This document shows positions 1-64,000 of a DNA stretch of 64,000 nt, piece by piece; position 1 is the stretch's first letter; every line of letters begins with the position of its first letter. The stretch is from Nitratireductor indicus C115 (GTDB lineage Bacteria; Pseudomonadota; Alphaproteobacteria; Rhizobiales; Rhizobiaceae). Where the stretch lies: positions 62,001-126,000 of the forward strand of contig NZ_AMSI01000011.1 in assembly GCF_000300515.1 (NCBI RefSeq), in the 5' to 3' direction. The notes beneath the pieces were generated by a model. That model did no database searches, was not told the origin of the DNA, and saw nothing but the letters and a program-made list of their open reading frames with translations. Both the position numbers and the translations under genes were made by a program.

Positions 1-752
1 TCCACATGGAGAACCTCGCCCGTAACACCGCGCGACAGGTTCGACAGAAGATAAAGAGCCGAATCGCCCACCTCATCGATGGTCACGACGCGCTTGAGCG
101 GCGAGTTGTATTCGTTCCAGCGCAGGATGTAGCGGAAATCGCCGATGCCGGAGGCGGCCAGCGTCTTGATCGGCCCCGCCGAAATGGCGTTGACACGAAT
201 GTTGTTGCTGCCAAGATCGACCGCGAGATAGCGCACGCTCGCTTCAAGCGCCGCCTTGGCCACACCCATCACATTGTAATGCGGCATGACCTTTTCTGCG
301 CCGTAATAGGTGAGCGTGACGATGGAACCGCCTTCGGTCATCAGGGGTTCGGCACGCTTGGCCACCGCCGTCAGCGAATAGACGGAAATGTCCATGCTGC
401 GCAGGAAATTTTCGCGGCTCGTCTCGACATAGCGGCCCGTCAGCTCGTCCTTGTCGGAAAAGGCAACGGCGTGAACCAGGAAATCGAGACGGCCCCACTT
501 CTGACGAAGCGTCTCGAAGACGGCGTCGACGCTTTCGAGGTCGGTCACGTCGCAATGGCCGGCGACAATCGCGCCCAATTCCTCGGCCAGAGGCTCGACA
601 CGCTTCTTGAGTGCATCGCCCTGATATGTCAGAGCCAGTTCCGCTCCCTGGGCCGCACAGGCCTTCGCGATGCCCCAGGCGATCGAGCGATTGTTGGCGA
701 CCCCCAGAATGAGCCCGCGCTTACCGGCCATCAGGCCATTGCCATTTGCCAT
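1..752 (-). CDS. fabI: Enoyl-[acyl-carrier-protein] reductase (NADH), 3' end cut by the window edge
   Basis: FabI catalyses the last reduction of each fatty-acid elongation round, trans-2-enoyl-ACP to acyl-ACP, in the cytosol. Translating the minus strand from the ATG at 752 gives a FabI-type atypical SDR: an early GKRGLILGVANNRSIAWGIA nucleotide-binding stretch, the LVHAVAFSDK region, then YYGAEKVMPHYNVMGVAKAA with the catalytic Tyr and Lys, and SAGPIKTLAASGI. About 250 codons are visible; FabI is usually near 270, so some 20 C-terminal residues lie beyond position 1. It lies in the same orientation as the DnaJ-like gene upstream, with a 156-bp gap. A long open frame on the opposite strand is a shadow. 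Confidence 0.95.
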   Translation of the reverse strand, partial: MANGNGLMAGKRGLILGVANNRSIAWGIAKACAAQGAELALTYQGDALKKRVEPLAEELGAIVAGHCDVTDLESVDAVFETLRQKWGRLDFLVHAVAFSDKDELTGRYVETSRENFLRSMDISVYSLTAVAKRAEPLMTEGGSIVTLTYYGAEKVMPHYNVMGVAKAALEASVRYLAVDLGSNNIRVNAISAGPIKTLAASGIGDFRYILRWNEYNSPLKRVVTIDEVGDSALYLLSNLSRGVTGEVLHV

Positions 753-908
753 GGAATGGTTCTCCGAATTCTGTTTGCGGCATGCCGGCCCCATTCCAGG
801 AGACGCAGCAGCCATCAGCCTTATATCCGGTGTCGGCTAAGGCAGGTGATTCCCACCACGGCACACCGCCACGGACGGCAAGCCCTATCGCACAGCCCCG
901 CGGCGGCA

Positions 909-1862
909 TCAAGCGGATTGGCGGAACAAAGCCTCCAGAGCAGGATCTCCCCCTTCAGGCAACATGATCTGCACATGGGCATAAAGGTCGCCATGCCCCT
1001 CCCCCTTCTTCGGCAGGCCGCGCCCTTTAATGCGCAGCGTTCGACCGGAATTCGTCCAGGCAGGAACGCTCAGCGCGAGCTTGCCCGTCGGGGTCTCGAC
1101 CGGGACCTTCGCGCCCAATACGGCATCACGCAGACTGACGGGAAGATCCACGTGAAGATCGCGGCCTTCGACGCGGTAGCGGGGATGCTTGCGGAAACGC
1201 AGGGTCACCAGCGCATCGCCGCGCTCGCCGAAGGGCGTCTCCTCGCCCTGCCCCTTGAGGCGGATCACCTGCCCGTCTTCCACGAAATGCGGCAGCTTCA
1301 CAGCAATCCGCCGCCCGCCGGGGAAAACCGCAGTGACCTTGGCGGCCCTGGCCACATCCTCGATGTCGATGTCGAGCGTGGCGTTCAGATCGCCCATGCC
1401 AGCGGGCCGGCCTCCGCCGCGCCCCGCCTGACGCGCGCGACCGCCTTGCGAAAACGCATTTCCGAACAATTCGTTGAAGATGTCGGCACCACTGAAACCG
1501 GCCCCATCGGGCCCGCCGCTGCGGAATTCGAAATGCTGCGCGTCACCGGGATGACCACCGGGACGGCCTCCAGCCCGGCTCGCCCGGCGAAATCCCGCAA
1601 AGGGATCGCCACCGGCCCCTTCGAAGCCCTGGAATCGCGGCTTGCCCTCGGCGTCTATCTCACCGCGGTCGAAAGCCGCCTTCTTGGTTTCGTCGCCAAG
1701 AATTTCATAGGCCTGATTGACTTCGGCGAAATGCTCCTTGGCCTTCGGATCGTCTGGCCGATGGTCCGGATGGTATTTCTTGGCCAACTTGCGGTAGGCC
1801 GACTTTATGTCCTTGGCGGAGGCGTTTTTCGCCACGCTCAGAATGTCGTAAGGATCACGCAT
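909..1862 (-). CDS. DnaJ-like co-chaperone (CbpA type, no zinc finger)
   Basis: A 317-residue type-B J-domain protein. Residues 1-70 are the J domain with the HPD motif in KKYHPDHRPDD. A Gly/Phe/Arg-rich linker follows (about 70-150), then the two-part C-terminal substrate-binding domain (LDIDIEDVARAAKVTAVFPG onward, with LRFRKHPRYRVEGRDLHVDL and IKGRGLPKKGEGHGDLYAHV). There are no CxxCxGxG repeats, which separates it from DnaJ proper and puts it with CbpA/DjlA-like helpers of DnaK. The ATG at 1862 begins a standard J domain (MRDPYDILSV). It probably assists folding of newly made proteins; the client is unknown. Confidence 0.93.
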   Translation of the reverse strand: MRDPYDILSVAKNASAKDIKSAYRKLAKKYHPDHRPDDPKAKEHFAEVNQAYEILGDETKKAAFDRGEIDAEGKPRFQGFEGAGGDPFAGFRRASRAGGRPGGHPGDAQHFEFRSGGPDGAGFSGADIFNELFGNAFSQGGRARQAGRGGGRPAGMGDLNATLDIDIEDVARAAKVTAVFPGGRRIAVKLPHFVEDGQVIRLKGQGEETPFGERGDALVTLRFRKHPRYRVEGRDLHVDLPVSLRDAVLGAKVPVETPTGKLALSVPAWTNSGRTLRIKGRGLPKKGEGHGDLYAHVQIMLPEGGDPALEALFRQSA

Positions 1863-1971
1863 GTGCTGCTCTATCGCTGATCGTTCGCACTATAAGGCAA
1901 AACGCCGGTGAATGGGGTTCGTTGTCCACTATATGCGGTCGGTTAGGAAGAAATTCCAGCCCGCGCAGCCC

Positions 1972-2406
1972 TCATCCATCGAAAGGTTCGAAGGAACGGA
2001 CCTGCCAGCCTGCGTGATCGTCAAGACATAGCCGTCCGCGGTAGAGAGCGACCCCGTCAAAGCTTTCGCGCGTGGTTATCAAGCCGCGGCAACCGTCTTC
2101 TCCCTCACCGGCAAGGAATGTCACGGTGCCGCGCCTTTCTCCATCCACCGATTGCCAGGGGAAAGGTGTCGACAGACTGCCAGCGGCAAGCTGCCCTCCA
2201 AGGGCCACGGCCAGCGCCTCCTCATCCCCGCCGGAAGCAGGTCCAGGTCGCGGTAGCGATGTCACATCTTCTGGAATGGAGCCTGTGACGGCGGTGCGGT
2301 CGATTTCCTTCTGACCTGGAACGATGGCCGACACGCTACAGGCCGCAAGAAAGGGCAGCGTCGCGAGAACCGAAACAAGCAGAGGGGTACGGCTGGACGA
2401 GACCAT
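1972..2406 (-). CDS. Surface lipoprotein of the RT0821/Lpp0805 type
   Basis: Small secreted lipoprotein, 144 residues from the ATG at 2406; an upstream in-frame TTG at 2439 is possible but would add a poor signal peptide. The N-terminus has a hydrophobic signal segment ending in a lipobox (FLAAC), so the Cys should be acylated and the protein membrane-anchored. The mature part has a low-complexity stretch and a C-terminal domain containing WQSVDGERRGTVTF and CRGLITTRESFDG, which resembles the 17-kDa RT0821-type surface lipoproteins common in Rhizobiales. Function is unknown. It is divergent from pdxH with about 70 bp between the starts, so the promoters overlap. Confidence 0.75.
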   Translation of the reverse strand: MVSSSRTPLLVSVLATLPFLAACSVSAIVPGQKEIDRTAVTGSIPEDVTSLPRPGPASGGDEEALAVALGGQLAAGSLSTPFPWQSVDGERRGTVTFLAGEGEDGCRGLITTRESFDGVALYRGRLCLDDHAGWQVRSFEPFDG

Positions 2407-2478
2407 GCCCCCAACTGGTGCTTGCTTTGCCGCCCGCAATCGGCATTCTCCCCGTGAAACTCGATACGTCAGGCATGC

Positions 2479-3099
2479 ATGATGATTGATGAAACGTTAA
2501 AATCCGGTGACTTCACGCAGCGCGATGAACCTTTCAGGCTTTTTGCGGAATGGCTCGAAGACGCCAAGCAATCCGAGCCGAACGACCCCAATGCGGTGGC
2601 GGTCGCGACGGTCGACCCGGATGGCATGCCCAATGTGCGCATGGTTCTTCTCAAGGGGTTCGATGAGCGCGGCTTCGTGTTCTACACGAATTTCGAAAGC
2701 GCCAAGGGACAGGAGATTCTGAGTGCCGGCAAGGCCGCCATGTGTTTTCACTGGAAGAGCCTGCGCAGGCAGGTGCGCGTGCGTGGCCCCGTGGAACAGG
2801 TGAGCGACGCGGAAGCCGATGCCTATTACGACAGCCGCCCGCGCGGCAGCCGCATCGGCGCATGGGCCTCGAAACAGTCCCGCCCGCTTGAAAGCCGGTT
2901 TGCGCTTGAAAAGGCGGTGGCCGAGTACACCGCCAAATTCGCGGTCGGCTCCATTCCGCGCCCCTCCCACTGGTCGGGCTTCCGCATTCTGCCGCAAACG
3001 ATCGAATTCTGGCACGACCGTCCGTTCCGGCTGCATGACCGCCTGGTGTTCAACCGCGGCGAAAACGGCGCGTGGGAAACGACCCGGCTTTATCCCTGA
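2479..3099 (+). CDS. pdxH: Pyridoxamine/pyridoxine 5'-phosphate oxidase
   Basis: FMN-dependent enzyme that oxidises pyridoxamine- and pyridoxine-5'-phosphate to pyridoxal-5'-phosphate, the last step of vitamin B6 coenzyme synthesis and salvage. The 206 residues match the family's usual length. Visible family blocks are [33 protein letters not shown], the FMN-binding [12 protein letters not shown], the [11 protein letters not shown] segment, and the C-terminal [14 protein letters not shown] ending in RLYP. It is probably transcribed alone from the short intergenic region shared with the divergent lipoprotein gene. Confidence 0.97.
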
Positions 3100-3132
3100 A
3101 CCGCAGGGCTTTGGGAACCGCAGGGTTTTGGG
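3099..3132 (+). repeat. Two tandem 17-bp units just after pdxH
   Basis: Starting at the last base of the pdxH stop codon, AACCGCAGGGCTTTGGG is followed immediately by AACCGCAGGGTTTTGGG, with one mismatch. A third partial unit (AAACCGG) follows. It is probably a local duplication that leaves the coding sequence intact. Confidence 0.7.
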
Positions 3133-3221
3133 AAACCGGGGAGCGTCGAGATTTTGTACAGGACGCCACACGGTTTCCCGCATTTACGCAAGTGTCGGGC
3201 GATCCCCTGACTGCGGAAGCT

Positions 3222-3968
3222 CTATTTCCGGCTCATGAAAGCCATGAATGCCGAGCGGGCTTCCTCGGATTTCAGCCGCTCCATGAAGTGAACGGCTTCC
3301 TCGCGAATGCGCGCGAGAACATGCTCGCGAGGCCCGCGAATGAGATCGCGCGCGATGCGCAAAGCCTCGGGGGGCTTGGCGGCAAGACGGTCGGCAAGGC
3401 CGAAAACCTCGCCCTCCAGCTCGGCCGGCTCCACCACTCCATGAATAAGCCCCATCGCCTTGGCCTCCTGGGCTGGCAGCCCCTCGCCCAATGCGAGAAG
3501 CGCGAAGGCCCGCTGATGGCCGATGACCATCGGCGCGAGCAGGCTCGATGCCGCCTCCGGAACCAGCCCTAAGTCCACGAAAGGCGTGGAAAAGACGGTT
3601 CGTGGCGTGGCAAGCGTCAGGTCGCAATGCAGATGAATGGTGGTTCCGATGCCCACCGCGATGCCATCGGCGCCGGAGACCAGCGGCTTTCGGCAGGATG
3701 CGAGCGTCAGAAGAAAGTCGTAGACTTCCTGTCCACCCTCACCGCCCGTGGCGACGGCCAGAAAGTCGGCAAGATCGTTGCCCGCCGAAAAAGCGCCCGG
3801 ACTGCCCAGCATGACGTGGCAGCGCACGCTTTCGTCCGCATCGCCCTCCTCGAGCGCGGCCTTCATGTCCAGATACATGGCCCGCGTTATCGCGTTCTTC
3901 TTTTCCGGCCGGTTGAGCCGGATCACCTGGAGCGGACCGCTGCGCTCCACCAGAACATGTTCGCTCAT
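3222..3968 (-). CDS. Crotonase-family enoyl-CoA hydratase/isomerase, isomerase-like active site
   Basis: A 248-residue crotonase-fold protein. The oxyanion-hole segments are present (GAFSAGNDLADF near residues 58-70 and GIAVGIGTTIHLHCD near 102-116). The two glutamates of true hydratases are not: the positions aligning with GGGCELA and QPE read GIGTTIH and TPF. A Glu does occur at 138 in LGLVPEAASS, where delta3,delta2-enoyl-CoA isomerases of the ECI2 type carry theirs. So an isomerase-like role in beta-oxidation of unsaturated acyl-CoAs is more likely than simple hydration; the substrate is unknown. A GGGAGGAGG-type ribosome site precedes the ATG at 3968. The acyl-CoA dehydrogenase gene lies 132 bp upstream in the same orientation, with a repeat element between. 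Confidence 0.88.
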   Translation of the reverse strand: MSEHVLVERSGPLQVIRLNRPEKKNAITRAMYLDMKAALEEGDADESVRCHVMLGSPGAFSAGNDLADFLAVATGGEGGQEVYDFLLTLASCRKPLVSGADGIAVGIGTTIHLHCDLTLATPRTVFSTPFVDLGLVPEAASSLLAPMVIGHQRAFALLALGEGLPAQEAKAMGLIHGVVEPAELEGEVFGLADRLAAKPPEALRIARDLIRGPREHVLARIREEAVHFMERLKSEEARSAFMAFMSRK

Positions 3969-4001
3969 GGACGGGTCCTCCCTCCCGTTGAAACAATTTC
4001 A

Positions 4002-4100
4002 GAGCGGTTCAGTGTTTCGAGCAACTGCCGAACCGCTCCATCTTTTGTTCTTCCGCGTTTGTGCGGGCTTTAGGCGATGCCACCCGACTGCAAAAGTCTT
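4002..4100. repeat. RIME-like two-palindrome intergenic element
   Basis: The element fills the gap between the crotonase and the acyl-CoA dehydrogenase. One palindrome has 9-bp arms, GAGCGGTTC (4002-4010) and GAACCGCTC (4030-4038). It is followed by the second module, CGCGTTTGTGCGG ... GACTGCAAAAGTC, which runs up to the dehydrogenase stop codon. Similar modules recur at 6265, 26309, 29426 and 36755. Confidence 0.7.
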
Positions 4101-5870
4101 TTAGAGCCGGAGAAGCCGTTCGGCCGCAGCCTCGATGCTGCCGGCGCCGTTCAGGACACGATCCTTCAACCCGCCGGTCTCGCAAAGCAGGTTCTCGGCC
4201 ATGAAGCGAACCAGCACTCCTTGCGCCTCGTCGCCGCTTGCAGCCACCGCCCTCGCGTTGAAGGCCACCCCGATAACCAGCGAGAAGAGACGCAGATAAG
4301 GCGTTGCGCCCGACTGCGCTGTCGCCATGTCGCCGGACTTCACCGCTTCGATGAGGAAAGCCGTTGCCGCATCGAGATCGTCGAGCGCGGCGGCGAGTTT
4401 CCTGGCCGTGGCGCCAAGGCCCGATGCCGCTTCGACAGTCTTGTGATCTTCGCGCAAGCCGGCAAGAAAACGGGCAATCGCCTCGCCACCGCCCAGCGTG
4501 AGCTTTCGGGCGACGAGGTCAATGGCCTGAATGCCGTTCGTGCCTTCATAAATGGGGGCGATGCGGGCATCGCGATAGAAAACGGCAGCGCCCGTTTCCT
4601 CGACAAACCCCATGCCTCCATGCACCTGCACGCCGAGCGAAGCCACATCCACGCCCACATCGGTGGAGAACGCCTTCGCCATCGGGGTCAAGATGTCGGC
4701 GCGAGCCTGCCAGGCCTTGGCTTCCTCACCTTCGTCGATCCGCGCGCGATCCAGCGCATGGGCACAGCAATAGGTGATGGCGCGCGCCATCTGGGTCTCA
4801 GCCTTCATCGTCAGAAGCATTCGCTGGACATCGGGGTGCCCGATGATCGGGCTCATGCCTTCGCCGGACCAACCGGGCGCACGGCCCTGGCGGCGCTCGG
4901 CAGCATAGGCGATCGCCTTTTGCATTGCGGCCTCTGCGATGCCGACACCCTGCATTCCGACCGCGAGGCGGGCATTGTTCATCATCGTGAACATGCAGGC
5001 GAGGCCACGGTTTTCCTCGCCGATCAGCCAGCCCACCGCGCCGGGCGTATCGCCGAATTTCCCGTCGCCATAGATCATGGTGCATGTGGGAGAGGCGTGG
5101 ATGCCAAGCTTATGCTCGATGGAGGCGCAGAACACGTCATTGCGATCTCCCAATGAACCGTCTTCATTGACGAAGAACTTCGGCACCAAAAAGAGAGAGA
5201 TGCCTTTCGTTCCCGCCGGAGCATCCGGCAGCCGCGCCAGAACCAGATGCACGATGTTGTCGGTGAAATCGTGCTCGCCATAGGTAATGAATATCTTCTG
5301 GCCGAAGATGCGATAGGTTCCATCGCCTGCGGGCTCGGCGCGCGCCTTCAATGCATTCAGGTCCGAACCGGCCTGTGGCTCGGTCAGGTTCATCGTTCCC
5401 ATCCATTCGCCGGAAACGAGCTTTTCGAGATATTTCTGCTGCAGCTGTGGGGTCGCGTGACGCTCAAGCGCCTCGATGGCGCCAACGGTCAGCGTGGGGC
5501 CGATGGCGAAACCCATGGAGCCCGAATTCCACATTTCAAAGGCTGCAACCGAAAGCAGGGTCGGCAGACCCTGACCGCCAAAGGCCTCGGGACCCGTCAG
5601 CCCGTTCCAGCCGCCTTCGCACCAGCGGCGGTAAAGATCAGCCCAGCCTGGCGGCGTGGTGACCGCACCATCCTTGAGCACGGCGCCCTTCTGGTCGCCG
5701 ATGCGGGCCAAAGGCACGATTTCCTCAGCCGTGAAACGGCCAGCTTCCGTTACAATCGCATCCACCAGGTCTTCCGAGAGATCGCCAAAAAGCCCTGCCT
5801 CAAGATCTGCGGCAAAGCCCGTCACATGCTTTAAGGTGAAGGCGATTTCATCGATGGGAGCCTGATACAT
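4101..5870 (-). CDS. Acyl-CoA dehydrogenase, long (DmdC-like) subfamily
   Basis: FAD flavoprotein that introduces the alpha-beta double bond into an acyl-CoA and passes electrons to ETF. The start is the ATG at 5870, with AGGAGG about 8 bases upstream; an open frame continues 13 codons further but lacks a ribosome site. The 589 residues hold the N-terminal helical domain, the middle beta domain (MNLTEPQAGSDLNALKA near 160-176) and the C-terminal FAD domain with PIYEGTNGIQ (catalytic Glu 442), plus an extra C-terminal domain typical of the roughly 590-residue subfamily that includes 3-methylmercaptopropionyl-CoA dehydrogenase DmdC. Substrate cannot be assigned from sequence. The downstream crotonase suggests a partial beta-oxidation pair. 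Confidence 0.93.
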   Translation of the reverse strand: MYQAPIDEIAFTLKHVTGFAADLEAGLFGDLSEDLVDAIVTEAGRFTAEEIVPLARIGDQKGAVLKDGAVTTPPGWADLYRRWCEGGWNGLTGPEAFGGQGLPTLLSVAAFEMWNSGSMGFAIGPTLTVGAIEALERHATPQLQQKYLEKLVSGEWMGTMNLTEPQAGSDLNALKARAEPAGDGTYRIFGQKIFITYGEHDFTDNIVHLVLARLPDAPAGTKGISLFLVPKFFVNEDGSLGDRNDVFCASIEHKLGIHASPTCTMIYGDGKFGDTPGAVGWLIGEENRGLACMFTMMNNARLAVGMQGVGIAEAAMQKAIAYAAERRQGRAPGWSGEGMSPIIGHPDVQRMLLTMKAETQMARAITYCCAHALDRARIDEGEEAKAWQARADILTPMAKAFSTDVGVDVASLGVQVHGGMGFVEETGAAVFYRDARIAPIYEGTNGIQAIDLVARKLTLGGGEAIARFLAGLREDHKTVEAASGLGATARKLAAALDDLDAATAFLIEAVKSGDMATAQSGATPYLRLFSLVIGVAFNARAVAASGDEAQGVLVRFMAENLLCETGGLKDRVLNGAGSIEAAAERLLRL

Positions 5871-5955
5871 GGTGCATTCCTCCTGAGAACGGCGGCAAAT
5901 TAGCGGCAAAGCACCCCGCTCGCCACCATGCTAAGGTCTGATCCGCTATTTTCTT

Positions 5956-5971
5956 TTTACGTAAACGTCAA
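5956..5971. promoter_or_regulatory. Candidate LiuR-type (MerR family) operator upstream of the acyl-CoA dehydrogenase
   Basis: The plus strand reads TTTACGTAAACGTCAA (minus TTGACGTTTACGTAAA), about 86 bases upstream of the dehydrogenase start in an AT-rich patch. ACGT-containing palindromes of this kind are known operators of MerR-type LiuR regulators of branched-chain and fatty acid degradation. No regulator gene is in the window, so the assignment is by resemblance only. Confidence 0.4.
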
Positions 5972-6264
5972 TTCAAATTTTGCGGGTTTGGTGAGGGCGG
6001 GAAAGACCGCCGGGCTGTGACCCATCGTGCAGCATCCTCATTGCGCGCGCTCCGAGAGAAGAACTCCAGAGGCGGCGCAAGCGGCTCGGGGACAAGGCTG
6101 GGGATTAGATAGAGAAACCGCGGGAACAGCTGAGTTGAGCTCACCGCCCATATGGCAACGCCGCAAACCGGCGGTAACGCCTCTCGTTTTTCTGCGCGTG
6201 CATGGATGCCATGCCATCATCCCCAAGGCTGGCTTCCTGAGCCTCGAGCCCGAAGATAGCTGGA
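5972..6264. other. Intergenic region without a recognisable gene
   Basis: The 460 bases between the dehydrogenase start and the purD stop contain the candidate operator at 5956 and a repeat from 6265. The rest shows short open frames on both strands, but none has a ribosome site or family resemblance. I see no tRNA cloverleaf or other RNA. Confidence 0.5.
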
Positions 6265-6331
6265 GCATTTTGCAACCAAGTGTCGCCGGCTGACGCCCCG
6301 CATAAATGCGGAAAACGGCGCAATGGAGCGC
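6265..6331. repeat. RIME-like palindromic element abutting the purD stop codon
   Basis: The left end GCATTTTGCA (6265-6274) and right end CGCATAAATGCGG (6299-6311) are imperfect inverted copies. They are followed by GAAAACGG and CAATGGAGCG, a remnant of the second module. It ends at the purD stop codon and would form a hairpin in the 3' end of the purD transcript. Confidence 0.65.
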
Positions 6332-7606
6332 CTACTCCTCGCGCTCGATTGCACGCCAGCCGATATCGCGGCGGCAAAAGCCCTGCGGCCAGTCGATGCG
6401 GTCGACGGCAGCATAGGCGCGCTTCTGCGCCTCGCTTACCGTCTTGCCCAGCGCCGTGACATTGAGAACGCGCCCGCCATTTGCCACGAGCGCGCCATCC
6501 TTAAGGGCCGTTCCGGCATGGAAGATCACCACGTCGTCTTCCTCGGCTGCCGCGTCGACCCCGCGAATGACCGTGCCTTTTGTCGGGCTAGCCGGATAGC
6601 CTTCTGCCGCCAGCACCACGGTCAATGCGGTTTCGTCGCGCCAGCGGGCCGACATATGGCCAAGCTGGCCATCGACAGCGGCATTCATCAACAGAAGCAA
6701 ATCCTCCTTCAGCCGGGGCATGAGCACCTGGCATTCGGGATCGCCGAACCGGACATTGTATTCGATAAGCTTGGGGCCGTCGGCCGTCAGCATCAGGCCC
6801 GCGTAAAGTACACCCACGAAAGGCGCACCCATTTCAGCCATGCCCTTCATGGTGGGTTCGACAATCTCGCGCATCACGCGCTCGACAAGCGCGTCCGTCA
6901 GGACCGGCGCCGGCGAATAAGCTCCCATTCCGCCGGTGTTGGGGCCGGTATCGCCCTCACCGACACGCTTATGGTCCTGCGCCGTGCCGAAGGGAAGCGC
7001 GGTCTTGCCGTCGCACAGACAGAAGAAGCTCGCCTCCTCGCCTTCCAGAAATTCTTCGATGACCACGGAAGCACCGGCCTCGCCGAAGCTGCCGTCGAAA
7101 CAGGCATCCACGGCGTTGAGCGCTTCATCCTCGGTCATTGCAACAGTGACGCCCTTGCCCGCGGCAAGCCCGTCCGCCTTGATGACGATGGGAGCGCCAT
7201 GGTCGCGGATATATTCCCTGGCGGCCAGCGCATTTTCAAAGCGGCCATAGGCTGCGGTGGGGATCGCGTAACGGTCGCACAGGTCTTTCGTAAAGCTTTT
7301 GGAGCCTTCGAGCCGGGCAGCAGCAGCACTCGGCCCGAAAACCCGAATGCCGGCCTTGGCCAGCGCATCGGCAAGGCCATCCACCAGCGGAGCCTCAGGC
7401 CCCACGACAACCAGCTCTATCGCCTTTTCGCTGCAGAACCCAATGACAGCCGCATGATCTGCGACGTCGAGCGCAACACATTCAGCCTCGGCCGCGATGC
7501 CCGGATTGCCCGGCGCGGCATAGAGCTTGGTCAACACCGGAGAAGCGGCCAGTTTCCAGGCCAGCGCGTGCTCGCGGCCACCCGATCCGATGAGAAGAAC
7601 CTTCAT
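6332..7606 (-). CDS. purD: Phosphoribosylamine-glycine ligase (GAR synthetase)
   Basis: Catalyses the ATP-dependent joining of glycine to 5-phosphoribosylamine, step two of de novo purine synthesis. The 424 residues match the family. The N-terminal domain opens with [20 protein letters not shown]. The ATP-grasp core includes [18 protein letters not shown] and [20 protein letters not shown], then [14 protein letters not shown] and [12 protein letters not shown] with the metal- and ATP-binding residues, and a C-terminal lid domain follows. It is divergent from ubiA and probably transcribed alone. Intact, with no unusual features. Confidence 0.98.
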
Positions 7607-7802
7607 GCTCTGAAATCCCTGCTGGTTCGATGTCGCTTCCGGCTATGGCCGAACGGGCGCTAGGTCAAGATGCGCGGCGCAACTTCCCCCGTTCTGCCTC
7701 CCTATCGCGGTCCGAAACGGGCAATTGCGGAGAAAAGCTTGACGCGAGGCGCGCGCCTTGCCACTCCCTGCACGGTAAGTGCACGGACAGGAAAGGCGTC
7801 TT

Positions 7803-8786
7803 ATGGAACAGATCCAGTCCCGCCAAGGCCGCGGCCGCGTTCACGATGCGCCTTCCGGCCATTGGGTCTATCGCATCCTGCCGCGCGCCGTGTGGCCCTA
7901 TGCGCAGCTTGCACGGTGGGATCGCCCCATAGGCTGGCAGTTGCTCCTGTGGCCGTGCTGGTGGTCGACGGCGCTTGCCGCCTCGGCACATGCCAGGCCT
8001 GGCGCCGACATTCTGTCGGTCATGCCCTCCGTCTGGCACCTCTTCCTGTTCTTCATCGGCGCGGTGGCCATGCGCGGCGCCGGCTGCACCTATAACGACA
8101 TCGTCGACGAGAAGATCGACGCAGCGGTGGAACGCACGCGTTCGCGCCCCCTGCCCTCGGGACAGGTATCGCGCGGGCAGGCGTGGGGCTTTCTTGTCGC
8201 GCAGGCGCTGGCCGGCCTGCTGGTGCTCATCCAGTTCAATGCATTCGCGATAGCGCTCGGCCTCGGATCGCTGGCGATCGTCGCCTTCTACCCCTTTGCC
8301 AAGCGCCTTACCGACTGGCCGCAATTCGTTCTCGGCCTCGCCTTCTCGTGGGGTGCGCTGATGGGTTGGGCCACCCATTTCGGCGAGCTCACATTGTCGC
8401 CGCTGCTTCTTTATTGCGGGTCCATCCTGTGGGTGATCGGCTATGACACGATCTACGCCCATCAGGACAAGGAGGACGATGCGCTGGTGGGCGTGCGTTC
8501 GACGGCCCGGCTGTTCGGCAGCCGCACCAAGCAATGGCTGATTGCCCTTTACGGCGGGGCATTGCTTTTCTTCGCCGTCGCCTTCGCACTCGCCGAAGTG
8601 CCTATGCCGGCACTTGCCGGCCTCGTTGCCGCCGGTGCGCATATGGCCCGCCAGATCCGGGTTCTCGACATCGACAACCCCGATCAGTGCCTTGTGCTTT
8701 TCAGATCCAACAACGTCGTCGGATGGCTGATCTTTCTCGGGCTGATCGGTGGCGGTGTCTGGGCGGTCATAAGCCCGCAATTCTGA
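7803..8786 (+). CDS. ubiA: 4-hydroxybenzoate polyprenyltransferase
   Basis: Integral inner-membrane prenyltransferase attaching the polyprenyl tail to 4-hydroxybenzoate in ubiquinone synthesis. The first Asp-rich motif is in GAGCTYNDIVDEKIDAAVERT and the second in YDTIYAHQDKEDD, both Mg-pyrophosphate-binding signatures of the UbiA family. Eight or nine hydrophobic segments follow the topology of the family. I take the ATG at 7803 (AGGAAAGG 6 bases upstream) over a GTG at 7779, giving 327 residues. A 433-codon open frame on the opposite strand is a codon-bias shadow. Confidence 0.96.
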   Translation: MEQIQSRQGRGRVHDAPSGHWVYRILPRAVWPYAQLARWDRPIGWQLLLWPCWWSTALAASAHARPGADILSVMPSVWHLFLFFIGAVAMRGAGCTYNDIVDEKIDAAVERTRSRPLPSGQVSRGQAWGFLVAQALAGLLVLIQFNAFAIALGLGSLAIVAFYPFAKRLTDWPQFVLGLAFSWGALMGWATHFGELTLSPLLLYCGSILWVIGYDTIYAHQDKEDDALVGVRSTARLFGSRTKQWLIALYGGALLFFAVAFALAEVPMPALAGLVAAGAHMARQIRVLDIDNPDQCLVLFRSNNVVGWLIFLGLIGGGVWAVISPQF

Positions 8787-8810
8787 GCCTCCAAGCGAGG
8801 GCGCACGCAC

Positions 8811-8904
8811 CGCATTTATGCAACGCCGGGCTGCCGCCCGGCTGCAAAACTGGGTCTTCTCATCGCATTTATGCGACGCCGGGCTATCGCCCGGCTGCAA
8901 AATG
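8811..8904. repeat. Two copies of a 40-bp palindromic repeat
   Basis: Copies at 8811-8849 and 8864-8904 each run CGCATTTATGC, then ACGCCGGGCT-xx-CGCCCGGC, then TGCAAAAC or TGCAAAATG. Each has a strong inner stem (GCCGGGC/GCCCGGC type) and a weaker outer stem (GCATTT/AAATGC). The second copy ends directly at the stop codon of the DUF6101 gene. The same doublet recurs at 18878. Confidence 0.85.
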
Positions 8905-8905
8905 C

Positions 8906-9469
8906 TTAGCCCCGCGCAATGATTTCCTCGCCCTCGATCATCACCCTCACACCAAGGCTGCCGCATTTGCGACGCGCCAGAAAGCGCGGACGACGGGTCC
9001 GGCCGGGGCGGCCCTGACGGCGATCGTGCGGCGCAGCGGCCTTCACTTCGCCAATCGTGTCCTCCAACGGATAGGCAATGCCATCCGCCTCGATCATCAA
9101 CATCGGCAGATGATAGGCCTCGGACCAGGCGCGCCAGTCAGCGGCAACATCGTCGAGGTCATCCGCCACCAGCAGAGGCACGCACAGCATCGGATCGACG
9201 TGATGCAGTTCCAGCGTCACCGTCACCTCACCGAACTCATCCTCGATGGCCCGCGCCGCAATGCCGCGAAAAGCCCGCGGCGGAAGCGCAAATGTCACCG
9301 GCAGGCCGCTGCGATTCAAAACGCGGCGCATGCGCACGCCACGCGCATCGATCGTGAAGTTCACCTCACCAAAATCGTCCAGCGAAGCATAGTTGACCGC
9401 CTGCGGGAGACGAAGCGGGTCGAGGCGCATCGCGCGTCCCGCCCAGACTGGTTTGAGCCCAATCGTCAT
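8906..9469 (-). CDS. DUF6101 family protein
   Basis: A 187-residue protein matching the rhizobial family DUF6101 from memory of its layout: an N-terminal AMRLDPLRLPQAVNYASLD segment, a central beta-rich region (VTVTLELHHVDPMLCVPLLV) and a basic, Arg-rich stretch (HDRRQGRPGRTRRPRFLARR, about 145-165) before a short C-terminal strand. No signal peptide or membrane segment. Function is unknown; the basic patch could contact nucleic acid or membranes. The stop codon is followed at once by the palindromic repeat doublet, which may act as a 3' stem-loop. Confidence 0.8.
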   Translation of the reverse strand: MTIGLKPVWAGRAMRLDPLRLPQAVNYASLDDFGEVNFTIDARGVRMRRVLNRSGLPVTFALPPRAFRGIAARAIEDEFGEVTVTLELHHVDPMLCVPLLVADDLDDVAADWRAWSEAYHLPMLMIEADGIAYPLEDTIGEVKAAAPHDRRQGRPGRTRRPRFLARRKCGSLGVRVMIEGEEIIARG

Positions 9470-9680
9470 TGTTAAGCCTTCCTGTCACTCCTGAGAGCCG
9501 GTGTTCCGGTCTCCCTCGGGCCGTTTTCGGCCTCGTTATGGGAGCTACCCTAGCGCGGGCTTGTTACCGCCGGGCTTAGAAAGTCGGTTAAATTTTGCTG
9601 ATCATCCAAGTGGTTAGCGATTTGCAACCAGGTGTAACGAGTTGGCAAGAAGCGTCGTCAAAGCGTAAATGTCGGCTAAT

Positions 9681-9711
9681 AAAAAGGCCGGCACGTCAAC
9701 CGCACCGGCCG
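9681..9711 (-). terminator. Rho-independent terminator after the FAD-linked oxidase gene
   Basis: On the minus strand GGCCGG pairs with CCGGCC across a roughly 13-base loop, followed by TTTTTATT. It lies 28 bases past the stop of the oxidase gene. Confidence 0.75.
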
Positions 9712-9738
9712 CTGGCTGCATATGCGTTTATCCGCGGG

Positions 9739-11154
9739 TCAGATGACCTTGCCCGGGTTCAGAATGCCGGCAGGATCGAATGCCTTCTTGATCCGGCGCA
9801 TCAGATCGGTGGCGATCCCGGACTGGGTTGCAAGCAGTTCGTCGCGCTTTAGCGTGCCGATCCCGTGCTCGGCGGAGAACGAGCCGCCCAGTTCGCGCAC
9901 GATGGCGTGGACTGCCTCATTCATCGGGCGGTAGAGCTTCAGATACTCTTCCTTGTCGGCCCCTTCGGGCTGAGAAACATTGTAGTGCAGATTGCCGTCG
10001 CCCATATGACCGAAACAAGCAACACGGGCGCCCGGAGATACGCCCTGGACTGCCTTGCCAGCAAGTTCGAGAAACTCCGGAATCCGGGCGACGGGAACCG
10101 AGATATCGTGCTTGATCGAGCCGCCTTCAGGTCGTTGTGCCTCCGAAAGGGATTCACGCAGATGGCGGAAGGTCGCGCTCTGGGCCTCGTTCTGCGCGAT
10201 TGCCGCATCTGTGACCAAGCCTTCCTCGAAGGCCACGGTCAGGATTTCTTCCATCAGCATCTTGGCGTCATCGTCGGAGCGGCTGGAGGAAATCTCGACC
10301 ATCACATACCAGGGGTGCTCTTCCGACAGCGGATCGACCGCACCGGGAATATGCTTGAGCGCAAAGGCGAGCGGTGTCCGTTCGATTAGTTCGAAAGCGG
10401 TCAGCGCCGAACCCGCCTTTTCATTGGCCATTTCGAAGAAGCGCAGTGCATCTTCCGGAGAAGGCAGCGCCGCCCACGCCAGTTCCCGCCCCTTGGGCAT
10501 GGGAAAGAGCTTCACGACAGCCGCCGTGATGATGCCCAGCGTACCCTCGCCACCGACGAAAAGGTCCTTCAGCTCGTAGCCTGTATTGTCCTTCTTGAGC
10601 TTGCGCAGGTCATCGAGCACCTCGCCAGTCGGCAAGACGACCTCAACGCCAAGGCAAAGATCGCGCGCCGTGCCATAGGCCAGAGCGCCCACCCCGCCGG
10701 CGTTGGAAGAGAGATTTCCGCCGATCTGGCAAGACCCCTGGGAGCCCAGCGACAAGGGAAACAGCCGGTCCTTCCCGGCCACCGCCTCCTGCAGAACCTG
10801 CAGCACGACGCCCGCCTCGACCGTCGCGGTGTTGGAAGCGACATCGATCTCCCGAATGCGGTTCAGGCGCGACAGGGACAGGACGATCTGGTTTCCGCCG
10901 CGATCGGGCATCTGGCCGCCCACGAGGCCTGTATTGCCTCCCTGCGGGACGATTTCCGTTCGCGTCTCGTTGGCCAGTTGCATGATGCGGCTGATCTCCT
11001 CGACGGAGCCCGGGCGCAGGACGAGTTTCGTGGCGCCGCCATAAAGGCCGCGTGGCTCCATGACATAGGGCTCGATCTCATTTGCATCGCGCAGGGCATG
11101 ACGCTCCCCGACGATCGCGACAAAACGGTCAAGCACTGTGGGGTCTATGGTCAT
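9739..11154 (-). CDS. FAD-linked 2-hydroxyacid dehydrogenase/oxidase (GlcD/D2HGDH-like)
   Basis: A 471-residue protein of the vanillyl-alcohol-oxidase fold. The FAD-binding domain carries IVPQGGNTGLVGGQMP (about 93-108) and GSCQIGGNLSSNAGGVGALAYG. The C-terminal cap has the metal-binding stretch FGHMGDGNLHYNVSQPEG and ends with SAEHGIGTLKRDEL. This is the family of glycolate oxidase GlcD, D-lactate dehydrogenase and D-2-hydroxyglutarate dehydrogenase; the single-chain form without GlcE/F neighbours favours D-2-hydroxyacid dehydrogenase. It starts 18 bases after the Sua5 gene and is probably co-transcribed with it. Confidence 0.88.
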   Translation of the reverse strand: MTIDPTVLDRFVAIVGERHALRDANEIEPYVMEPRGLYGGATKLVLRPGSVEEISRIMQLANETRTEIVPQGGNTGLVGGQMPDRGGNQIVLSLSRLNRIREIDVASNTATVEAGVVLQVLQEAVAGKDRLFPLSLGSQGSCQIGGNLSSNAGGVGALAYGTARDLCLGVEVVLPTGEVLDDLRKLKKDNTGYELKDLFVGGEGTLGIITAAVVKLFPMPKGRELAWAALPSPEDALRFFEMANEKAGSALTAFELIERTPLAFALKHIPGAVDPLSEEHPWYVMVEISSSRSDDDAKMLMEEILTVAFEEGLVTDAAIAQNEAQSATFRHLRESLSEAQRPEGGSIKHDISVPVARIPEFLELAGKAVQGVSPGARVACFGHMGDGNLHYNVSQPEGADKEEYLKLYRPMNEAVHAIVRELGGSFSAEHGIGTLKRDELLATQSGIATDLMRRIKKAFDPAGILNPGKVI

Positions 11155-11172
11155 GGCAGGTTCGGCCTCGGT

Positions 11173-12129
11173 TCAGCTATCACGGGGCGCGGCGGCACGC
11201 GCCAGGCGGTCGTTGATTGCTTCACCCAATCCACTCTCTGGAACGGGTTCGGCGGCGATGGTTCCAGCCCCGGAGCGATCGAGCTCCAAGAGATGGGAGA
11301 AAAGATTGGCAGCGGCTTCACGCAGGTCCCCCGTTTCGGAAAGATTGCGCATAGCGACTGCCTTTTCAGCGCCTGAAATGCGCCTGGGACCAAAGGCGAG
11401 CAACGCCTCCCCCGCCGCCACCTCACCCGCATTCAGGCGCAGATTGGCGTTCGGCGCATAATGGGAGGCCAGCATGCCCGGCGCTTCGATGGATTTTGCG
11501 CCGCGCGTCAGCCGGACACCTGCTGCGGCCTCTATATCCTCGGCCGCCACGCCACCCGGGCGCAAAAGGGTCAACCCATTCCCGTCAACCTTCACGATTG
11601 TGGATTCCACGCCCACCGGCGTTGCACCCGCATCGACGATCAGCTCGATGCGTGAACCAAGATCGGCATCGACGGCCTCAGCGGTCGTCGTGCTCACCCG
11701 ACCGGAGGAATTGGCGCTGGGCGCTGCCACCGGACGGCCAAGCTCAGCGATGGCCCTTGCGCAGAAACCGCGCGGCCAGCGAAGCGCAATGGTGTCGAGG
11801 CCCGCCGTTACAAGGGGGCTGACACCCGATTGCGGTTTTTGCGGCAGCACCATGGTCAGGGGTCCCGGCCAGAAGGCCTCGGCAAGACGGCGTGCGAGGG
11901 CGTTGAACTCGGCAAAACGCTCGGCCATTGCCATGTCGCAGACATGGGCGATCAGCGGGTTGAAGCGAGGCCGGCCCTTGGTTTCGTAAATCCGGGCGAC
12001 GGCTTCGCCATTCGTCGCATCGGCGGCGAGCCCATAGACAGTCTCCGTCGGCATGGCCACCACAGCGCCCGCATCGAGAAGTGCGACGGCGCGCGGCAGG
12101 GCATCGCTCTCCGGCAGGATTTCAGCCAA
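11173..12129 (-). CDS. L-threonylcarbamoyladenylate synthase, Sua5 form
   Basis: Makes threonylcarbamoyl-AMP from threonine, bicarbonate and ATP for the t6A modification at position 37 of ANN-decoding tRNAs. The 318 residues contain the YrdC domain (VVAMPTETVYGLAADATN near 30-47, KGRPRFNPLIAHV, and PSANSSGRVSTTTAEAV) followed by the C-terminal Sua5 domain (APGMLASHYAPNANLRL), so this is the long Sua5 form rather than short TsaC. The predicted start is a TTG at 12129 (TTG GCT GAA) with GAGG about 8 bases upstream. It is followed by the FAD oxidase gene. Confidence 0.93.
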   Translation of the reverse strand: MAEILPESDALPRAVALLDAGAVVAMPTETVYGLAADATNGEAVARIYETKGRPRFNPLIAHVCDMAMAERFAEFNALARRLAEAFWPGPLTMVLPQKPQSGVSPLVTAGLDTIALRWPRGFCARAIAELGRPVAAPSANSSGRVSTTTAEAVDADLGSRIELIVDAGATPVGVESTIVKVDGNGLTLLRPGGVAAEDIEAAAGVRLTRGAKSIEAPGMLASHYAPNANLRLNAGEVAAGEALLAFGPRRISGAEKAVAMRNLSETGDLREAAANLFSHLLELDRSGAGTIAAEPVPESGLGEAINDRLARAAAPRDS

Positions 12130-12396
12130 GGGAATATCCTCACAATTCGCGCATGTTGCCTATCGCGCACCGCGCGTGAGAGCAAGCTTCAAGAAGCCGC
12201 GAAAGAGCGCAAAAATCCCCCGCTGCCCGAATTCGGCGGCAAAACACACCCAATGGGCACCTTAACAGGCAAATTCCCTGCAATCCGATTAGCCGCGTCA
12301 CCCATTTGTTAAGGCCTTGGGTGTTAAGCTAGAGGTCATAACGACCGTGCCATGCCCCTGAAAAATGGTCGATCACCCGGATCAGGGAACACCGGA

Positions 12397-12843
12397 ATGA
12401 CGCGATTTTACCATGCCATTCCCTTGCTGCTGCTTGTCACGGTCAAGGCTTCCGCTCATGAAACTTCCATCCAGCAACTGGAATGGAATCAGGCCGAAGA
12501 AGGCCTTCCCTACGCGATACTTGCGCCCTCGATCGTTGCGGCCCACGAAACGCAGCCTAGCGACATGACACCTTCGATCCTTGCCCGGGGACGGCCAGGA
12601 GAGATTACAGAAGCAATTTCGTTGCGCCACCGGCACCTGCCCGCCTTTCTCCCGGCCCTCATTCGCGGGGGCGTCGTGACGAAAAGCAGCACGCCGGCCC
12701 TTGCGCAAATGCCGGCTGCCAAGCCCAAGGCCGCGAGCAAGACCGGTTCGAAATCGGGCAAGGAAAAGGATGACAAGGAAGTCGCCGAAGATGCGAACAC
12801 CGCCGGCAAAAAGCCGATGCGGCCAGCCGGCGTCCAGCGATAA
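12397..12843 (+). CDS. Hypothetical secreted protein with basic, low-complexity C-terminus
   Basis: I do not recognise this 148-codon gene. From the ATG at 12397 it has a good signal peptide (MTRFYHAIPLLLLVTVKASA, then HE). A central segment of no recognisable fold follows, then a Lys/Ala/Ser-rich tail (AKPKAASKTGSKSGKEKDDK) typical of disordered cell-envelope regions. The 54-base upstream frame extension lacks a signal peptide. Competing frames on the minus strand here look like shadows. Its stop codon is followed by a pair of palindromic repeats. Confidence 0.5.
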   Translation: MTRFYHAIPLLLLVTVKASAHETSIQQLEWNQAEEGLPYAILAPSIVAAHETQPSDMTPSILARGRPGEITEAISLRHRHLPAFLPALIRGGVVTKSSTPALAQMPAAKPKAASKTGSKSGKEKDDKEVAEDANTAGKKPMRPAGVQR

Positions 12844-12845
12844 TG

Positions 12846-12889
12846 GCCGGTCCATCCGGCGTTCAGTGATATTCGCCGGTCCATCCGGC
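12846..12889. repeat. Pair of 15-bp palindromes 29 bp apart
   Basis: GCCGGTCCATCCGGC occurs at 12846-12860 and again at 12875-12889, with arms GCCGG/CCGGC. The intervening bases partly repeat the end of the preceding gene (GTCCAGCGATA versus GTTCAGTGATA), suggesting tandem duplication of a roughly 29-bp unit. It lies between convergent genes and may act as a terminator-like structure. Confidence 0.65.
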
Positions 12890-12926
12890 CTGCCGCCAAT
12901 GCGGCAAAACCGGACCTATTTCGAAA

Positions 12927-15041
12927 TCAGCCGCTGATACGCGAGAAATCCGCCACCTGCGCGGTGGCATGACGGATGCGGGCAAGCAATGCAAGACGGT
13001 TTGCGCGAACCGTCAGGTCGTCGGCATTGACCATCACGCCATCCAGGAAGGCATCGATGGGCTGGCGCAGTTGCGACAGGTAGGACAGGGCCTTGACGAA
13101 ATCCTTGGCGGCAATCGCCTGACCGGCAAAGTTCTCGGCTTCTTCCAGACTGTCGAACAGAGCGCGTTCCTCATCGCTTTCGAACAGCTTTGCATCGACT
13201 GCGGCTGCGATCTTCGTGCCCTTCTTCTCCGCATCGGCAACGATGTTTGCGGCCCGCTTCGTGCCGGCCAGAAGATTTTCGCCATCGGTCGTGGCAAGAA
13301 ACTCCGACAAGGCATCGACACGGCTCACGATCAACAGAAGATCGTCGGAATCCGAGGAAATCACCGCATCGATCAGATCGTAGCGCGCGCCCTGATCGCG
13401 CAGATAGACTTTCAACCGGTCATGGAAGAAGGACAGCAGGTCCTCATCGGCCCACCGTGACAGGCTGAGCGCGACCTTGTTCTCGATCACGATGCGGATC
13501 ACGCCAAGAGCCGCACGGCGCAGCGCATAGGGATCCTTCGAGCCCGTGGGCTTTTCATCGATGCGCCAGAACCCCGCCAGCATGTCGAGCTTGTCTGCGA
13601 GCGCCACGGCGATTGCCACCGGCTCGGTCGGCACCGCATCGTTGGGACCCTGCGGCTTGTAATGCTCCTCGATGGCAGCTGCCACAGCATGATGCTCGCC
13701 CTGCAGGCTTGCATATTTACGGCCCATGAAGCCCTGAAGCTCGGGGAATTCACCCACCACTTCGGTCTGGAGGTCGGCCTTGGCGAGGTGCGCCGCCCGC
13801 TCGGCAAGCCGGGGATCGGCTCCGACCATCGGCGCCAGCGCCTTGGCGAGACCTGAAATGCGGGCCACGCGCTCGCCTTGCGAGCCGAGCTTGGCGTGGA
13901 AGGTCACGCCCAGATGGTCGAGCCTCGCCATGCGCTGGTCGAGCGGTTTTGCGAGGTCGAGACCGAATTTTTGCGCCGAGGCCGAGAGCTTGCCAAGGTC
14001 CGGCAGGTCTGCCTGATCGGTCTTCCAGAAATACAGGGCATCCGAAAGGCGCGCGCGCACCACCTTGCCATTGCCATAGGCAATTTCCCTGCCGCCGTCG
14101 GTGGCCTCGATATTGGCCGTGATGACGAAACGGTTAGAGAGCTTTTCCGCCTCGCCCTGCGGGCGGCAGACAAAGCATTTCTGGTTGGCGCGGATCGTCA
14201 GCCGGATCACCTCCGGGGGGATCGACAGATAGTCTTCCTCGAATTCCCCGAGCAGCACGACGGGCCATTCGACGAGGCCTGAAACCTCTTCCAGAAGCCC
14301 CTCATCTTCCACGAGCTCGAGGCCGTTTGCAAAGGCCAGATTGCGCGCGTCATCCAGGATGATGCGCTTGCGGCGGTCGGGATCGAGGACCACGCGGGCG
14401 GCTTCAAGTTTCTCGGAATAGTCCTCGAAACGGCGCACGGCGATGGCCTCGGGCGCATGGAAGCGGTGGCCATAGGTGATATTGCCCGACCGGATGCCGT
14501 CGATCTCGAAATCGACCACAACCGGTTCTTCCGTCTCAGGGCCGAAGGTGCACAGGATGGATTGCAGCGGACGCACCCAGCGCAGACTGCCGGGCTTTGC
14601 CGAAGCCGCACCCCAGCGCATGGATTTGGGCCAGGGAAAGCCGCGAATGATGCCCGGCATGATTTCGGCGACGATTTCCTCGGCCGCACGGCCCTTCTTC
14701 GCGATCACGGCGACGTAGAAGTCGCCCTTCTTCGGATCGGTCTGGACCTCGGCTTCCTCGATCGAGGAAAGCCCGGCGCCGCGGAGAAAGCCTTCGATTG
14801 CCTTTTCAGGAGCATCAGTGCGCGGACCCTTGCGCTCTTCGCGCACGTCGCGCGAGCGGGCCGTGACACCACGAATGTCAAGCGCCAGGCGGCGCGGCGT
14901 CCAGTATTCCGTGGCGGCCTCATAGGTGAGACCGGCTTCCACCAGACCATCGGTCACAAGCTTCTTCAGATCGCCGGCAGCCTTGCGCTGCATGCGGGCC
15001 GGGATTTCCTCAGAGCGGAGTTCGAGAAGCAGGTCGGGCAT
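12927..15041 (-). CDS. glyS: Glycyl-tRNA synthetase beta subunit
   Basis: The beta subunit of the bacterial alpha2-beta2 glycyl-tRNA synthetase; it recognises tRNA-Gly and contributes the anticodon-binding domain. The 704 residues begin [18 protein letters not shown], the standard opening, and include [50 protein letters not shown] and [11 protein letters not shown]. The C-terminal DALR-type helical domain ends with [11 protein letters not shown]. It lies downstream of glyQ in the same orientation, separated by an unusually long 400-bp gap. Confidence 0.97.
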
Positions 15042-15442
15042 TGGGGGTCTCTGGATTCAGACTGGATGCGGCTCGGCAATAGCAACTCCTCAACGCAATG
15101 TCACCCTTCCCCCACCTTCCGTCCGACGGCGCAACGAAGTTTTTGGCCACAAGTCCTCCGTGAACGGCCAACTGAGCGCAAAACACGGCGATGAACCAAA
15201 TCGCGCGTCAGGGCGACCAATGTTTCAGAGAAACCGATTTCGCCGGAATGACGACCATGACCACCGCGACGACATTGCTGCACATGATAGCGCTCAGCGC
15301 CTGCCTGACGATCCAGGCGGTACCGGGAGCCGGCGAGCGCCCCTCCGGCATAAGGCGCGCGTTGCAAACAATAGACAAGCAGAGCCCTTTGCAGGCACCG
15401 CCGTTCAAGGGCGGTGCAACTCTTGCCCATTCGTAACGATGC
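15042..15442. other. 400-bp gap between glyQ and glyS, no convincing gene
   Basis: Most alphaproteobacteria have glyQ and glyS close together. Here 400 bases intervene. The best plus-strand frame (ATG at 15248, 62 codons) begins MTTMTTATTLLHMIALSACL, weakly signal-like, but has no clear ribosome site. Minus-strand frames of 87 and 109 codons look random. A stem-loop is present at 15395. Confidence 0.45.
15395..15417. other. Stem-loop downstream of glyQ
   Basis: GCACCGCC and GGCGGTGC form a perfect 8-bp stem with a 7-base loop, 26 bases past the glyQ stop codon. No T-run follows on the minus strand, so it is more likely an mRNA-end or processing structure than a full terminator. Confidence 0.5.
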
Positions 15443-16405
15443 TCAGGCCGCCTCGGCCTGTCCTGCGCCACCTGCCTCGGTCAGAAGGAAAGCCTCTCCG
15501 CACGCCTTCGCCAGATCGCGCACCTTCAGGATATAGCCTTGCCGCTCGGTGACGGAGATCACGCCGCGCGCATCGAGCAGGTTGAAGACATGGCTGGCCT
15601 TGATGCACTGGTCATAGGCGGGGAAGACGCATTTGTGCAGGCGCTGGTTGTCGGAATCACCGGGAGCACCGGCTTCCAGCAGCGCGCGGCATTCGGCTTC
15701 GGCATCCTTGAAATGCTGGAACAGAAGATCAGTGTTCGCATATTCGAAGTTGAAGCGGGAATATTCCTGCTCGGCCTGCAGGAACACATCGCCATAGGTC
15801 ACCTTGGCATCGCCCTCCAGGCCGTTGAAATTCAGGTCATAGACATTGTCGACACCCTGCACATACATGGCCAAGCGTTCCAGACCATAGGTCAGCTCGC
15901 CCGAAACCGGCGCGCATTCGATGCCACAGACCTGCTGGAAATAGGTGAACTGCGAAACCTCCATGCCGTCGCACCAGCACTCCCAGCCAAGCCCCCATGC
16001 ACCAAGCGTCGGGCTTTCCCAGTCATCTTCCACAAACCGCACGTCATGGACGGACATGTCGAGACCGATGGCCTGGAGCGAGCCGAGATAAAGCTCCTGC
16101 AGGTTGGACGGGTTCGGCTTCAGGATGACCTGATATTGATAGTAGTGCTGGAGACGGTTCGGGTTCTCGCCATAGCGGCCGTCCTTCGGCCGGCGGGAAG
16201 GCTGCACATAGGCGGCGTTCCAGGGCTTGGGCCCCAGCGAGCGCAAGGTGGTGGCCGGATGGAAAGTTCCCGCTCCGACTTCCATGTCGTAGGGCTGCAG
16301 AATGACACAGCCCTGCGAGGCCCAATAATTGTGCAGGGTCAGGATAAGGCCCTGAAACGAGCGGGTCGGATGGGTGATCGGCAGATCGGTGCTGGGCGCA
16401 GTCAC
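15443..16405 (-). CDS. glyQ: Glycyl-tRNA synthetase alpha subunit
   Basis: The catalytic class II core of glycyl-tRNA synthetase, forming Gly-AMP and charging tRNA-Gly together with GlyS. The 320 residues show [60 protein letters not shown] and [19 protein letters not shown], all hallmarks of GlyQ. The start is a GTG at 16405 with GGAG 7 bases upstream. It is transcribed towards glyS. Confidence 0.97.
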
Positions 16406-16461
16406 AATGCTTCTCCGGGTCGATGCCGGCCCGTCCTATTGCGCCAACGGAAAGGCGTCAA

Positions 16462-16494
16462 GAAATAAGGCTCCGGAACGCGCGCTCCGGAGCC
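16462..16494 (-). terminator. Rho-independent terminator after the TPR-LysM gene
   Basis: On the minus strand GGCTCCGGA pairs with TCCGGAGCC around an 8-base loop, followed by TTATTTCTT. It is 38 bases downstream of the stop at 16533. Confidence 0.8.
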
Positions 16495-16532
16495 TCGATG
16501 TCCTTGTGTCCTTGCCTTATATGGCGACCCCT

Positions 16533-18650
16533 TTATCGCGGCAGTCGGATTTCCATGCCCGAGCGCAAAAGGTCCGGATTGCGTTTGAGAGCGGGGTTCA
16601 GAGAAAGGATTTCACGGAAGCGCTCTCCATCGCCAAGCTGCTCCGCTGCAATCGACCAGAGCGTATCGCCGCGTTTGACCACATAGGCGTCCTGCATGTC
16701 GCCCGGAGCCGAAGCCTCACTCTTGTCTTCCAGCTGAGCAGGAGCTGGAGCAGGCTCTTCCTTCGGCGCTGCTTCAGGTTCAGGTTCCGCCTGCGTTTCG
16801 GGTTTGGCTGGAACCGCCGCCGGATCGGGAGCTTCGGGCTGAGCCTGAGGTGCGCCATTGGAGGCATCGTTCTTCACTTCAGGCGTTACGCCGGCTTCGG
16901 CGATCTTGCGCGGCTCCTCGTCTGGCAAGCCTTCCTTCAGCTTCGTCTCCACCTCGGCCAGAAGATCAGGCTCCGGATCGAGATCGCGCGCGTGCGACCA
17001 TTGGAAGGTCGCTTCCAGCTTGCGCCCGGTGCGCCAATAGGCATCGCCCAGATGGTCGTTCAGGACCGGGTCCTCGGGGCGCAGCGAAACAGCACGCTCG
17101 AGTTCGCGCGAGGCCTCCTCATAATTGCCGAGCCGGTAATACGCCCAACCGAGGGAATCGACGATGTATCCGTCGTTCGGGCGCAGCTCCACCGCCCTGC
17201 GGATCAGCTCCATCCCCTCCTTCAGGTTCATATCCATGTCGACCCAGGAATAGCCGAGATAATTCAGCACCTGGGGCTGGTCGGGATAAAGCTCCAACGC
17301 CTTATGGAAATTAGGTTCAGCCTTATCCCACTCCTTCAGCCGCTCGTAGGCGATGCCGCGCTGGTAGAAGACCTGATAGTCCTCGCGTTGCGGATCATCC
17401 AGCTTCTCGGCAGCCCGGTCGTAGACCTTGGCGGCGGAAGCGAAATCCTTCTGCACCGCATAGACCCGGCCAAGCGCGAGATAGGCCCGCATGTCGTCGG
17501 GCTCCTTCTTGATCGCTTCATCGAGGAAGGACGCCGCCTCCGTGTGGCGGTCGAGATCGGCAAGGTTGAGACCGGTCTGGAGCTCCGCGAGGCGGCGCCA
17601 CGGAGACCCCGGCTTGATGCGCTTGTAGAGCTCAATCGCCTTCTCCGGCTCACCCTGCTGTTCGGCAACGGAGGCAAGCTGGATAACCGTGTCGTCGCTG
17701 TCGGGATTCAGTGCCAGCGCATAGTTCAGATAGAGCTTTACGAAAGGCTCGCCACCGCCTCTGTTCAGAGCAGTCGCGATGTTGAGCAGGATTTCGGCAG
17801 CGCCTTCGCGAACGCCGGAAACCGGCATCTCGACCTTCTCACCGGCATTGATCTTTTCGCGAAGCATGAGCGTTGCCGCGCGACCGGTGATGAATTTTTC
17901 GGCATCGTCCAGGGTTTCGAGGGCTTCGTCCTTCTCGCCCTGCCCAGCGAGCCAGGCGGCATAGACCTCCGCGGCCCGCATATAGGTGTCAGGTGCCGCA
18001 GAGGCCGCACCAGGCACAGTGATGATAGCATCGAACGCATCGCGCACCCGCGCATCGTCATCCTTCTGGATCGCAATGAGGCCGCGATGATAATTCAGAA
18101 ACAGCGAATACCAGTCGGGGCCTTCAAGCGTATCGAGATCGTCGAGTGCCTCATCGGGCTCACCCTGCCCCACCTTGGCCCAGCTCGTCATGACCACGGT
18201 TATCAGCTTGTCGAGATCCGATTCCAGAACGAGCTGCAACCAACCCTCGGCATCGACATATTTCTCCTTGCGCAATGCATCCACGGCAAGGCCCAGGCGC
18301 GAGAAGCGCTCCACCTCGGGCACCGCCTTCAGGGATTCCGCATAGGGAAGGGATTCATCAAACCGGCCTTCCGCAATCAGCGTCAGCAGAAGGCTCTGGC
18401 GAATGGTCTGGTTGTCGGGCTGATAACCGAGCGCGCGCTTGTAAAAATCGATGGCGCTGGCAAGATCGTTGTCGGCTTCCGCAGCACGCGCCGCCAGAAA
18501 CGCGCCGGAAAACGACGTGATCGTAACCGTTTCGGTTCCGCCACCAGCCTCTGCGCCACTCTCCTTGGCGAAGCCCGCGCTTGCCGAAAGAGCCAGAAGC
18601 CCCGCCAGGCCGGCGGTCGCCAGCAGTTTCGAGGTGATGCGCCTTCTCAT
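16533..18650 (-). CDS. Periplasmic tetratricopeptide-repeat protein with C-terminal LysM domain
   Basis: A 705-residue secreted protein. Residues 1-28 are a signal peptide (LLATAGLAGLLALSASAGFA). A long array of TPR units follows to about 560; the clearest are in YLALGRVYAVQKDFASAAKV, NFHKALELYPDQPQVLNYLG and SLGWAYYRLGNYEEASRELE. A Pro/Glu/Ala-rich linker (about 590-650) leads to a LysM domain (YVVKRGDTLWSIAAEQLGDG ... SGMEIRLPR, about 656-705) that should bind peptidoglycan. TPR proteins at this position in rhizobia are common; the LysM anchor suggests this one is tethered to the cell wall as a protein scaffold. Partners are unknown. Confidence 0.88.
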   Translation of the reverse strand: MRRRITSKLLATAGLAGLLALSASAGFAKESGAEAGGGTETVTITSFSGAFLAARAAEADNDLASAIDFYKRALGYQPDNQTIRQSLLLTLIAEGRFDESLPYAESLKAVPEVERFSRLGLAVDALRKEKYVDAEGWLQLVLESDLDKLITVVMTSWAKVGQGEPDEALDDLDTLEGPDWYSLFLNYHRGLIAIQKDDDARVRDAFDAIITVPGAASAAPDTYMRAAEVYAAWLAGQGEKDEALETLDDAEKFITGRAATLMLREKINAGEKVEMPVSGVREGAAEILLNIATALNRGGGEPFVKLYLNYALALNPDSDDTVIQLASVAEQQGEPEKAIELYKRIKPGSPWRRLAELQTGLNLADLDRHTEAASFLDEAIKKEPDDMRAYLALGRVYAVQKDFASAAKVYDRAAEKLDDPQREDYQVFYQRGIAYERLKEWDKAEPNFHKALELYPDQPQVLNYLGYSWVDMDMNLKEGMELIRRAVELRPNDGYIVDSLGWAYYRLGNYEEASRELERAVSLRPEDPVLNDHLGDAYWRTGRKLEATFQWSHARDLDPEPDLLAEVETKLKEGLPDEEPRKIAEAGVTPEVKNDASNGAPQAQPEAPDPAAVPAKPETQAEPEPEAAPKEEPAPAPAQLEDKSEASAPGDMQDAYVVKRGDTLWSIAAEQLGDGERFREILSLNPALKRNPDLLRSGMEIRLPR

Positions 18651-18877
18651 ATATCTTCCCGCTGCATGCTGGTCCTCGTCATTTATCCATCCGCAGAGAT
18701 TGTACGGAAAGAATCTTTTGAATTGTTTTCAGACAAGCATGGCCTTTTTGCGATGCCGCATCAATGGCGCCCCATCCGACAGGTGGGTCCGGCCCGCCGC
18801 AAAACCGATGTTTTTCAGATCGCCAAGCTCGCGCGCAAGACCAAGCTGCCGCTTGGCTACGAGAAGTTCCCGGGTCA

Positions 18878-18972
18878 CGCATTTATGCGACGCCGGGCTG
18901 CCGCCCGGCTGCAAAATGAAGCTCCCGGTTAACGCATTTATGCGACGCCGAGCTACCGCCCGGCTGCAAAAT
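18878..18972. repeat. Second doublet of the 40-bp palindromic repeat
   Basis: Copies at 18878-18917 and 18933-18972 match those at 8811-8904 (CGCATTTATGCG, ACGCCGGGCTG, CCGCCCGGC, TGCAAAATG). As there, two copies sit in tandem with about 15 bases between, and the second ends directly at a minus-strand stop codon, here that of the polyprenyl synthase gene. Confidence 0.85.
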
Positions 18973-18973
18973 G

Positions 18974-19987
18974 CTATGTAACCCGCGAAATACAGAAGTC
19001 GATCACGTCGAGAAGCGCGTCCTTCTGCGGCGACGGCTTGAGGGGCGCCAACGCATCGCGGGCAATTTCACCGAAATGACGCGCACGGCCGATCGTGTCA
19101 CCGATGGCGCCGTTCTTGTTCATGATGCCGATGGCCTTTTCGAGCGCGGCATCGTCGCACTCGTTTTCCTCAATGGCACTCTTCCAGAAAGCACGTTCTT
19201 CGGCACTGCCGCGCCGGTAGCTCAGAATGACAGGAAGCGTCACCTTGCCCTCACGGAAGTCGTCGCCGACATTCTTGCCAAGATCGCTGCTCTTACCACC
19301 ATAATCCAACGCATCGTCGACGAGCTGGAAGGCGAGCCCCAGATTGGTACCGTAGGAACGGAGCGCGGCACGGTCGCTGCGCGAGGCATCGGCAACCACC
19401 GGGCCAACCTCCGCCGCAGCGGAGAAAAGGGCTGCCGTCTTCGCCTTGATGACAGCCAGATAGTCATCTTCCGTGGTGTCCAGATTCTTGGCCACGCCAA
19501 GCTGCATGACCTCGCCTTCGGCAATGATACAGGCCGCACCGGACAGAATATCCAGAGCTTCGAGCAAACCCACGTCAACCATCATGCGAAAAGCCTGGCC
19601 AAGCAGGAAATCGCCGACGAGAACGCTCGCCTGGTTGCCCCAGATCATGCGCGCCGTCTTGCGGCCACGGCGCAGATCGCTTTCATCCACCACATCGTCG
19701 TGCAGAAGCGTGGCCGTGTGCATGAACTCGACACTAGTGGCGAGCTTCACATGCGCCTCGCCCGAATAGCCGAACATCTGGGCTGCAGCGAGCGTCACCA
19801 TCGGGCGAAGGCGTTTGCCACCGGAATCGATAAGGTGCTTTGCAAGCTCGGGGATCAGTTCGACATCCGAGCCGGCCTTCGACAGAATCAGCTCATTGAC
19901 CCGCGCCATTTCAGGCGCGGTCAGTTCCACAAGACGCGCAACCGACGCCTGCGCCCGCTTTCCATCAAGATTCAACACGACACCCAC
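18974..19987 (-). CDS. ispB: Polyprenyl (octaprenyl/decaprenyl-type) diphosphate synthase
   Basis: Trans-prenyltransferase that builds the ubiquinone side chain from FPP and IPP. Both Asp-rich motifs are present: LLHDDVVDESDLRRG and FQLVDDALDYGG. GGKRLRPMVTLAAA marks the substrate-binding N-terminal helix region. The start is a GTG at 19987 (VGVVLNLDGKRAQ) with GGAGG 7 bases upstream, giving 337 residues; an open frame extends 39 codons further without a ribosome site. Chain length (C40 or C50) cannot be read reliably. It is divergent from the DUF2007 gene. Confidence 0.95.
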   Translation of the reverse strand: MGVVLNLDGKRAQASVARLVELTAPEMARVNELILSKAGSDVELIPELAKHLIDSGGKRLRPMVTLAAAQMFGYSGEAHVKLATSVEFMHTATLLHDDVVDESDLRRGRKTARMIWGNQASVLVGDFLLGQAFRMMVDVGLLEALDILSGAACIIAEGEVMQLGVAKNLDTTEDDYLAVIKAKTAALFSAAAEVGPVVADASRSDRAALRSYGTNLGLAFQLVDDALDYGGKSSDLGKNVGDDFREGKVTLPVILSYRRGSAEERAFWKSAIEENECDDAALEKAIGIMNKNGAIGDTIGRARHFGEIARDALAPLKPSPQKDALLDVIDFCISRVT

Positions 19988-20157
19988 AGATGGACCTCCA
20001 TTCGCGGCCAGAGTAAGCCGGCTTTCTTCACGAGCCTCTTTCAAGCCCGGCGACTTTAGTGCTGCCCGCCCCGCAGGGGCAAGCGGCGAATGCGCGCGCC
20101 CCACTCTTCCACACGAAGTCGTTTACAGCGCTCCGGCAAACTGTCAACGTCGCGCTT

Positions 20158-20394
20158 ATGCTTGAGCTTATCCGCACCAACGACCCTGTGTTGATTTCCT
20201 TCGTCGAAAGCCTGCTGCGCGATGCAGAGATAGGCTTCTTCGTCGCCGACCAGAACATGAGCATTCTTGAGGGGTCGCTCGGCATTCTGCCGCGCCGGGT
20301 CATGGTGGATCGGGAGGAAGCTGAACGAGCGCGGCAGTTGCTGCGCGATGCTGGCATCGAGCATGAAACGCGGCCGGACAATGACAATGGCTAG
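20158..20394 (+). CDS. DUF2007 domain protein
   Basis: A 78-residue protein filling the DUF2007 (putative signal-transducing, alpha/beta plait-like) family. It opens MLELIRTNDPVLISFVESLL and contains AEIGFFVADQNMSILEGSLG and RRVMVDREEAERARQLLRDAGI. This pattern of a small protein directing attention to neighbouring enzymes is common in Proteobacteria, but its function is not known. Its stop codon overlaps the start of the methyltransferase gene by 8 bases, so the two are translationally coupled. Confidence 0.85.
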   Translation: MLELIRTNDPVLISFVESLLRDAEIGFFVADQNMSILEGSLGILPRRVMVDREEAERARQLLRDAGIEHETRPDNDNG

Positions 20395-21199
20395 GACATT
20401 GGAGGGGCCTGCGAGCGATGGGGCCGAGCCGCCGGGTCATCGTTTCAGCGTCGATTCCTTTCATCGCGATGCCTTCCGTCTTGTGCAGCCGTTGGGCCAT
20501 GGACACCGATCGGGCATAGACGCGATGCTGCTTGCCGCAGCCCTTCCCGAAGGTTTTTCGGGATCATTGGCCGATCTCGGTGCGGGGGCGGGCGCGGCCG
20601 GCTTCGCAGCCGCCGCACGCCTGCCCGGCGTGCACGCCACCCTCGTGGAGATGCATCCGCTGATGGCCGATTGCGCCCGCCGCAGCATCGCCCTTCCCCA
20701 CAATTCTTTTCTTGCGGATCGCCTTTCGGTGATCGAAGCCGATGTCGCCCTTCAGGGAAGTGCCCGCGAGGCGGCCGGACTGACCCGCGAGACCTTCGAT
20801 GCGGTGATCATGAACCCGCCCTTCAACCATGCCGGCGACCGCGCCACACCCGATGCGTTGAAACGGACCGCCCATGTGATGAGCGAAGGGCTCTTCGAAC
20901 AATGGATCCGCACTGCTGCCGCCATTGCCAGGCCGGGCGGGCTTCTGGCACTGATCGCCAGACCCGCCTCGCTTGGCCCCATCCTTGCTGCCATGGAGAG
21001 GCGTTTTGCGGGAGCGGAGATCGTTCCCGTGCATCCCGATGCGGACAAGCCGGCGATCCGCATCGTGATCAGGGCGCGCAAGGGCAGCAGGGCAGGCCTT
21101 GGGCTCTTGCCCCCCATGATACTGCACACCGCCAGCGGCGGCGTTTCGGAAAGGGCCGATGCGCTGGCAAACGGGCGTGCGAGCCTTTTTTCCGGCTGA
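20387..21199 (+). CDS. Class I SAM-dependent methyltransferase, TrmN6-like
   Basis: A 270-residue methyltransferase with motif I in LADLGAGAGAAGFAAAARLPG, an acidic motif II (HATLVEMHP) and the NPPF catalytic motif (FDAVIMNPPFNHAGDRATPD) of N6-adenine/N5-glutamine methyltransferases. The overall layout (HRSGIDAMLLAAALPEG opening) is that of the tRNA1(Val) A37 N6-methyltransferase group (TrmN6/YfiC). The ATG at 20387 overlaps the DUF2007 stop; an ATG two codons earlier is also possible. RNA substrate is inferred from the family, not proven. Confidence 0.88.
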   Translation: MARTLEGPASDGAEPPGHRFSVDSFHRDAFRLVQPLGHGHRSGIDAMLLAAALPEGFSGSLADLGAGAGAAGFAAAARLPGVHATLVEMHPLMADCARRSIALPHNSFLADRLSVIEADVALQGSAREAAGLTRETFDAVIMNPPFNHAGDRATPDALKRTAHVMSEGLFEQWIRTAAAIARPGGLLALIARPASLGPILAAMERRFAGAEIVPVHPDADKPAIRIVIRARKGSRAGLGLLPPMILHTASGGVSERADALANGRASLFSG

Positions 21200-21280
21200 A
21201 ACAGCAGCGCCATTGCGCGGCCAACATCAATGCCTACATGATTAAAACCTGAAACCGTCCATTCCAGGAGCGCCGAGAGC

Positions 21281-22165
21281 TTGCGACGCCTTTTCAACCG
21301 ACTGATCCCCAAGAGCCTGCGCGGCAACGCCGTGACCATTCCGGTGGTGCGCCTTTCGGGCGCCATCATGGCTTCCGGAAGTCCGATGCGCCCGGCATTG
21401 TCGCTGGCGACGACGGCGGGCGTGATAGAGAAGGCCTTCGCCTTTCCCGACGCACCGGCTGTTGCCTTTGCGATCAACTCTCCCGGCGGTTCGCCCGTGC
21501 AGTCGCGGCTGATCTTCAAGCGCATCCGCGACCTTGCTGCCGAGAAGAACAGGCGCGTCTTCATGTTTGTCGAGGATGTTGCGGCCTCGGGCGGCTACAT
21601 GATCGCGCTTGCCGGCGATGAGATCATTGCCGACCCGTCCTCCATCGTGGGGTCCATCGGCGTGGTTTCTGCCGGCTTCGGCTTCCAGGAGATGATCAAG
21701 AAAATCGGCGTCGAGCGGCGTGTGCACACCGCAGGCAAGAACAAGGCGATTCTCGATCCGTTCCAGCCCGAGCGCAAGGAGGATGTGGAGCGGCTGAAAG
21801 CGTTGCAGCTCGACATTCACGACACCTTCATCGGCATGGTGAAGGAGCGGCGCGGCGCCAAACTCGCCGACGATCCCGAACTCTTCACCGGTGCCTTCTG
21901 GACCGGTGAGCGCGGGCTGTCGCTCGGCCTTGTCGATGGGCTCGGCGACATGCGCTCCGTTCTGAAGGACCGCTATGGACCCAAGACAAAACTCGCCCTC
22001 ATCACACCGCAGCGCGGGCTCTTCGGCCGCAAACTCGGCATACTGGGCAGCATCGGCCACGGTGCCGGCGCCGGCGATCTGGGTGCGGCCCTTGCCGGCA
22101 ATGCAGCTTCGGGCCTGATCGAGGCTGCCGAAGAACAGGCACTTTGGAGCCGTTACGGGCTTTGA
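21281..22165 (+). CDS. S49-family serine peptidase (SppA/SohB-like)
   Basis: A 294-residue single-domain signal-peptide-peptidase-like enzyme. AINSPGGSPVQSRLIFKRI is the N-terminal oxyanion region, VEDVAASGGYMIALAGDEI carries the catalytic Ser (SGGY), and SSIVGSIGVVSAGFGFQEM follows, with the Lys expected in VHTAGKNKAILDPF. There is no evident N-terminal membrane segment, so it may be cytoplasmic or peripheral. The start appears to be TTG at 21281 with an AGGAG 10 bases upstream. The small membrane-protein gene follows in the same direction. Confidence 0.9.
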   Translation: MRRLFNRLIPKSLRGNAVTIPVVRLSGAIMASGSPMRPALSLATTAGVIEKAFAFPDAPAVAFAINSPGGSPVQSRLIFKRIRDLAAEKNRRVFMFVEDVAASGGYMIALAGDEIIADPSSIVGSIGVVSAGFGFQEMIKKIGVERRVHTAGKNKAILDPFQPERKEDVERLKALQLDIHDTFIGMVKERRGAKLADDPELFTGAFWTGERGLSLGLVDGLGDMRSVLKDRYGPKTKLALITPQRGLFGRKLGILGSIGHGAGAGDLGAALAGNAASGLIEAAEEQALWSRYGL

Positions 22166-22213
22166 ACCGCGCAAGAGCACAGATAGAATGTACGGCATGA
22201 TGGAGGCTTGGAA

Positions 22214-22399
22214 ATGCCGCAACTGATCTTCTTCACGGTGGTGGGCGCCGTTGCCTATTGGGGCTACCGGAAATTTCTGCGCGAAGCCGAACGGGTGACA
22301 GCCAAGGTTCAGCGGACACGCAAGGAAGCCGCCAATGGCAGCATGGGAACGCTGGTTCTCGACCCCGAGACCGGCGAATACCGGCTTGCCAAGGACTGA
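22214..22399 (+). CDS. Small single-pass membrane protein
   Basis: Sixty-one residues from the ATG at 22214 with GGAGG 8 bases upstream. The first 18 are hydrophobic (MPQLIFFTVVGAVAYWGY), followed by a basic helix (RKFLREAERVTAKVQRTRK) and a short C-terminal motif, GTLVLDPETGEYRLAKD. Small proteins with this layout are conserved next to S49 peptidases in rhizobia. No function is known. Confidence 0.78.
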   Translation: MPQLIFFTVVGAVAYWGYRKFLREAERVTAKVQRTRKEAANGSMGTLVLDPETGEYRLAKD

Positions 22400-22417
22400 C
22401 ACGAAAAGCCTGTCCCG

Positions 22418-23305
22418 ATGAGCGCACCAGTCCGCATGACCGCGCCTGCCAAGGTGAATCTGGCGCTGCACGTGACCGGGCGGCGTCAGGACGGCTATCA
22501 CCTGCTTGAAAGCTTGGTCGCCTTCACCGGCCATGGAGACCTGATCGAGATCGAGGATGCGCTGGAGGACGAAATCGTCGTTTCCGGCCATTATGCAGCG
22601 CAGGTTCCGCTTGGCGGCGACAATCTTGTCGCGCGTGCGCGCGATCTGCTTCGGGACAAGGCCGGCGGCGATGCCCGCGCCCCCGTGCGCCTTCACCTTG
22701 AAAAGAACCTTCCCATCGCCTCGGGCATCGGCGGCGGGTCGAGCGACGCGGCGGCGGCCCTGAGGCTGCTGGTTGACCATTGGGCGCTCGACATGCGCGA
22801 AGAGGAATTGCTGGCGCTTGGTCTCAGGCTTGGCGCGGACGTGCCCATGTGCCTTGCCGCGCGGCCTCTCGTGGCGCGCGGGATTGGCGAAGCGATCGAG
22901 GCGCTGCCGCATTTCCCGACCCTTCCCATGGTGCTCGTCAACCCGAACCTGCCCCTCATCACCGCCGACGTCTTTTCCGTTCTCGAGTGCCGCGACAACG
23001 CGCCCCTTCCCGAACTCGAACCGCTTCACGACGTGGAGACCGCCACCAGCTGGCTCTCCCTCGCCCGCAACGACCTTGAAGGTCCCGCACGCCAGCTCGT
23101 GCCGCAGATTTCCGACATTCTCGACGAACTTGCCGGAAACGGCGCGACGACCGCGCGCATGTCCGGGTCCGGTGCCACCTGTTTCGGCATCTTCTCTTCC
23201 CAGTCCGAGGCCGAGCGTGCGGGCGCGCATCTTCAGGAAGCGCGGCCCGAATGGTTCGTGATGACGACCCACACCCATGCCGCGGAGGCCAGCCATGGCG
23301 GATAA
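22418..23305 (+). CDS. ispE: 4-diphosphocytidyl-2-C-methyl-D-erythritol kinase
   Basis: GHMP-family kinase phosphorylating CDP-methylerythritol in the MEP route to IPP/DMAPP. Begins MSAPVRMTAPAKVNLALHVTGRR; the ATP-binding motif PIASGIGGGSSDAAAALRLL is intact, as are LGADVPMCLAARP and the C-terminal ARMSGSGATCFGIF. Length 295, normal. The moaB start codon lies inside its last four codons, so the two genes are coupled. Confidence 0.97.
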   Translation: MSAPVRMTAPAKVNLALHVTGRRQDGYHLLESLVAFTGHGDLIEIEDALEDEIVVSGHYAAQVPLGGDNLVARARDLLRDKAGGDARAPVRLHLEKNLPIASGIGGGSSDAAAALRLLVDHWALDMREEELLALGLRLGADVPMCLAARPLVARGIGEAIEALPHFPTLPMVLVNPNLPLITADVFSVLECRDNAPLPELEPLHDVETATSWLSLARNDLEGPARQLVPQISDILDELAGNGATTARMSGSGATCFGIFSSQSEAERAGAHLQEARPEWFVMTTHTHAAEASHGG

Positions 23306-23846
23306 GGCCGAACGCCTCTTCATTCCCGTACGCTTCGCGGTCCTGACCGTTTCAGATACGCGTACTCTGGAGGATGACCGCTCCGGAAACACCCTTGCCG
23401 AACGCATAGAGGCCGCTGGGCATGTTCTCAGCGATCGCAAGATCGTGCCCGACGACGTGGAAGCCATCCGCATGGCGGTGACCTTGTGGTGTGCCGATGC
23501 CGCCATCGACGCGATCGTAACCACTGGCGGCACTGGCTTCACCGGACGAGACGTGACCCCGGAAGCCCTGGAACCGCTGTTCGACAAGCGCATGGACGGC
23601 TTCTCGCAGGTCTTTCACCGCATGTCCTACGACAAGATCGGCACCTCCACCATCCAGTCGCGGGCGACTGCGGGTCTGATCGATCAGACCTTCGTCTTCG
23701 CCCTGCCCGGCTCGCCGGGCGCCTGCCGCGACGCATGGGACGGCATACTGAAGGATCAGTTCGACTACCGGCACATGCCCTGCAACTTCGTCGAGATCAT
23801 GCCGAGGCTGGCCGAGCATCTGAAGCGCGGCGCTTCGGAGCGCTGA
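23295..23846 (+). CDS. moaB: Molybdenum cofactor biosynthesis protein B
   Basis: A 183-residue MoaB/Mog-fold protein, implicated in adenylylating molybdopterin before Mo insertion. Motifs: FAVLTVSDTRTLEDDRSGN, DAIVTTGGTGFTGRDVTPEAL (MPT-binding TTGGTG) and VFALPGSPGACRDAWDGI. The ATG at 23295 overlaps the ispE stop, with GGAGG just upstream. Its role within Mo-cofactor synthesis is inferred from the family; no other moa gene is in the window. Confidence 0.93.
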   Translation: MADKAERLFIPVRFAVLTVSDTRTLEDDRSGNTLAERIEAAGHVLSDRKIVPDDVEAIRMAVTLWCADAAIDAIVTTGGTGFTGRDVTPEALEPLFDKRMDGFSQVFHRMSYDKIGTSTIQSRATAGLIDQTFVFALPGSPGACRDAWDGILKDQFDYRHMPCNFVEIMPRLAEHLKRGASER

Positions 23847-24039
23847 CGCTGCCGTCTGCCTCCAGTCTTCCGTCCCCACTCCATTCCCCTCTTCCCGTGG
23901 ACCTTCCGTTGCGGTCGGGCTCCTCCCATCGCAGGTGCTCCGGCATGGGTAAGACCGTGGGCGGATTTCAGGCGACAGCCGCTCAACCATGATCGAGGAT
24001 GGGAATGCGTCCAGCGAATTTTATGCGTTCACGCGAAAA

Positions 24040-24054
24040 GTTCTTGATTTGTTC
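24040..24054. promoter_or_regulatory. Perfect alphaproteobacterial LexA (SOS) box
   Basis: GTTC at 24040-24043 and GTTC at 24051-24054 are separated by exactly 7 bases, matching the GTTC-N7-GTTC operator of alphaproteobacterial LexA. A perfect ATTCCT-N5-AGGAAT inverted repeat follows at 24057-24073. The site is 110 bases upstream of the radical SAM gene. The rest of the 23847-24163 gap holds no recognisable gene. Confidence 0.7.
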
Positions 24055-24163
24055 TCATTCCTGAAATAGGAATAGATTCATCGAACGGCCCATCGCCACG
24101 GTGCTTCACGTTCATCCCGTATCGCCCGGCAGCCCTTCGAAAGCGCCTATTTTGGAGGCTTTC

Positions 24164-25318
24164 ATGGAACAGATCGCTCGCGCAGACATTACAGCCTTTG
24201 AGGGCGGCGGTGCCGCCATGGCAAATACGATGATCGAACAGTCGGGCATCAGGGTCGACGCGGAGCGGCGTCGCGGACGGGCAGCGGGCATCAACCCTTC
24301 GGGGCGGTACGAGCCGGTCTCGCGACATGTCTTTGACGATGGCTGGGGGTCTATCGAAGAACTTCCGCCCTTCAAGACCGAAGTGCAGGTGGAGCGGCCG
24401 CGCACCATCATCACCCGGAACAGCTCGCCCGACATTTCCTTCGACCGGTCGATCAATCCCTATCGCGGCTGCGAGCATGGGTGCGTCTACTGCTTCGCTC
24501 GCCCCACCCATGCCTATATGGGGCTTTCGGCCGGCCTCGATTTCGAATCCAAGCTTTTTGCCAAGCCGGATGCCGCCCGCCTTCTGGAGCGGGAGCTCGC
24601 CAAGCCCGGTTATCAGCCGCGCACCATCGCAATCGGCACCAATACCGATCCTTATCAGCCCATCGAAAAGAAATTCCGCATCATGCGGGAGATTCTGGAA
24701 GTGCTGGAAAGGCACAAGCACCCTGTCGGCATCGTCACCAAGTCGGCTCTGGTCCTGCGCGACATGGACATTCTTTCGCGTATGGCAGAACAGGGGCTGG
24801 CCAAGGTGGCCCTGTCGATAACGACCCTCGACCGCAAGCTGGCGCGCACGATGGAGCCGCGCGCCGCAACACCTTCGCGGCGGCTTGAAACCGTGCGGGC
24901 GCTTTCCGAGGCGGGCATCCCCACTTCCGTCATGATGGGACCGGTCATTCCCGGCCTTACCGATTGCGAGATCGAACGCATTCTGGAATCGGCAGTCACA
25001 GCCGGCGCGCGCGAGGCGGGCTATATCATCCTGCGCCTTCCACTGGAGGTGAGCCCTATCTTCAAGGACTGGCTGCTGCGCTCCGCACCCGACCGTTACC
25101 GGCACGTCCTGTCGCTTATCCGCTCCATGCGCGGTGGCAAGGATTACGATGCCGAATGGGGAAAACGCATGAAGGGCACGGGGCCCTATGCCTGGCAGAT
25201 CGGCCGCCGTTTCGAGATCGCTGCCAAGCGGCTTGGTCTCAATAAGGAACGGCTGAAATTGCGCTACGACCTCTTCCAGCCACCGCGTCCCGAGGGAGAG
25301 CAGCTGACGCTTCTTTGA
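24164..25318 (+). CDS. PA0069-type radical SAM protein (SplB-like)
   Basis: A 384-residue radical SAM enzyme. The 4Fe-4S/SAM motif is CEHGCVYC (CX3CX2C) in [53 protein letters not shown] and [19 protein letters not shown] are family blocks of the PA0069/Rv2578c group, distantly related to spore photoproduct lyase SplB. The ATG at 24164 has GGAGG 6 bases upstream. The SOS box upstream argues that it responds to DNA damage; a lesion-repair function is plausible but not demonstrated for this group. Confidence 0.88.
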
Positions 25319-25604
25319 CGTAAGCCTTTACTCGTGTTTCCGGGCTGCTCCCTGCCGCGGCCCGGAGCGGCGTCCACGGTCTTGTTGCTCCTGCGTTTGC
25401 AGCATGGCGGAACCGTTGGACGTCCGCATCAATACTGAAAGACGGGACATTCCGAGCGTGGGCGAGATCGCGCAGGATACCCGGACATGGACACCTTTCC
25501 CGTCGGCCATATCCCCAGGCAGACGCGGACGCTTCCCGGCCCATCCGCCCCTTTGCCGGGAAGCTCTTGCGGAGAATCGGAAGCGATGCGAGCATCGCCG
25601 CACC

Positions 25605-26288
25605 ATGGCTCGCTCGCGTTCCGATTCTCCCACTCTTTTCGACCTGCCGGTCCGCCCCGACTTCCAGATGGAGGCCGGCCTCATGCGAGACGGCCTTGCT
25701 CCTGTCGCAGGCCTCGACGAAGCCGGTCGCGGGCCCCTCGCCGGCCCGGTGGTTGCGGCTGCCGTCATCCTGAACCAGGACCGGCTGCCAGAGGGGCTCG
25801 ACGATTCCAAGCGGCTCAACGCACAGGCGCGCGACAGGCTTTTCGATGTCATTCTGGAAACAGCCATATCCGTTTCCGTGGCTTCACTTTCAGCAACAAG
25901 CATCGATGCATCGGATATTCTGCGTGCGAGCCTTGAAGCCATGCGCCGTGCGACGCTCGGCCTGTGCACCGCGCCGCTCTTCGCACTGGCTGATGGGCGC
26001 GATGTGCCCCCCGGCCTGCCCTGTCAGGCCCGAGCCGTCATAAAGGGCGACCAGCGCAGCCAGTCCATCGCAGCCGCCTCGATCATCGCCAAGGTTACCC
26101 GCGACCGCATGATGGGCAGAGCTGCGGAGCTCGCGCCATATCATGGGTTCGAAGCGCATATGGGCTATGGCACCAAGCGGCATCGCACCGCCCTCACCGA
26201 GCATGGTGCGATAGTGCGTCTGCATCGGATGAGCTTTGCGCCTTTGCGTGTCGATGCGCCTGCCGACGCCGAAACGCAGGACGTTTAG
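25605..26288 (+). CDS. rnhB: Ribonuclease HII
   Basis: Cleaves RNA in RNA-DNA hybrids and removes ribonucleotides embedded in DNA. The catalytic motif [17 protein letters not shown] is intact (Asp-Glu), and [31 protein letters not shown] and the C-terminal [17 protein letters not shown] follow the type 2 RNase H layout. I choose the ATG at 25605 ([15 protein letters not shown]), giving 227 residues; the frame is open another 67 codons upstream, but that stretch does not resemble the family. It follows the radical SAM gene by 286 bases. Confidence 0.94.
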
Positions 26289-26308
26289 CGCTTTTGGTTC
26301 CCGTCAAA

Positions 26309-26407
26309 GCATTTTGCAATCAGATATAATTATCTGGCGCCCGCACAAATGCGGGAAATTTGGAGATGGAGCGGAACAGCGTTTCCATGAAACCATGAAC
26401 CGCTCCA
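26309..26407. repeat. RIME-like two-palindrome intergenic element
   Basis: GCATTTTGCA (26309-26318) is paired with CGCACAAATGCGGG (26343-26356) around a second small stem (CAGATATAATTATCTG). The second module reads GGAGCGG ... CCATGAACCGCTCC, ending at 26407. It lies between the convergent rnhB gene and the atp operon. Confidence 0.75.
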
Positions 26408-26430
26408 GGCCGGCTCCTCCATCATCTGCA

Positions 26431-26463
26431 AAAACAAAAACGCCGCCGGAAACCGGCGGCGTT
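26431..26463 (-). terminator. Terminator of the F0 ATP synthase operon
   Basis: On the minus strand AACGCCGCCGG pairs with CCGGCGGCGTT around a 3-base loop, followed by TTTGTTTTT. It is 26 bases past the atpF stop codon. Confidence 0.9.
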
Positions 26464-26488
26464 CTTAAACTTCAATCCCGAGAGCCGA

Positions 26489-26971
26489 TCAGTTCAGCTT
26501 CGATTTCACTTCCTGCAAAGAAGTCTTGAAGAGATCGGCGCCGGCCTTGGCGTCGACCTTTTCCGACAGAACGCTGCGAGCCGCCTCGACCGCCAGATCG
26601 ACTGCGCTTGCACGCACTTCGTTCACGGCTTCCTGCTCGGCCTGAGCGATCTTCTGCTCGGCCAGCGCGGTGCGACGGGTCACATATTCTTCGGTCTTCT
26701 GCTTGGCTTCCTGCAAGAGCAGATCAGCCTCGTGCTTGGCGGCGCTGACGATGTCCTGCGCCTCCTTCTCGGCTTCCTGACGCTTGCGCTGATATTCAGC
26801 CAGAAGCTGCTGAGCTTCCTCGCGCAGGCGGCGAGCCTCTTCAAGTTCGTTGCGGATGCGATCAGCACGGCCATCGAGGGCCTTGTTGATCATTCCCGGA
26901 ACCTTGAAATAGAACAGTACCGCCAGGAAGAGGATGAGGGCGATGAAGGCCCAGAATGTTGCGTCCATCAT
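26489..26971 (-). CDS. atpF: ATP synthase F0 subunit b
   Basis: One of the two peripheral-stalk subunits linking membrane F0 to F1. The 160 residues have an N-terminal membrane segment (FWAFIALILFLAVLFYFKV) and a long charged coiled coil (DRIRNELEEARRLREEAQQL onward), ending in a conserved SLQEVKSKLN. Rhizobia carry two different b-type subunits; this is the shorter canonical b. It is last in the operon atpI-B-E-F'-F, 9 bases after b'. Confidence 0.96.
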   Translation of the reverse strand: MMDATFWAFIALILFLAVLFYFKVPGMINKALDGRADRIRNELEEARRLREEAQQLLAEYQRKRQEAEKEAQDIVSAAKHEADLLLQEAKQKTEEYVTRRTALAEQKIAQAEQEAVNEVRASAVDLAVEAARSVLSEKVDAKAGADLFKTSLQEVKSKLN

Positions 26972-26980
26972 GGCCCTCTC

Positions 26981-27562
26981 CTACTGCTTCACGGCCTTGA
27001 CGGCAGCTGCCGCCGAAGCCTTGTCGAGACGACCACCCACCAGCTCCTGCACGATGGAGGCTGCGGTGTCTTCGGCGATCGTGCCGACATCGCGCATCGC
27101 GGCGTCCTTGATGGAAGCGATGCGCTTCTCGGCTTCGCCGAGCTTCGCCTCGAGTTCCTTCTCGACGCTCCGCCGTTCGGCATCCGCTTCCACCTTGGCG
27201 GCGTCGCGCGCTTCCTGGCCGATGACGTTGGCTTTCTTGCGGGCCTCGGCCAGCTCCTGCTCGTAAGCAGCAACCGCCTGATCCGCTTCCTCCTTCATGC
27301 GCGCCGCCTGGTCGAGATCCTGAGCGATGCGGTCACGCCGCACTTCCAGAATACCACCGATACGCGGCAGGACCACACGCTTCAGGAACAGGTAGAACAG
27401 CCCGAAGGTGATCGCCAGCCACAGAAGCTGCGAGGGGAAGGTGGACGAATCGAACGGAGGAAAGCCGGCCTTGTGGGCGCCTTCCGACGCCACCCCGGTT
27501 TCCGTATGGGTCGCTTCCGCGGCGTCCTGCGCCGAGGCTGCGAATGCCGATGCCACAAACAT
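26981..27562 (-). CDS. ATP synthase F0 subunit b'
   Basis: Second, divergent peripheral-stalk subunit that pairs with b, as in photosynthetic and other alphaproteobacteria. The 193 residues contain an N-terminal signal-like or Ala-rich stretch, a membrane segment ([20 protein letters not shown], about 51-70) and a long coiled coil ([20 protein letters not shown] onward). It lies between atpE and atpF in the F0 operon. Confidence 0.95.
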
Positions 27563-27631
27563 TGTCTACCTCTTGAAATACCAGCCGGCCGCTACGCAGG
27601 CGACCGGCCCCGCACGTCGTTAAACGCGCGA

Positions 27632-27856
27632 TTATGTGAAGAGGAGAAGCAGAGCGATGAGCAGCGAGAAGATGCCGAGAGCTTCCGTCACGGCGAAGCC
27701 GAAGATCAGGCGGCCGAACTGGCCGTCTGCTGCCGACGGGTTGCGCAGAGCGCCCGACAGGTAGCTGCCGAAGATGTTGCCGAGGCCGAGAGCGGCACCA
27801 GCCATGCCGAGACAGGCGATACCGGCGCCAATTGCCTTTGCTGCTTCAACTTCCAT
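27632..27856 (-). CDS. atpE: ATP synthase F0 subunit c
   Basis: Forms the proton-translocating rotor ring. The 74 residues have two membrane helices with a polar loop ([14 protein letters not shown]). The second helix carries the ion-binding Glu in [20 protein letters not shown]; no sodium-binding Gln/Ser signature is apparent, so protons are expected. AAGGAG precedes the ATG at 27856. Confidence 0.98.
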
Positions 27857-27988
27857 TTTAAAACTCCTTGTGATCGCGGATTTGCGTGTTTTCTTCAGAC
27901 TTGGCGGTAACCGCCGGTGAAACCTGTTTCCTGTGACCGGTCCTTCCAGCGTTCAGCGAGAAAGGACCCTACTCCCCTGTTCCAACCA

Positions 27989-28738
27989 TCAATGGCCCGG
28001 ATGGACAGCGTCGTTGAGATACATGCAGGTCAGAACGGCAAAGACGTATGCCTGCATGAAAGCCACGAGGAATTCGAGGCCAGTGATTGCCACCGTCATG
28101 ATGAGCGGCAGTACCGCACCGGCAACGCCGACAGCGCCAAGAGCGCTCATCGATGTGACGAAACCGGCGAAGACTTTGAGCGTGATGTGACCAGCGAGCA
28201 TGTTGGCGAAAAGACGAACCGACAGGCTGACCGGACGCGACAGGAAGGAAACGATCTCGATCAGCACGACGAGCGGAACGACGATGCCCGGCACGCCCTG
28301 CGGAACGAAAAGCTTCAGGAAGCCGAAGCCATGTTTCCAGAAGCCGTAAACGACCACGGTGCCGATCACCAGAAGCGCAAGCGCGAAGGTGACGATGATG
28401 TGGCTGGTCACGGTGAAGAAGTAGGGAAAGAGGCCAAGCAGGTTGGCCATCAGAACGAACATGAAGATGGAGAAGACGAACGGGAAGAACCGCATGCCAT
28501 GCGACCCCGCCGAATCTCTCAACATCGACGCCACGAACTCGTAGCTCATCTCCGAAATGGACTGGAGACGGCCAGGCACGAGGCCGCGGCTGGAGGTGGT
28601 CAGAAAGAGAAACGCGCCGGCGGCGACCACGGTCGCAACCATGAAGGCGGACGCATTGGTAAAGGAGAAATCCAATCCGCCGATCTCGATCGGAATCCAT
28701 TTGGAGATCTGGAATTGATGGATCGGATCGTTGGCCAC
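27989..28738 (-). CDS. atpB: ATP synthase F0 subunit a
   Basis: Stator half-channel subunit for protons. The 249 residues have five or six membrane helices. The essential Arg is in the [16 protein letters not shown] helix, and [19 protein letters not shown] is the last helix. The start appears to be a GTG at 28738 ([10 protein letters not shown]) preceded by a G-rich ribosome site. Second gene of the F0 operon; 132 bases separate it from atpE. Confidence 0.97.
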
Positions 28739-28777
28739 CTGGACCCCCTCGCTTCTACCTCGGCGCCCGCGCGCCTG

Positions 28778-29143
28778 TCACTTTTCTCGCAGGTCCTTAT
28801 CGCCTTTCGGCGATTGGGTCCCGAATTCAGCTATAAGCCCTGCAGATCGCAGGACATTTAGAACACCTGCCCCAAAACCAAGGAGCAGGAACACAATCAA
28901 TCCCCAGGGGGACGTACCAGCGTAGCGATCTATAAACCAGCCCAGCGCAGCGCCGACCGCAACGCCGGCTACAAACTCGCTGGACAGCCTGAGCGCGTTT
29001 CCCACGCCCGCTACGCTGCCCTGTTCCTTCCCCTCGCCGCCATCTCGCTTCGCCGGTCGTCTGGCCGCGAGTGCCTTTTCGAGATCGCTGCGCCGGCGCT
29101 CCAAATCGTCCGGCCGATCTTCGTTAGCCACCGCAACCTCCAT
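28778..29143 (-). CDS. atpI: AtpI/AtpZ-type ATP synthase accessory protein
   Basis: A 121-residue protein leading the F0 operon. It has a charged N-terminus (DDLERRRSDLEKALAARR), and two membrane helices: LSSEFVAGVAVGAALGWFID and GLIVFLLLGFGAGVLNVLR. AtpI aids c-ring assembly and possibly Mg or Ca supply. ATG at 29143 is the first start; GGAGG inside codons 2-3 places an internal GTG at 29131 (VANEDRPDD) at a better distance, and that may be the true start. Confidence 0.9.
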   Translation of the reverse strand: MEVAVANEDRPDDLERRRSDLEKALAARRPAKRDGGEGKEQGSVAGVGNALRLSSEFVAGVAVGAALGWFIDRYAGTSPWGLIVFLLLGFGAGVLNVLRSAGLIAEFGTQSPKGDKDLREK

Positions 29144-29425
29144 ACCGGGTTTGCTGGTCAGCGGGTATCCGCTTGAAAGTCGCGCGCAACATAGTGAGCA
29201 CCCTCGCGGCAGTCAAGCCGCTGATGTGCGCATGCACAATGGCTACAAAGCCAATAAATTCAGCATCTTAGCTAGATGCGACAATGCGCGCGTCAGGAGA
29301 ATTCGCCACGACAGGGGGAATCGGCGGTGCGCAGTGATGATTTCGGGCAACAAAAGACGTCGTTTTTGCGGCTTTCGCTTCGAAATTCTCTTCACCGGGC
29401 CGGGCGATTCCGCCCGAGGCCGCCA
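29144..29425. other. Leader region of the F0 operon, no gene
   Basis: AT-richer stretch before atpI, on its minus strand. It holds two short palindromes, TGTGC-N4-GCACA (29225-29238) and GCATCT-N5-AGATGC (29263-29279). I see no convincing open frame. A RIME-like repeat follows from 29426 up to the SleB gene. Confidence 0.4.
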
Positions 29426-29521
29426 GAGCGGTTCATCGTTTCAGGGAAACGCGTCTCCGCTCCACCTCATTGTTTTTCCGCATTTGTGCGGACGTCAGAT
29501 GACTATATCTGGCTGCAAAAT
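29426..29521. repeat. RIME-like two-palindrome intergenic element
   Basis: GAGCGGTTC (29426-29434) is followed by an imperfect inverted half, TCTCCGCTCC, then by the second module CCGCATTTGTGCGG ... CAGATGACTATATCTG ... GGCTGCAAAATAC. It lies just downstream of the SleB stop codon. Confidence 0.7.
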
Positions 29522-29541
29522 ACTCCAAAGATGCGCCGCTT

Positions 29542-30732
29542 TCAGTTCCAGCCGCCGCCATAGGTGCGATAGAAAATGTGCTGGCCGATCTTCTTCACCC
29601 GTTCCATGGCGTTCGCCCAGCGCGGATGAACATAGGTCGCATGATAATGGGTGGCCGATCCCACTTCCGGAAGCCAGATCTTGCCTGCGGTGGTCGCCAT
29701 GGCCACTTCCTGCGCCATCTTGAAATGCGCGGGACTTTGAACGCGGTCGCGAATGCCGTCGCACGCGAAGGAGAACTGGCAGCGGTTGCGCCATTTCTCG
29801 TTCTGATAGACCACACCGCAGATGGAGTTAGGATAAGTGGGGTTGCGCACCCGGTTCAAGATGACCTGAGCGACGGCAGCCTGTCCCTTCACCGGTTCGC
29901 CGCGCGCTTCGAAATAGACGCCTGCGGCAAGGCATTGCTGCTCCTTGGCAGAGAAGACACTGGCGGGAAGCGGCGTACTCGCCCAGGGATGATCGCCGCG
30001 CGATACCGGCGGAATGAAGCGGCCGTCATCGACCTTTTCCTCAAGCAGAATGCTGGCAAAGGGCGAAGCCTTGGCATAATCGGGCTCGGCTGGCGCGTAA
30101 GCCGTGGCCAGGATATCGGGACGGTCGTTGTTGACGAGTTCGGCGATCGCGGTCGGCAGGCGCGAATCGCGCTTCTTGTCCTTCTTCATGTAGAAGGAGG
30201 AGGCGATCTTCACCTCCTCTCCCTTGATCTGCGGTTTCACGAAGGCCATCAGAGGCTCATCCGCCGGTGGCACCTTCATCAGGAAACTGCTTTGCTCGAA
30301 TATGGATCCCGCGTTGAAACGTTTGGGCGGCTGCATCGGGGCAACCTGAACGAGGCGGCCCTTCTTTTCCTTGCGGTTGATGCGGTCCTCATCCGGGGTC
30401 GTGCCGGTAAAGCCCTTCTTGCCGCGAAAAGCGACTTCGCCGATGCCGGGTGCCGACATGCCCGAGCCGGAGATACTGGCGGTCTTCAGGGATTGGTCGA
30501 TAAAGGGCATCTCTGCCTTGTGAACGGAGCCGGCGACAGAGCGTTCGACAAACGCGGCCCAGCGCGCGCCTCCGCCTTCCTCGCCGGAGATCAGCCCCGC
30601 CATGTCCTGATGCGCGATGGCGCTCGGGAACCCGACCCACATGCCAAGCGCCACGATTGCCGGCGCGAGAAACGAACGATGTTCACCATCCGCCACGCGC
30701 GGCGTTTTTCCTGTCCGACGAAGCACCCACAC
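29542..30732 (-). CDS. Cell wall hydrolase with C-terminal SleB domain
   Basis: About 396 residues. The N-terminus is basic with one hydrophobic segment (SFLAPAIVALGMWVGFPSAI), fitting secretion or inner-membrane anchoring. A long, poorly conserved middle leads to the SleB hydrolase_2 domain (EQQCLAAGVYFEARGEPVKG, AQVILNRVRNPTYPNSICGV, CQFSFACDG, THYHATYVHPRWA), a peptidoglycan amidase/lytic-type fold with the conserved catalytic Glu in YFEARGE. In rhizobia such enzymes act in cell-wall remodelling, not germination. The start is a GTG: 30732 is the first, but GGAGAG spacing favours the GTG two codons on at 30726. Confidence 0.88.
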   Translation of the reverse strand: MWVLRRTGKTPRVADGEHRSFLAPAIVALGMWVGFPSAIAHQDMAGLISGEEGGGARWAAFVERSVAGSVHKAEMPFIDQSLKTASISGSGMSAPGIGEVAFRGKKGFTGTTPDEDRINRKEKKGRLVQVAPMQPPKRFNAGSIFEQSSFLMKVPPADEPLMAFVKPQIKGEEVKIASSFYMKKDKKRDSRLPTAIAELVNNDRPDILATAYAPAEPDYAKASPFASILLEEKVDDGRFIPPVSRGDHPWASTPLPASVFSAKEQQCLAAGVYFEARGEPVKGQAAVAQVILNRVRNPTYPNSICGVVYQNEKWRNRCQFSFACDGIRDRVQSPAHFKMAQEVAMATTAGKIWLPEVGSATHYHATYVHPRWANAMERVKKIGQHIFYRTYGGGWN

Positions 30733-30773
30733 TCTCCGCTACGCAACTCAACCCTTATTGGACGAACCATAAT

Positions 30774-30797
30774 TGGTTAACCTTGATCGCTGGTTAA
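30774..30797 (-). promoter_or_regulatory. Two CtrA-type half-sites upstream of the SleB gene
   Basis: The minus strand has GTTAACCAGC and GTTAACCAAT, both containing TTAACCA, the conserved half of the CtrA cell-cycle regulator site, spaced 17 bases start to start. They lie about 40-65 bases upstream of the SleB start. The full TTAA-N7-TTAA spacing is not present. Confidence 0.35.
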
Positions 30798-30831
30798 CGC
30801 GGTTCACGAAAGTGAAGGCGGCCGGAAACGC

Positions 30832-30869
30832 AAAAGGCTGGCCCGGTATTCATGCCGGGCCAGCCTTTC
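30832..30869 (-). terminator. Terminator after der
   Basis: A perfect stem of AAAGGCTGGCCCGG and CCGGGCCAGCCTTT around an 8-base loop ends 50 bases downstream of the der stop codon. Confidence 0.9.
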
Positions 30870-30919
30870 ATTCGATGCATATAATAAAGTGCCAGCAATA
30901 AAGCGCTGACAGCGGTGCC

Positions 30920-32347
30920 TCAGCTCTTTTTCCGCGCACGCCCCGCATAGGGGTTGTCGGACGTGCGCAGCGCAACGCGGATCGGCACGCCGAACAGATT
31001 GAAGGTCTCGCGCAGGCCGTTCACCAGATATCGCACATAGGATTGCGGCATCGCGTCGGGCCGCGAGCACGAAACGACGAAGCCCGGAGGCCGCGTCTTG
31101 ATCTGGGTGATGTATTTCACCTTCAGACGGCGGCCAGCAACGGCGGGCGGCGGGTGCTGCGCCGTTGCGCCTTCCAGCCAGCGATTGAGACGTCCGGTGG
31201 AAACGCGGCTGTTCCAGGTGCGGTGCGTCTTTTCAACGGCCTCCAGCAACTTGTCGAGGCCGCGCCCCGTTTCGGCGGAAATGGGAACGGCCTGGAGGCC
31301 ACGCACCTGCGGCAACAGCCGTTCGGTCTTTTCGCGCAGCTCGGCAAGCATTTCCTGCCGATCCTCGATCAGGTCCCATTTGTTGAAGGCGATCACGGGC
31401 GCCCTGCCCTCGCGGATCACCAGATCGGCAATCTGCAGGTCCTGTTTCTCGAAAGGTATGGTGGCGTCAAAAACGATGATGACCACTTCCGCAAAGCGGG
31501 CCGCACGGATGCCATCTGCGACCGACAGTTTTTCCAGCTTCGCCTGCACGCGCGCCTTTCGGCGCAGGCCCGCCGTGTCGAACAGCTTGATCTTGCGGCC
31601 GCGCCATTCCCAGTCGACGGAAATCGAATCGCGCGTAATGCCGGCCTCCGGCCCCGTCAGCATGCGATCCTGGCCGATCAGCGCATTGATCAGTGTGGAT
31701 TTTCCGACATTTGGCCGGCCCATTACCGCAATTCGCAGCGGCTTGGTCGCGTCGTAGGGGGCTTCCTCCGCTTCCGGGTCCACATCCTCGCCGACGGCGA
31801 TCTCCTCTCCGGGCATGGCGACCGGTTCGGTTTCCTCAGCCAGCGCCACGTCCTCACCAAGGGCTTCGACAATGGCGTCACGCAGATCGGACATTCCCAG
31901 GCCGTGTTCGGCAGAGATGGCGACCGGATCACCGAGCCCCAGGCCCCAGGCGTCGATCACGCCGGCAGCGGCCGCGTTGACATCCGTCTTGTTGGCGACG
32001 AGCACCACAGGTTTTCCCTTGCGGCGCAGAAGATCGGCAAAGGTCGAATCGTCCGGCATGACGCCGGCACGCGCATCGATGACGAAAAGCGCAATGTCGG
32101 CTTCATCGATGGCGATCTCGGTCTGGGCGCGCATGCGCCCCTCGAGTGTGGGAGCGGCTGCACTTTCAAGGCCAGCCGTATCGATGACTTCGAAACGGAG
32201 GTCCTGAAGTTTGGCGGGGTGGGAACGGCGGTCGCGCGTCACCCCAGGCGTATCGTCGACGATCGCCAGACGACGGCCGGCAAGCCGGTTGAAGAGCGTG
32301 GACTTGCCGACGTTCGGCCGGCCGATGATTGCGAGCTTGAAGGCCAT
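30920..32347 (-). CDS. der: Ribosome biogenesis GTPase Der (EngA)
   Basis: Tandem GTPase needed for 50S ribosome assembly. The 475 residues carry two G domains: [16 protein letters not shown] (residues 8-23) with DTAGLE and NKTD, and [16 protein letters not shown] (near 209-224) with DTAGLRRKA and NKWD. An acidic linker ([18 protein letters not shown]) lies between, and the KH-like C-terminal domain ends in [11 protein letters not shown]. It is preceded, 13 bases away, by the YfgM-like gene in the same operon. Confidence 0.98.
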
Positions 32348-32360
32348 GGGGCTTTGCTCG

Positions 32361-33026
32361 CTAACTGGCCGGGCCCGAACCCGCGATCAGCTCCGACATG
32401 ATCTCGGCGCGCTGGCGCGTGTTGCGCGGGGCGGCGGCATCGCCGGCGATTTGCTCGAAAAGCTTCAGCGCGTCCTCACGCTTGCCTTCCTTCCAGGCCG
32501 AGAGCGCAAGAGCTTCACGTGCGGTGTGCCGCAGGGCGTTTCCGTCGGAGGTCAGGGTCTCGACGCGGGCGGAGACATCCGCATAGGAACCGTGATCCAC
32601 GAGAAGGAGACCGGCGCGAAGACGTGCTACGTCCGCGACCACATCGGACGTGGAACGGTCGGCCGCGATGGCGTCGAACGCCTTTACGGCTTCATCGACC
32701 TCGCCCTTGGCAGCCAGAACCGTTGCCGCGCGCATGCGAGCCAAAAGCGGATAGGCGCCGTGGCCCGTCTTTTCCAGCTCATCGAAAGCGGCAAGCGCCT
32801 GATCATTCTCGCCTTGGCGGGCAAGCTGGAGGGCCTGCGAGAACGCGTCGCCGGAAGCGTTGGCGCGTGAGGTCGTCCAGCGCTCATAGCCGACATAGCC
32901 GGCTGTCGCCACAACGAGCAGCACCGCAGCGCCGATTGCGAGCGGGCCAAAACGGCGCCAGATCGACTTGAGCTGATCCTGGCGCAGCTCCTCATTGACC
33001 TCGCGAATGAAACTGTCGTCGGACAT
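32361..33026 (-). CDS. YfgM-type membrane-anchored TPR protein
   Basis: A 221-residue inner-membrane protein with a cytoplasmic N-terminus ([20 protein letters not shown]), one membrane segment ([20 protein letters not shown], about 26-45) and a periplasmic TPR-like domain ([20 protein letters not shown] ... [19 protein letters not shown]). YfgM proteins partner with the Sec translocon and periplasmic chaperones and are commonly adjacent to der (engA), as here. There is no BamB gene in the gap, although BamB often lies between the two. Confidence 0.88.
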
Positions 33027-33158
33027 GTGCGAACCGTGTCTGGCGGGAAAATCCCGCGTGGGTTTGTGTTCCGCGCTTTTTAGACGAAATTCGCCTTCAT
33101 GGAAGGGGGCGGGAACATTTCGAGGGCATTCTGTTCATTTCAGGCCTTTTCAAGGCAT

Positions 33159-33184
33159 GGGAATTGCCCAAGAAGGCAATTCCC
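33159..33184. promoter_or_regulatory. Perfect 10-bp inverted repeat between divergent genes
   Basis: GGGAATTGCC (33159-33168) and GGCAATTCCC (33175-33184) are perfect inverted arms separated by CAAGAA. The repeat sits 63 bases before the deacetylase start and 132 before the YfgM start, where a regulator could control both. It could also be a small hairpin in the leader of the deacetylase mRNA. Confidence 0.5.
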
Positions 33185-33247
33185 AAAGGCGGCCACATTT
33201 CATCGCTAGCCTTCCCGGCATTGAAATGCACCCTCCTGGATCAGGTT

Positions 33248-34282
33248 ATGACGAGATTTCTTCGCGTCGGCATTCTGGCGCTCGCTCCCCTTGTGTTTTC
33301 ATTCGCAAGCACAGCAACCTCATTTGCGAATAACATCGCGCAGGAAAACAAAAGCGCCGCCACACCGCAATATGTCATTATTTCCTTCGATGGTGCACAG
33401 CATATCGCGCAATGGCAGCGCAGCCGCGCACTGGGACGGGAGATCAACGCGCATTTCAGCTATTTCCTCTCCTGCGTCTATCTGCTGACGCCGGAAACGC
33501 GCTTCACCTACAAGGCTCCCGGCTTCGGCAAGCCGCGCTCGAATGTCGGATATGCGCAATCGCGCGACGAGGTGGCCGGCCGGCTCGATCAGATTTGGCA
33601 GGCCCATCTGGAAGGACACGACATCAGCAGCCATGGCTGCGGTCACTTCGACGGCAAGGGCTGGAGCCTGAGCGACTGGAACAGCGAGTTCGAACAATTC
33701 ACCGATATCGTTGGCGGAGCCTGGAAGAGAAACGGCATCGAGGGGGAGCCGGCCGGCTGGCAGGATTTCGTCCACGATGAAATCCGTGGCTTTCGCGCCC
33801 CCTACCTCTCGACCAACAATGCACTTTACAAGGCGCTCGCGGGGCAAGGCTTCCTTTATGATGCCAGCGGTGTTTCGAAAGGCCCGGTCCTGCCGAAGGC
33901 ACGCGGCGGCGTGGAGCGCTTTTCGCTGCCGCTCATCCCCGAGGGTCCCAACGAGCGCAATGTGATCGCCATGGACTACAATCTTTATGTGCGCCATTCG
34001 GGCGGCAAGGAACGCCCCGAAAAGGCTTCGGTCTATGAGGAGCGCGCTTATGAGGCCTTTCTGGCCAGTTTCGACAAGCAATATCGCGGGCAGCGCATAC
34101 CCGTGCAGCTGGGGTTCCACTTCACCCTGATGAATGGCGGCGCCTATTGGAACGCGCTGGAGCGTTTCGCCCGAGAGGTGTGTTCGAAGAACGACGTGCG
34201 TTGCGTCAGCTATCGGGATTATCTTGCCGCACAGGCCGGCGATGAACGCGCCCGGCCGAAGGCTGAGGGCGGTGGAACCTGA
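33248..34282 (+). CDS. Secreted polysaccharide deacetylase-family protein
   Basis: A 344-residue NodB-fold (CE4-like) protein starting at the ATG 33248 with a signal peptide (VGILALAPLVFSFASTATSFA). Motif 1 Asp is in YVIISFDGA, the metal His pair is in SSHGCGH (HxxxH), and RAPYL is motif 3. It is the divergent kind with insertions (SWNSEFEQF region). Expected to remove N- or O-acetyl groups from an extracellular or cell-wall polysaccharide; the substrate is unknown. It is divergent from yfgM/der and ends in a bidirectional terminator shared with the BCCT gene. Confidence 0.85.
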   Translation: MTRFLRVGILALAPLVFSFASTATSFANNIAQENKSAATPQYVIISFDGAQHIAQWQRSRALGREINAHFSYFLSCVYLLTPETRFTYKAPGFGKPRSNVGYAQSRDEVAGRLDQIWQAHLEGHDISSHGCGHFDGKGWSLSDWNSEFEQFTDIVGGAWKRNGIEGEPAGWQDFVHDEIRGFRAPYLSTNNALYKALAGQGFLYDASGVSKGPVLPKARGGVERFSLPLIPEGPNERNVIAMDYNLYVRHSGGKERPEKASVYEERAYEAFLASFDKQYRGQRIPVQLGFHFTLMNGGAYWNALERFAREVCSKNDVRCVSYRDYLAAQAGDERARPKAEGGGT

Positions 34283-34293
34283 AGCCCAATCAG

Positions 34294-34324
34294 AAAAGCC
34301 CCGATGCGAAGCACCGGGGCTTTT
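34294..34324. terminator. Bidirectional terminator between the deacetylase and BCCT genes
   Basis: AAAAGCCCCG pairs with CGGGGCTTTT around an 11-base loop. It sits between two convergent stop codons (34282 and 34356), so it can serve both strands. Confidence 0.9.
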
Positions 34325-34355
34325 CTTATGTGCGATCAGAAGGCGATGCTATCCC

Positions 34356-35957
34356 TCAGTCGGAGGAGCCATCGATCGCCTTGTACTCGAAACGCAACGC
34401 CTTGAACGTGGCGTAGAGCATCAGCACCATCAGGATCGCGAACGGGAACCCAGTTGCGATCGCGCCGGCCTGCAGGGCAGCGAGGCCGCCGCCCAAAAGC
34501 AGCACGATGGCGACCAGACCTTCGAACAGGGCCCAGAAGACACGCTGAGCGACCGGAGCGTCGATCTTGCCTCCGGCGGTGATGGTGTCGATCACCAGGG
34601 ATCCCGAATCCGACGAGGTGACGAAGAACACGATCACCAGAATGATGCCGATCAAAGAGCTGACGCCGGCCAGCGGCAGGTCGGCGAGCATCGCGAAAAG
34701 CGAAAGCTCGGGAACATAGTCCACCACCGTCTGCTGCACGCCGTTGTAACCCTCATTGAGGAACTGGCTCAGTGCGGTGCCGCCGAATGTCGTCATCCAC
34801 AGAATGGAAACGATTGTTGGAATGATGAGCACGCAGATGATGAACTCGCGCACCGTGCGCCCCTTGGAAACGCGGGCAATGAACATGCCCACGAAAGGCG
34901 ACCAGGAAATCCACCATGCCCAATAGAAGGTGGTCCAGCCGTGCATGAAGTCGGTGTCCTCGCGACCCACCCAGTTCGACAGTTCAGGAAGCTCCTTCAC
35001 ATAGAACCAGGCGTTGGAGAAAAAGCCCGAGATAATCTCCATGGTCGGCCCGAATGCGATCACGAACAGGAGCAACGCCAGGGCCAGCACCATGTTGATC
35101 TCCGACAGGCGCTTGACGCCGGCATCGAGGCCAGCCACCACGGAAGTCAACGCGACGCCGGTTATGCAGACGATCAGGATGACCTTCATCATGTCCGTGT
35201 TTGGAACGCCATAAAGCTCATTCAGACCGGCAAGGGCCTGCGAGGCGCCGAAACCCAGCGACGTGGCGAGGCCGAACAATGTTGCAAGGACGGCCATGAT
35301 ATCGACCACATGACCGATCCAGCCGCGAATCCTTTCACCGAAGATCGGATAGAACACCGAGCGAATGGAGAGCGGCAGGCCCTTGTTGTAGGCGGCAAGC
35401 GAAAGCGAAAGCGCAAGCACCGCATAGATCGCCCAGGGGTGAAGTCCCCAATGGAAGATGGTGGCGGCCATGCCCATTTCACGCGCGGCAACAGCTGCGC
35501 CTTCCACCAGCTGACCGTCGGCCAGAGGCGCCTCCAGACCGAGTGGCGGATTGTTGAAATGGTACATCGGCTCAAGAACGCCGAAGAACATCAGGCCAAT
35601 TCCCATACCGGCCGCAAACAGCATGGCGAACCATCCGGAATAGGAATACTCGGCAACGGCATCCTTGCCGCCAAGCCTGACCTTGCCCAGCGGAGACAGG
35701 GCCACCGCAAGACAGAACAATACAAAGAGATTGGCCGACAGCATGAAGACCCAATCGAAGGTCGAGGTCAGCCAGGTCCGCAGCCCGCCAAGGCCTGCGG
35801 CAGCCGTCTCGCTGAAAATCAGCGCGAAGACGACGAATGCGATGATGAGCACCGCGGAGACGAAGAATACAGGGTTGTGAACATCAAGGCCCAGCACGCG
35901 GACATTGTCCTGACCTGCTTCTAGCCCGTGATCCTCCTCAAAGGTTGTTTCAGACAT
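34356..35957 (-). CDS. BCCT-family betaine/choline/carnitine transporter
   Basis: A 533-residue sodium- or proton-coupled transporter with about 12 membrane segments. The BCCT signature GMGIGLMFFGVLEPMYHF (near 114-131) and the aromatic box helix FYWAWWISWSPFVGMFIARV are intact, followed by VFFVTSSDSGSLVIDTI. Likely imports glycine betaine or a related quaternary amine for osmoprotection. No regulatory C-terminal tail extension is obvious. The window also has a glucosylglycerate unit at the far end, but the two are not adjacent. Confidence 0.93.
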   Translation of the reverse strand: MSETTFEEDHGLEAGQDNVRVLGLDVHNPVFFVSAVLIIAFVVFALIFSETAAAGLGGLRTWLTSTFDWVFMLSANLFVLFCLAVALSPLGKVRLGGKDAVAEYSYSGWFAMLFAAGMGIGLMFFGVLEPMYHFNNPPLGLEAPLADGQLVEGAAVAAREMGMAATIFHWGLHPWAIYAVLALSLSLAAYNKGLPLSIRSVFYPIFGERIRGWIGHVVDIMAVLATLFGLATSLGFGASQALAGLNELYGVPNTDMMKVILIVCITGVALTSVVAGLDAGVKRLSEINMVLALALLLFVIAFGPTMEIISGFFSNAWFYVKELPELSNWVGREDTDFMHGWTTFYWAWWISWSPFVGMFIARVSKGRTVREFIICVLIIPTIVSILWMTTFGGTALSQFLNEGYNGVQQTVVDYVPELSLFAMLADLPLAGVSSLIGIILVIVFFVTSSDSGSLVIDTITAGGKIDAPVAQRVFWALFEGLVAIVLLLGGGLAALQAGAIATGFPFAILMVLMLYATFKALRFEYKAIDGSSD

Positions 35958-36396
35958 TTGTCACTCCATTCTGTCCGATGGCTGGAGGCAAACGACTTTC
36001 AAAGCCGCCCGCCGCCGGAACATTCCTCCACGCGGAAAATCATGCCCAAACGCCCAAGGGCGCATGGTCCAAAAGACGATTCCGAAGATGTGGATTGGCT
36101 TCAAACTTCAACAAATGAGCGCAGATTGGAACCCCAAAGGGGCAAAAAACTGCCCAAAACCTGCCGCATTTGAGCTTAGACGCCTTATTTTCCATGGCTT
36201 TCAGCAATGCTGGGAGAAACGCCAAAACTTGCTTGCAATGTCGAAACTTCGAGACAAACTGCTTTTGAAAAATTCCGAATTTGGCCTGATTTATTGCCTA
36301 GGTTGGTTCACGGATAGGGACAAAACATGCGAGCCGCAGATGGAACCAAATCATCGTCTGCGGCTTTATGAGTGGAAGGTTATGTGGAGAGGACCC
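35958..36396. other. AT-rich leader region of the glycine-zipper lipoprotein gene
   Basis: 440 bases between the BCCT start and the lipoprotein ATG, notably richer in A/T than the surrounding DNA. The plus-strand frame continuing upstream has no signal or family character. A stem GCCGCAGA (36333-36340) / TCTGCGGC (36357-36364) is followed by TTTATG, resembling a small terminator or attenuator. No other RNA is recognised. Confidence 0.45.
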
Positions 36397-36666
36397 ATGA
36401 ATAAGAGTATTTTTCTCGTACCGGCACTGCTTCTTTCGGTTGCCGCATGCACCCCGACCGAACAGGGTGCAGCCTTTGGCGGTGCCAGCGGTGCAGCCAT
36501 CGGTGCACTCGCCTCCGGCAACAAGGTCGAAGGCGCAATCATCGGTGGCGCGATCGGTACGGTTGCCGGCGCACTGGTGGGCCGCGCCTCGGAGAACAGC
36601 AACCGCTGTATCTACCGCGACCAGTACGGCCGCCGTTACGAGGCATCGTGCCCGCGCGGCTACTGA
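36397..36666 (+). CDS. Glycine-zipper outer-membrane lipoprotein
   Basis: An 89-residue small lipoprotein. Signal peptide and lipobox: MNKSIFLVPALLLSVAAC, so Cys18 is the likely acylation site. The mature part is a glycine zipper (AAFGGASGAAIGALASGN and IIGGAIGTVAGALVG), expected to insert in or pack against membranes, followed by a short C-terminal tail with two Cys (NRCIYRDQYGRRYEASCPRG). Similar YMGG-type lipoproteins are stress-related in rhizobia. A good terminator follows at 36705. Confidence 0.85.
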   Translation: MNKSIFLVPALLLSVAACTPTEQGAAFGGASGAAIGALASGNKVEGAIIGGAIGTVAGALVGRASENSNRCIYRDQYGRRYEASCPRGY

Positions 36667-36704
36667 TCAAAGGCGCATAACCCGCCTTTCTTGGCGAGTG
36701 ACAG

Positions 36705-36737
36705 AAAGGCCGGAAGGTGCAAACCTTCCGGCCTTTT
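36705..36737 (+). terminator. Terminator after the glycine-zipper lipoprotein
   Basis: AAAGGCCGGAAGGT and ACCTTCCGGCCTTTT form a perfect stem around a 4-base loop, ending in a T-run, 39 bases past the stop codon. Confidence 0.92.
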
Positions 36738-36754
36738 CCATGCGTTTTTTTAGA

Positions 36755-36857
36755 GCATTTATGCAGACGTCAGGTGGAATCACCTGACGTCTGCATAAAT
36801 GCGGAAAAACAAAGAGATAGATCGGTTCAAGGTTTCCGTCGAACGGTGAATCGATCT
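36755..36857. repeat. RIME-like element with a perfect 22-bp inverted repeat
   Basis: The first palindrome has perfect 22-base arms at 36755-36776 and 36781-36802 around a 4-base loop (GAAT). The left arm begins GCATTTATGC, and the right arm ends with its complement. After GGAAAAACAAAGAGATAG the second palindrome (GATCGGTTCA ... TGAATCGATC) runs to 36857. This two-palindrome layout with the CAAAGAGATAG linker is characteristic of Rhizobium RIME elements. Confidence 0.85.
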
Positions 36858-36899
36858 AAGGGCCGATGACGGGGATATCCAAAGGGTAAGCCATGTATA

Positions 36900-36933
36900 A
36901 TTGACTTTTGTCAATCGACATGAATAATGTCGA
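36900..36933. promoter_or_regulatory. Candidate autoregulatory operator of the SorC-type regulator
   Basis: Two perfect palindromes lie end to end before the ribosome site: ATTGAC-TTTT-GTCAAT (36900-36915) and TCGACAT-GAATA-ATGTCGA (36915-36933). Half-sites GTCAA/TTGAC and GACA recur in the 25-bp palindrome at 43945, upstream of the transporter and mtnK genes. Confidence 0.55.
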
Positions 36934-36946
36934 AAGGAGGGGCGGC

Positions 36947-37912
36947 ATGGCTTATCGTCCGACGGACCAGATCATACACAAGGCCGCGTGGCTTTATTAT
37001 ACCCATGGCCTGCGCCAGGACGAGGTGGCGCAGCGTCTGAATATTTCACGCGCCTCCGTCGCGCTCTATCTGCGCAAGGCCCGCGAGGCCGGGATCGTCA
37101 ACATTTCCACGTCGACGCATCTGTTCAGCGACGACCGCCTCGCACGGCAGGTCGAGGATGCTTTCGGGCTTGAAACCGTATGGCTTACCGGCGACGAAGG
37201 CCTTTCCTCCAATCCGGCTGCCGAGATCCCCATGCTCGCGGCCAATGTCTTTCTCGAAATGGTGCAGAATGGCGACCGGGTCTGCGTTGCCTGGGGCCGT
37301 ACGGTCTATCAGATCGCCGATGCGATGAACCACGCCGACCGGGAAGACGTGACCGTGGTTGAAATGTGCGGCAATCTGGGCTCGCCCTATTCCTACCGGC
37401 CCGACCAGTGCACGATGGAAATCGCACGCCGGCTGAACGCCAAGGGTCTGAACTTTTATGCGCCGCTCGTACTGAGCAGCCGTGCGCTTGCAGAAGCCTT
37501 GCGTGCGGAACCGGTCATCCGTGAACAGCTCGACGGGATCAGCGCCTGCGACCTCGCCCTCTTCACCGTCGGCACGCTCGACAGCGACAGCCATGTCATC
37601 AAATGCGGGGCGCTCGGCCTCGATGAACTGGCGCAACTGAAGGCGATGGGCGCGACGGGCGTGATCGCCGGACAGATCATTACAGCCGATGGCACGCTGC
37701 TCGACTGCGATTACAACAAGCGCATGATCTCTGCGGATTTCGATGCCATCCGCGCCATCCCGAAGCGGCTTATGGTGGTGCAGGAAGATGAAAAGCTCGA
37801 ACCGTTGCGTGCGGCCATCTCAGGCCGGTTCTTCACGCATCTGGTGACGACCTCCACCATGGCGGCCGGGCTCCTTGCAAGCCATGCCGCCGCCAAACCC
37901 ACGCCGGCCTGA
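36947..37912 (+). CDS. SorC/DeoR-type sugar-binding transcriptional regulator
   Basis: A 321-residue regulator: an N-terminal helix-turn-helix (HGLRQDEVAQRLNISRASVA, about 18-37) and a large C-terminal sugar-phosphate-binding domain of the SorC/CggR type (GDRVCVAWGRTVYQIADAMN, VVEMCGNLGSPYSYRPDQCT, GAVIAGQ-like stretch near MGATGVIAGQ). Start chosen at the ATG 36947 with AGGAGG 6 bases upstream. It is followed 48 bases later by the aldolase-SDR gene, probably in one operon, and by the rest of the pentose locus. A phosphorylated pentose derivative is the likely inducer. Confidence 0.9.
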   Translation: MAYRPTDQIIHKAAWLYYTHGLRQDEVAQRLNISRASVALYLRKAREAGIVNISTSTHLFSDDRLARQVEDAFGLETVWLTGDEGLSSNPAAEIPMLAANVFLEMVQNGDRVCVAWGRTVYQIADAMNHADREDVTVVEMCGNLGSPYSYRPDQCTMEIARRLNAKGLNFYAPLVLSSRALAEALRAEPVIREQLDGISACDLALFTVGTLDSDSHVIKCGALGLDELAQLKAMGATGVIAGQIITADGTLLDCDYNKRMISADFDAIRAIPKRLMVVQEDEKLEPLRAAISGRFFTHLVTTSTMAAGLLASHAAAKPTPA

Positions 37913-37960
37913 GCGCCGCCGAAACCCCGAACACCAAAGTCCGAGACAAACAGGAAGACA

Positions 37961-40015
37961 ATGCAGAACCTCTGGAACGACAGCGAAGCCGAAAAGCTGG
38001 TTGCCGATTACGCGAAAAAGGGCGTTGCCCGCGACCTGGCCCTGCGGGTCTATACGACGCGCCTGTTGGGCGGCGAGCCCCGCCTCGTGCTGCATGGCGG
38101 CGGCAACACCTCGCTCAAATCCACGGCCACCGATATTCTGGGCCGCGAATATGACGTGCTTTGCGTGAAGGGCAGCGGCTGGGACATGGGCGTCATCGAG
38201 CCTGCCGGCCTGCCGGCGGTGAAAATGGACGCGCTTCTGGCCGCCCGCAAGCTGGACACGCTGGGCGACGAGGACATGGTTGCCATGCAGCGCGCCAATC
38301 TGATCGACCCCGGTTCGCCCAATCCGTCCATCGAAACGCTGCTCCACGCCTTCCTGCCGCACAAATTCGTCGACCACACCCATTCCACCGCGATCCTGGC
38401 TCTGGTCGACCAGGAAAACTCCGAGGAACTCTGCCAGAAGGCATTCGGCAAGCGCCTGGGTTTCGTGCCCTATATCAAGCCGGGCTTCGACCTCGCCAAG
38501 GCCGCCGCCGATGTCTATGACGCCGACCCGTCCGTCGAAGGCCTGATCCTCGACAAGCACGGCATCTTCACTTTCGCCGAGGATGCAAAAACCGCCTACA
38601 GCCTGATGATCGAATTCGTCACCATGGCGGAGGATTATGTGGCGAAGAACGGCAAGACACCGTTCAAACCGGTCACGCTACCCAAGGAACTGGCGACGCC
38701 CGCCGAGATCATGCCCTATCTGCGCGGCGCCATCGCCATCGATGAAGGTGACGGTAAGTTCGGGCGCATGGTCTGCGATTTCCGCACCTCGCCGAAGATT
38801 CTCGACTACGTCAATGCCGACAGCGCCGAGGAACTGGCAAAGCGCGGCGTTTCCACGCCCGACCTTTCCATCCGCATCAAGACAGGCCCCATGGTCCTGC
38901 CCGCGCCGGAAGCCGGCAAGCTCGATGAATACGGCAAGGTCATCCGCGAGAAGGTCGCGGAGTTCTCAGACCGCTACAAGGCGTATTTCGACACCAACAA
39001 TGCGGCGGACGATGTGGAGCGCACCATGCTCGACACCATGCCGCGCCTGACGCTGGTCCGCGGCCTCGGACTGATCGGCCATGGCCGCAGCCTGAAGGAA
39101 GCCAGGATCGCCGCGGATGTCGGCGAGATGCTGGTGGAGGCAGTAACCGGTGCGGAAGCCATCGGTTCGTTCCATCCTCTTGCTCTGTCCGATCTGTTCG
39201 AGCTCGAATACTGGTCGCTGGAACAGGCCAAGCTTGCCTCCAACAAGCCGAAGCCCCTGTCGGGCCAGGTCACGGTCGTGACGGGGGGCGCCGGTGCCAT
39301 CGGTGCTGCAACGGCAAAGTTGTTCGCTTCGCAGGGAGCCCATGTGGTCGTGCTCGACCTCGACGAAGAAAAGGCCAAGGCCGTGGCGAAGGCCGCAGGC
39401 AACGCCTCCATCGGCGTGGGCACCGACGTGACGGATCCGGCATCCGTACTCGCCGCCTTCGACAAGGCGCGCGACGTGTTCGGCGGCGTCGACATCGTGG
39501 TTTCCAATGCGGGTGCCGCCTGGGAAGGCAGGATCGGCGAACTGGACGACGCCATGCTGCGCAAGAGCTTCGAACTCAACTTCTTTGCCCACCAGAGCGT
39601 TGCGCAAAATGCGGTCCGGCTCTTCAAGCAGCAGGGAACCGGCGGCGTTCTGCTCTTCAATGCGTCCAAGCAGGCAGTCAATCCGGGAGCGAATTTCGGG
39701 GCCTATGGCCTGCCCAAGGCGGCAACGCTGTTCCTGTCGCGGCAATATGCGCTCGATTACGGCGCCATGGGCATACGCTCCAATGCGGTGAATGCCGACC
39801 GCATCCGTTCGGGCCTCCTGACGGACGACATGATCGCCAGCCGCTCGAAGGCGCGCGGTCTTTCGGAGAAGGATTATATGGGCGGTAATCTGCTGGGCCT
39901 CGAAGTGCGAGCCGAAGATGTCGCTCAAGCCTTCCTGCATCATGCGCTCGCCGAGCGCACCACGGCCGATGTGACGACCGTCGACGGCGGCAATATCGCC
40001 GCTGCGCTGCGCTAG
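37961..40015 (+). CDS. Bifunctional class II aldolase / short-chain dehydrogenase fusion
   Basis: A 684-residue two-domain enzyme. Residues 1-430 are a class II (zinc) aldolase: GGGNTS (46-51), KGSG (70-73), metal ligands H139 and H141 in HTHST, and H200. Residues 431-684 are an SDR: TGGAGAIG (441-448), NAG (516-518), Ser569, Tyr582 and Lys586; the Asp after strand 2 (VVVLDLD) suggests NAD. The nearest described relative is the rhizobial rhamnulose-1-phosphate aldolase/lactaldehyde dehydrogenase, but no rhamnose kinase or isomerase is here. With mtnK and mtnA nearby, the likely substrate is 5-methylthio- or 5-deoxyribulose-1-phosphate, cleaved to DHAP and an aldehyde that the SDR half could oxidise or reduce. 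Confidence 0.9.
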   Translation: MQNLWNDSEAEKLVADYAKKGVARDLALRVYTTRLLGGEPRLVLHGGGNTSLKSTATDILGREYDVLCVKGSGWDMGVIEPAGLPAVKMDALLAARKLDTLGDEDMVAMQRANLIDPGSPNPSIETLLHAFLPHKFVDHTHSTAILALVDQENSEELCQKAFGKRLGFVPYIKPGFDLAKAAADVYDADPSVEGLILDKHGIFTFAEDAKTAYSLMIEFVTMAEDYVAKNGKTPFKPVTLPKELATPAEIMPYLRGAIAIDEGDGKFGRMVCDFRTSPKILDYVNADSAEELAKRGVSTPDLSIRIKTGPMVLPAPEAGKLDEYGKVIREKVAEFSDRYKAYFDTNNAADDVERTMLDTMPRLTLVRGLGLIGHGRSLKEARIAADVGEMLVEAVTGAEAIGSFHPLALSDLFELEYWSLEQAKLASNKPKPLSGQVTVVTGGAGAIGAATAKLFASQGAHVVVLDLDEEKAKAVAKAAGNASIGVGTDVTDPASVLAAFDKARDVFGGVDIVVSNAGAAWEGRIGELDDAMLRKSFELNFFAHQSVAQNAVRLFKQQGTGGVLLFNASKQAVNPGANFGAYGLPKAATLFLSRQYALDYGAMGIRSNAVNADRIRSGLLTDDMIASRSKARGLSEKDYMGGNLLGLEVRAEDVAQAFLHHALAERTTADVTTVDGGNIAAALR

Positions 40016-40032
40016 GCGCTGGAAGCCTTCCT

Positions 40033-40080
40033 CCGTGGTTTGCGTTCGACAAGCTCATCACGGGGCAGGCTCACCATAAG
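40033..40080. repeat. Dispersed TTCGACAAGCTCA-type intergenic repeat
   Basis: CGTGGTTTGCGTTCGACAAG and CTCATCACGGGGCAGGCTCA are part of a repeat also seen at 46601 and 46772. Such TTCGACAAGCTCAxxATGAGG sequences are scattered between genes in many alphaproteobacteria. Confidence 0.55.
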
Positions 40081-40135
40081 GGGTGCTGCGCGATGCAGTG
40101 GCGAAGCGCACCCTGCACCTTAGTCCCATCCACAA

Positions 40136-40162
40136 AAAAGGGCGGCCCGGAGCCGCCCTTTT
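40136..40162. terminator. Bidirectional terminator between the fusion enzyme and transporter genes
   Basis: AAAAGGGCGGC and GCCGCCCTTTT form a perfect stem around a 5-base loop, with A- and T-runs on both sides. It separates the convergent aldolase-SDR gene and the substrate-binding-protein gene. Confidence 0.93.
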
Positions 40163-40182
40163 CATGTCGATCGCGCCACGCC

Positions 40183-41238
40183 TCAGTCGCGCGGGGGAAG
40201 CGGCATCCAGGCAGGAACCGCCACATCCGCATGGGCGAACTGCGGCAGCTTCTGCGCCAGTTCTTCCATGTTCTTGATGTCTCCATCGTTCAGCGCCTTC
40301 TGGGTAATCAGCGTCGGCGGAACGATGACGCTCTTGCCCGGCTCCTCGCCGGCCAGAAGCATTGCCAGCGCACGCACAGAAACCTCGCCGACGACAGCCG
40401 GATTGGTCGCCGCCGTCGCGACCCAGGCGCTGCCCGGCTCGCGCATGGCCGAAATATCGGCGGTCGAAACGTCGGCCGAGTAAATCTTGATGCTGTCGGA
40501 AAGACCCGCCTCGTCGACAGCGATCTTCACACCCTTGGCGAATTCGTCATAGGGGGCGAACATCACCTGGATGTCGGGATTGGCAGTCACCACGGAACGG
40601 GCCTGGTTGGCGACGGAATTGGCAATCGGGTTGTCGAGCGTGCCGAACTGCGCCGCTTCCTCGATGCCCGGATACTTCTCCTTGAACTGGCGCCAGGTCT
40701 CGTCGCGACGGTCGAGGGGCGCGATACCGGCCACATACACGTATCCGGCTTTCCAGCTTTCGCCATTGTCCTCAATCGCCTGCTCGAGCGCGAGGCGAGC
40801 GAGGTCGCGATCAGACTGCTCGATCTGCGGAACGGCATCGTTTTCCACATTGACGTCGAAGGCGACGACCTTGATGCCCGCATCCACCGCGCGCTGGGCC
40901 GCTTCCTTCATGGATTCGGTCAGGCCGTGCTGGATGATGATGCCGTCGACGCCGAGCGCGATGGCCTGATCGACCATGTCGGCCTGCAGGGCTGCGTCCT
41001 GACGGCTGTCGAGCACGCGCAGATTGACGCCAAGCGCCTTTGCCTGCGCCTCGACACCCGACAGATAGGCCTGGAAGAAATCGCCGGTGGACAGATAACG
41101 TACCAGGGCGATCTCGACCTCACCCGGATTGTCGAAAGGCGCGGGCTTGTCCTGCGCGCCGGCGGCGGCAGGCAAAAGCATGGTCGCGCCGGCGAGTGCG
41201 GCGGCCATCTTGCCCAGGAGTCTGCGTGAAATTTCCAT
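40183..41238 (-). CDS. Sugar ABC transporter, periplasmic substrate-binding protein
   Basis: A 351-residue ribose-type (type 1, Peripla_BP_4) binding protein. A twin-positive N-terminus and signal peptide (MEISRRLLGKMAAALAGATM ... AAAGAQ) lead to EIALVRYLSTGDFFQAYLSG, QIVDQAIALGVDGIIIQHG-like core and a C-terminal domain (PDIQVMFAPYDEFAKGV). The ATG at 41238 has GGAGGAG 4 bases upstream. It belongs to the operon with the permease and ATPase and would deliver the pentose; methylthioribose or 5-deoxyribose is inferred from mtnK. Confidence 0.92.
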   Translation of the reverse strand: MEISRRLLGKMAAALAGATMLLPAAAGAQDKPAPFDNPGEVEIALVRYLSTGDFFQAYLSGVEAQAKALGVNLRVLDSRQDAALQADMVDQAIALGVDGIIIQHGLTESMKEAAQRAVDAGIKVVAFDVNVENDAVPQIEQSDRDLARLALEQAIEDNGESWKAGYVYVAGIAPLDRRDETWRQFKEKYPGIEEAAQFGTLDNPIANSVANQARSVVTANPDIQVMFAPYDEFAKGVKIAVDEAGLSDSIKIYSADVSTADISAMREPGSAWVATAATNPAVVGEVSVRALAMLLAGEEPGKSVIVPPTLITQKALNDGDIKNMEELAQKLPQFAHADVAVPAWMPLPPRD

Positions 41239-41344
41239 ACTCTCCTCCACTGTGTTTGCCGGATGCTGCAAGAGTGCGGGCCGCCCTTCCCGGACGCAGC
41301 GGCCTGCCCTGAAAGTTTCGGCGCGGATGCGCCTGTTCCCGTCC

Positions 41345-42388
41345 CTACCTGGCTTTCCTCCCAAGCAAGGCGAAGGTGAAAATCAGCGCGACGACAAGCA
41401 CCGCGCCCTTGACGAAATCCTGTGTGTAATAAGGAACATTCATCATGGTGAGCCCCTGCAGGAGCACGCCGACGAACAGAGCACCGATGGCCGTTCCAAA
41501 AGCATTCGGCTTGGCTGCGCCCAGAACGGCGAAACCGATGAGGGCTGCCGCCACCGCATCCAGAAGCAGATTGTTGCCGGAAGCGATGTCGCCGCGCCCC
41601 AGACGCGCCGCCAGAAGAATGCCGCCGATGGACGCAAAAACGCCCGAAATCACATAAGCCCAGATGCGGTAGGCCTTGACCGGCGCACCGGCGAACTCGG
41701 CCGCGCGCTCGTTGGAGCCCACGGCATACATCATGCGGCCGAAACGCGTGTATTCGAGAAAGAACCAGATGACGATGGCGAGTACGATCAGCACCACCAC
41801 GGAGGCAGGCACGAGATTGTCTATGAAGAGATCGAAGCGGTGCCGGCCCAGCGCCAGGAAGGCCTGGCTGAACTTGCCCTCGGCGGTGGAGCCGTCGGGC
41901 AGCGTCATGCCGGTGGCGATGGAACGGCCTTCCGTCGGAATACGCTGGAGGCCGATCAGCAGGAACATCATGCCAAGCGTGGCCAGAAGATCGGGCACGC
42001 GCATATAGCAGATGATCAGGCCGTTGATGAGACCGACCAGAGCGCCGATGGCGAGGCACACAAGGACCGCGACGAGCGCGTTCTGTTCCAGAACCACCAT
42101 CACATAGGCAGCAGCCATCATCGAGCTGGTGGCGATAGACCCGATGGAGAGATCAAACCCGCCGACAACGAGCGTCGCCGTGACGCCGAGCGCCAGGATG
42201 CCGGTGATGGAGACGGACTGCAGGATGAACACCGCGGCCTGAGGCGAGGTGAAACCGCGTGTGGCCAGAGAGAAGAAGATGATGAGCCCAACGAGAAGTG
42301 TCAAGAATCCGTAACGGATGGCGATCTCGCGCACCGACAGGCCGGAATTGCCTGCCATCGAAGTCTTTTCCGCCATGCGGCTTTCCAT
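41345..42388 (-). CDS. Sugar ABC transporter permease (ribose type)
   Basis: A 347-residue inner-membrane permease with about 9-10 hydrophobic segments. VGGFDLSIGSIATSSMMAAA, LIGLINGLIICYMRVPDLLA and SGVFASIGGILLAARLGRGD are RbsC-type motifs. It forms a transporter with the ATPase gene 3 bases upstream and the binding protein gene 106 bases downstream. A single permease gene fits the homodimeric RbsC arrangement. Confidence 0.92.
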   Translation of the reverse strand: MESRMAEKTSMAGNSGLSVREIAIRYGFLTLLVGLIIFFSLATRGFTSPQAAVFILQSVSITGILALGVTATLVVGGFDLSIGSIATSSMMAAAYVMVVLEQNALVAVLVCLAIGALVGLINGLIICYMRVPDLLATLGMMFLLIGLQRIPTEGRSIATGMTLPDGSTAEGKFSQAFLALGRHRFDLFIDNLVPASVVVLIVLAIVIWFFLEYTRFGRMMYAVGSNERAAEFAGAPVKAYRIWAYVISGVFASIGGILLAARLGRGDIASGNNLLLDAVAAALIGFAVLGAAKPNAFGTAIGALFVGVLLQGLTMMNVPYYTQDFVKGAVLVVALIFTFALLGRKAR

Positions 42389-42391
42389 TCC

Positions 42392-43909
42392 CTATAAGCT
42401 CCCTGCGGCTTCGCTGCGCTGGCCGGCAACCTCGGCCAGCAGGCGATCCATGTCCACGTCGGCGTTGCGATGCTCGCCGACAATCGTGTTTTCCGACATG
42501 ACGAGAATACGGTCGGCCGTCTCCAGCGCCTCGTCCAGCTCGGTGAGAAAAACAAGCGTCGCCCGCGCGCCGGCACCTTCGCGCAGCTTGGCCGCGATGT
42601 CATGCCGGGCGGCAATGTCGACGCCCTGAAACGGTTCATCGAGAATGAGCAGGCGCGAGGACTGAGTGAGCCAGCGCGCCACTGTCACCTTCTGCTGATT
42701 GCCGCCCGAAAGCGTCGCGAGATCATCGCGTTCGGTACGGCAAACGACCTTGAGATCCGCAATCTGGTCGCGCGCCACCTGTCTCTCGCGGCCCCTCCGC
42801 GTCACACCCATGCGCGAGAAACGCGGCAGGAACGGGAGGCTCATATTCTCATAGATGTTGAATTCCGGGACGATGCCGGTGGAACCGCGGTCCTTTGCAA
42901 CGAGAAAGACACCGTTGCGAATGGCATCGGCAGGTGTTGTCGGGCGGTAAGGCACGCCATCCAGCATCATGGAACCGGCCAGCGGCCGGTGAATGCCGAA
43001 CAGGGTTTCGGCAAGTTGCGTCTTGCCGACGCCGACAAGCCCCGTGACCGCAACCACCTCGCCCGCACCAAGCTGCATCGAGAAGGGTCGCGCGGACGGT
43101 GCCATGCGCAGCCCCTCGGCGGAAAACACCGGCTCATGCGCGTCGCGCACATCGATGCTGTGGCGGCCGAGATTCTGGCCGAGCATCGCGTTGACGGCGC
43201 CTTCGTAATCGAGTGGCTTTTCGTCGAACTGGCCGACAATGGCTCCATCGCGCAGGCTGACGATGCGGTCCGCCAGCCGGCGGATATCCGACATGCGATG
43301 CGATATATAGAGAATGGCGACGCCGCGTGCGCGCAGACGCTCGATCAATGCGAAAAGCCGCTCCGCCTCGTTGCTCGACAGCGAGGAGGTGGGCTCGTCC
43401 AGGATCATCACTTGCGGCTCGTGCGCCATCGCACGCGCGATGGCCACCATCTGCCGGTCGGCCAGGGAAAGATCGGTGACTTCCGCGCCGAGGTCGATGC
43501 CAAGCCCCATCCGCTCGGCCACCTCACGCGCCTCGCGGCGGATGCGGCGCGGATTGAAGAACAGCCCCCTGCCCGCTCCATTCAGCCGGTCGAGCACGAG
43601 GTTTGTTGCCACGTCCAGCGTGCCGACGACACCGTCATTGATGTTCTGGTGAACCGTGACGACACCGGCATGCATGGCCTCAGCGGGTGTTGTGGGGGAG
43701 AATGGCTTGTCGCCCAGCATCATCATGCCGCGATCCGCCTTGTGGACCCCGCTCATGATCTTCACGAGTGTGGACTTGCCCGCGCCATTGGCACCCATCA
43801 GGACGGTAACCTCACCGGCGCGCAAATCCAACCCGACACCGCGCAGAACGGCGTTCGGCCCAAAGGCCTTGGTCAAGCCAGCTATGCGAAAAACGGCTGT
43901 ATCGCCCAT
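42392..43909 (-). CDS. Sugar ABC transporter ATP-binding protein (ribose type, two NBDs)
   Basis: A 505-residue fused double nucleotide-binding protein. First half: Walker A GANGAGKST, signature LSLADRQMVAIARAM and Walker B MILDEPTSSLSS. The second half has a degenerate Walker A (LVGVGKTQLAETLFG) but signature LSGGNQQKVTVARWL, the usual RbsA asymmetry. The ATG at 43909 has GGAGGAG just upstream; an open frame continues nearly 400 codons beyond it but is a shadow of mtnK. It heads the transporter operon, divergent from mtnK. Confidence 0.93.
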   Translation of the reverse strand: MGDTAVFRIAGLTKAFGPNAVLRGVGLDLRAGEVTVLMGANGAGKSTLVKIMSGVHKADRGMMMLGDKPFSPTTPAEAMHAGVVTVHQNINDGVVGTLDVATNLVLDRLNGAGRGLFFNPRRIRREAREVAERMGLGIDLGAEVTDLSLADRQMVAIARAMAHEPQVMILDEPTSSLSSNEAERLFALIERLRARGVAILYISHRMSDIRRLADRIVSLRDGAIVGQFDEKPLDYEGAVNAMLGQNLGRHSIDVRDAHEPVFSAEGLRMAPSARPFSMQLGAGEVVAVTGLVGVGKTQLAETLFGIHRPLAGSMMLDGVPYRPTTPADAIRNGVFLVAKDRGSTGIVPEFNIYENMSLPFLPRFSRMGVTRRGRERQVARDQIADLKVVCRTERDDLATLSGGNQQKVTVARWLTQSSRLLILDEPFQGVDIAARHDIAAKLREGAGARATLVFLTELDEALETADRILVMSENTIVGEHRNADVDMDRLLAEVAGQRSEAAGSL

Positions 43910-43944
43910 GCTCTCCTCCCAGGGTGACGCTAGCAGGTAACAAG

Positions 43945-43969
43945 CATTTGTCAACATGATTGACAAATG
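43945..43969. promoter_or_regulatory. 25-bp perfect palindrome in the transporter/mtnK divergent promoter
   Basis: CATTTGTCAA (43945-43954) and TTGACAAATG (43960-43969) are perfect arms around a 5-base spacer (CATGA). It lies 36 bases before the transporter ATG and 175 before mtnK. The half-site resembles those at the SorC regulator promoter (36900), so it is the likely operator of the locus regulator. No gene lies in the surrounding 43910-44143. Confidence 0.65.
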
Positions 43970-44143
43970 ACAGAGCCTTGGTAGCGTGGCGACGGAATTG
44001 ATGGCATCAAGGTTTCGCGACCTGCAATGCCTGCGTGCGCCCTTCCCCTTGCCTTTTCTGCTTGTGAGGACAGGGCCAGCACGCGGATCAGAGCAGGCGC
44101 CATATGTCACGCGTCCAGGCGCGAAAGGGAGGAAACAGAAACA

Positions 44144-45409
44144 ATGAAAGAAAACGCCTTCGAGGCCCTGACCGTGGAGACGCTGCCGGGACGACTGGGA
44201 CCGGTCGCGGCCATCGCGGAGCGCATCGGCGCCGACAGCAATCTGTGGAAGGTGCGCGAGGTGGGCGACGGCAACCTCAATCTCGTCTTCATCGTGGAGG
44301 GGGAGAAGGGAACCGTCATCGTGAAGCAGGCGCTGCCTTATGTGCGGCTTGTCGGCGACAGCTGGCCCCTGCCCCTGAAACGCTCCTTCTTCGAATATCA
44401 CGCCCTCAGCCGCCAGGCGGAACGCGCGCCTGGCACGGTGCCGGCAATCCATCATTTCGACGAGGCCCAGGCGCTGATCGTCATGGAGTTCCTGTCGCCG
44501 CACATCATCCTGCGCCGCGCCCTGATCGAGGGCCGCAGGCTGCCGAAGATCGCGCGCGATCTCGGCCTGTTCATGGCGCACACGCTGTTCCGCGGCTCCG
44601 ATCTCTCCATGAAGGCCTCCGAGCGCAAGGCCGATCTGGCGCTGTTCGCTGACAATGTGGAGCTTTGCGACATCACGGAAAGCCTTGTCTTCACCGATCC
44701 CTATTTCGAAGCGCCGATGAACCGTCACACGCCGGGCCTCGAAGCGCTCGTGAAGGAATTGCGCGCCGACCGCGACCTCAAGGTGGAAGCGCAGCGCATG
44801 AAGCACCAATTCGCAACGCGCGCCGAAACGCTGGTGCATGGCGATCTCCATTCCGGCTCCGTGATGGTGACGGACACCGAGACCCGCGTTATCGACCCCG
44901 AGTTCGCCTTCTACGGCCCCATGGCCTTCGATGTCGGCATGCTGCTTGCGAACTACTGGATGTCCTTCTTCTCGCAGCGCGGGCACGAAAGCGCGGGAAG
45001 CCGCGAGGAGATGCGCGCCTATCTGCTTGGGGTCATAGACGAGACGTGGAACACCTTCCGCAACGAATTCGCCAGGTTGTGGCACACCGAGCGCAAGGGC
45101 ATGCTCTATGACGCAGCACTTTATGAAGCGCGGAACGACGGCCTAGCCTCGGAGCAGGCGCTCAACCATGTGATCCACGACATCTGGACGGACATGCTGG
45201 GCTTTGCCGGCGTGGAGATGCACAGACGCATACTGGGCCTCGCCCACAATGCCGATTTCGAAGACATCGCGGACGAGGCGCAGCGCGCCTCCTGCGAGGC
45301 GGCTGCGCTGAAATTCGGCCGCCATATCATCGTCAACCGCAACAAGATCCAGTCGCTCGCCGAACTCGACATGCTGGCGCAGGCGCTGGACCAGGGGAAA
45401 CTGTCATGA
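44144..45409 (+). CDS. mtnK: S-methyl-5-thioribose kinase
   Basis: ATP-dependent phosphorylation of methylthioribose to methylthioribose-1-phosphate. The 421 residues match the family. VHGDLHSGS (HGDLH 232-236) and [18 protein letters not shown] (DPEF 251-254) are the APH-type catalytic and metal motifs in their MtnK-specific form. [13 protein letters not shown] is the nucleotide loop region. The ATG at 44144 has AAAGGGAGGAAA upstream. Its stop codon overlaps the mtnA start (ATGA), so the two are coupled. The kinase may also accept 5-deoxyribose, as MtnK-like DrdK does elsewhere. Confidence 0.95.
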
Positions 45410-46515
45410 AGGTCGCAGACAAACACTACCGCACCATCTGGTTGAACGAGGATGGGTGGTCGGTGGACCTGATCGACCAGCGCTGGCTGCCGCACGAACT
45501 GCGCGTGGAGACAGTGCGCAGCGTCGATGCCATCGCCACCGCCATTCGCGACATGTGGGTGCGCGGGGCGCCGCTGATCGGTGTGACGGCAGCCTATGGT
45601 GTCGCCATGCGCATGCGCGAGGACGCATCCGATGCAGCTCTCGATGCGGTCTGGGACGTGCTGCACGAGACGCGCCCCACCGCCATCAACCTGCGCTGGG
45701 CGCTCGATGCGATGCGCCGCCATCTGCGCAAGCTGCCCGAAGCCGAGCGCGCCGAGGCCGCCTACAAGCGGGCCGCGGAAATCGCCGACGAGGATGTCGA
45801 GCTCAACCGCAATATCGGCCGGCACGGGCTGGAGATCATTCGCAAGATCGCGGCCGGCAAGAAACCGGGTGAGCCGGTCAACATCCTGACCCACTGCAAT
45901 GCCGGCTGGCTTGCCACAGTCGACTACGGCACGGCCACCTCGCCTATCTATCTTGCCATGGAGGAAGGCATTTCCGTTCACGTCTATGTGGACGAAACGC
46001 GGCCGCGCAACCAGGGTGCCCAGCTTACCGCCTGGGAGATGGCCGGCCATGGGGTGCCGCACACGCTGGTGGTGGACAACGCCGGCGGGCACCTGATGCA
46101 GCACGGCATGGTGGACATGGTGATCGTCGGCACCGACCGCACCACCGCCGAGGGCGACGTCTGCAACAAGATCGGCACCTATCTCAAGGCGCTTGCGGCG
46201 CGGGACAATGGCGTGCCGTTCTACGTCGCGCTTCCCTCCCCGACCATCGACTGGACGGTGCGCGACGGCGTGAAGGAAATCCCCATCGAGGAGCGCTCGG
46301 GCGATGAGGTCTCGCTCGTCTGGGGCAAGGACGAGACGGGCGCGGTACGCCAGGTGCGCATCTCGCCGGAGGCGACACCCGCCGGCAACCCCGCCTTCGA
46401 CGTGACGCCGGCGCGGCTCGTAACGGGCCTCATCACCGAGCGCGGCGTGGCGGATGCTTCCGCCGAGGGCTTGCGGGCGCTCTTTCCCGAGCACGCCGGG
46501 GCGGATGCCGCCTGA
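45406..46515 (+). CDS. mtnA: S-methyl-5-thioribose-1-phosphate isomerase
   Basis: Converts methylthioribose-1-phosphate to methylthioribulose-1-phosphate. The 369 residues carry the catalytic Cys164 ([11 protein letters not shown]) and Asp244 ([19 protein letters not shown]), and the [13 protein letters not shown] and [16 protein letters not shown] blocks of the MtnA branch. This branch is distinct from the eIF2B-like ribose-1,5-bisphosphate isomerases, though cross-activity cannot be excluded. No mtnB, mtnC, mtnD or mtnE lies in the window, so the product probably goes to the aldolase-SDR enzyme. Confidence 0.95.
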
Positions 46516-46819
46516 CAGTTTGAAGGCGCTTCAGGAAGGGGCTGGAAGGCGCTGTTTCTGAATCGCTTTCGAGGGCTGGGAGTGGCCTCTGGAAACGCCC
46601 CACCCTCGCCCTTCGACAAGCTCAGGATGAGGGTGGAGGCTTACGTCGGCGGATGCGAATGCAGGTGTGAGTTTGGGTGCGGGTGACAGTACCAGCGATG
46701 GCAACCGTGATCGACGATCTGCATTGCATGCTACGGCAACCGCTCTCAGCATGCCGCCACCCACGACCTCCCTCATGGTGAGTTTGTCGAACCACGCACC
46801 ACAACACTGCGCATCACAC
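46516..46819. repeat. 304-bp intergenic region with dispersed repeats
   Basis: Between convergent mtnA and an SDR gene. 46601-46635 is a palindromic copy of the dispersed repeat, with arms CACCCTC and GAGGGTG around CTTCGACAAGCTCA. 46772-46796 is an inverse copy (CTCATGGTGAGTTTGTCGAA). No gene is supported here. Confidence 0.6.
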
Positions 46820-47605
46820 TCAATACGGCGTATCGCCACCGTCGATGGTGATCGCCTGACCACGGATGATCTTTGCCGTATCGGACAGAAGAAACGCCAC
46901 CACACGGCCAACCTCGACCGGCTGAATATGGCGGCCAAGCTGGCTCGGCACCATGTTCTTCATCATCTCCTCCGATTTCTCGGCATCACCGCCGACGATG
47001 AAATCGGCCACCGTCTTCAACATGTCGGTGGCGACACCTCCGGGGCAGACGGCGTTGACATTGATGTTGCGCGCGGCCCATTCGAGCGACAGAGAGCGCG
47101 TCAGATTGATGACGGCAGCCTTCGAGGCGTTATAGCCTGCCATGTTGGGATATCCCACCTTGCCGGCATTGGAAGCAATGTTGACGATGGCGCCGCCCTC
47201 CGGGCCGAAACGCCGGGCCGCAGCCTGCGCCGCGAGCAGAACACCCTTCACGTTTACCGCCATTTCAAGATCGATGTCCGAGCCCTTCAGCCCGTCGGCC
47301 GGCCCCAGACGCACGACGCCGGCATTGTTGACGAGACCATCGAGACGCCCCATGGCAGCGACCACCTTGGCGAAGGCGGCATCCAGGCTCTGCGCGTCCG
47401 TGACATCGGCTTCAGCCATCGTCACCGCATCTCCAGCATTGAGCCCGGCAGCCGCGTCGGCCAGCGACGATCCCGGAAGATCGAGGAGTGCGACCCGTCC
47501 GCCGGCTTCCAGAATGGCCCGGGCAATGCCACGGCCGATGCCGCCTGCAGCTCCCGTAACGGCGATGACGCGGCCTTCAAGCGGCGCGGAGTTTGCTGTT
47601 GTCAT
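46820..47605 (-). CDS. Short-chain dehydrogenase/reductase (SDR 1 of the locus)
   Basis: A 261-residue classical SDR: TGAAGGIG (17-24), NNAG (93-96), Ser145, Tyr158 and Lys162 (GYNASKAA). Asp42 after strand 2 (LLDLPG) suggests NAD(H). C-terminal GQAITIDGGDTPY is typical. It lies at the end of the minus-strand nucleoside operon, convergent with mtnA. Possible roles are oxidation or reduction of the aldehyde released by the aldolase, or of a sugar side product; no substrate can be read from sequence. Confidence 0.88.
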   Translation of the reverse strand: MTTANSAPLEGRVIAVTGAAGGIGRGIARAILEAGGRVALLDLPGSSLADAAAGLNAGDAVTMAEADVTDAQSLDAAFAKVVAAMGRLDGLVNNAGVVRLGPADGLKGSDIDLEMAVNVKGVLLAAQAAARRFGPEGGAIVNIASNAGKVGYPNMAGYNASKAAVINLTRSLSLEWAARNINVNAVCPGGVATDMLKTVADFIVGGDAEKSEEMMKNMVPSQLGRHIQPVEVGRVVAFLLSDTAKIIRGQAITIDGGDTPY

Positions 47606-47671
47606 GATGATTCAAGTGCCTCGCAGATTGATTCAGCTATTTTGAATAACTGTTTGTTTTAAGAATCGAAC

Positions 47672-48478
47672 TCACCAAGTCGAACGGGCGCTGACACCGC
47701 CGTCGACCGTGAGATCGGCGCCGCTGACCCAGCGCGCCGCATCCGAGATCAGGAACAGGACGGCATCACCGATATCCTGCGGCATGCCCAGCCGACCAAG
47801 CGGCGCGGCCTCCTTCCAGCGTCCCACGCCTTCGGGCCATCCTTCCTCGATCCCGTCGCGATGGATCAGCCCCGGCGACACCGAGTTAACACGGATGCCG
47901 AGCGCGCCGAGCTCAAGCGCAGCAGCCTTGGTGAACATCAAAACCGCAGCCTTGGACGCGGCATAGTGGGCGTGGCCGGGCGCAGGCTGATGCCCTTCGA
48001 TGGAGGCGATGTTGACCACCGCGCCGCCCCTGCCCTTTTCCTTCGCGTGGGCGGCGAAGGCGCGGGTCAGAAGAAAAGGCGCCGCTGTGTTGATCGCCAT
48101 CATCTGCGACCAGCCATCGGGCGTGATGTCCAGGAGGCCGGCGACCGGTTGATGGCCGGCATTGTTCACGATTGCATCGAGCGTACCGAAGGCCTCGGTC
48201 GCCCCCTTCACGAGGGCTGTGACCGCCGCCTCATCCGAGAGATCGCCGCCCAGAGCCACGGCCTTGCCGCCGATATCGGCCTCGATCTCCTGGACAAGCG
48301 CTTCGGCGGTGTCACGATTGCCGTGATAATGGCAGACGACATTCGCTCCCGCCTCGGCGAGGCGGCGCGCGATGCCTCCACCGATGCCTCCGCTCGATCC
48401 GGTGACGATGACGGTGCGGCCCGTAAGATCGAGCAGGCTGGCGACAGACGGGATGGTTGCGGGAATAGTGGCAGGCAT
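47672..48478 (-). CDS. Short-chain dehydrogenase/reductase (SDR 2 of the locus)
   Basis: A 268-residue classical SDR with TGSSGGIG (26-33), NNAG, Ser159, Tyr172 and Lys176 (HYAASKAAVLMF). The residues after strand 2 (CHYHGNRDTAEA) lack the NAD-specific Asp and have His/Asn/Arg, favouring NADP(H). Its ATG is one base after the phosphorylase stop codon, so it is in the same transcript. Paired with SDR 1 it may form an oxidation/reduction couple, or the two may act on different aldehydes. Confidence 0.87.
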   Translation of the reverse strand: MPATIPATIPSVASLLDLTGRTVIVTGSSGGIGGGIARRLAEAGANVVCHYHGNRDTAEALVQEIEADIGGKAVALGGDLSDEAAVTALVKGATEAFGTLDAIVNNAGHQPVAGLLDITPDGWSQMMAINTAAPFLLTRAFAAHAKEKGRGGAVVNIASIEGHQPAPGHAHYAASKAAVLMFTKAAALELGALGIRVNSVSPGLIHRDGIEEGWPEGVGRWKEAAPLGRLGMPQDIGDAVLFLISDAARWVSGADLTVDGGVSARSTW

Positions 48479-48479
48479 G

Positions 48480-49316
48480 TCAGGCGTCCTTCAGGGCAGG
48501 CAGGAGATGGGTCAGGATCGCTTCGATCTTGCGACCGGCGACCACGGCATTGGCGAAGACCTCATCGATGGTGTCCGGCTGTTGGTCGGGACCGCCCGTG
48601 GCCTTGTTCGTGATGGCGGACAAGCCGACCACCGGCAAACCTGCATGGGATGCGGCAATCACCTCTGTGACCGTGGACATGCCGACAGCGTCCGCACCCG
48701 AAGCCCTGAAATAGCGGCGTTCGGCAGAAGTCTCGAGCGACGGCCCGAGCACGCCGGCATAGATTCCGCGGCGCAGTGCAACACCGGCATTCTGTGCAGC
48801 CTCGTTCGCCGTCACCAGAAGTTCGGGTGTGTAAGCGCGCGACATGTCGGGAAAACGGATGCCGATGGCATCGTCGTTGGGACCGACCAGCGGATTGAGA
48901 CCGGTGAAATTGATGTGATCCTCGATCAGCATCACGTCGCCCGGCTCGTAATCGGGATTGAGCGAACCGGCGGCGTTGGTGACGACCAGCTTTTCCGCGC
49001 CCAGCTTCTGAAGGAGGTAAACCGCCAGCGCGATATCGCGCGGCGCCCAGCCCTCATAGAGGTGCAGGCGCCCCTGCATCATCACCACGCGGACGCCATG
49101 CAGCGAGCCGATGACGAAGGCGCCCTTGTGACCCGGCGCGGTGGAGACGGGGAAACCCTCGACCTCCGCATAGGGGATGGTGATGGCATCCTCCACTTCA
49201 TCGGCGAGCTGGCCAAGGCCGGAGCCGAGCATCACCGCCACGGGTGCAGGAGCGCCCGCCCGTGACTTGATGGATGCATGGGCGCGCTCAAGACGCGCTA
49301 ACTGGCTTTCGGTCAT
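48480..49316 (-). CDS. Purine nucleoside phosphorylase with 6-oxopurine specificity residues
   Basis: Trimeric-type PNP (278 residues): phosphate loop GSGLGQ, HLYEGW, and VTNAAGSLNPDYEPGDVMLI. Glu195 (GPSLETSAE) and Asn237 (AITNKATGG) correspond to Glu201 and Asn243 of mammalian PNP, which select 6-oxopurines (inosine, guanosine). True MTA phosphorylases replace the Asn with Asp, so this enzyme should not cleave adenosine or MTA directly. Downstream of an MTA/adenosine-deaminase-like gene, it fits methylthioinosine or 5'-deoxyinosine as substrate, as described for the Pseudomonas MTI phosphorylase. The product is a 5-substituted ribose-1-phosphate for MtnA. Confidence 0.88.
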   Translation of the reverse strand: MTESQLARLERAHASIKSRAGAPAPVAVMLGSGLGQLADEVEDAITIPYAEVEGFPVSTAPGHKGAFVIGSLHGVRVVMMQGRLHLYEGWAPRDIALAVYLLQKLGAEKLVVTNAAGSLNPDYEPGDVMLIEDHINFTGLNPLVGPNDDAIGIRFPDMSRAYTPELLVTANEAAQNAGVALRRGIYAGVLGPSLETSAERRYFRASGADAVGMSTVTEVIAASHAGLPVVGLSAITNKATGGPDQQPDTIDEVFANAVVAGRKIEAILTHLLPALKDA

Positions 49317-49344
49317 GACCGTTTCTCCTTCAGGACTTGAGATT

Positions 49345-50664
49345 TCAGGCGATCGCAGCGGCGATGCGCGGCACGAGGCGGTTCACCTCGTCCATGGTTT
49401 CCTCGATGGCGTGCAGCGTCAGCACACCGTCGCGCACCACCTGCCTTCCGCCGACGAAGACATGGCGCACGTCGGATTTCGCCGTCGAATAGACAAGGTG
49501 GGTGACGGGGTCGAACATCGGCACGGCATGGGGCCTGCGAATGTCGACAAGGATCATGTCGGCGAACTTTCCGGTCTCGAGCGAGCCGATGCGATCTTCC
49601 GCGCCGAGAGCCCGTGCGCCGGCCATGGTGGCCATGGCGAGAGCCTGCGGCGTGGACACGGCATCCGCGCTCTGGCGCGCGCCCTTGTGCAGGGTGGCAG
49701 CAAGCCGGAGTGCCATCCACATGTCGAGATCGTTGCCGCTGATCGCGCCGTCGGTGCCGAGAGCGACGTTCACGCCAGCCTCCAGCATGTCGGGAACGCG
49801 CGCGATGCCGGAGGCGAGCTTCAGGTTCGAGACCGGATTGTGCGAGACGGTCGCGCCCGTGCGGGCGAGGATTTCGATCTCCTCGTCATCGAGATGAACG
49901 CAATGGGCAAGTGTGGTTTTCTCGTCGAGCAGGTCGAGATAATCGAGATGGCGGATTACCGAACTGCCGTAGCGGCCGCGTATATCGTCCTGTTCGGCCT
50001 TGGTTTCGGCGGCGTGGGTGCTGAAAAGCCCGCCATGTCGGTCGGCAATCTCGCGCGCCGTCTTCAGGTTTTCCGGCCCGACCGTATAGGCGCCATGCGG
50101 GAGCGTTGCTGGAAAGACATCCTCCGCCTTGCCGAATTCCTCGAAGAAGGCTTCCGCATCCGCTATGCGGGTCTGAAGGTCGCCGCCGGTCACGCCCGGA
50201 CCGTCGAAGAAGAACCCGCCCGTGGAAACGCGCATGCCGACCTTGCGCGCCGCGCGCACCGTTTCAACCGGATACCAGAACATGTCCATGACGCTGGTGA
50301 CGCCCGATAGCAGAAGCTCGGCGCATCCGAGCACACTCCCCAGATGAGAGGTCCGCGGATTGAGGATCGCTCCTTCAGCCTGCCACACCTTTTGCAACCA
50401 GGGTTCCAGCGGCAGGTCCTCCACGAGACCGCGAAACAGGCTGTCGGCGGCATGGCAATGGGCGTTCACGAGACCCGGCATCAAGATATGTCCGGCGGCA
50501 TCCACCACCGTTTTCGCAGAGGCCGCGTCCTGCTCCAGCTCCGAAGACTGGCCAAGGCGCGCTATGCGTCCGCCGCGCACGACGAGGCCTCCGTCGCGAA
50601 GCACCGTGCCTGCCTCATCGCAGGTCACCACGATCGCATTGCGGATCACGAGGTCGGCTGTCAT
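49345..50664 (-). CDS. Amidohydrolase, MTA/S-adenosylhomocysteine deaminase-like
   Basis: A 439-residue metal-dependent deaminase of the TRZ/ATZ group. Ligands and catalytic residues: H69 and H71 in NAHCHAADS, H217 and E220 in STHAAETKAE, H254 in TLAHCVHLDD, and D305 in GTDGAISG. The family includes MTA/SAH deaminases such as Pseudomonas PA3170 and also guanine- or triazine-deaminating enzymes, so the substrate is inferred from context: the next gene is a 6-oxopurine phosphorylase. Its ATG overlaps the upstream permease stop (ATGA). The 5' frame continues into an unrelated frame and is not part of the gene. Confidence 0.88.
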   Translation of the reverse strand: MTADLVIRNAIVVTCDEAGTVLRDGGLVVRGGRIARLGQSSELEQDAASAKTVVDAAGHILMPGLVNAHCHAADSLFRGLVEDLPLEPWLQKVWQAEGAILNPRTSHLGSVLGCAELLLSGVTSVMDMFWYPVETVRAARKVGMRVSTGGFFFDGPGVTGGDLQTRIADAEAFFEEFGKAEDVFPATLPHGAYTVGPENLKTAREIADRHGGLFSTHAAETKAEQDDIRGRYGSSVIRHLDYLDLLDEKTTLAHCVHLDDEEIEILARTGATVSHNPVSNLKLASGIARVPDMLEAGVNVALGTDGAISGNDLDMWMALRLAATLHKGARQSADAVSTPQALAMATMAGARALGAEDRIGSLETGKFADMILVDIRRPHAVPMFDPVTHLVYSTAKSDVRHVFVGGRQVVRDGVLTLHAIEETMDEVNRLVPRIAAAIA

Positions 50665-51581
50665 CTGGTCTCTCCCCTGGCGCGCCTTGCCCGCCACCAG
50701 GACAGCGCGACAAGCACGATAAGCGTGGCAAGATACGGCATCATGTCGGTGAATTGCTGCGCAAGGCCGAGCCCCTGCACGCGGAAAGACAGGCTGTCGA
50801 CGGCGCCGAACAGAAGCGCGATGAAGAACAAAGGCCACGGCCTGCCCCTCGTGAGAAGAACCGCGACGACCGCGATCCAGCCGCGCCCGGCGCTCATATT
50901 CTCCACGAACAGGTTCACATTGGCGATGGAAAGCTGGGCGCCGCCCAGACCGCAAAGCGCGCCGCAGGCGAGAAGCGCCACAAGCTGGACGCGGCGCGGC
51001 TCCACGCCGCCCGCCCGCAATGCTTCGGCATTTTCGCCCGCCGCGCGAATACGCAGGCCAAGCCGATGGCGGGCGAGGAAGACATGCATGAGCGGCACGC
51101 ACAAGAGCGCCACGTAGAAGAGCGCCGACTGCCCGCTCAGGATCTGGCCGACAAACGGAATATCCTCGATCAGAGGAAGGCGCACCGGGCCGAACCCGAC
51201 AATGCCCGCATCGCTGAAAGCGCCCGTCACATCGAAGATCGCCCGCAAGAGGAAGGTGGTCAGCCCCGCCGCCAGCAGGTTGATCGCGATGGAGACGACA
51301 ATTGAATCGCCGCCGCGCCGCAGGTTGAACTCGGCGAAGACCAGGCCCAACGCCATGCCCGCCAGCATCGCCGCCAGCGCGCCCACATAGGGTGAGCCGG
51401 AAAAATAGGATCCCAGAACCGCAGCGAAGGCGCCCATCAGAAGGAAGCCCTCGAGCGCGATATTGAAGACGCCAGCGCGCTCGCACAGGGCTCCTCCGAG
51501 CGCCGCAAGGAGGATCGGCGTCACGAAACGGGGTATGGAGGCGGCAAAGGACGGATCCAGCAGAAGATCAAGCATCGCCAT
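50661..51581 (-). CDS. Nucleoside ABC transporter permease (second)
   Basis: A 306-residue permease of the BMP-type nucleoside importer family (YufQ/NupC-like). About 8-10 hydrophobic helices; ALGGALCERAGVFNIALEGF and FNLRRGGDSIVVSIAINLLA are characteristic of this paired-permease family. The start overlaps the stop of the first permease by 14 bases; an alternative ATG two codons later is possible. Confidence 0.9.
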   Translation of the reverse strand: MAMLDLLLDPSFAASIPRFVTPILLAALGGALCERAGVFNIALEGFLLMGAFAAVLGSYFSGSPYVGALAAMLAGMALGLVFAEFNLRRGGDSIVVSIAINLLAAGLTTFLLRAIFDVTGAFSDAGIVGFGPVRLPLIEDIPFVGQILSGQSALFYVALLCVPLMHVFLARHRLGLRIRAAGENAEALRAGGVEPRRVQLVALLACGALCGLGGAQLSIANVNLFVENMSAGRGWIAVVAVLLTRGRPWPLFFIALLFGAVDSLSFRVQGLGLAQQFTDMMPYLATLIVLVALSWWRARRARGETR

Positions 51582-52626
51582 CCCCCCTGCCTGCCCGCGA
51601 AGACAATGCGCCTGAAACGCGGCTTGCCACGAACAGGATGATCACGGCCTGGATGACCAGGGCGATTTCCTTGGGCACGCCGGCGGCGCGCTCCATGCCG
51701 GCAGCCCCCGTCTGCACCGCTGCGAAGAAGAAGCCGGAAATCGGCACGGCCCAGGGCACCATGCCGACCAGCAGGACGGCGATGATGCCCGTCCACGCAT
51801 AGAGCGGCTGCACCAGCATGCCGTCGATATAGCGATGATGTATGCCGAAGACGGCAATGGCCCCGACAAGACCAGCGATTGCGCCGCTGATGGCGAGCGT
51901 CTGCAATGTGAGACGGCGCACCGGCAGGCCGACCGTACGGGCGAAATCGGCAGAAAGCCCGTTCAGCCGTGTGTGATAGCCATGCAGCGTGCCATAGCTG
52001 TAGACCAGCGCGAAGGCGGTGGCCGTGAGTGTGAAGAGGATGCCGATATCGAGCCGCGTGCCCGGGAAATAGGCGAACCAGGTTGCCTGCGGCACCAGAT
52101 AGGACTGCACCATGCCGGACGGTACGTCACGGAAGGGATGAGCCACCAGATAGGAGCCGATATAGCGGATCGGGTAATTCAGAAGAAGCGAGCCGACCAG
52201 AAGCGGCACGCCCATATAAAGCTGGAGCACACCCGCCAGAAGCGCCCACGCCGCCCCTGCCAGCATGGCCCCGGCAATCGCGGCGGCGAGCACGACAAGC
52301 GGCGGTCCCGGCAGCAGAATGGCGATCAATCCCGCGGCGAGGCCGCCGGCCACCAGTTGCCCTTCACCACCGATGTTGAAAAGGCCGGCCCTGAAGCTCA
52401 GCATCACGGAGATCGCCATGCCGACGATAAGGGCGGAGCGGCTCAGCGTCGCCATCAGATAGGCATGGCGGCGGCCACCGAAAGCCCCCTGCCAGAAACC
52501 GGACAGGGCTTCGCCAACCGGCGCTCCTACGAACAGGAGCAGTGCCAGAACGATTGACGCGATCCAAAGAACGGTCCAGAGCCAGGGCAAGACGTTCCGC
52601 AGGTTCAATGCACCGGTTTCCATCAT
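51568..52626 (-). CDS. Nucleoside ABC transporter permease (first)
   Basis: A 352-residue partner permease (YufP-like) of the same importer. AGLFNIGGEGQLVAGGLAAG and GVLQLYMGVPLLVGSLLLNY are family motifs; nine or ten membrane segments. The ATG overlaps the ATPase stop codon (52623) by 4 bases. Order in the operon is binding protein, ATPase, permease, permease. Confidence 0.9.
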   Translation of the reverse strand: MMETGALNLRNVLPWLWTVLWIASIVLALLLFVGAPVGEALSGFWQGAFGGRRHAYLMATLSRSALIVGMAISVMLSFRAGLFNIGGEGQLVAGGLAAGLIAILLPGPPLVVLAAAIAGAMLAGAAWALLAGVLQLYMGVPLLVGSLLLNYPIRYIGSYLVAHPFRDVPSGMVQSYLVPQATWFAYFPGTRLDIGILFTLTATAFALVYSYGTLHGYHTRLNGLSADFARTVGLPVRRLTLQTLAISGAIAGLVGAIAVFGIHHRYIDGMLVQPLYAWTGIIAVLLVGMVPWAVPISGFFFAAVQTGAAGMERAAGVPKEIALVIQAVIILFVASRVSGALSSRAGRGDGDA

Positions 52627-54128
52627 GCGGCCTTTCCACGCGACATCATCAGTGCGCCGACGTCTTCGCGGTTTGCCTCGCCGCCGCTGACCTCGCCCGA
52701 AATCGCGCCGTCATACATCACGAGAATGCGGTCTGAGAGCGCGATCACCTCATCGAGCTCGGTGGAAATCAGCAATATGGCGTGACCGCTGTCACGCATG
52801 CGCATCAGCTCGCCATGGATGAAATCGATAGCGCCGATATCGACGCCCCAGGTCGGGTTTTCGGCAACCACCACAGCTGTGTTGCGGGTGAGCTCACGCC
52901 CGACCACAAGCTTCTGCTTGTTGCCGCCGGACATGGTGGAAGCAGCCGCCGAAGGCCCCGCAACGCGGATGCGGTAATCTTCGATGATTGCGCGGGCAAA
53001 ACGCATCATCGCGCCGTGTCTGAGAAAAGGGCCGGTCGTGAATGCGCTGCGGTCGTCGCGGCCGGCATTGGCGTTTTCGGATACCGATGCGCCGAGCGCC
53101 AGCCCCATGCGCTGGCGATCCTCGGGAATATAGCTCATACCGTGGGCGCGGCGCGCGGCGACATCCAGCGTCTCCACCGACTGGCCGCAAAGCGAAATGC
53201 CACCTGAAAGAAGCGGATCGAGCCCTGTCAGCCCGCGCACCAGCTCGGACTGGCCGTTGCCGCTGACGCCCGCAATACCGACGATCTCGCCAGCCCTCAG
53301 ATCGAAGGAAACCGGGCCGACGGGCCGGCCGCGCCGGGCAATGGTGGCATCGCGCACGGACAGAACCACATCGCCAGCGGCCTGCGCCTTTCGGGTGCGG
53401 GCTTCCGGCAATTCACCGCCAACGATGCCGCGCGCAATTTCCTGTCGCGACGTCTCGTCAAGAAGCGAGGAACGCACCAGGCGGCCAGCACGCATGACGC
53501 TGACACGATCGGCGATCTCCATGACTTCATCGAGCTTGTGGGTGATGATGACGATCGATTTTCCCGCAGCACGAAAATTGCGCAGCGTGTCGAACAGCCG
53601 GTCCTTTTCCTGCGGGGTCAGGACCGCCGTGGGTTCGTCAAGGATCACCAGTTCGGCCTCGCGGTAAAGCACCTTGAGGATTTCAACCGTCTGGCGCTGG
53701 CTGACCGAAAGCCGCCCGACCTCGCGGGTGAGATCGACGGCAATGCCGTGTTCGGCGGCAATCGCATCCAGCCGGCGGCGGGCTGCCGCAAAATCCACGA
53801 AGCCGAAACGGCCAACCGGCTCCGCGCACAGGACGATGTTTTCCAGCACCGTCATCGTATCCTGCAGCATGAAGTGCTGGTGCACCATGCCAAGCCCGCT
53901 GGCGATTGCATCCTGAGGGGAAGACCAGCGCCGCTCCACACCGTCGAGAACGACAGTCCCCGCTGCCGGGCGGACAAGGCCGAACAGGAGGTTCATCAGC
54001 GTCGATTTGCCGGCTCCGTTTTCGCCGACGAGGGCATGTATCTCGCCCGGTTCGATACCGAGCGAGACATCGTCCACCGCAGTCACCGGGCCGAAGCGGA
54101 CGGTGATGCCATTCAACTCGACGCGCAT
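52623..54128 (-). CDS. Nucleoside ABC transporter ATP-binding protein (two NBDs)
   Basis: A 501-residue double-NBD ATPase (YufO-like). First Walker A GENGAGKST, signature LSVSQRQTVEILKVL and Walker B VILDEPTAVLT; second half GVSGNGQSELVRGL and signature MSGGNKQKLVVGREL. It powers the paired permeases. It lies 12 bases after the binding-protein gene in one operon. Confidence 0.93.
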   Translation of the reverse strand: MRVELNGITVRFGPVTAVDDVSLGIEPGEIHALVGENGAGKSTLMNLLFGLVRPAAGTVVLDGVERRWSSPQDAIASGLGMVHQHFMLQDTMTVLENIVLCAEPVGRFGFVDFAAARRRLDAIAAEHGIAVDLTREVGRLSVSQRQTVEILKVLYREAELVILDEPTAVLTPQEKDRLFDTLRNFRAAGKSIVIITHKLDEVMEIADRVSVMRAGRLVRSSLLDETSRQEIARGIVGGELPEARTRKAQAAGDVVLSVRDATIARRGRPVGPVSFDLRAGEIVGIAGVSGNGQSELVRGLTGLDPLLSGGISLCGQSVETLDVAARRAHGMSYIPEDRQRMGLALGASVSENANAGRDDRSAFTTGPFLRHGAMMRFARAIIEDYRIRVAGPSAAASTMSGGNKQKLVVGRELTRNTAVVVAENPTWGVDIGAIDFIHGELMRMRDSGHAILLISTELDEVIALSDRILVMYDGAISGEVSGGEANREDVGALMMSRGKAA

Positions 54129-54140
54129 TGATCCAGCCGC

Positions 54141-55151
54141 CTATTTGGCGAACATCGGGTCTTCCAGCTTAAGGGAACCATCCTCGATGCTGGCCGCCAC
54201 CTCGCGCATCTTCGCTGCGACCTCGGGGTGATCGGCGATCAGGCAGCCCGAACCGGCAATATTGTCCTCTTCGAGCGCCATGGCCGACATGCCGCCTTCC
54301 TTCAGGCCGAGCGAAACGGTGAGCTGCTTTCCGCCCTCCAGAATTTCACCGATGGCCTGGACCATTGCCGTGTCCACATGCTTGAGCGTCATGTCGACGA
54401 TGTGGCCGGGTGCATTGGGGCATTGGTTCACATCGACGGAGAAGGCCTTGAAATCCTTCTCCTTGGCGGCCTCGAAGACGCCGAAATCGCCACCGGCCGT
54501 GGCCGTGAAAATAAGGTCAGCGCCGGCGGCGTTCATCGCGACGGCCTGTTCCTTGGCGCGGACCGGATCAGCAAAGGGGCTTTCGCCACCGACCCAGCGA
54601 ATGTCGACGCTGGCATCGGGCTTCACCGATTTCACACCCTGTGCATAGCCATCCGTGTAGCGGTGCAGGAACGGAATATCGAGTGCGCCCACCACGCCGA
54701 CCTTGCCGGTCTCGGTCATCATGGCGGCAGCGACCCCCATCAGGTAGCTCGCCTCATACTCGCGAAACACCGCGCAATGGACGTTCTCCGGGCGGTCGTC
54801 GATGCACTGGTCGATCATGAGAAACTGGATGTCGGGCGCCGTCGGCGCGACTTCGCGGATGATATCGTTGAACTCGAACCCCAGGAGAACGACAATGTCG
54901 GCGCCCTCATTGACCGCCGCATTGACATTTTCCAGGCGCTCAGCCGCCGTGCGGCTTTCATAGGTCTCGACGTCCGCACCGTATTTCTCGCCGGCGGCCT
55001 CAATGCCCGTCTGGCCCATCTTGAGGAAGGCATTCACGCCGAGCGCGTCGGGAGAGACATAAACGAACAGCTTGTCTGCCGCCGATGCCGCACCCGTCAT
55101 GGCTGCTGCACCGACAAGGCCTGCCGCCAACCATTTCGCCAAAACCTTCAT
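54141..55151 (-). CDS. BMP-family nucleoside-binding protein
   Basis: A 336-residue periplasmic binding protein of the BMP/PnrA group, which bind purine nucleosides. From the ATG at 55151 it has a signal peptide ([23 protein letters not shown]) without an obvious lipobox Cys. VVLLGFEFNDIIREVAPTAP, VHCAVFREYEASYLMGVAAA, GGESPFADPVRAKEQAVAMN and GADLIFTATAGGDFGVFEAA follow the family. It heads the operon that also encodes the deaminase, phosphorylase and two SDRs, so its ligand is probably a purine nucleoside. Confidence 0.92.
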   Translation of the reverse strand: MKVLAKWLAAGLVGAAAMTGAASAADKLFVYVSPDALGVNAFLKMGQTGIEAAGEKYGADVETYESRTAAERLENVNAAVNEGADIVVLLGFEFNDIIREVAPTAPDIQFLMIDQCIDDRPENVHCAVFREYEASYLMGVAAAMMTETGKVGVVGALDIPFLHRYTDGYAQGVKSVKPDASVDIRWVGGESPFADPVRAKEQAVAMNAAGADLIFTATAGGDFGVFEAAKEKDFKAFSVDVNQCPNAPGHIVDMTLKHVDTAMVQAIGEILEGGKQLTVSLGLKEGGMSAMALEEDNIAGSGCLIADHPEVAAKMREVAASIEDGSLKLEDPMFAK

Positions 55152-55268
55152 GAACGCCACTCCCTCACAAAACCAGTTATCCGGCTTGACATTCTGGAGC
55201 AGGCGCAAGCCTTTTACAATTGTCAGCGGCGCTGATGATTGTGGAAGATATCGATATAAGGATGCCCG

Positions 55269-55652
55269 ATGCTGCCGAATTGGTTCGTCGCCCGTGAGGA
55301 AAAGCCCGAGTTCTGGACCGAAGAACGCTGCTTCATCACAGAACTCATGAATACAGACGCTTCACCTGAAACCTCGCTTGCCGTGGCACGGGTGGAGGCA
55401 GGGGTGACGACGCAGCTCCACAGGCTCGAAGGGATCTGCGAACGCTACGTGGTGCGCAAAGGTGAAGGCATCGTGGAAATCGATGGTGTGCGGCAGTTTC
55501 TGTCGGTCGGCGATCAGGCGATCATTCCTCCGGGGGCCGCGCAGCGCATCGCCAACACGGGTTCGACCGACCTTGAGTTCTATTGCGTTTGCACGCCGCG
55601 CTTTGTGCCGGAAAGCTATGTCGATCTGGAGACAGGCGGTGTGGACGCCTGA
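55269..55652 (+). CDS. Cupin domain protein
   Basis: A 127-residue single-domain cupin, ATG at 55269 with AAGGATGCC upstream. VARVEAGVTTQLHRLEGICERYVV and GDQAIIPPGAAQRIANTG are the two cupin motifs, with the metal His reduced to one clear pair (TQLHRLEGICERY). Too short for acireductone dioxygenase. It is divergent from the nucleoside importer operon with a 117-bp shared promoter, so its role may be linked (sugar isomerisation or aldehyde handling), but it could be unrelated. Confidence 0.8.
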   Translation: MLPNWFVAREEKPEFWTEERCFITELMNTDASPETSLAVARVEAGVTTQLHRLEGICERYVVRKGEGIVEIDGVRQFLSVGDQAIIPPGAAQRIANTGSTDLEFYCVCTPRFVPESYVDLETGGVDA

Positions 55653-55747
55653 ACCCAGGAATCATGACTGGATAAGGACATTTATGCGCGCTACATTATT
55701 TCCAGCCCAAGGCATGTAACGCCTGAGCCAGACTGGGGAGGAATGCC

Positions 55748-56128
55748 ATGCCGATCAAATTCCGCATGCGCAGCGAACAACGCGATCATCGCAACGATTC
55801 CCTGCGGCTCGCCCGCCTTTTGAGCGCCCTCGACGAGATGGAGGTGGGGCTTAACAAGGAGCACAAGGGACTGAAGAGGCGCTATGAGAGCGCCGCCATG
55901 GCCGCCGCATTCGCCCAGCAATATATCGAGGACGAGGAAACGACAGAGAAGCTGTCAGCCGAAATCGAGGATATGACGGAAACCTTGCGCAAGTACAGGC
56001 GCCGCATGGATACCCTCGAACAGCAGATCGCCCTTGTTGAACAGCTGCGCGCGACCACGGAAGACTTTGCCGACGATCTGGGATTTGGCCGCGAAGCCGG
56101 TCGCGCCGCTTCCCACGCCCGACACTAG
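55748..56128 (+). CDS. Coiled-coil hypothetical protein
   Basis: A 126-residue soluble, charged protein with no signal or membrane segment. Residues about 20-110 are predicted coiled coil from heptad-like spacing (EMEVGLNKEHKGLKRRYESA, and TEKLSAEIEDMTETLRKYRR). It resembles short conserved rhizobial proteins of unknown function. An RBS (GGGGAGG) lies just before the ATG at 55748. It stands alone between the cupin and panC genes. Confidence 0.72.
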   Translation: MPIKFRMRSEQRDHRNDSLRLARLLSALDEMEVGLNKEHKGLKRRYESAAMAAAFAQQYIEDEETTEKLSAEIEDMTETLRKYRRRMDTLEQQIALVEQLRATTEDFADDLGFGREAGRAASHARH

Positions 56129-56160
56129 AATCCCTTTTTTCGAAACGACACGAGGCCCGG

Positions 56161-57012
56161 TCAGGCAGGCGTTACCGCGACATTGTCGATCAACCGCGTT
56201 TCGCCGAGCCAGGCGGCAGCCAGAAGCCTTGCCGAGGCCGCCATGTGTTCCACCGGCTGAAGCGTCTCCGCGTCGCGCAGTTCAAGATACTCGACCGGAT
56301 CGAAGCCGGCATCGGCGATGGCAACCCGGCTTTTCGCGAGGGTCTCGGCCACGTCTTTACCCTGCGAAAGAGCAGAAGCCGCCAGGAACAATTCCCGCGC
56401 AAGCGCCGGCGCCACAGCGCGCTGCCCAGAGGAAAGGCGCACATTGCGCGAAGACAGCGCAAGCCCGTCTTCTTCCCGCACCGTCGGGCAGCCGACAATC
56501 TCGACCGGGATATTGAGGTCTGCGACCAGACGCCTGACCACCTGCAATTGCTGATAATCCTTCTCGCCGAAAAAGGCGAAGTCGGCGCCACTCTGAAGGA
56601 GCAGTTTCGAAACCACCGTCGCGACACCGTCGAAGTGGCCCGGCCGGTTGGCGCCGCAAAGCCCCTCGCTGACACCCCCTACAGAAACGGTGGTGGCAAA
56701 GCCCTCTGCGTACATTTCGGCCACATCCGGCGCAAAGAGAACATCGACACCGAGCGGATCGAGCTTGGCGGCGTCATCCTTTTCGGTACGCGGATAGGCG
56801 GCGAGATCCGATGCGTTGTTGAACTGCCTGGGATTGACGAAAAGTGTGACGATCACCCGGCGGGTACGCGCCTGTGCCGCCTCGACAAGGCTCAGGTGCC
56901 CGGCATGAAGCGCTCCCATGGTGGGCACCACGCCCACGGTCTCGCCGGCGCGACGCCATGCGCCAACCCGTTCTCTCAGTTCCCGCACGGTGCGGACGGT
57001 CGACAGGCTCAT
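56161..57012 (-). CDS. panC: Pantoate-beta-alanine ligase
   Basis: Condenses pantoate with beta-alanine to pantothenate using ATP. The 283 residues show [19 protein letters not shown] (HIGH-like nucleotide motif), [31 protein letters not shown] and the KMSK-like [11 protein letters not shown]. Its start overlaps the panB stop (ATGA), so the pair is coupled. Confidence 0.97.
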
Positions 57013-57854
57013 CGGGTCGGTACCTTCCTGCTGGCTGCGGGAGTATCGGCAAAGACATGCTCCTGCGCCGGAAAGCGGCGCGCACGCACATCCTGCGCAT
57101 AGGCTGCGATGGCCTCCTCAGCTGTCTGGCCGAGTTCCGCATAGCGCTTGACGAATTTGGGGCGGAAGTCGGCGAACATGCCCAGCATGTCATCGACGAC
57201 AAGGATCTGGCCGTCGCAGGCAGGCGAAGCGCCGATGCCGATCGTCGGAACGGATATGGTTTCGGTGATGCGCCGGGCCAGGCCCTCCGTCACCTTTTCA
57301 AGGACCACGGCAAATGCACCCGCCTCGGCCACGGCAACAGCATCGCGCTCGATGGCAGTGGCAGCTTCGCCCCTGCCCTGCACCTTGTAGCCCCCGAAAG
57401 CATTGACGGCCTGCGGCGTCAGGCCGATATGCGCCATCACCGGAATGCCACGGCGGGTGAGGAAGCGGATCGTTTCGGCCATCGGCTCGCCGCCCTCCAG
57501 CTTCACAGCGGCACAACCGGTTTCCGCCATGAGGCGTGAAGCGTTTGCGAAAGCCTGCTCGGGCGAGGCCTCATAGGCGCCAAAGGGCAGATCGATCACC
57601 AGAAGCGCCTTCTCGATGCCGCGACGCACCGCCTTTCCGTGCATCGCCATCATGTCCATGGTCACGCCAAGTGTGCTCGACAGACCATGCAAAACCATGC
57701 CGACACTGTCGCCCACGAGCACGATATCGCAATGGGCATCGACAAGCCGTGCGACGGGCGTTGTGTAGGCGGTGAGACAGACCAGAGGCTCGCCACCCTT
57801 GCGGGCCATGATGGCGGGTGGGGTAAGGGCGGAGATTGTTCCCGTTACGCTCAA
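57009..57854 (-). CDS. panB: 3-methyl-2-oxobutanoate hydroxymethyltransferase
   Basis: Transfers a hydroxymethyl group from methylene-tetrahydrofolate to ketoisovalerate, first step of pantothenate synthesis. [53 protein letters not shown] and [18 protein letters not shown] mark the family. The start appears to be TTG at 57854 ([11 protein letters not shown]) with AGGAGGAG upstream, giving 281 residues; the open frame runs 20 codons further but lacks a ribosome site. Operon panB-panC. Confidence 0.95.
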
Positions 57855-57995
57855 GATGCTCCTCCTCGCTCGGCGCGGGGCCACCGGCGGGCAGGCTCCT
57901 CCTGAACCCGCCAAAGGCAGCGGGTTGGGGATATGACATAAATTTGTGCAGTTGCGAAGGCCGGTTCGGGGCGGAAGCGTTCGCCCCGCCCAAAA

Positions 57996-59009
57996 TCAGC
58001 GTACCAGACGCAAATCCGCCTCGGCATATTGCTGGCCGGCCGCGTGCTGGCCGACAAGCCCCGCCGCAACCACGGAAACGCGGAAAAGACCTTCAAGGCT
58101 GTTGTCGAAGATGGCGCCGACGATGATCTCGGCGTCGTCTCCCACTTCCTCGCGGATGCGGGTCGCGGCCTCATCCACCTCGAACAGCGTCATGTCGCGG
58201 CCGCCCGATATGGAGACCAGAACGCCGCGCGCGCCCTTCATGTCGGATTCGTCGAGCAGAGGGTTGGCGATTGCCGCCTCGGCGGCCTTCATCGCACGTC
58301 CGTCACCGCTTGCCTCGCCGGTTCCCATCATGGCGCGGCCCATGTCGCGCATCACGGAGCGAACGTCTGCGAAATCCAGGTTGATCAGGCCTTCCTTGAC
58401 GATGAGGTCGGTGATGCAGCTGACGCCCGAATAGAGCACCTTGTCGGCAAGGCTGAAGGCATCGGCGAAGGTGGTTTTCGCATCAGCGATGCGGAACAGA
58501 TTCTGGTTGGGGATCACAATCACCGTGTCGGCGCTTTCGCGCAGAAGCTCAATGCCGCGATCGGCGACACTCATGCGGCGATTGCCCTCGAAGGTGAAAG
58601 GCTTGGTGACCACGGCTACCGTCAGGATACCGGCATTGCGCGCTGCGGCGGCAATGACCGGCGCAGCCCCCGTGCCCGTGCCGCCACCCATGCCGGCGGT
58701 GACGAAGCACATATGCGTGCCGGAGAGATGATCCATGATCTCCGCAATGGTCTCTTCGGCGGCAGCCTGACCGATCTCGGGGAGCGAGCCGGCGCCTAAG
58801 CCTTCCGTCGAGTTCGCACCGAGCTGGATCAGCCGCTCGGCCTTGGACATGGTGAGCGCCTGCGCGTCGGTGTTGGCAACGACGAAATCGACGCCTTGCA
58901 GGTTCTGGGCGATCATGTTGTTGACGGCATTGCCGCCACCGCCACCCACACCGATGATGGTAATCTTCGGGCGCATTTCCGAGATCTCGGGCTTCTTGTT
59001 GTCTATCAC
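57996..59009 (-). CDS. Second, tail-less FtsZ (FtsZ2 type)
   Basis: A 337-residue FtsZ paralogue. The GTP-binding GGGTGTG motif (108-114, [16 protein letters not shown]) and the T7 catalytic loop NLDFAD (210-215) are intact, so GTPase activity is expected. It ends soon after the C-terminal domain ([20 protein letters not shown]), with none of the linker and C-terminal peptide that bind FtsA and ZipA in the main FtsZ. Short FtsZ2 paralogues are known in rhizobia; their role in division is partial or accessory. The likely start is GTG at 59009 (IDNKKPEIS). It is preceded by a perfect 12-bp inverted repeat. Confidence 0.9.
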
Positions 59010-59225
59010 CGCGTCAGACCCTTTACACGCGCCGGCAACATCCGGTTGCGGATGATGCGGCGCACACCATTCGACCGAATACGGCGCTCTCATACGTCAG
59101 GGGAGAAGAACAAAACCGCCGCAGCCAAGCCGGCGAACGAATCATCACGCGGGCTCAACGACCCGAAAGAATCAGAGAGCGCCATCATGTTCAAGTGGGA
59201 GTGCAAGAGAGAGGCCCCGAGCCGG

Positions 59226-59274
59226 CGCTTACGGTAACAACTCTTGTAATTGGGCGTAACAATTACCGTAAGCG
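59226..59274. promoter_or_regulatory. Perfect 12-bp inverted repeat with 25-base spacer upstream of the second ftsZ
   Basis: CGCTTACGGTAA (59226-59237) and TTACCGTAAGCG (59263-59274) are perfect arms. Inside, GTAACAA is repeated directly at 59234 and 59256, 22 bases apart, i.e. two helical turns. It sits between the GST stop codon and the ftsZ2 start, about 220 bases upstream of the latter, so it may be either an operator or a 3' structure of the GST transcript. Confidence 0.45.
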
Positions 59275-59291
59275 ACGGGACTTCCCCGCGG

Positions 59292-59903
59292 TCAACCCTG
59301 AGGCACCGTGGCGATCATGGAGGGCCGCCGGGAAAACCCCGCGAACCAGCCCGACAGCTTCGGGTGCGTGCTCCGCCAGTCCTTGCCGGGCTGGCGGAAA
59401 TCCAGATAGCCAAGCGCGCAGCCGACCGCGACCGAACCTGCGTGGATCGGTTCGCCCAGAAGCGGCAGCCATCGCTGCGCCAGCGCATCGAGCGCGCTGT
59501 CGATCTTTTCCATCTGGCCATCATGCCAACCGGCGGAAAACAGTTCCGGCGGTCGGACGAGGCGCTCGTAGCGAATCAGAAGCGCAGCATCCAGAATTGA
59601 ATCAGCAAGCGCTTCCAATGTCATGACATCAAAACGTTTTTCGCCTTCCGGCATCAGGCTGGGGCCCTCACCATGCGCATCGAGATAAGCGCAGATTACG
59701 CGGCTGTCGAACAGCACGCGCCCATCGTCCAGAATGAGGGTGGGTACCTTGCCGGACGGATTCTGCGCCACGATGGAGCGATCGCGATTGATCGGATTGG
59801 CGGCCGCCTTCAAACGCTCGATGCGGGGCTCCACCCCCTTCTCGATGGCCGTGACCATGACTTTGCGGACATAAGGGGATGTGGGCGAATGGAAGAGCTT
59901 CAT
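59292..59903 (-). CDS. Glutathione S-transferase
   Basis: A 203-residue GST. The thioredoxin-like N-domain begins MKLFHSPTSPYVRKVMVTAI and contains the Ser/Pro glutathione site, and LILDDGRVLFDSRVICAYLD. The helical C-domain holds FDVMTLEALADSILDAALLI and GSVAVGCALGYLDFR. ATG at 59903; the longer upstream frame is spurious. Substrate unknown, typically detoxification of electrophiles. It stands alone downstream of the glucosylglycerate-type cluster. Confidence 0.9.
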   Translation of the reverse strand: MKLFHSPTSPYVRKVMVTAIEKGVEPRIERLKAAANPINRDRSIVAQNPSGKVPTLILDDGRVLFDSRVICAYLDAHGEGPSLMPEGEKRFDVMTLEALADSILDAALLIRYERLVRPPELFSAGWHDGQMEKIDSALDALAQRWLPLLGEPIHAGSVAVGCALGYLDFRQPGKDWRSTHPKLSGWFAGFSRRPSMIATVPQG

Positions 59904-60042
59904 GAGGCCTCCGCGGGTCGCCTCGGGCCCGACAGGGATGTTCGCGGGAATGCGGTGAGGCCTTGCAGCATAACCACAATAACGGGCGGCAGGTAAATGC
60001 CCTCCGGGCGCAAGCCGATAAATCCATCGCGACGAGACGCAG

Positions 60043-61254
60043 CTACGCATTATCGGCGATGACGCTCTCGCGCAGGAAACGCATGATGTCGGGATCTGCG
60101 GACTGGACGCGGCTCCAGTTCGGGATGAAGGGGGTTTCCATCGGGTGCTGAAGGAAAGTGTGGCCCGCTTCCACGATATTGGCAGCGAACAGCTCAACCG
60201 CCTTTTCCTCGCTATGACGGTCGACATGCAGAGCGTTCATGGTTGCGTCATTGTAATAAATCTCGATCAGGTCGAGCGCGAGGCGATAATAGGTCGCTTT
60301 CAACGTGCGGAAATGCTCCTGGCTGAACACCACACCATCGGTCGCGAGCTTGCGGAAGATCGCCTTGGAAATGTCGATGGACATACGCGAGAGACCGCGC
60401 GCGGCATCGTCTGGCGACAGGGGCTGGTGCTTGTGCTCATATGTATCGCACAAATCCACCTGGCAGACGGCCCGGCGCGACAGGTTGCGCCAGACCTCGG
60501 ACAGGACGCCGATCTCCAGCCCCCAGTCGGACGGGATGCGAATGTCGGGCAGGATGGAGGTACGCATGGCGAATTCGCCGGCAAGCGGATAGCGGAAGGC
60601 CTGCAGATATTCGACATAATCGCTGTGGCCGAAGGTCTTCTGCAGGGCCAGCAGCAGCGGAGCTATCAACAGGCGGCTGACGCGCCCGTTCAGCTTTCCC
60701 CCCGCCACGCGCGGATAATATCCCTTGCAGAACTGATAAGGGAAGGATGGGTTCGCCAACGGATAGACGAGACGCGTCAGCATCTCACGCGAATAGGTGA
60801 CGATGTCGCAATCGTGCAGGGCCACCACATCGCTGTCCTGACAGGCTAGTGTGTAGCCGATGCAGTACCAGACATTGCGACCCTTGCCGGGCTCCTCCGG
60901 CGCCAGCCCGACATCGATGAGCCGTTGCTCGACACCCTTCATGCGGGGACCGTCGTTCCACAGGATGCTGTGCTTTTGCGGCAATCGCGCAAAATAGTCC
61001 TGGGCAAAGCGAAATTGTTCCGCATCGGCCGCATCGAGGCCGATGACGATGTGGTTCACATAATCGACCTTCGACAATTCATCGACGATGCCGCCGAGGG
61101 CAGGTGCTTCCAGTTCGGAAAAAAGAGAAGGCAGGATCAGCGTGATCTTGCGACGGGCGGCAAACAGGTTGAGCTGGCGCTCCATGTCGGCGGGCGAGAC
61201 GGTACCAAGATTGTGAAGCGTTGCGACCTGGCCGCCTTGCTGAAAATCAGACAT
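60043..61254 (-). CDS. Glycosyltransferase, glucosyl-3-phosphoglycerate synthase-like (GT81-type)
   Basis: A 403-residue GT-A enzyme starting at the ATG 61254, overlapping the phosphatase stop by 8 bases. RRKITLILPSLFSELEAPAL is the nucleotide-sugar domain; DSDVVALHDCDIVTYS holds the metal motif DCD (148-150), and PAGEFAMRTSILPDIRIPSD-like text and DTYEHKHQPLS the acceptor region. Next to an MPGP-family phosphatase this fits GpgS, which makes glucosyl-3-phosphoglycerate from NDP-glucose and 3-phosphoglycerate; a mannosyl-transferring variant cannot be excluded from sequence alone. Confidence 0.85.
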   Translation of the reverse strand: MSDFQQGGQVATLHNLGTVSPADMERQLNLFAARRKITLILPSLFSELEAPALGGIVDELSKVDYVNHIVIGLDAADAEQFRFAQDYFARLPQKHSILWNDGPRMKGVEQRLIDVGLAPEEPGKGRNVWYCIGYTLACQDSDVVALHDCDIVTYSREMLTRLVYPLANPSFPYQFCKGYYPRVAGGKLNGRVSRLLIAPLLLALQKTFGHSDYVEYLQAFRYPLAGEFAMRTSILPDIRIPSDWGLEIGVLSEVWRNLSRRAVCQVDLCDTYEHKHQPLSPDDAARGLSRMSIDISKAIFRKLATDGVVFSQEHFRTLKATYYRLALDLIEIYYNDATMNALHVDRHSEEKAVELFAANIVEAGHTFLQHPMETPFIPNWSRVQSADPDIMRFLRESVIADNA

Positions 61255-62074
61255 GTGAGCGATCCTCCCTCTTTTCGATTTTGTCGAGCAGCCGCAGAAC
61301 TTCTTCGTTCCAACCGGCCGCTCCCGTTTTTTGCGCCCATCGCAGCTGCTTGCCCTCAGGCCGTGTAAACCCGGCAAGACCCGCATGGGCGGGATTTGGA
61401 ATGACGATGGCGATATCGGCGCGGGCGAGCATGTCGCGGTCGTTGGGGGCATCGCCGAGCGCGACGGTTAGAGAGGATGCGCCATCGACACGCCGATAGT
61501 GCTCAGCCAGATCGGCGAGACGCGCTCCCTTGGTTCCACCGAAAGACAGGGTCGAGAAACGCCCGCCCTGCTGGACGAAAATGGAATTTTTTCCGAGTAT
61601 TGCGCGGAAGTCCTCAAAATCCGATTCAGAACCTCTCCAAATGCCGGGTTCTGAGAACATGCGTTTCTTTGCAAGCGCCGCGGCATCTTGTGAAAGACCG
61701 GTGCGCCGCGCCACCTCCTCCACGCTCCAGTCGGAAAAGCCGGTAAAGCATGCACGCAATCCGGCAGGCAATGCAGCGAGCGCACGACACAGGCGGTCAT
61801 GTTCGGTCCCGCCGGAAGATGCGAAAAGTTCCATCTTTAAAGGCGGCAGGATGCCGGCACCATTTTCGATGATCGCCTCGCAGTGTTCAAAGCCCGCGGC
61901 CTCGCGGATCGGCGCCATCTCGGCGGCCGTCTTGCTGGAGGCAAGCACCAGCCGATGGCCGCGTTCCTTCAGGAGACGCAAGGCCGGACGGGCATTCTCG
62001 AAACCGTAGGTATCGTGATCGAGCAGCGTACCGTCCAGGTCGCTGAAGACGAGAAGGCGGGTGGGCCCGGTCAT
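61247..62074 (-). CDS. HAD-superfamily phosphatase of the mannosyl/glucosyl-3-phosphoglycerate phosphatase family
   Basis: A 275-residue MPGP-type (HAD-IIB) hydrolase. LVFSDLDGTLLDHDTY carries the nucleophile and acid/base Asp (11 and 13); RLVLASSKTAAEM is the Ser/Thr motif and VALGDAPNDRDMLARA the C-terminal Asp motif. It should remove phosphate from the sugar-phosphoglycerate made by the neighbouring transferase. Its start overlaps the phosphorylase stop (ATGA). Confidence 0.9.
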   Translation of the reverse strand: MTGPTRLLVFSDLDGTLLDHDTYGFENARPALRLLKERGHRLVLASSKTAAEMAPIREAAGFEHCEAIIENGAGILPPLKMELFASSGGTEHDRLCRALAALPAGLRACFTGFSDWSVEEVARRTGLSQDAAALAKKRMFSEPGIWRGSESDFEDFRAILGKNSIFVQQGGRFSTLSFGGTKGARLADLAEHYRRVDGASSLTVALGDAPNDRDMLARADIAIVIPNPAHAGLAGFTRPEGKQLRWAQKTGAAGWNEEVLRLLDKIEKREDRSHV

Positions 62075-63864
62075 TGCGTCTTTTGCCGGTTGGAGATCCA
62101 GCGGGTCTGATAAGGCGCAAAGACAATCTCACCGCTTAAGGGCTTAACCGGTTCGCCGGTCAGGAGATCGCTCCATTCATCCCCGTCGATCAGGTTGAGC
62201 GACATGGCGGGTATGGAGCGGGCATGCGGGGTGAGGTTCGAAATGGCGAAGATGCTTTGCGCCCGGTCAAGGCTCTGGCGCCAGAAGCCGAAGAAAGGCT
62301 CGCCAAGCTGTAGGGTGAACTGGGTGGCGTTGGGATGAAAAGCAGGCTGGGCGGAGCGCAGGCGAACCATCTCCCGGAGCCTCGACAAGACCTTCGAGCG
62401 CATGCTCTCGGGATCATCGAGGGCGGCCCGCAGTTCCCCATAGTCCAGCCGGCGGCGGTTGATCGCCCGGTTGTAACCGAGTTTTTCCACACCGTCATGA
62501 TCGTTGGCGGAAGCAACAAGCGAATGGATATAGAAGGCGGGGATGCCCTCCAGTCCCATGACGATGGCCTGGCAGCACAGGAAGCGTTCCATCTGATGCC
62601 CGTCACGCCCCGCATGAGTGCCGGCAAAGGCATCGAACAGCGAGACATTCAGTTCGTAGGGCCTGCTGCCACCGGGCCGCGCATAGAGCGAAACGAGACC
62701 GCCGAAACCTTGAACCGTCTCGATCACCTCCTGCATCTCCTCCTCAGGCACCAGCCCTTCGGCAGGTCTGAGGCCGATCCCGTCATGAGAGGCTGAAAAA
62801 TTGAAGTAGGCGCAGCCGAGCTGCGCCGGCGGCATGGCCATCTGCCACGCGTTCAGATATTTCGACGTGCCGCCCAGCAGCGCATGCAGCAGCAGCGGCG
62901 GCAGCGCGAAATTATAGATCATGTGCGCTTCGTTACGATTGCCGAAATAGCTCAGGTTCTCGACGTTCGGAACATTTGTCTCGGTGATGAGGACGACGGG
63001 CGCTTCGCAATAATCGCACAGGAGCCGGATGAGACGGATGACCTCATGGGTCTGGCGCAAATGGATGCAGGGCGTGCCCAGCTCCTTCCAGAGATAAGCG
63101 ACCGCATCCAGCCGCATGGTGCGCACCCCGCGCTCGACATGCCCGCGGATGATGTCGAGGAATTCGAGCAGCACGCGCGGATTGGAGAAGTCGAAATCAA
63201 CCTGGTCGTGGCTGAAGGTGCACCAGACATGGCGAATGCCATTGGCCGTTTCCACCGCGCGCAGCAGCGGCGAGGTGCGCGGGCGCACAACGCCGCTCAG
63301 GTCGTCGTCGGGGCTGGCGGTGAAGAAGAAACGATCCCAAGGCTCGTGTCCCTGCAGGAACTCGCTGAACATGGCGCTTTGGCTCGAGCAATGGTTCAGG
63401 ACCAGATCCGACATCAGCCGGAAATGCCCAGCAATCCGAGAAATATCCTCCCAATCGCCGAGCTGGCTGTTTACCTGCCGATAGTCGGTGATGGCAAAAC
63501 CGTCATCGGAGGTGAAGGGAAAATAGGGAAGGATATGCACGCCCGAGAACGCGCCCTCCAGATAGCGGGTCGTGAAATCGTAAAGAAGATCGAGTGGTTT
63601 GTGTTCGCCATCGACCAGCGTGTTGCCATAGGTGATGACGTAATTGTCCTTCTCGCTCCACAGCGAGTTTGCTGGCACCCGCCCTCGCCTTCGTACCTGC
63701 CCTTTAGGGCCGAAAAAGGCCGAGACGACTTCCTCGATAAGCGCCGTTGTATCATGCGCGGGATAGATCGACCCGAGAAGCTGGCGCAAGCCGTTGGCAA
63801 GCCGCGTCGGGATGGAGTGTGGAACCTTTTGTGCCGTTCCTTGTGCCGTTCGGGGCTCTGTCAT
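62071..63864 (-). CDS. GH13 sucrose-phosphorylase-type enzyme, probably glucosylglycerate phosphorylase
   Basis: A 597-residue GH13 subfamily 18-like phosphorylase. Catalytic nucleophile Asp253 in TMRLDAVAYLW, acid/base Glu295 in VLITETNVPN, transition-state Asp361 in SASHDGIGLRP. Sequence alone does not separate sucrose from glucosylglycerate phosphorylase; the co-transcribed GpgS-like and phosphatase genes favour glucosylglycerate plus phosphate giving glucose-1-phosphate and glycerate. First gene of the three-gene unit, ATG at 63864; its promoter is in the last 136 bases of the window, where I see no further gene. Confidence 0.9.
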   Translation of the reverse strand: MTEPRTAQGTAQKVPHSIPTRLANGLRQLLGSIYPAHDTTALIEEVVSAFFGPKGQVRRRGRVPANSLWSEKDNYVITYGNTLVDGEHKPLDLLYDFTTRYLEGAFSGVHILPYFPFTSDDGFAITDYRQVNSQLGDWEDISRIAGHFRLMSDLVLNHCSSQSAMFSEFLQGHEPWDRFFFTASPDDDLSGVVRPRTSPLLRAVETANGIRHVWCTFSHDQVDFDFSNPRVLLEFLDIIRGHVERGVRTMRLDAVAYLWKELGTPCIHLRQTHEVIRLIRLLCDYCEAPVVLITETNVPNVENLSYFGNRNEAHMIYNFALPPLLLHALLGGTSKYLNAWQMAMPPAQLGCAYFNFSASHDGIGLRPAEGLVPEEEMQEVIETVQGFGGLVSLYARPGGSRPYELNVSLFDAFAGTHAGRDGHQMERFLCCQAIVMGLEGIPAFYIHSLVASANDHDGVEKLGYNRAINRRRLDYGELRAALDDPESMRSKVLSRLREMVRLRSAQPAFHPNATQFTLQLGEPFFGFWRQSLDRAQSIFAISNLTPHARSIPAMSLNLIDGDEWSDLLTGEPVKPLSGEIVFAPYQTRWISNRQKTQ

Positions 63865-64000
63865 GAGCCGACCAGGAAATGCTGCATTGCAACATCATGA
63901 CCCGGCGCGACGACAATTTCAAGGGACCGGGACCGAAGCCGTGCATAGGGCTTTTGTCCTGAGGAGCCGGAAACCGGTTCAAGGGGACTATCCACAATTT

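Follow-up and report, generated by a model that had tools for sequence, protein, structure and literature searches.

A linked gene set in Nitratireductor indicus C115 points to a probable two-entry variant of the DHAP shunt

Profile searches and ORF calls placed all of the genes named in an earlier note on this DNA between positions 36947 and 55652 of the window, the whole 64-kb stretch that was analysed. These searches confirmed its inventory of mtnK, mtnA, a 6-oxopurine nucleoside phosphorylase (PNP), a deaminase, a fused class II aldolase-SDR (aldSDR), two importers, and a SorC regulator (Table 1). The genes fall into two blocks. Block 1 holds the SorC-type regulator, aldSDR, a ribose-type importer, MtnK, and MtnA and is conserved among relatives; block 2, with a nucleoside importer, the deaminase, the PNP, two SDRs, and a cupin, is patchier there, yet linked. 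No Rfam RNA element matched the 64-kb window at gathering score.

Table 1 Features of the locus, with positions in the window and the matches on which each assignment rests
Feature	Position	Strand	Evidence
Palindrome TTGACTTTTGTCAA, putative operator before sorC	36901..36914	.	sole exact TTGACNNNNGTCAA in the 64-kb window
SorC/DeoR-type sugar-binding regulator	36947..37912	+	PF04198 163.2 bits; beside aldSDR in relatives too
Fused class II aldolase - NAD-type SDR (aldSDR)	37961..40015	+	684 aa; NF006192 1109.2 bits vs cut-off 639
Ribose-type substrate-binding protein (SBP1)	40183..41238	-	PF13407
Ribose-type permease	41345..42388	-	profile match
Ribose-type ATPase (atp1)	42392..43909	-	profile match
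Palindrome CATTTGTCAA-CATGA-TTGACAAATG	43945..43969	.	atp1/mtnK divergent promoter
mtnK, methylthioribose/deoxyribose kinase	44144..45409	+	TIGR01767 508.6 vs 275 bits
mtnA, methylthioribose-1-phosphate isomerase	45406..46515	+	TIGR00512 432.3 vs 279 bits
SDR1	46820..47605	-	profile match, SDR
SDR2	47672..48478	-	profile match, SDR
6-oxopurine nucleoside phosphorylase (PNP), Ile250 at 5'-OH His position	48480..49316	-	TIGR01700 303.9 vs 293.35 bits
Deaminase (amidohydrolase), MTA/5'-deoxyadenosine type by likeness	49345..50664	-	solved relatives 4dyk/4gbd, 4f0r
Nucleoside-type importer permease	50661..51581	-	matches below model cut-offs
Nucleoside-type importer permease, second	51568..52626	-	matches below model cut-offs
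Importer ATPase (block 2)	52623..54128	-	matches below model cut-offs
BMP-type substrate-binding protein (SBP2)	54141..55151	-	profile match
Degenerate palindrome TTTACAATTGTCAG, 2 mismatches	55213..55226	.	SBP2/cupin divergent promoter
Small cupin	55269..55652	+	PF07883

SDR1, SDR2, and the cupin lie inside this interval and went unmentioned in the earlier note; the pathway proposed below assigns no step to any of them. Of the 22 loci that hold a block-2 type PNP, 13 contain SDR1 at the detection thresholds used and 20 contain SDR2. The solved relatives of SDR2 are general SDRs, and the cupin adjoins the deaminase, SBP2, mtnA, or aldSDR in relatives.

The missing genes of universal methionine salvage were part of the original claim, and profile searches of the organism's own genome bear this out for mtnB, mtnC, and mtnD. 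None of the four PF00596 matches in the genome exceeds the mtnB cut-off, the best mtnC match reaches 32.1 bits against a cut-off of 128.1, and mtnD (ARD) has no match there; universal methionine salvage was rejected on these results. R. rubrum, R. palustris, and E. coli run a DHAP shunt in which MtnA and Ald2 act after MtnN-MtnK or after MtnP. The locus resembles that shunt in its kinase and isomerase families, in the class II aldolase domain that would act after MtnA, and in the genes of methionine salvage that were not found. An MtnN-type protein encoded elsewhere in the genome (TIGR01705, 366.4 against 152.2 bits) would provide the sugar supply of such a shunt.

Only one of the four PF00596 proteins, aldSDR, is encoded in the locus (the other three are on other contigs), and this fused NF006192 protein stands there with no short class II aldolase of the Ald2/DrdA type. 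Its characterised fused relative RhaEW, a rhamnulose-1-phosphate aldolase joined to a lactaldehyde dehydrogenase, forms lactate and DHAP with NAD+ and is inactive with NADH, as excerpted from PMC3870299. The two proteins are alike in domain order and catalytic residues: aldSDR joins a Zn-aldolase to an NAD-type SDR with these residues intact, and His139, His141, His200, Asp466, Tyr582, and Lys586 are conserved in 84 of 84 aligned rows (Ser569 in 83 of 84). They differ in that aldSDR has Glu rather than Asp at the position taken for the catalytic acid, separates from RhaEW in a quick tree, scores under the TIGR02632 cut-off (488.9 against 567.75 bits), and is linked to mtn rather than rha genes. 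It is 33-34% identical to rhamnose-annotated relatives; rhamnose catabolism was rejected on the TIGR02632 score and the gene neighbours. We assign aldSDR as a relative of RhaEW and not as Ald2 or DrdA. By analogy with RhaEW it should yield DHAP and an acid, and this kinship makes an acid end product likelier than an aldehyde or an alcohol. The same pathway could also end with the SDR half reducing the aldehyde to an alcohol (methylthioethanol or ethanol), an ending suggested by 2-(methylthio)ethanol in R. palustris (excerpt of PMC5893883) and ethanol in aerobic E. coli (excerpt of PMC10986504). The cofactor use of RhaEW and the NAD-type Asp in all 84 aldSDR rows argue against such an ending, which we consider unlikely; it departs from our main reading in the last step only, and the odds of the two overlap. 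Among 76 aldSDR loci, the gene is found with mtnK-mtnA in 30 and with mtnP-apt-mtnA in 16; on the opposing side, some fused homologues sit in polyol-type loci. Two loci (L164 and L166) have a short class II aldolase after mtnA in place of the fused enzyme, and this interchange supports a DHAP-shunt ending.

The block-2 deaminase scored above the cut-off of no NCBIfam model (best scores NF006549, 386 against 540 bits, and NF005557, 320.8 against 522 bits). Its closest solved relatives are 4dyk/4gbd (264 bits), which we take to be the methylthioadenosine deaminase of P. aeruginosa, and 4f0r (263.5 bits). By likeness it is an MTA/5'-deoxyadenosine type enzyme; its sequence does not settle which 5'-deoxynucleoside serves as substrate. 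The proposed deamination followed by phosphorolysis shares its logic with the P. aeruginosa pair of methylthioadenosine deaminase and methylthioinosine phosphorylase. In contrast to the second enzyme of that pair, the block-2 PNP belongs to the inosine/guanosine PNP family: it passes the general purine phosphorylase models and, among the specific ones, the inosine/guanosine model, and falls below the P. aeruginosa-type methylthioinosine phosphorylase model (NF006599, 72.0 against 223 bits). All 22 aligned block-2 PNPs (the window and 21 loci) have Ile, Leu, or Val at the position of the 5'-OH His and retain the base-binding Asn for 6-oxopurines; the L162 PNP, outside that alignment, has Val there. 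The same position is His in 30 of 30 housekeeping PNPs (the best 30 of those from 210 genomes) and Val in 19 of 19 MtnP. In excerpts of the respective papers, His257, Asn243, and Glu201 are binding-site residues of human PNP (PMC4308819), and V233 and V236 of human MTAP touch methylthioribose (PMC5738077). Because Plasmodium PNP, in which a His lies close to either 5' group, handles methylthioinosine as it does inosine (excerpt of PMC3885546), and because the bond between human His257 and the 5'-OH is non-persistent in simulations (PMC4308819, likewise), we treat the replacement as a pointer to altered 5' specificity and not as proof. A hydrophobic 5' site with the Asn kept hints at phosphorolysis of methylthioinosine or 5'-deoxyinosine. 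Were the substrates instead ordinary ribonucleosides or ribose, the PNP would give ribose-1-phosphate, the MtnA homologue ribulose-1-phosphate, and the aldolase DHAP and glycolaldehyde, with oxidation of the latter to glycolate. A ribulose-1-phosphate aldolase family exists (NF053831) and the first importer is ribose-type, but the PNP carries the replaced His, MtnK and MtnA score far above the methylthioribose kinase and isomerase cut-offs, and aldSDR is paired with mtnP-apt-mtnA in other lineages; we regard this route as very improbable.

A presence/absence survey of 247 genomes of the family found the deaminase in 22, aldSDR in 91, mtnA in 100, and mtnK in 97. Conserved linkage, named in the earlier note as a check, proved to be beyond chance: mtnA occurs in 20 of the 22 deaminase genomes (Fisher 4e-7) and in 83 of the 91 with aldSDR (eight lack it), and the deaminase and aldSDR lie at most 15 kb apart on the same contig in 10 of 22 genomes. 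Likewise, 47 of 48 SBP1 loci also hold mtnK, and 12 of 12 SBP2 loci a block-2 type PNP. Against our main reading, five deaminase genomes lack aldSDR and two lack mtnA. For 14 of the 17 mtnA genomes without aldSDR, the surroundings of mtnA or mtnK were drawn; a class II aldolase follows mtnA in two, and the remaining neighbours are mostly unannotated. The deaminase and PNP are not invariably together, since just the last 94 PNP residues remain beside the deaminase in one genome (G152) and another (G068) keeps the deaminase with no PNP; this slightly lowers our confidence in the main reading.

Six of the 100 mtnA genomes lack mtnK, and all six, from five genera, carry the deaminase (hypergeometric 3e-5, kinship ignored) next to a block-2 type PNP, which supports two entries to MtnA. 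The layout of L120 and L121 runs aldSDR-sorC-cupin, then SBP2-atp2-perm3-perm2-deam-PNP-SDR2-SDR1-mtnA, and that of L117 resembles it; because these three loci have block 2, mtnA, and the fused aldolase with mtnK undetected, they also favour the two-entry reading. The blocks might instead be unrelated neighbours, block 1 a pentose DHAP shunt and block 2 simply an operon for purine nucleoside uptake, in keeping with the PNP's match to the inosine/guanosine model, the absence of the deaminase from G040, one of the four members of the genus that were searched, and its distance from aldSDR in G064, G195, and G214. Against this distinctly unlikely arrangement stand the block-2 operons of L120, L121, L131, and L162, each of which ends with mtnA, the deaminase in every mtnA genome without mtnK, the uniform replacement of the 5' His in the aligned PNPs, the existence of a separate housekeeping PNP, and a palindrome common to the promoters of both blocks in several relatives.

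Of the 13 block-1 loci scanned, 11 have the palindrome before sorC (it is missing from L016 and L069), and 11 have TTGTCAA-N5-TTGACAA at the atp1/mtnK promoter (missing from L063 and L069); L007 and L124 among the 13 are one genome. The degenerate block-2 palindrome has a P of 0.043 over 300 single-base shuffles, and an exact TTGACAATTGTCAA occupies the SBP2/cupin promoter position in the genus mate L124. We count the palindrome shared by both blocks' promoters as support for one two-entry system, in which the SorC-type regulator may control both blocks.

We consider it likely that the locus encodes a DHAP-shunt variant in which a kinase entry and a deaminase-PNP entry converge on MtnA. In the first, the ribose-type ABC importer would bring in 5-methylthioribose or 5-deoxyribose, which the MtnN-type nucleosidase encoded elsewhere may also produce internally, and MtnK would phosphorylate it. 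In the second, the BMP-type importer would take up a 5'-deoxynucleoside (5'-methylthioadenosine (MTA) and/or 5'-deoxyadenosine), the deaminase would convert it to its inosine counterpart, from which a PNP altered to accommodate a hydrophobic 5' group would release the same 1-phosphate by phosphorolysis, without ATP. MtnA would isomerise the 1-phosphate to the ribulose-1-phosphate form, the fused enzyme would cleave this to DHAP and methylthioacetaldehyde or acetaldehyde, and its SDR half, as in RhaEW, would use NAD+ to oxidise the aldehyde to the acid. The observations beneath this scheme are which genes are present and linked, how they are distributed among genomes, the altered residues, and the palindromes in common; its reactions, substrates, transport steps, and regulation are inferences. 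The converging entries and DHAP-shunt ending put forward earlier are supported by the comparative evidence, but the fused aldolase is not the Ald2/DrdA enzyme of the shunt.

Earlier publications describe the DHAP shunt, as well as kinase-isomerase-aldolase clusters that include putative sugar transporters (excerpts of PMC6079011 and PMC12632272); four DrdK-DrdI-DrdA-type clusters carry such transporters (PMC6079011). This DrdK-DrdI-DrdA salvage of 5-deoxyribose shares the kinase-isomerase-aldolase logic with our locus. In the excerpts of PMC6079011, however, DrdA is a short FucA-like aldolase in place of the fused aldolase-SDR, and no deaminase-PNP entry is seen. From the DHAP shunt the locus differs in having the fused enzyme for Ald2, the deaminase and inosine-type phosphorylase entry, two ABC importers, and the SorC-type regulator. 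The novelty claimed in the earlier note does not extend to the shunt or to transporter-bearing clusters; what is new here is the combination of deaminase-PNP entry, fused aldolase, and two importers, which none of the open-licence papers among the matches listed was found to describe.

In a more speculative version, which we offer tentatively and think rather doubtful, the importer, the deaminase, and an inosine-type PNP lacking the 5'-OH His and acting on 5'-deoxy- or methylthio-inosine would form another entry to the DHAP shunt, the third and of independent evolutionary origin. Joined to an acid-making fused aldolase-aldehyde dehydrogenase, with SDR2 and the cupin as dedicated steps and possibly methanethiol release, it would allow growth on external MTA or 5'-deoxyadenosine as a carbon, purine, and sulfur source. 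A comparable methanethiol release is attributed to a cupin-type methylsulfurylase in the MTA-isoprenoid shunt (excerpt of PMC5893883).

The analysis names two candidates that are simple to assay, a PNP with altered 5' specificity and a fused aldolase-dehydrogenase for 5-deoxy- or methylthio-ribulose-1-phosphate, and would help annotation to separate the aldSDR family from rhamnose enzymes. SAM use yields MTA and 5'-deoxyadenosine as by-products, long regarded as waste. A locus with a pair of importers and a pair of routes that converge would suggest that these compounds are taken up as food by relatives of this bacterium.

The locus falls into two blocks: the sorC regulator, the fused class II aldolase-SDR (aldSDR), a ribose-type importer (SBP1-perm1-atp1), mtnK and mtnA make up block 1, and a nucleoside importer, a deaminase, a purine nucleoside phosphorylase (PNP), SDR1, SDR2 and a cupin make up block 2. 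ORF calling and family searches place every gene named in the earlier note where that note had put it. We read the locus as a DHAP-shunt variant in which an imported sugar, through MtnK, and an imported 5'-deoxynucleoside, through the deaminase and PNP, would both reach MtnA. The named relatives nearest to the window aldSDR are mostly from Nitratireductor (87-90% identity).

Features of the window locus and of relatives' loci (L numbers)
Feature	Sequence	Coordinates	Strand	Remark
sorC	window		+	left end of block 1
aldSDR	window	37961..40015	+	left end of block 1
SBP1-perm1-atp1	window		-	divergent from mtnK-mtnA
mtnK-mtnA	window		+	
SDR1, SDR2, PNP, deaminase, two permeases, ATPase, SBP2	window		-	
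cupin	window		+	divergent from SBP2
126-aa ORF	window	55748-56128		between cupin and panC; no NCBIfam match
block-2 type PNP remnant	L118	7505-7786		last 94 residues; adjoins intact-looking deaminase
850-aa protein	L156	9389-11938		FAD oxidoreductase-GcvT fusion; adjoins mtnA
850-aa protein	L157	1545-4094		adjoins mtnA
ADP-forming acetate-CoA-ligase-like gene	L117	16188-18866		acetyltransferase end; after aldSDR
SDR-less class II aldolase	L176 (Sinorhizobium)	6001-7251		after Lsr-annotated (AI-2) transporter genes

Block 1 linkage was followed in 78 loci from genome records. The aldolase part is present in 76 at the thresholds of the locus scan, L080-L082 matching by the aldolase half only. 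mtnA occurs in 50 of these 76, mtnK with mtnA in 30, mtnP-apt-mtnA in 16 and none of mtnA, mtnK or mtnP in 21, all lower bounds because many contigs are short. Among all fetched loci, SBP1 is found in 48, 47 of them with mtnK, and is missing from 11 of 58 mtnK loci. In two genomes lacking aldSDR (L164, L166), a short class II aldolase follows mtnA; this swap is the strongest indication that cleavage of the MtnA product would fall to aldSDR. The 16 loci joining mtnP, apt and mtnA to aldSDR (within L040-L077), from mostly uncultured Alphaproteobacteria and some with a glutathione-transferase-like gene, are a different type of MTA gene set that has no kinase.

All 84 rows of the aldSDR alignment keep the histidines of the Zn site, the Tyr and Lys of the SDR half and the NAD Asp, and 83 of the 84 keep the SDR Ser. 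At the presumed catalytic-acid position, which in the fused enzyme is our own assignment, 11 displayed non-rhamnose rows have Glu and two rhamnose rows Asp. A quick-mode, midpoint-rooted tree separates 81 rows, five labelled polyol-type included, from RhaEW, the fused rhamnulose-1-P aldolase/lactaldehyde dehydrogenase, of rhamnose-annotated loci (L175, L178). PMC3870299 describes RhaEW as forming no DHAP and no lactate when NAD+ was left out, and as inactive with NADH. By analogy, the aldSDR product would be methylthioacetate or acetate; the acetate-CoA-ligase-like gene of L117, a single case in one genome, agrees with acetate. Operons of sugar/polyol type that lack mtn genes also include fused homologues, of ~50% identity (L142, L143, L144, L177). 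SDR-less class II aldolases in L176 and, after ABC genes of similar kind, in L080-L082 (Celeribacter, Martelella, Pacificibacter) share 42-49% identity with the aldolase half of aldSDR; a product of AI-2 breakdown is their possible substrate.

For the second entry, the PNPs were compared at the position that our alignment pairs with His257 of human PNP. The PNPs of the window and of 21 loci have I (18), L (3) or V (1) there, MtnP has V (19/19), and housekeeping PNPs, sampled as the 30 best hits from the 210 genomes that gave one, have H throughout; of two PDB PNP rows, one has H and one (6tk9) E. The putative 6-oxopurine-site Asn and Glu are kept in 22/22 block-2 type and 30/30 housekeeping PNPs. 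Together these residues point to a base site calling for the inosine form, which the adjoining deaminase would supply, and to a hydrophobic 5' site. The residue test is suggestive only, since in Plasmodium PNP a His near the 5' group is compatible with methylthioinosine (accessible text of PMC3885546). By model score the block-2 PNP lies outside the MTAP/MTIP (methylthioinosine phosphorylase) family, implying a separate origin if it acts on methylthioinosine.

Across 247 surveyed genomes of the family (G numbers), the deaminase (E <= 1e-80) occurs in 22, mtnA in 100, mtnK in 97 and aldSDR in 91; 20 of the 22 deaminase genomes have mtnA and 17 aldSDR, within 15 kb of the deaminase in 10. Six genomes have mtnA but gave no mtnK match at the chosen threshold, and every one of them has the deaminase; this count is uncorrected for kinship, and G055 and G241 are fragmentary drafts. 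L117, L120 and L121, the latter two ending at contig ends, combine the nucleoside route, mtnA and aldSDR with no mtnK detected; L131 reads importer-deaminase-PNP-SDR2-mtnA, and L162 importer-PNP-mtnA without deaminase. As counter-evidence, the deaminase is far from aldSDR in G064, G195 and G214; aldSDR is missing from G065 and G150, which do have deaminase, PNP, SDR2 and mtnA; G161 and G197 have deaminase without mtnA; and the PNP beside the deaminase is reduced to a 94-residue end in G152 and is absent from G068. The genomes of L156 and L157 hold block-2-like genes and mtnA, and neither mtnK nor aldSDR. Contig C81 of G055 carries second deaminase and aldSDR copies with in-frame stops and a partial mtnA.

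In several relatives one palindrome occurs at promoters of both blocks. TTGACTTTTGTCAA precedes sorC in the window, and the atp1/mtnK promoter has a 25-bp palindrome with the same half-sites. The block-2 palindrome is exact (TTGACAATTGTCAA) at the SBP2/cupin promoter of L124, between deaminase and cupin-aldSDR in L118 and L119, and upstream of cupin-aldSDR in L134; TTGACATTTGTCAA stands upstream of cupin-mtnA-aldSDR in L117. The block-2 palindrome has one mismatch in L125, L128, L130 and L135, two in L120, L126, L129 and the window, and three or more in L121, L131, L137, L139 and L162.

The genome itself (4.99 Mb, 99.96% complete) bears out the absence of universal methionine salvage claimed earlier, as to mtnB, mtnC and ARD: none of its four class II aldolase-domain proteins is mtnB, ARD was not found, and mtnC had no match above the model cut-off. 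Elsewhere the genome codes for a nucleosidase of MtnN type and for a housekeeping PNP distinct from that of block 2. Radical-SAM enzymes are possible sources of 5'-deoxyadenosine, and those of this genome (9 of 11 matches above cut-off) could act as such.

Already published, in sources such as PMC12632272, are the kinase and MtnP forms of the DHAP shunt, 5-deoxyribose clusters, and an operon of E. coli that includes a putative transporter, together with its repressor MtnR. The open-licence literature searched yielded neither a deaminase-PNP entry to the shunt nor a fused aldolase beside mtnK/mtnA. We infer all reactions; the locus is real, conserved and functionally coherent, and probably represents a novel form of an established pathway.
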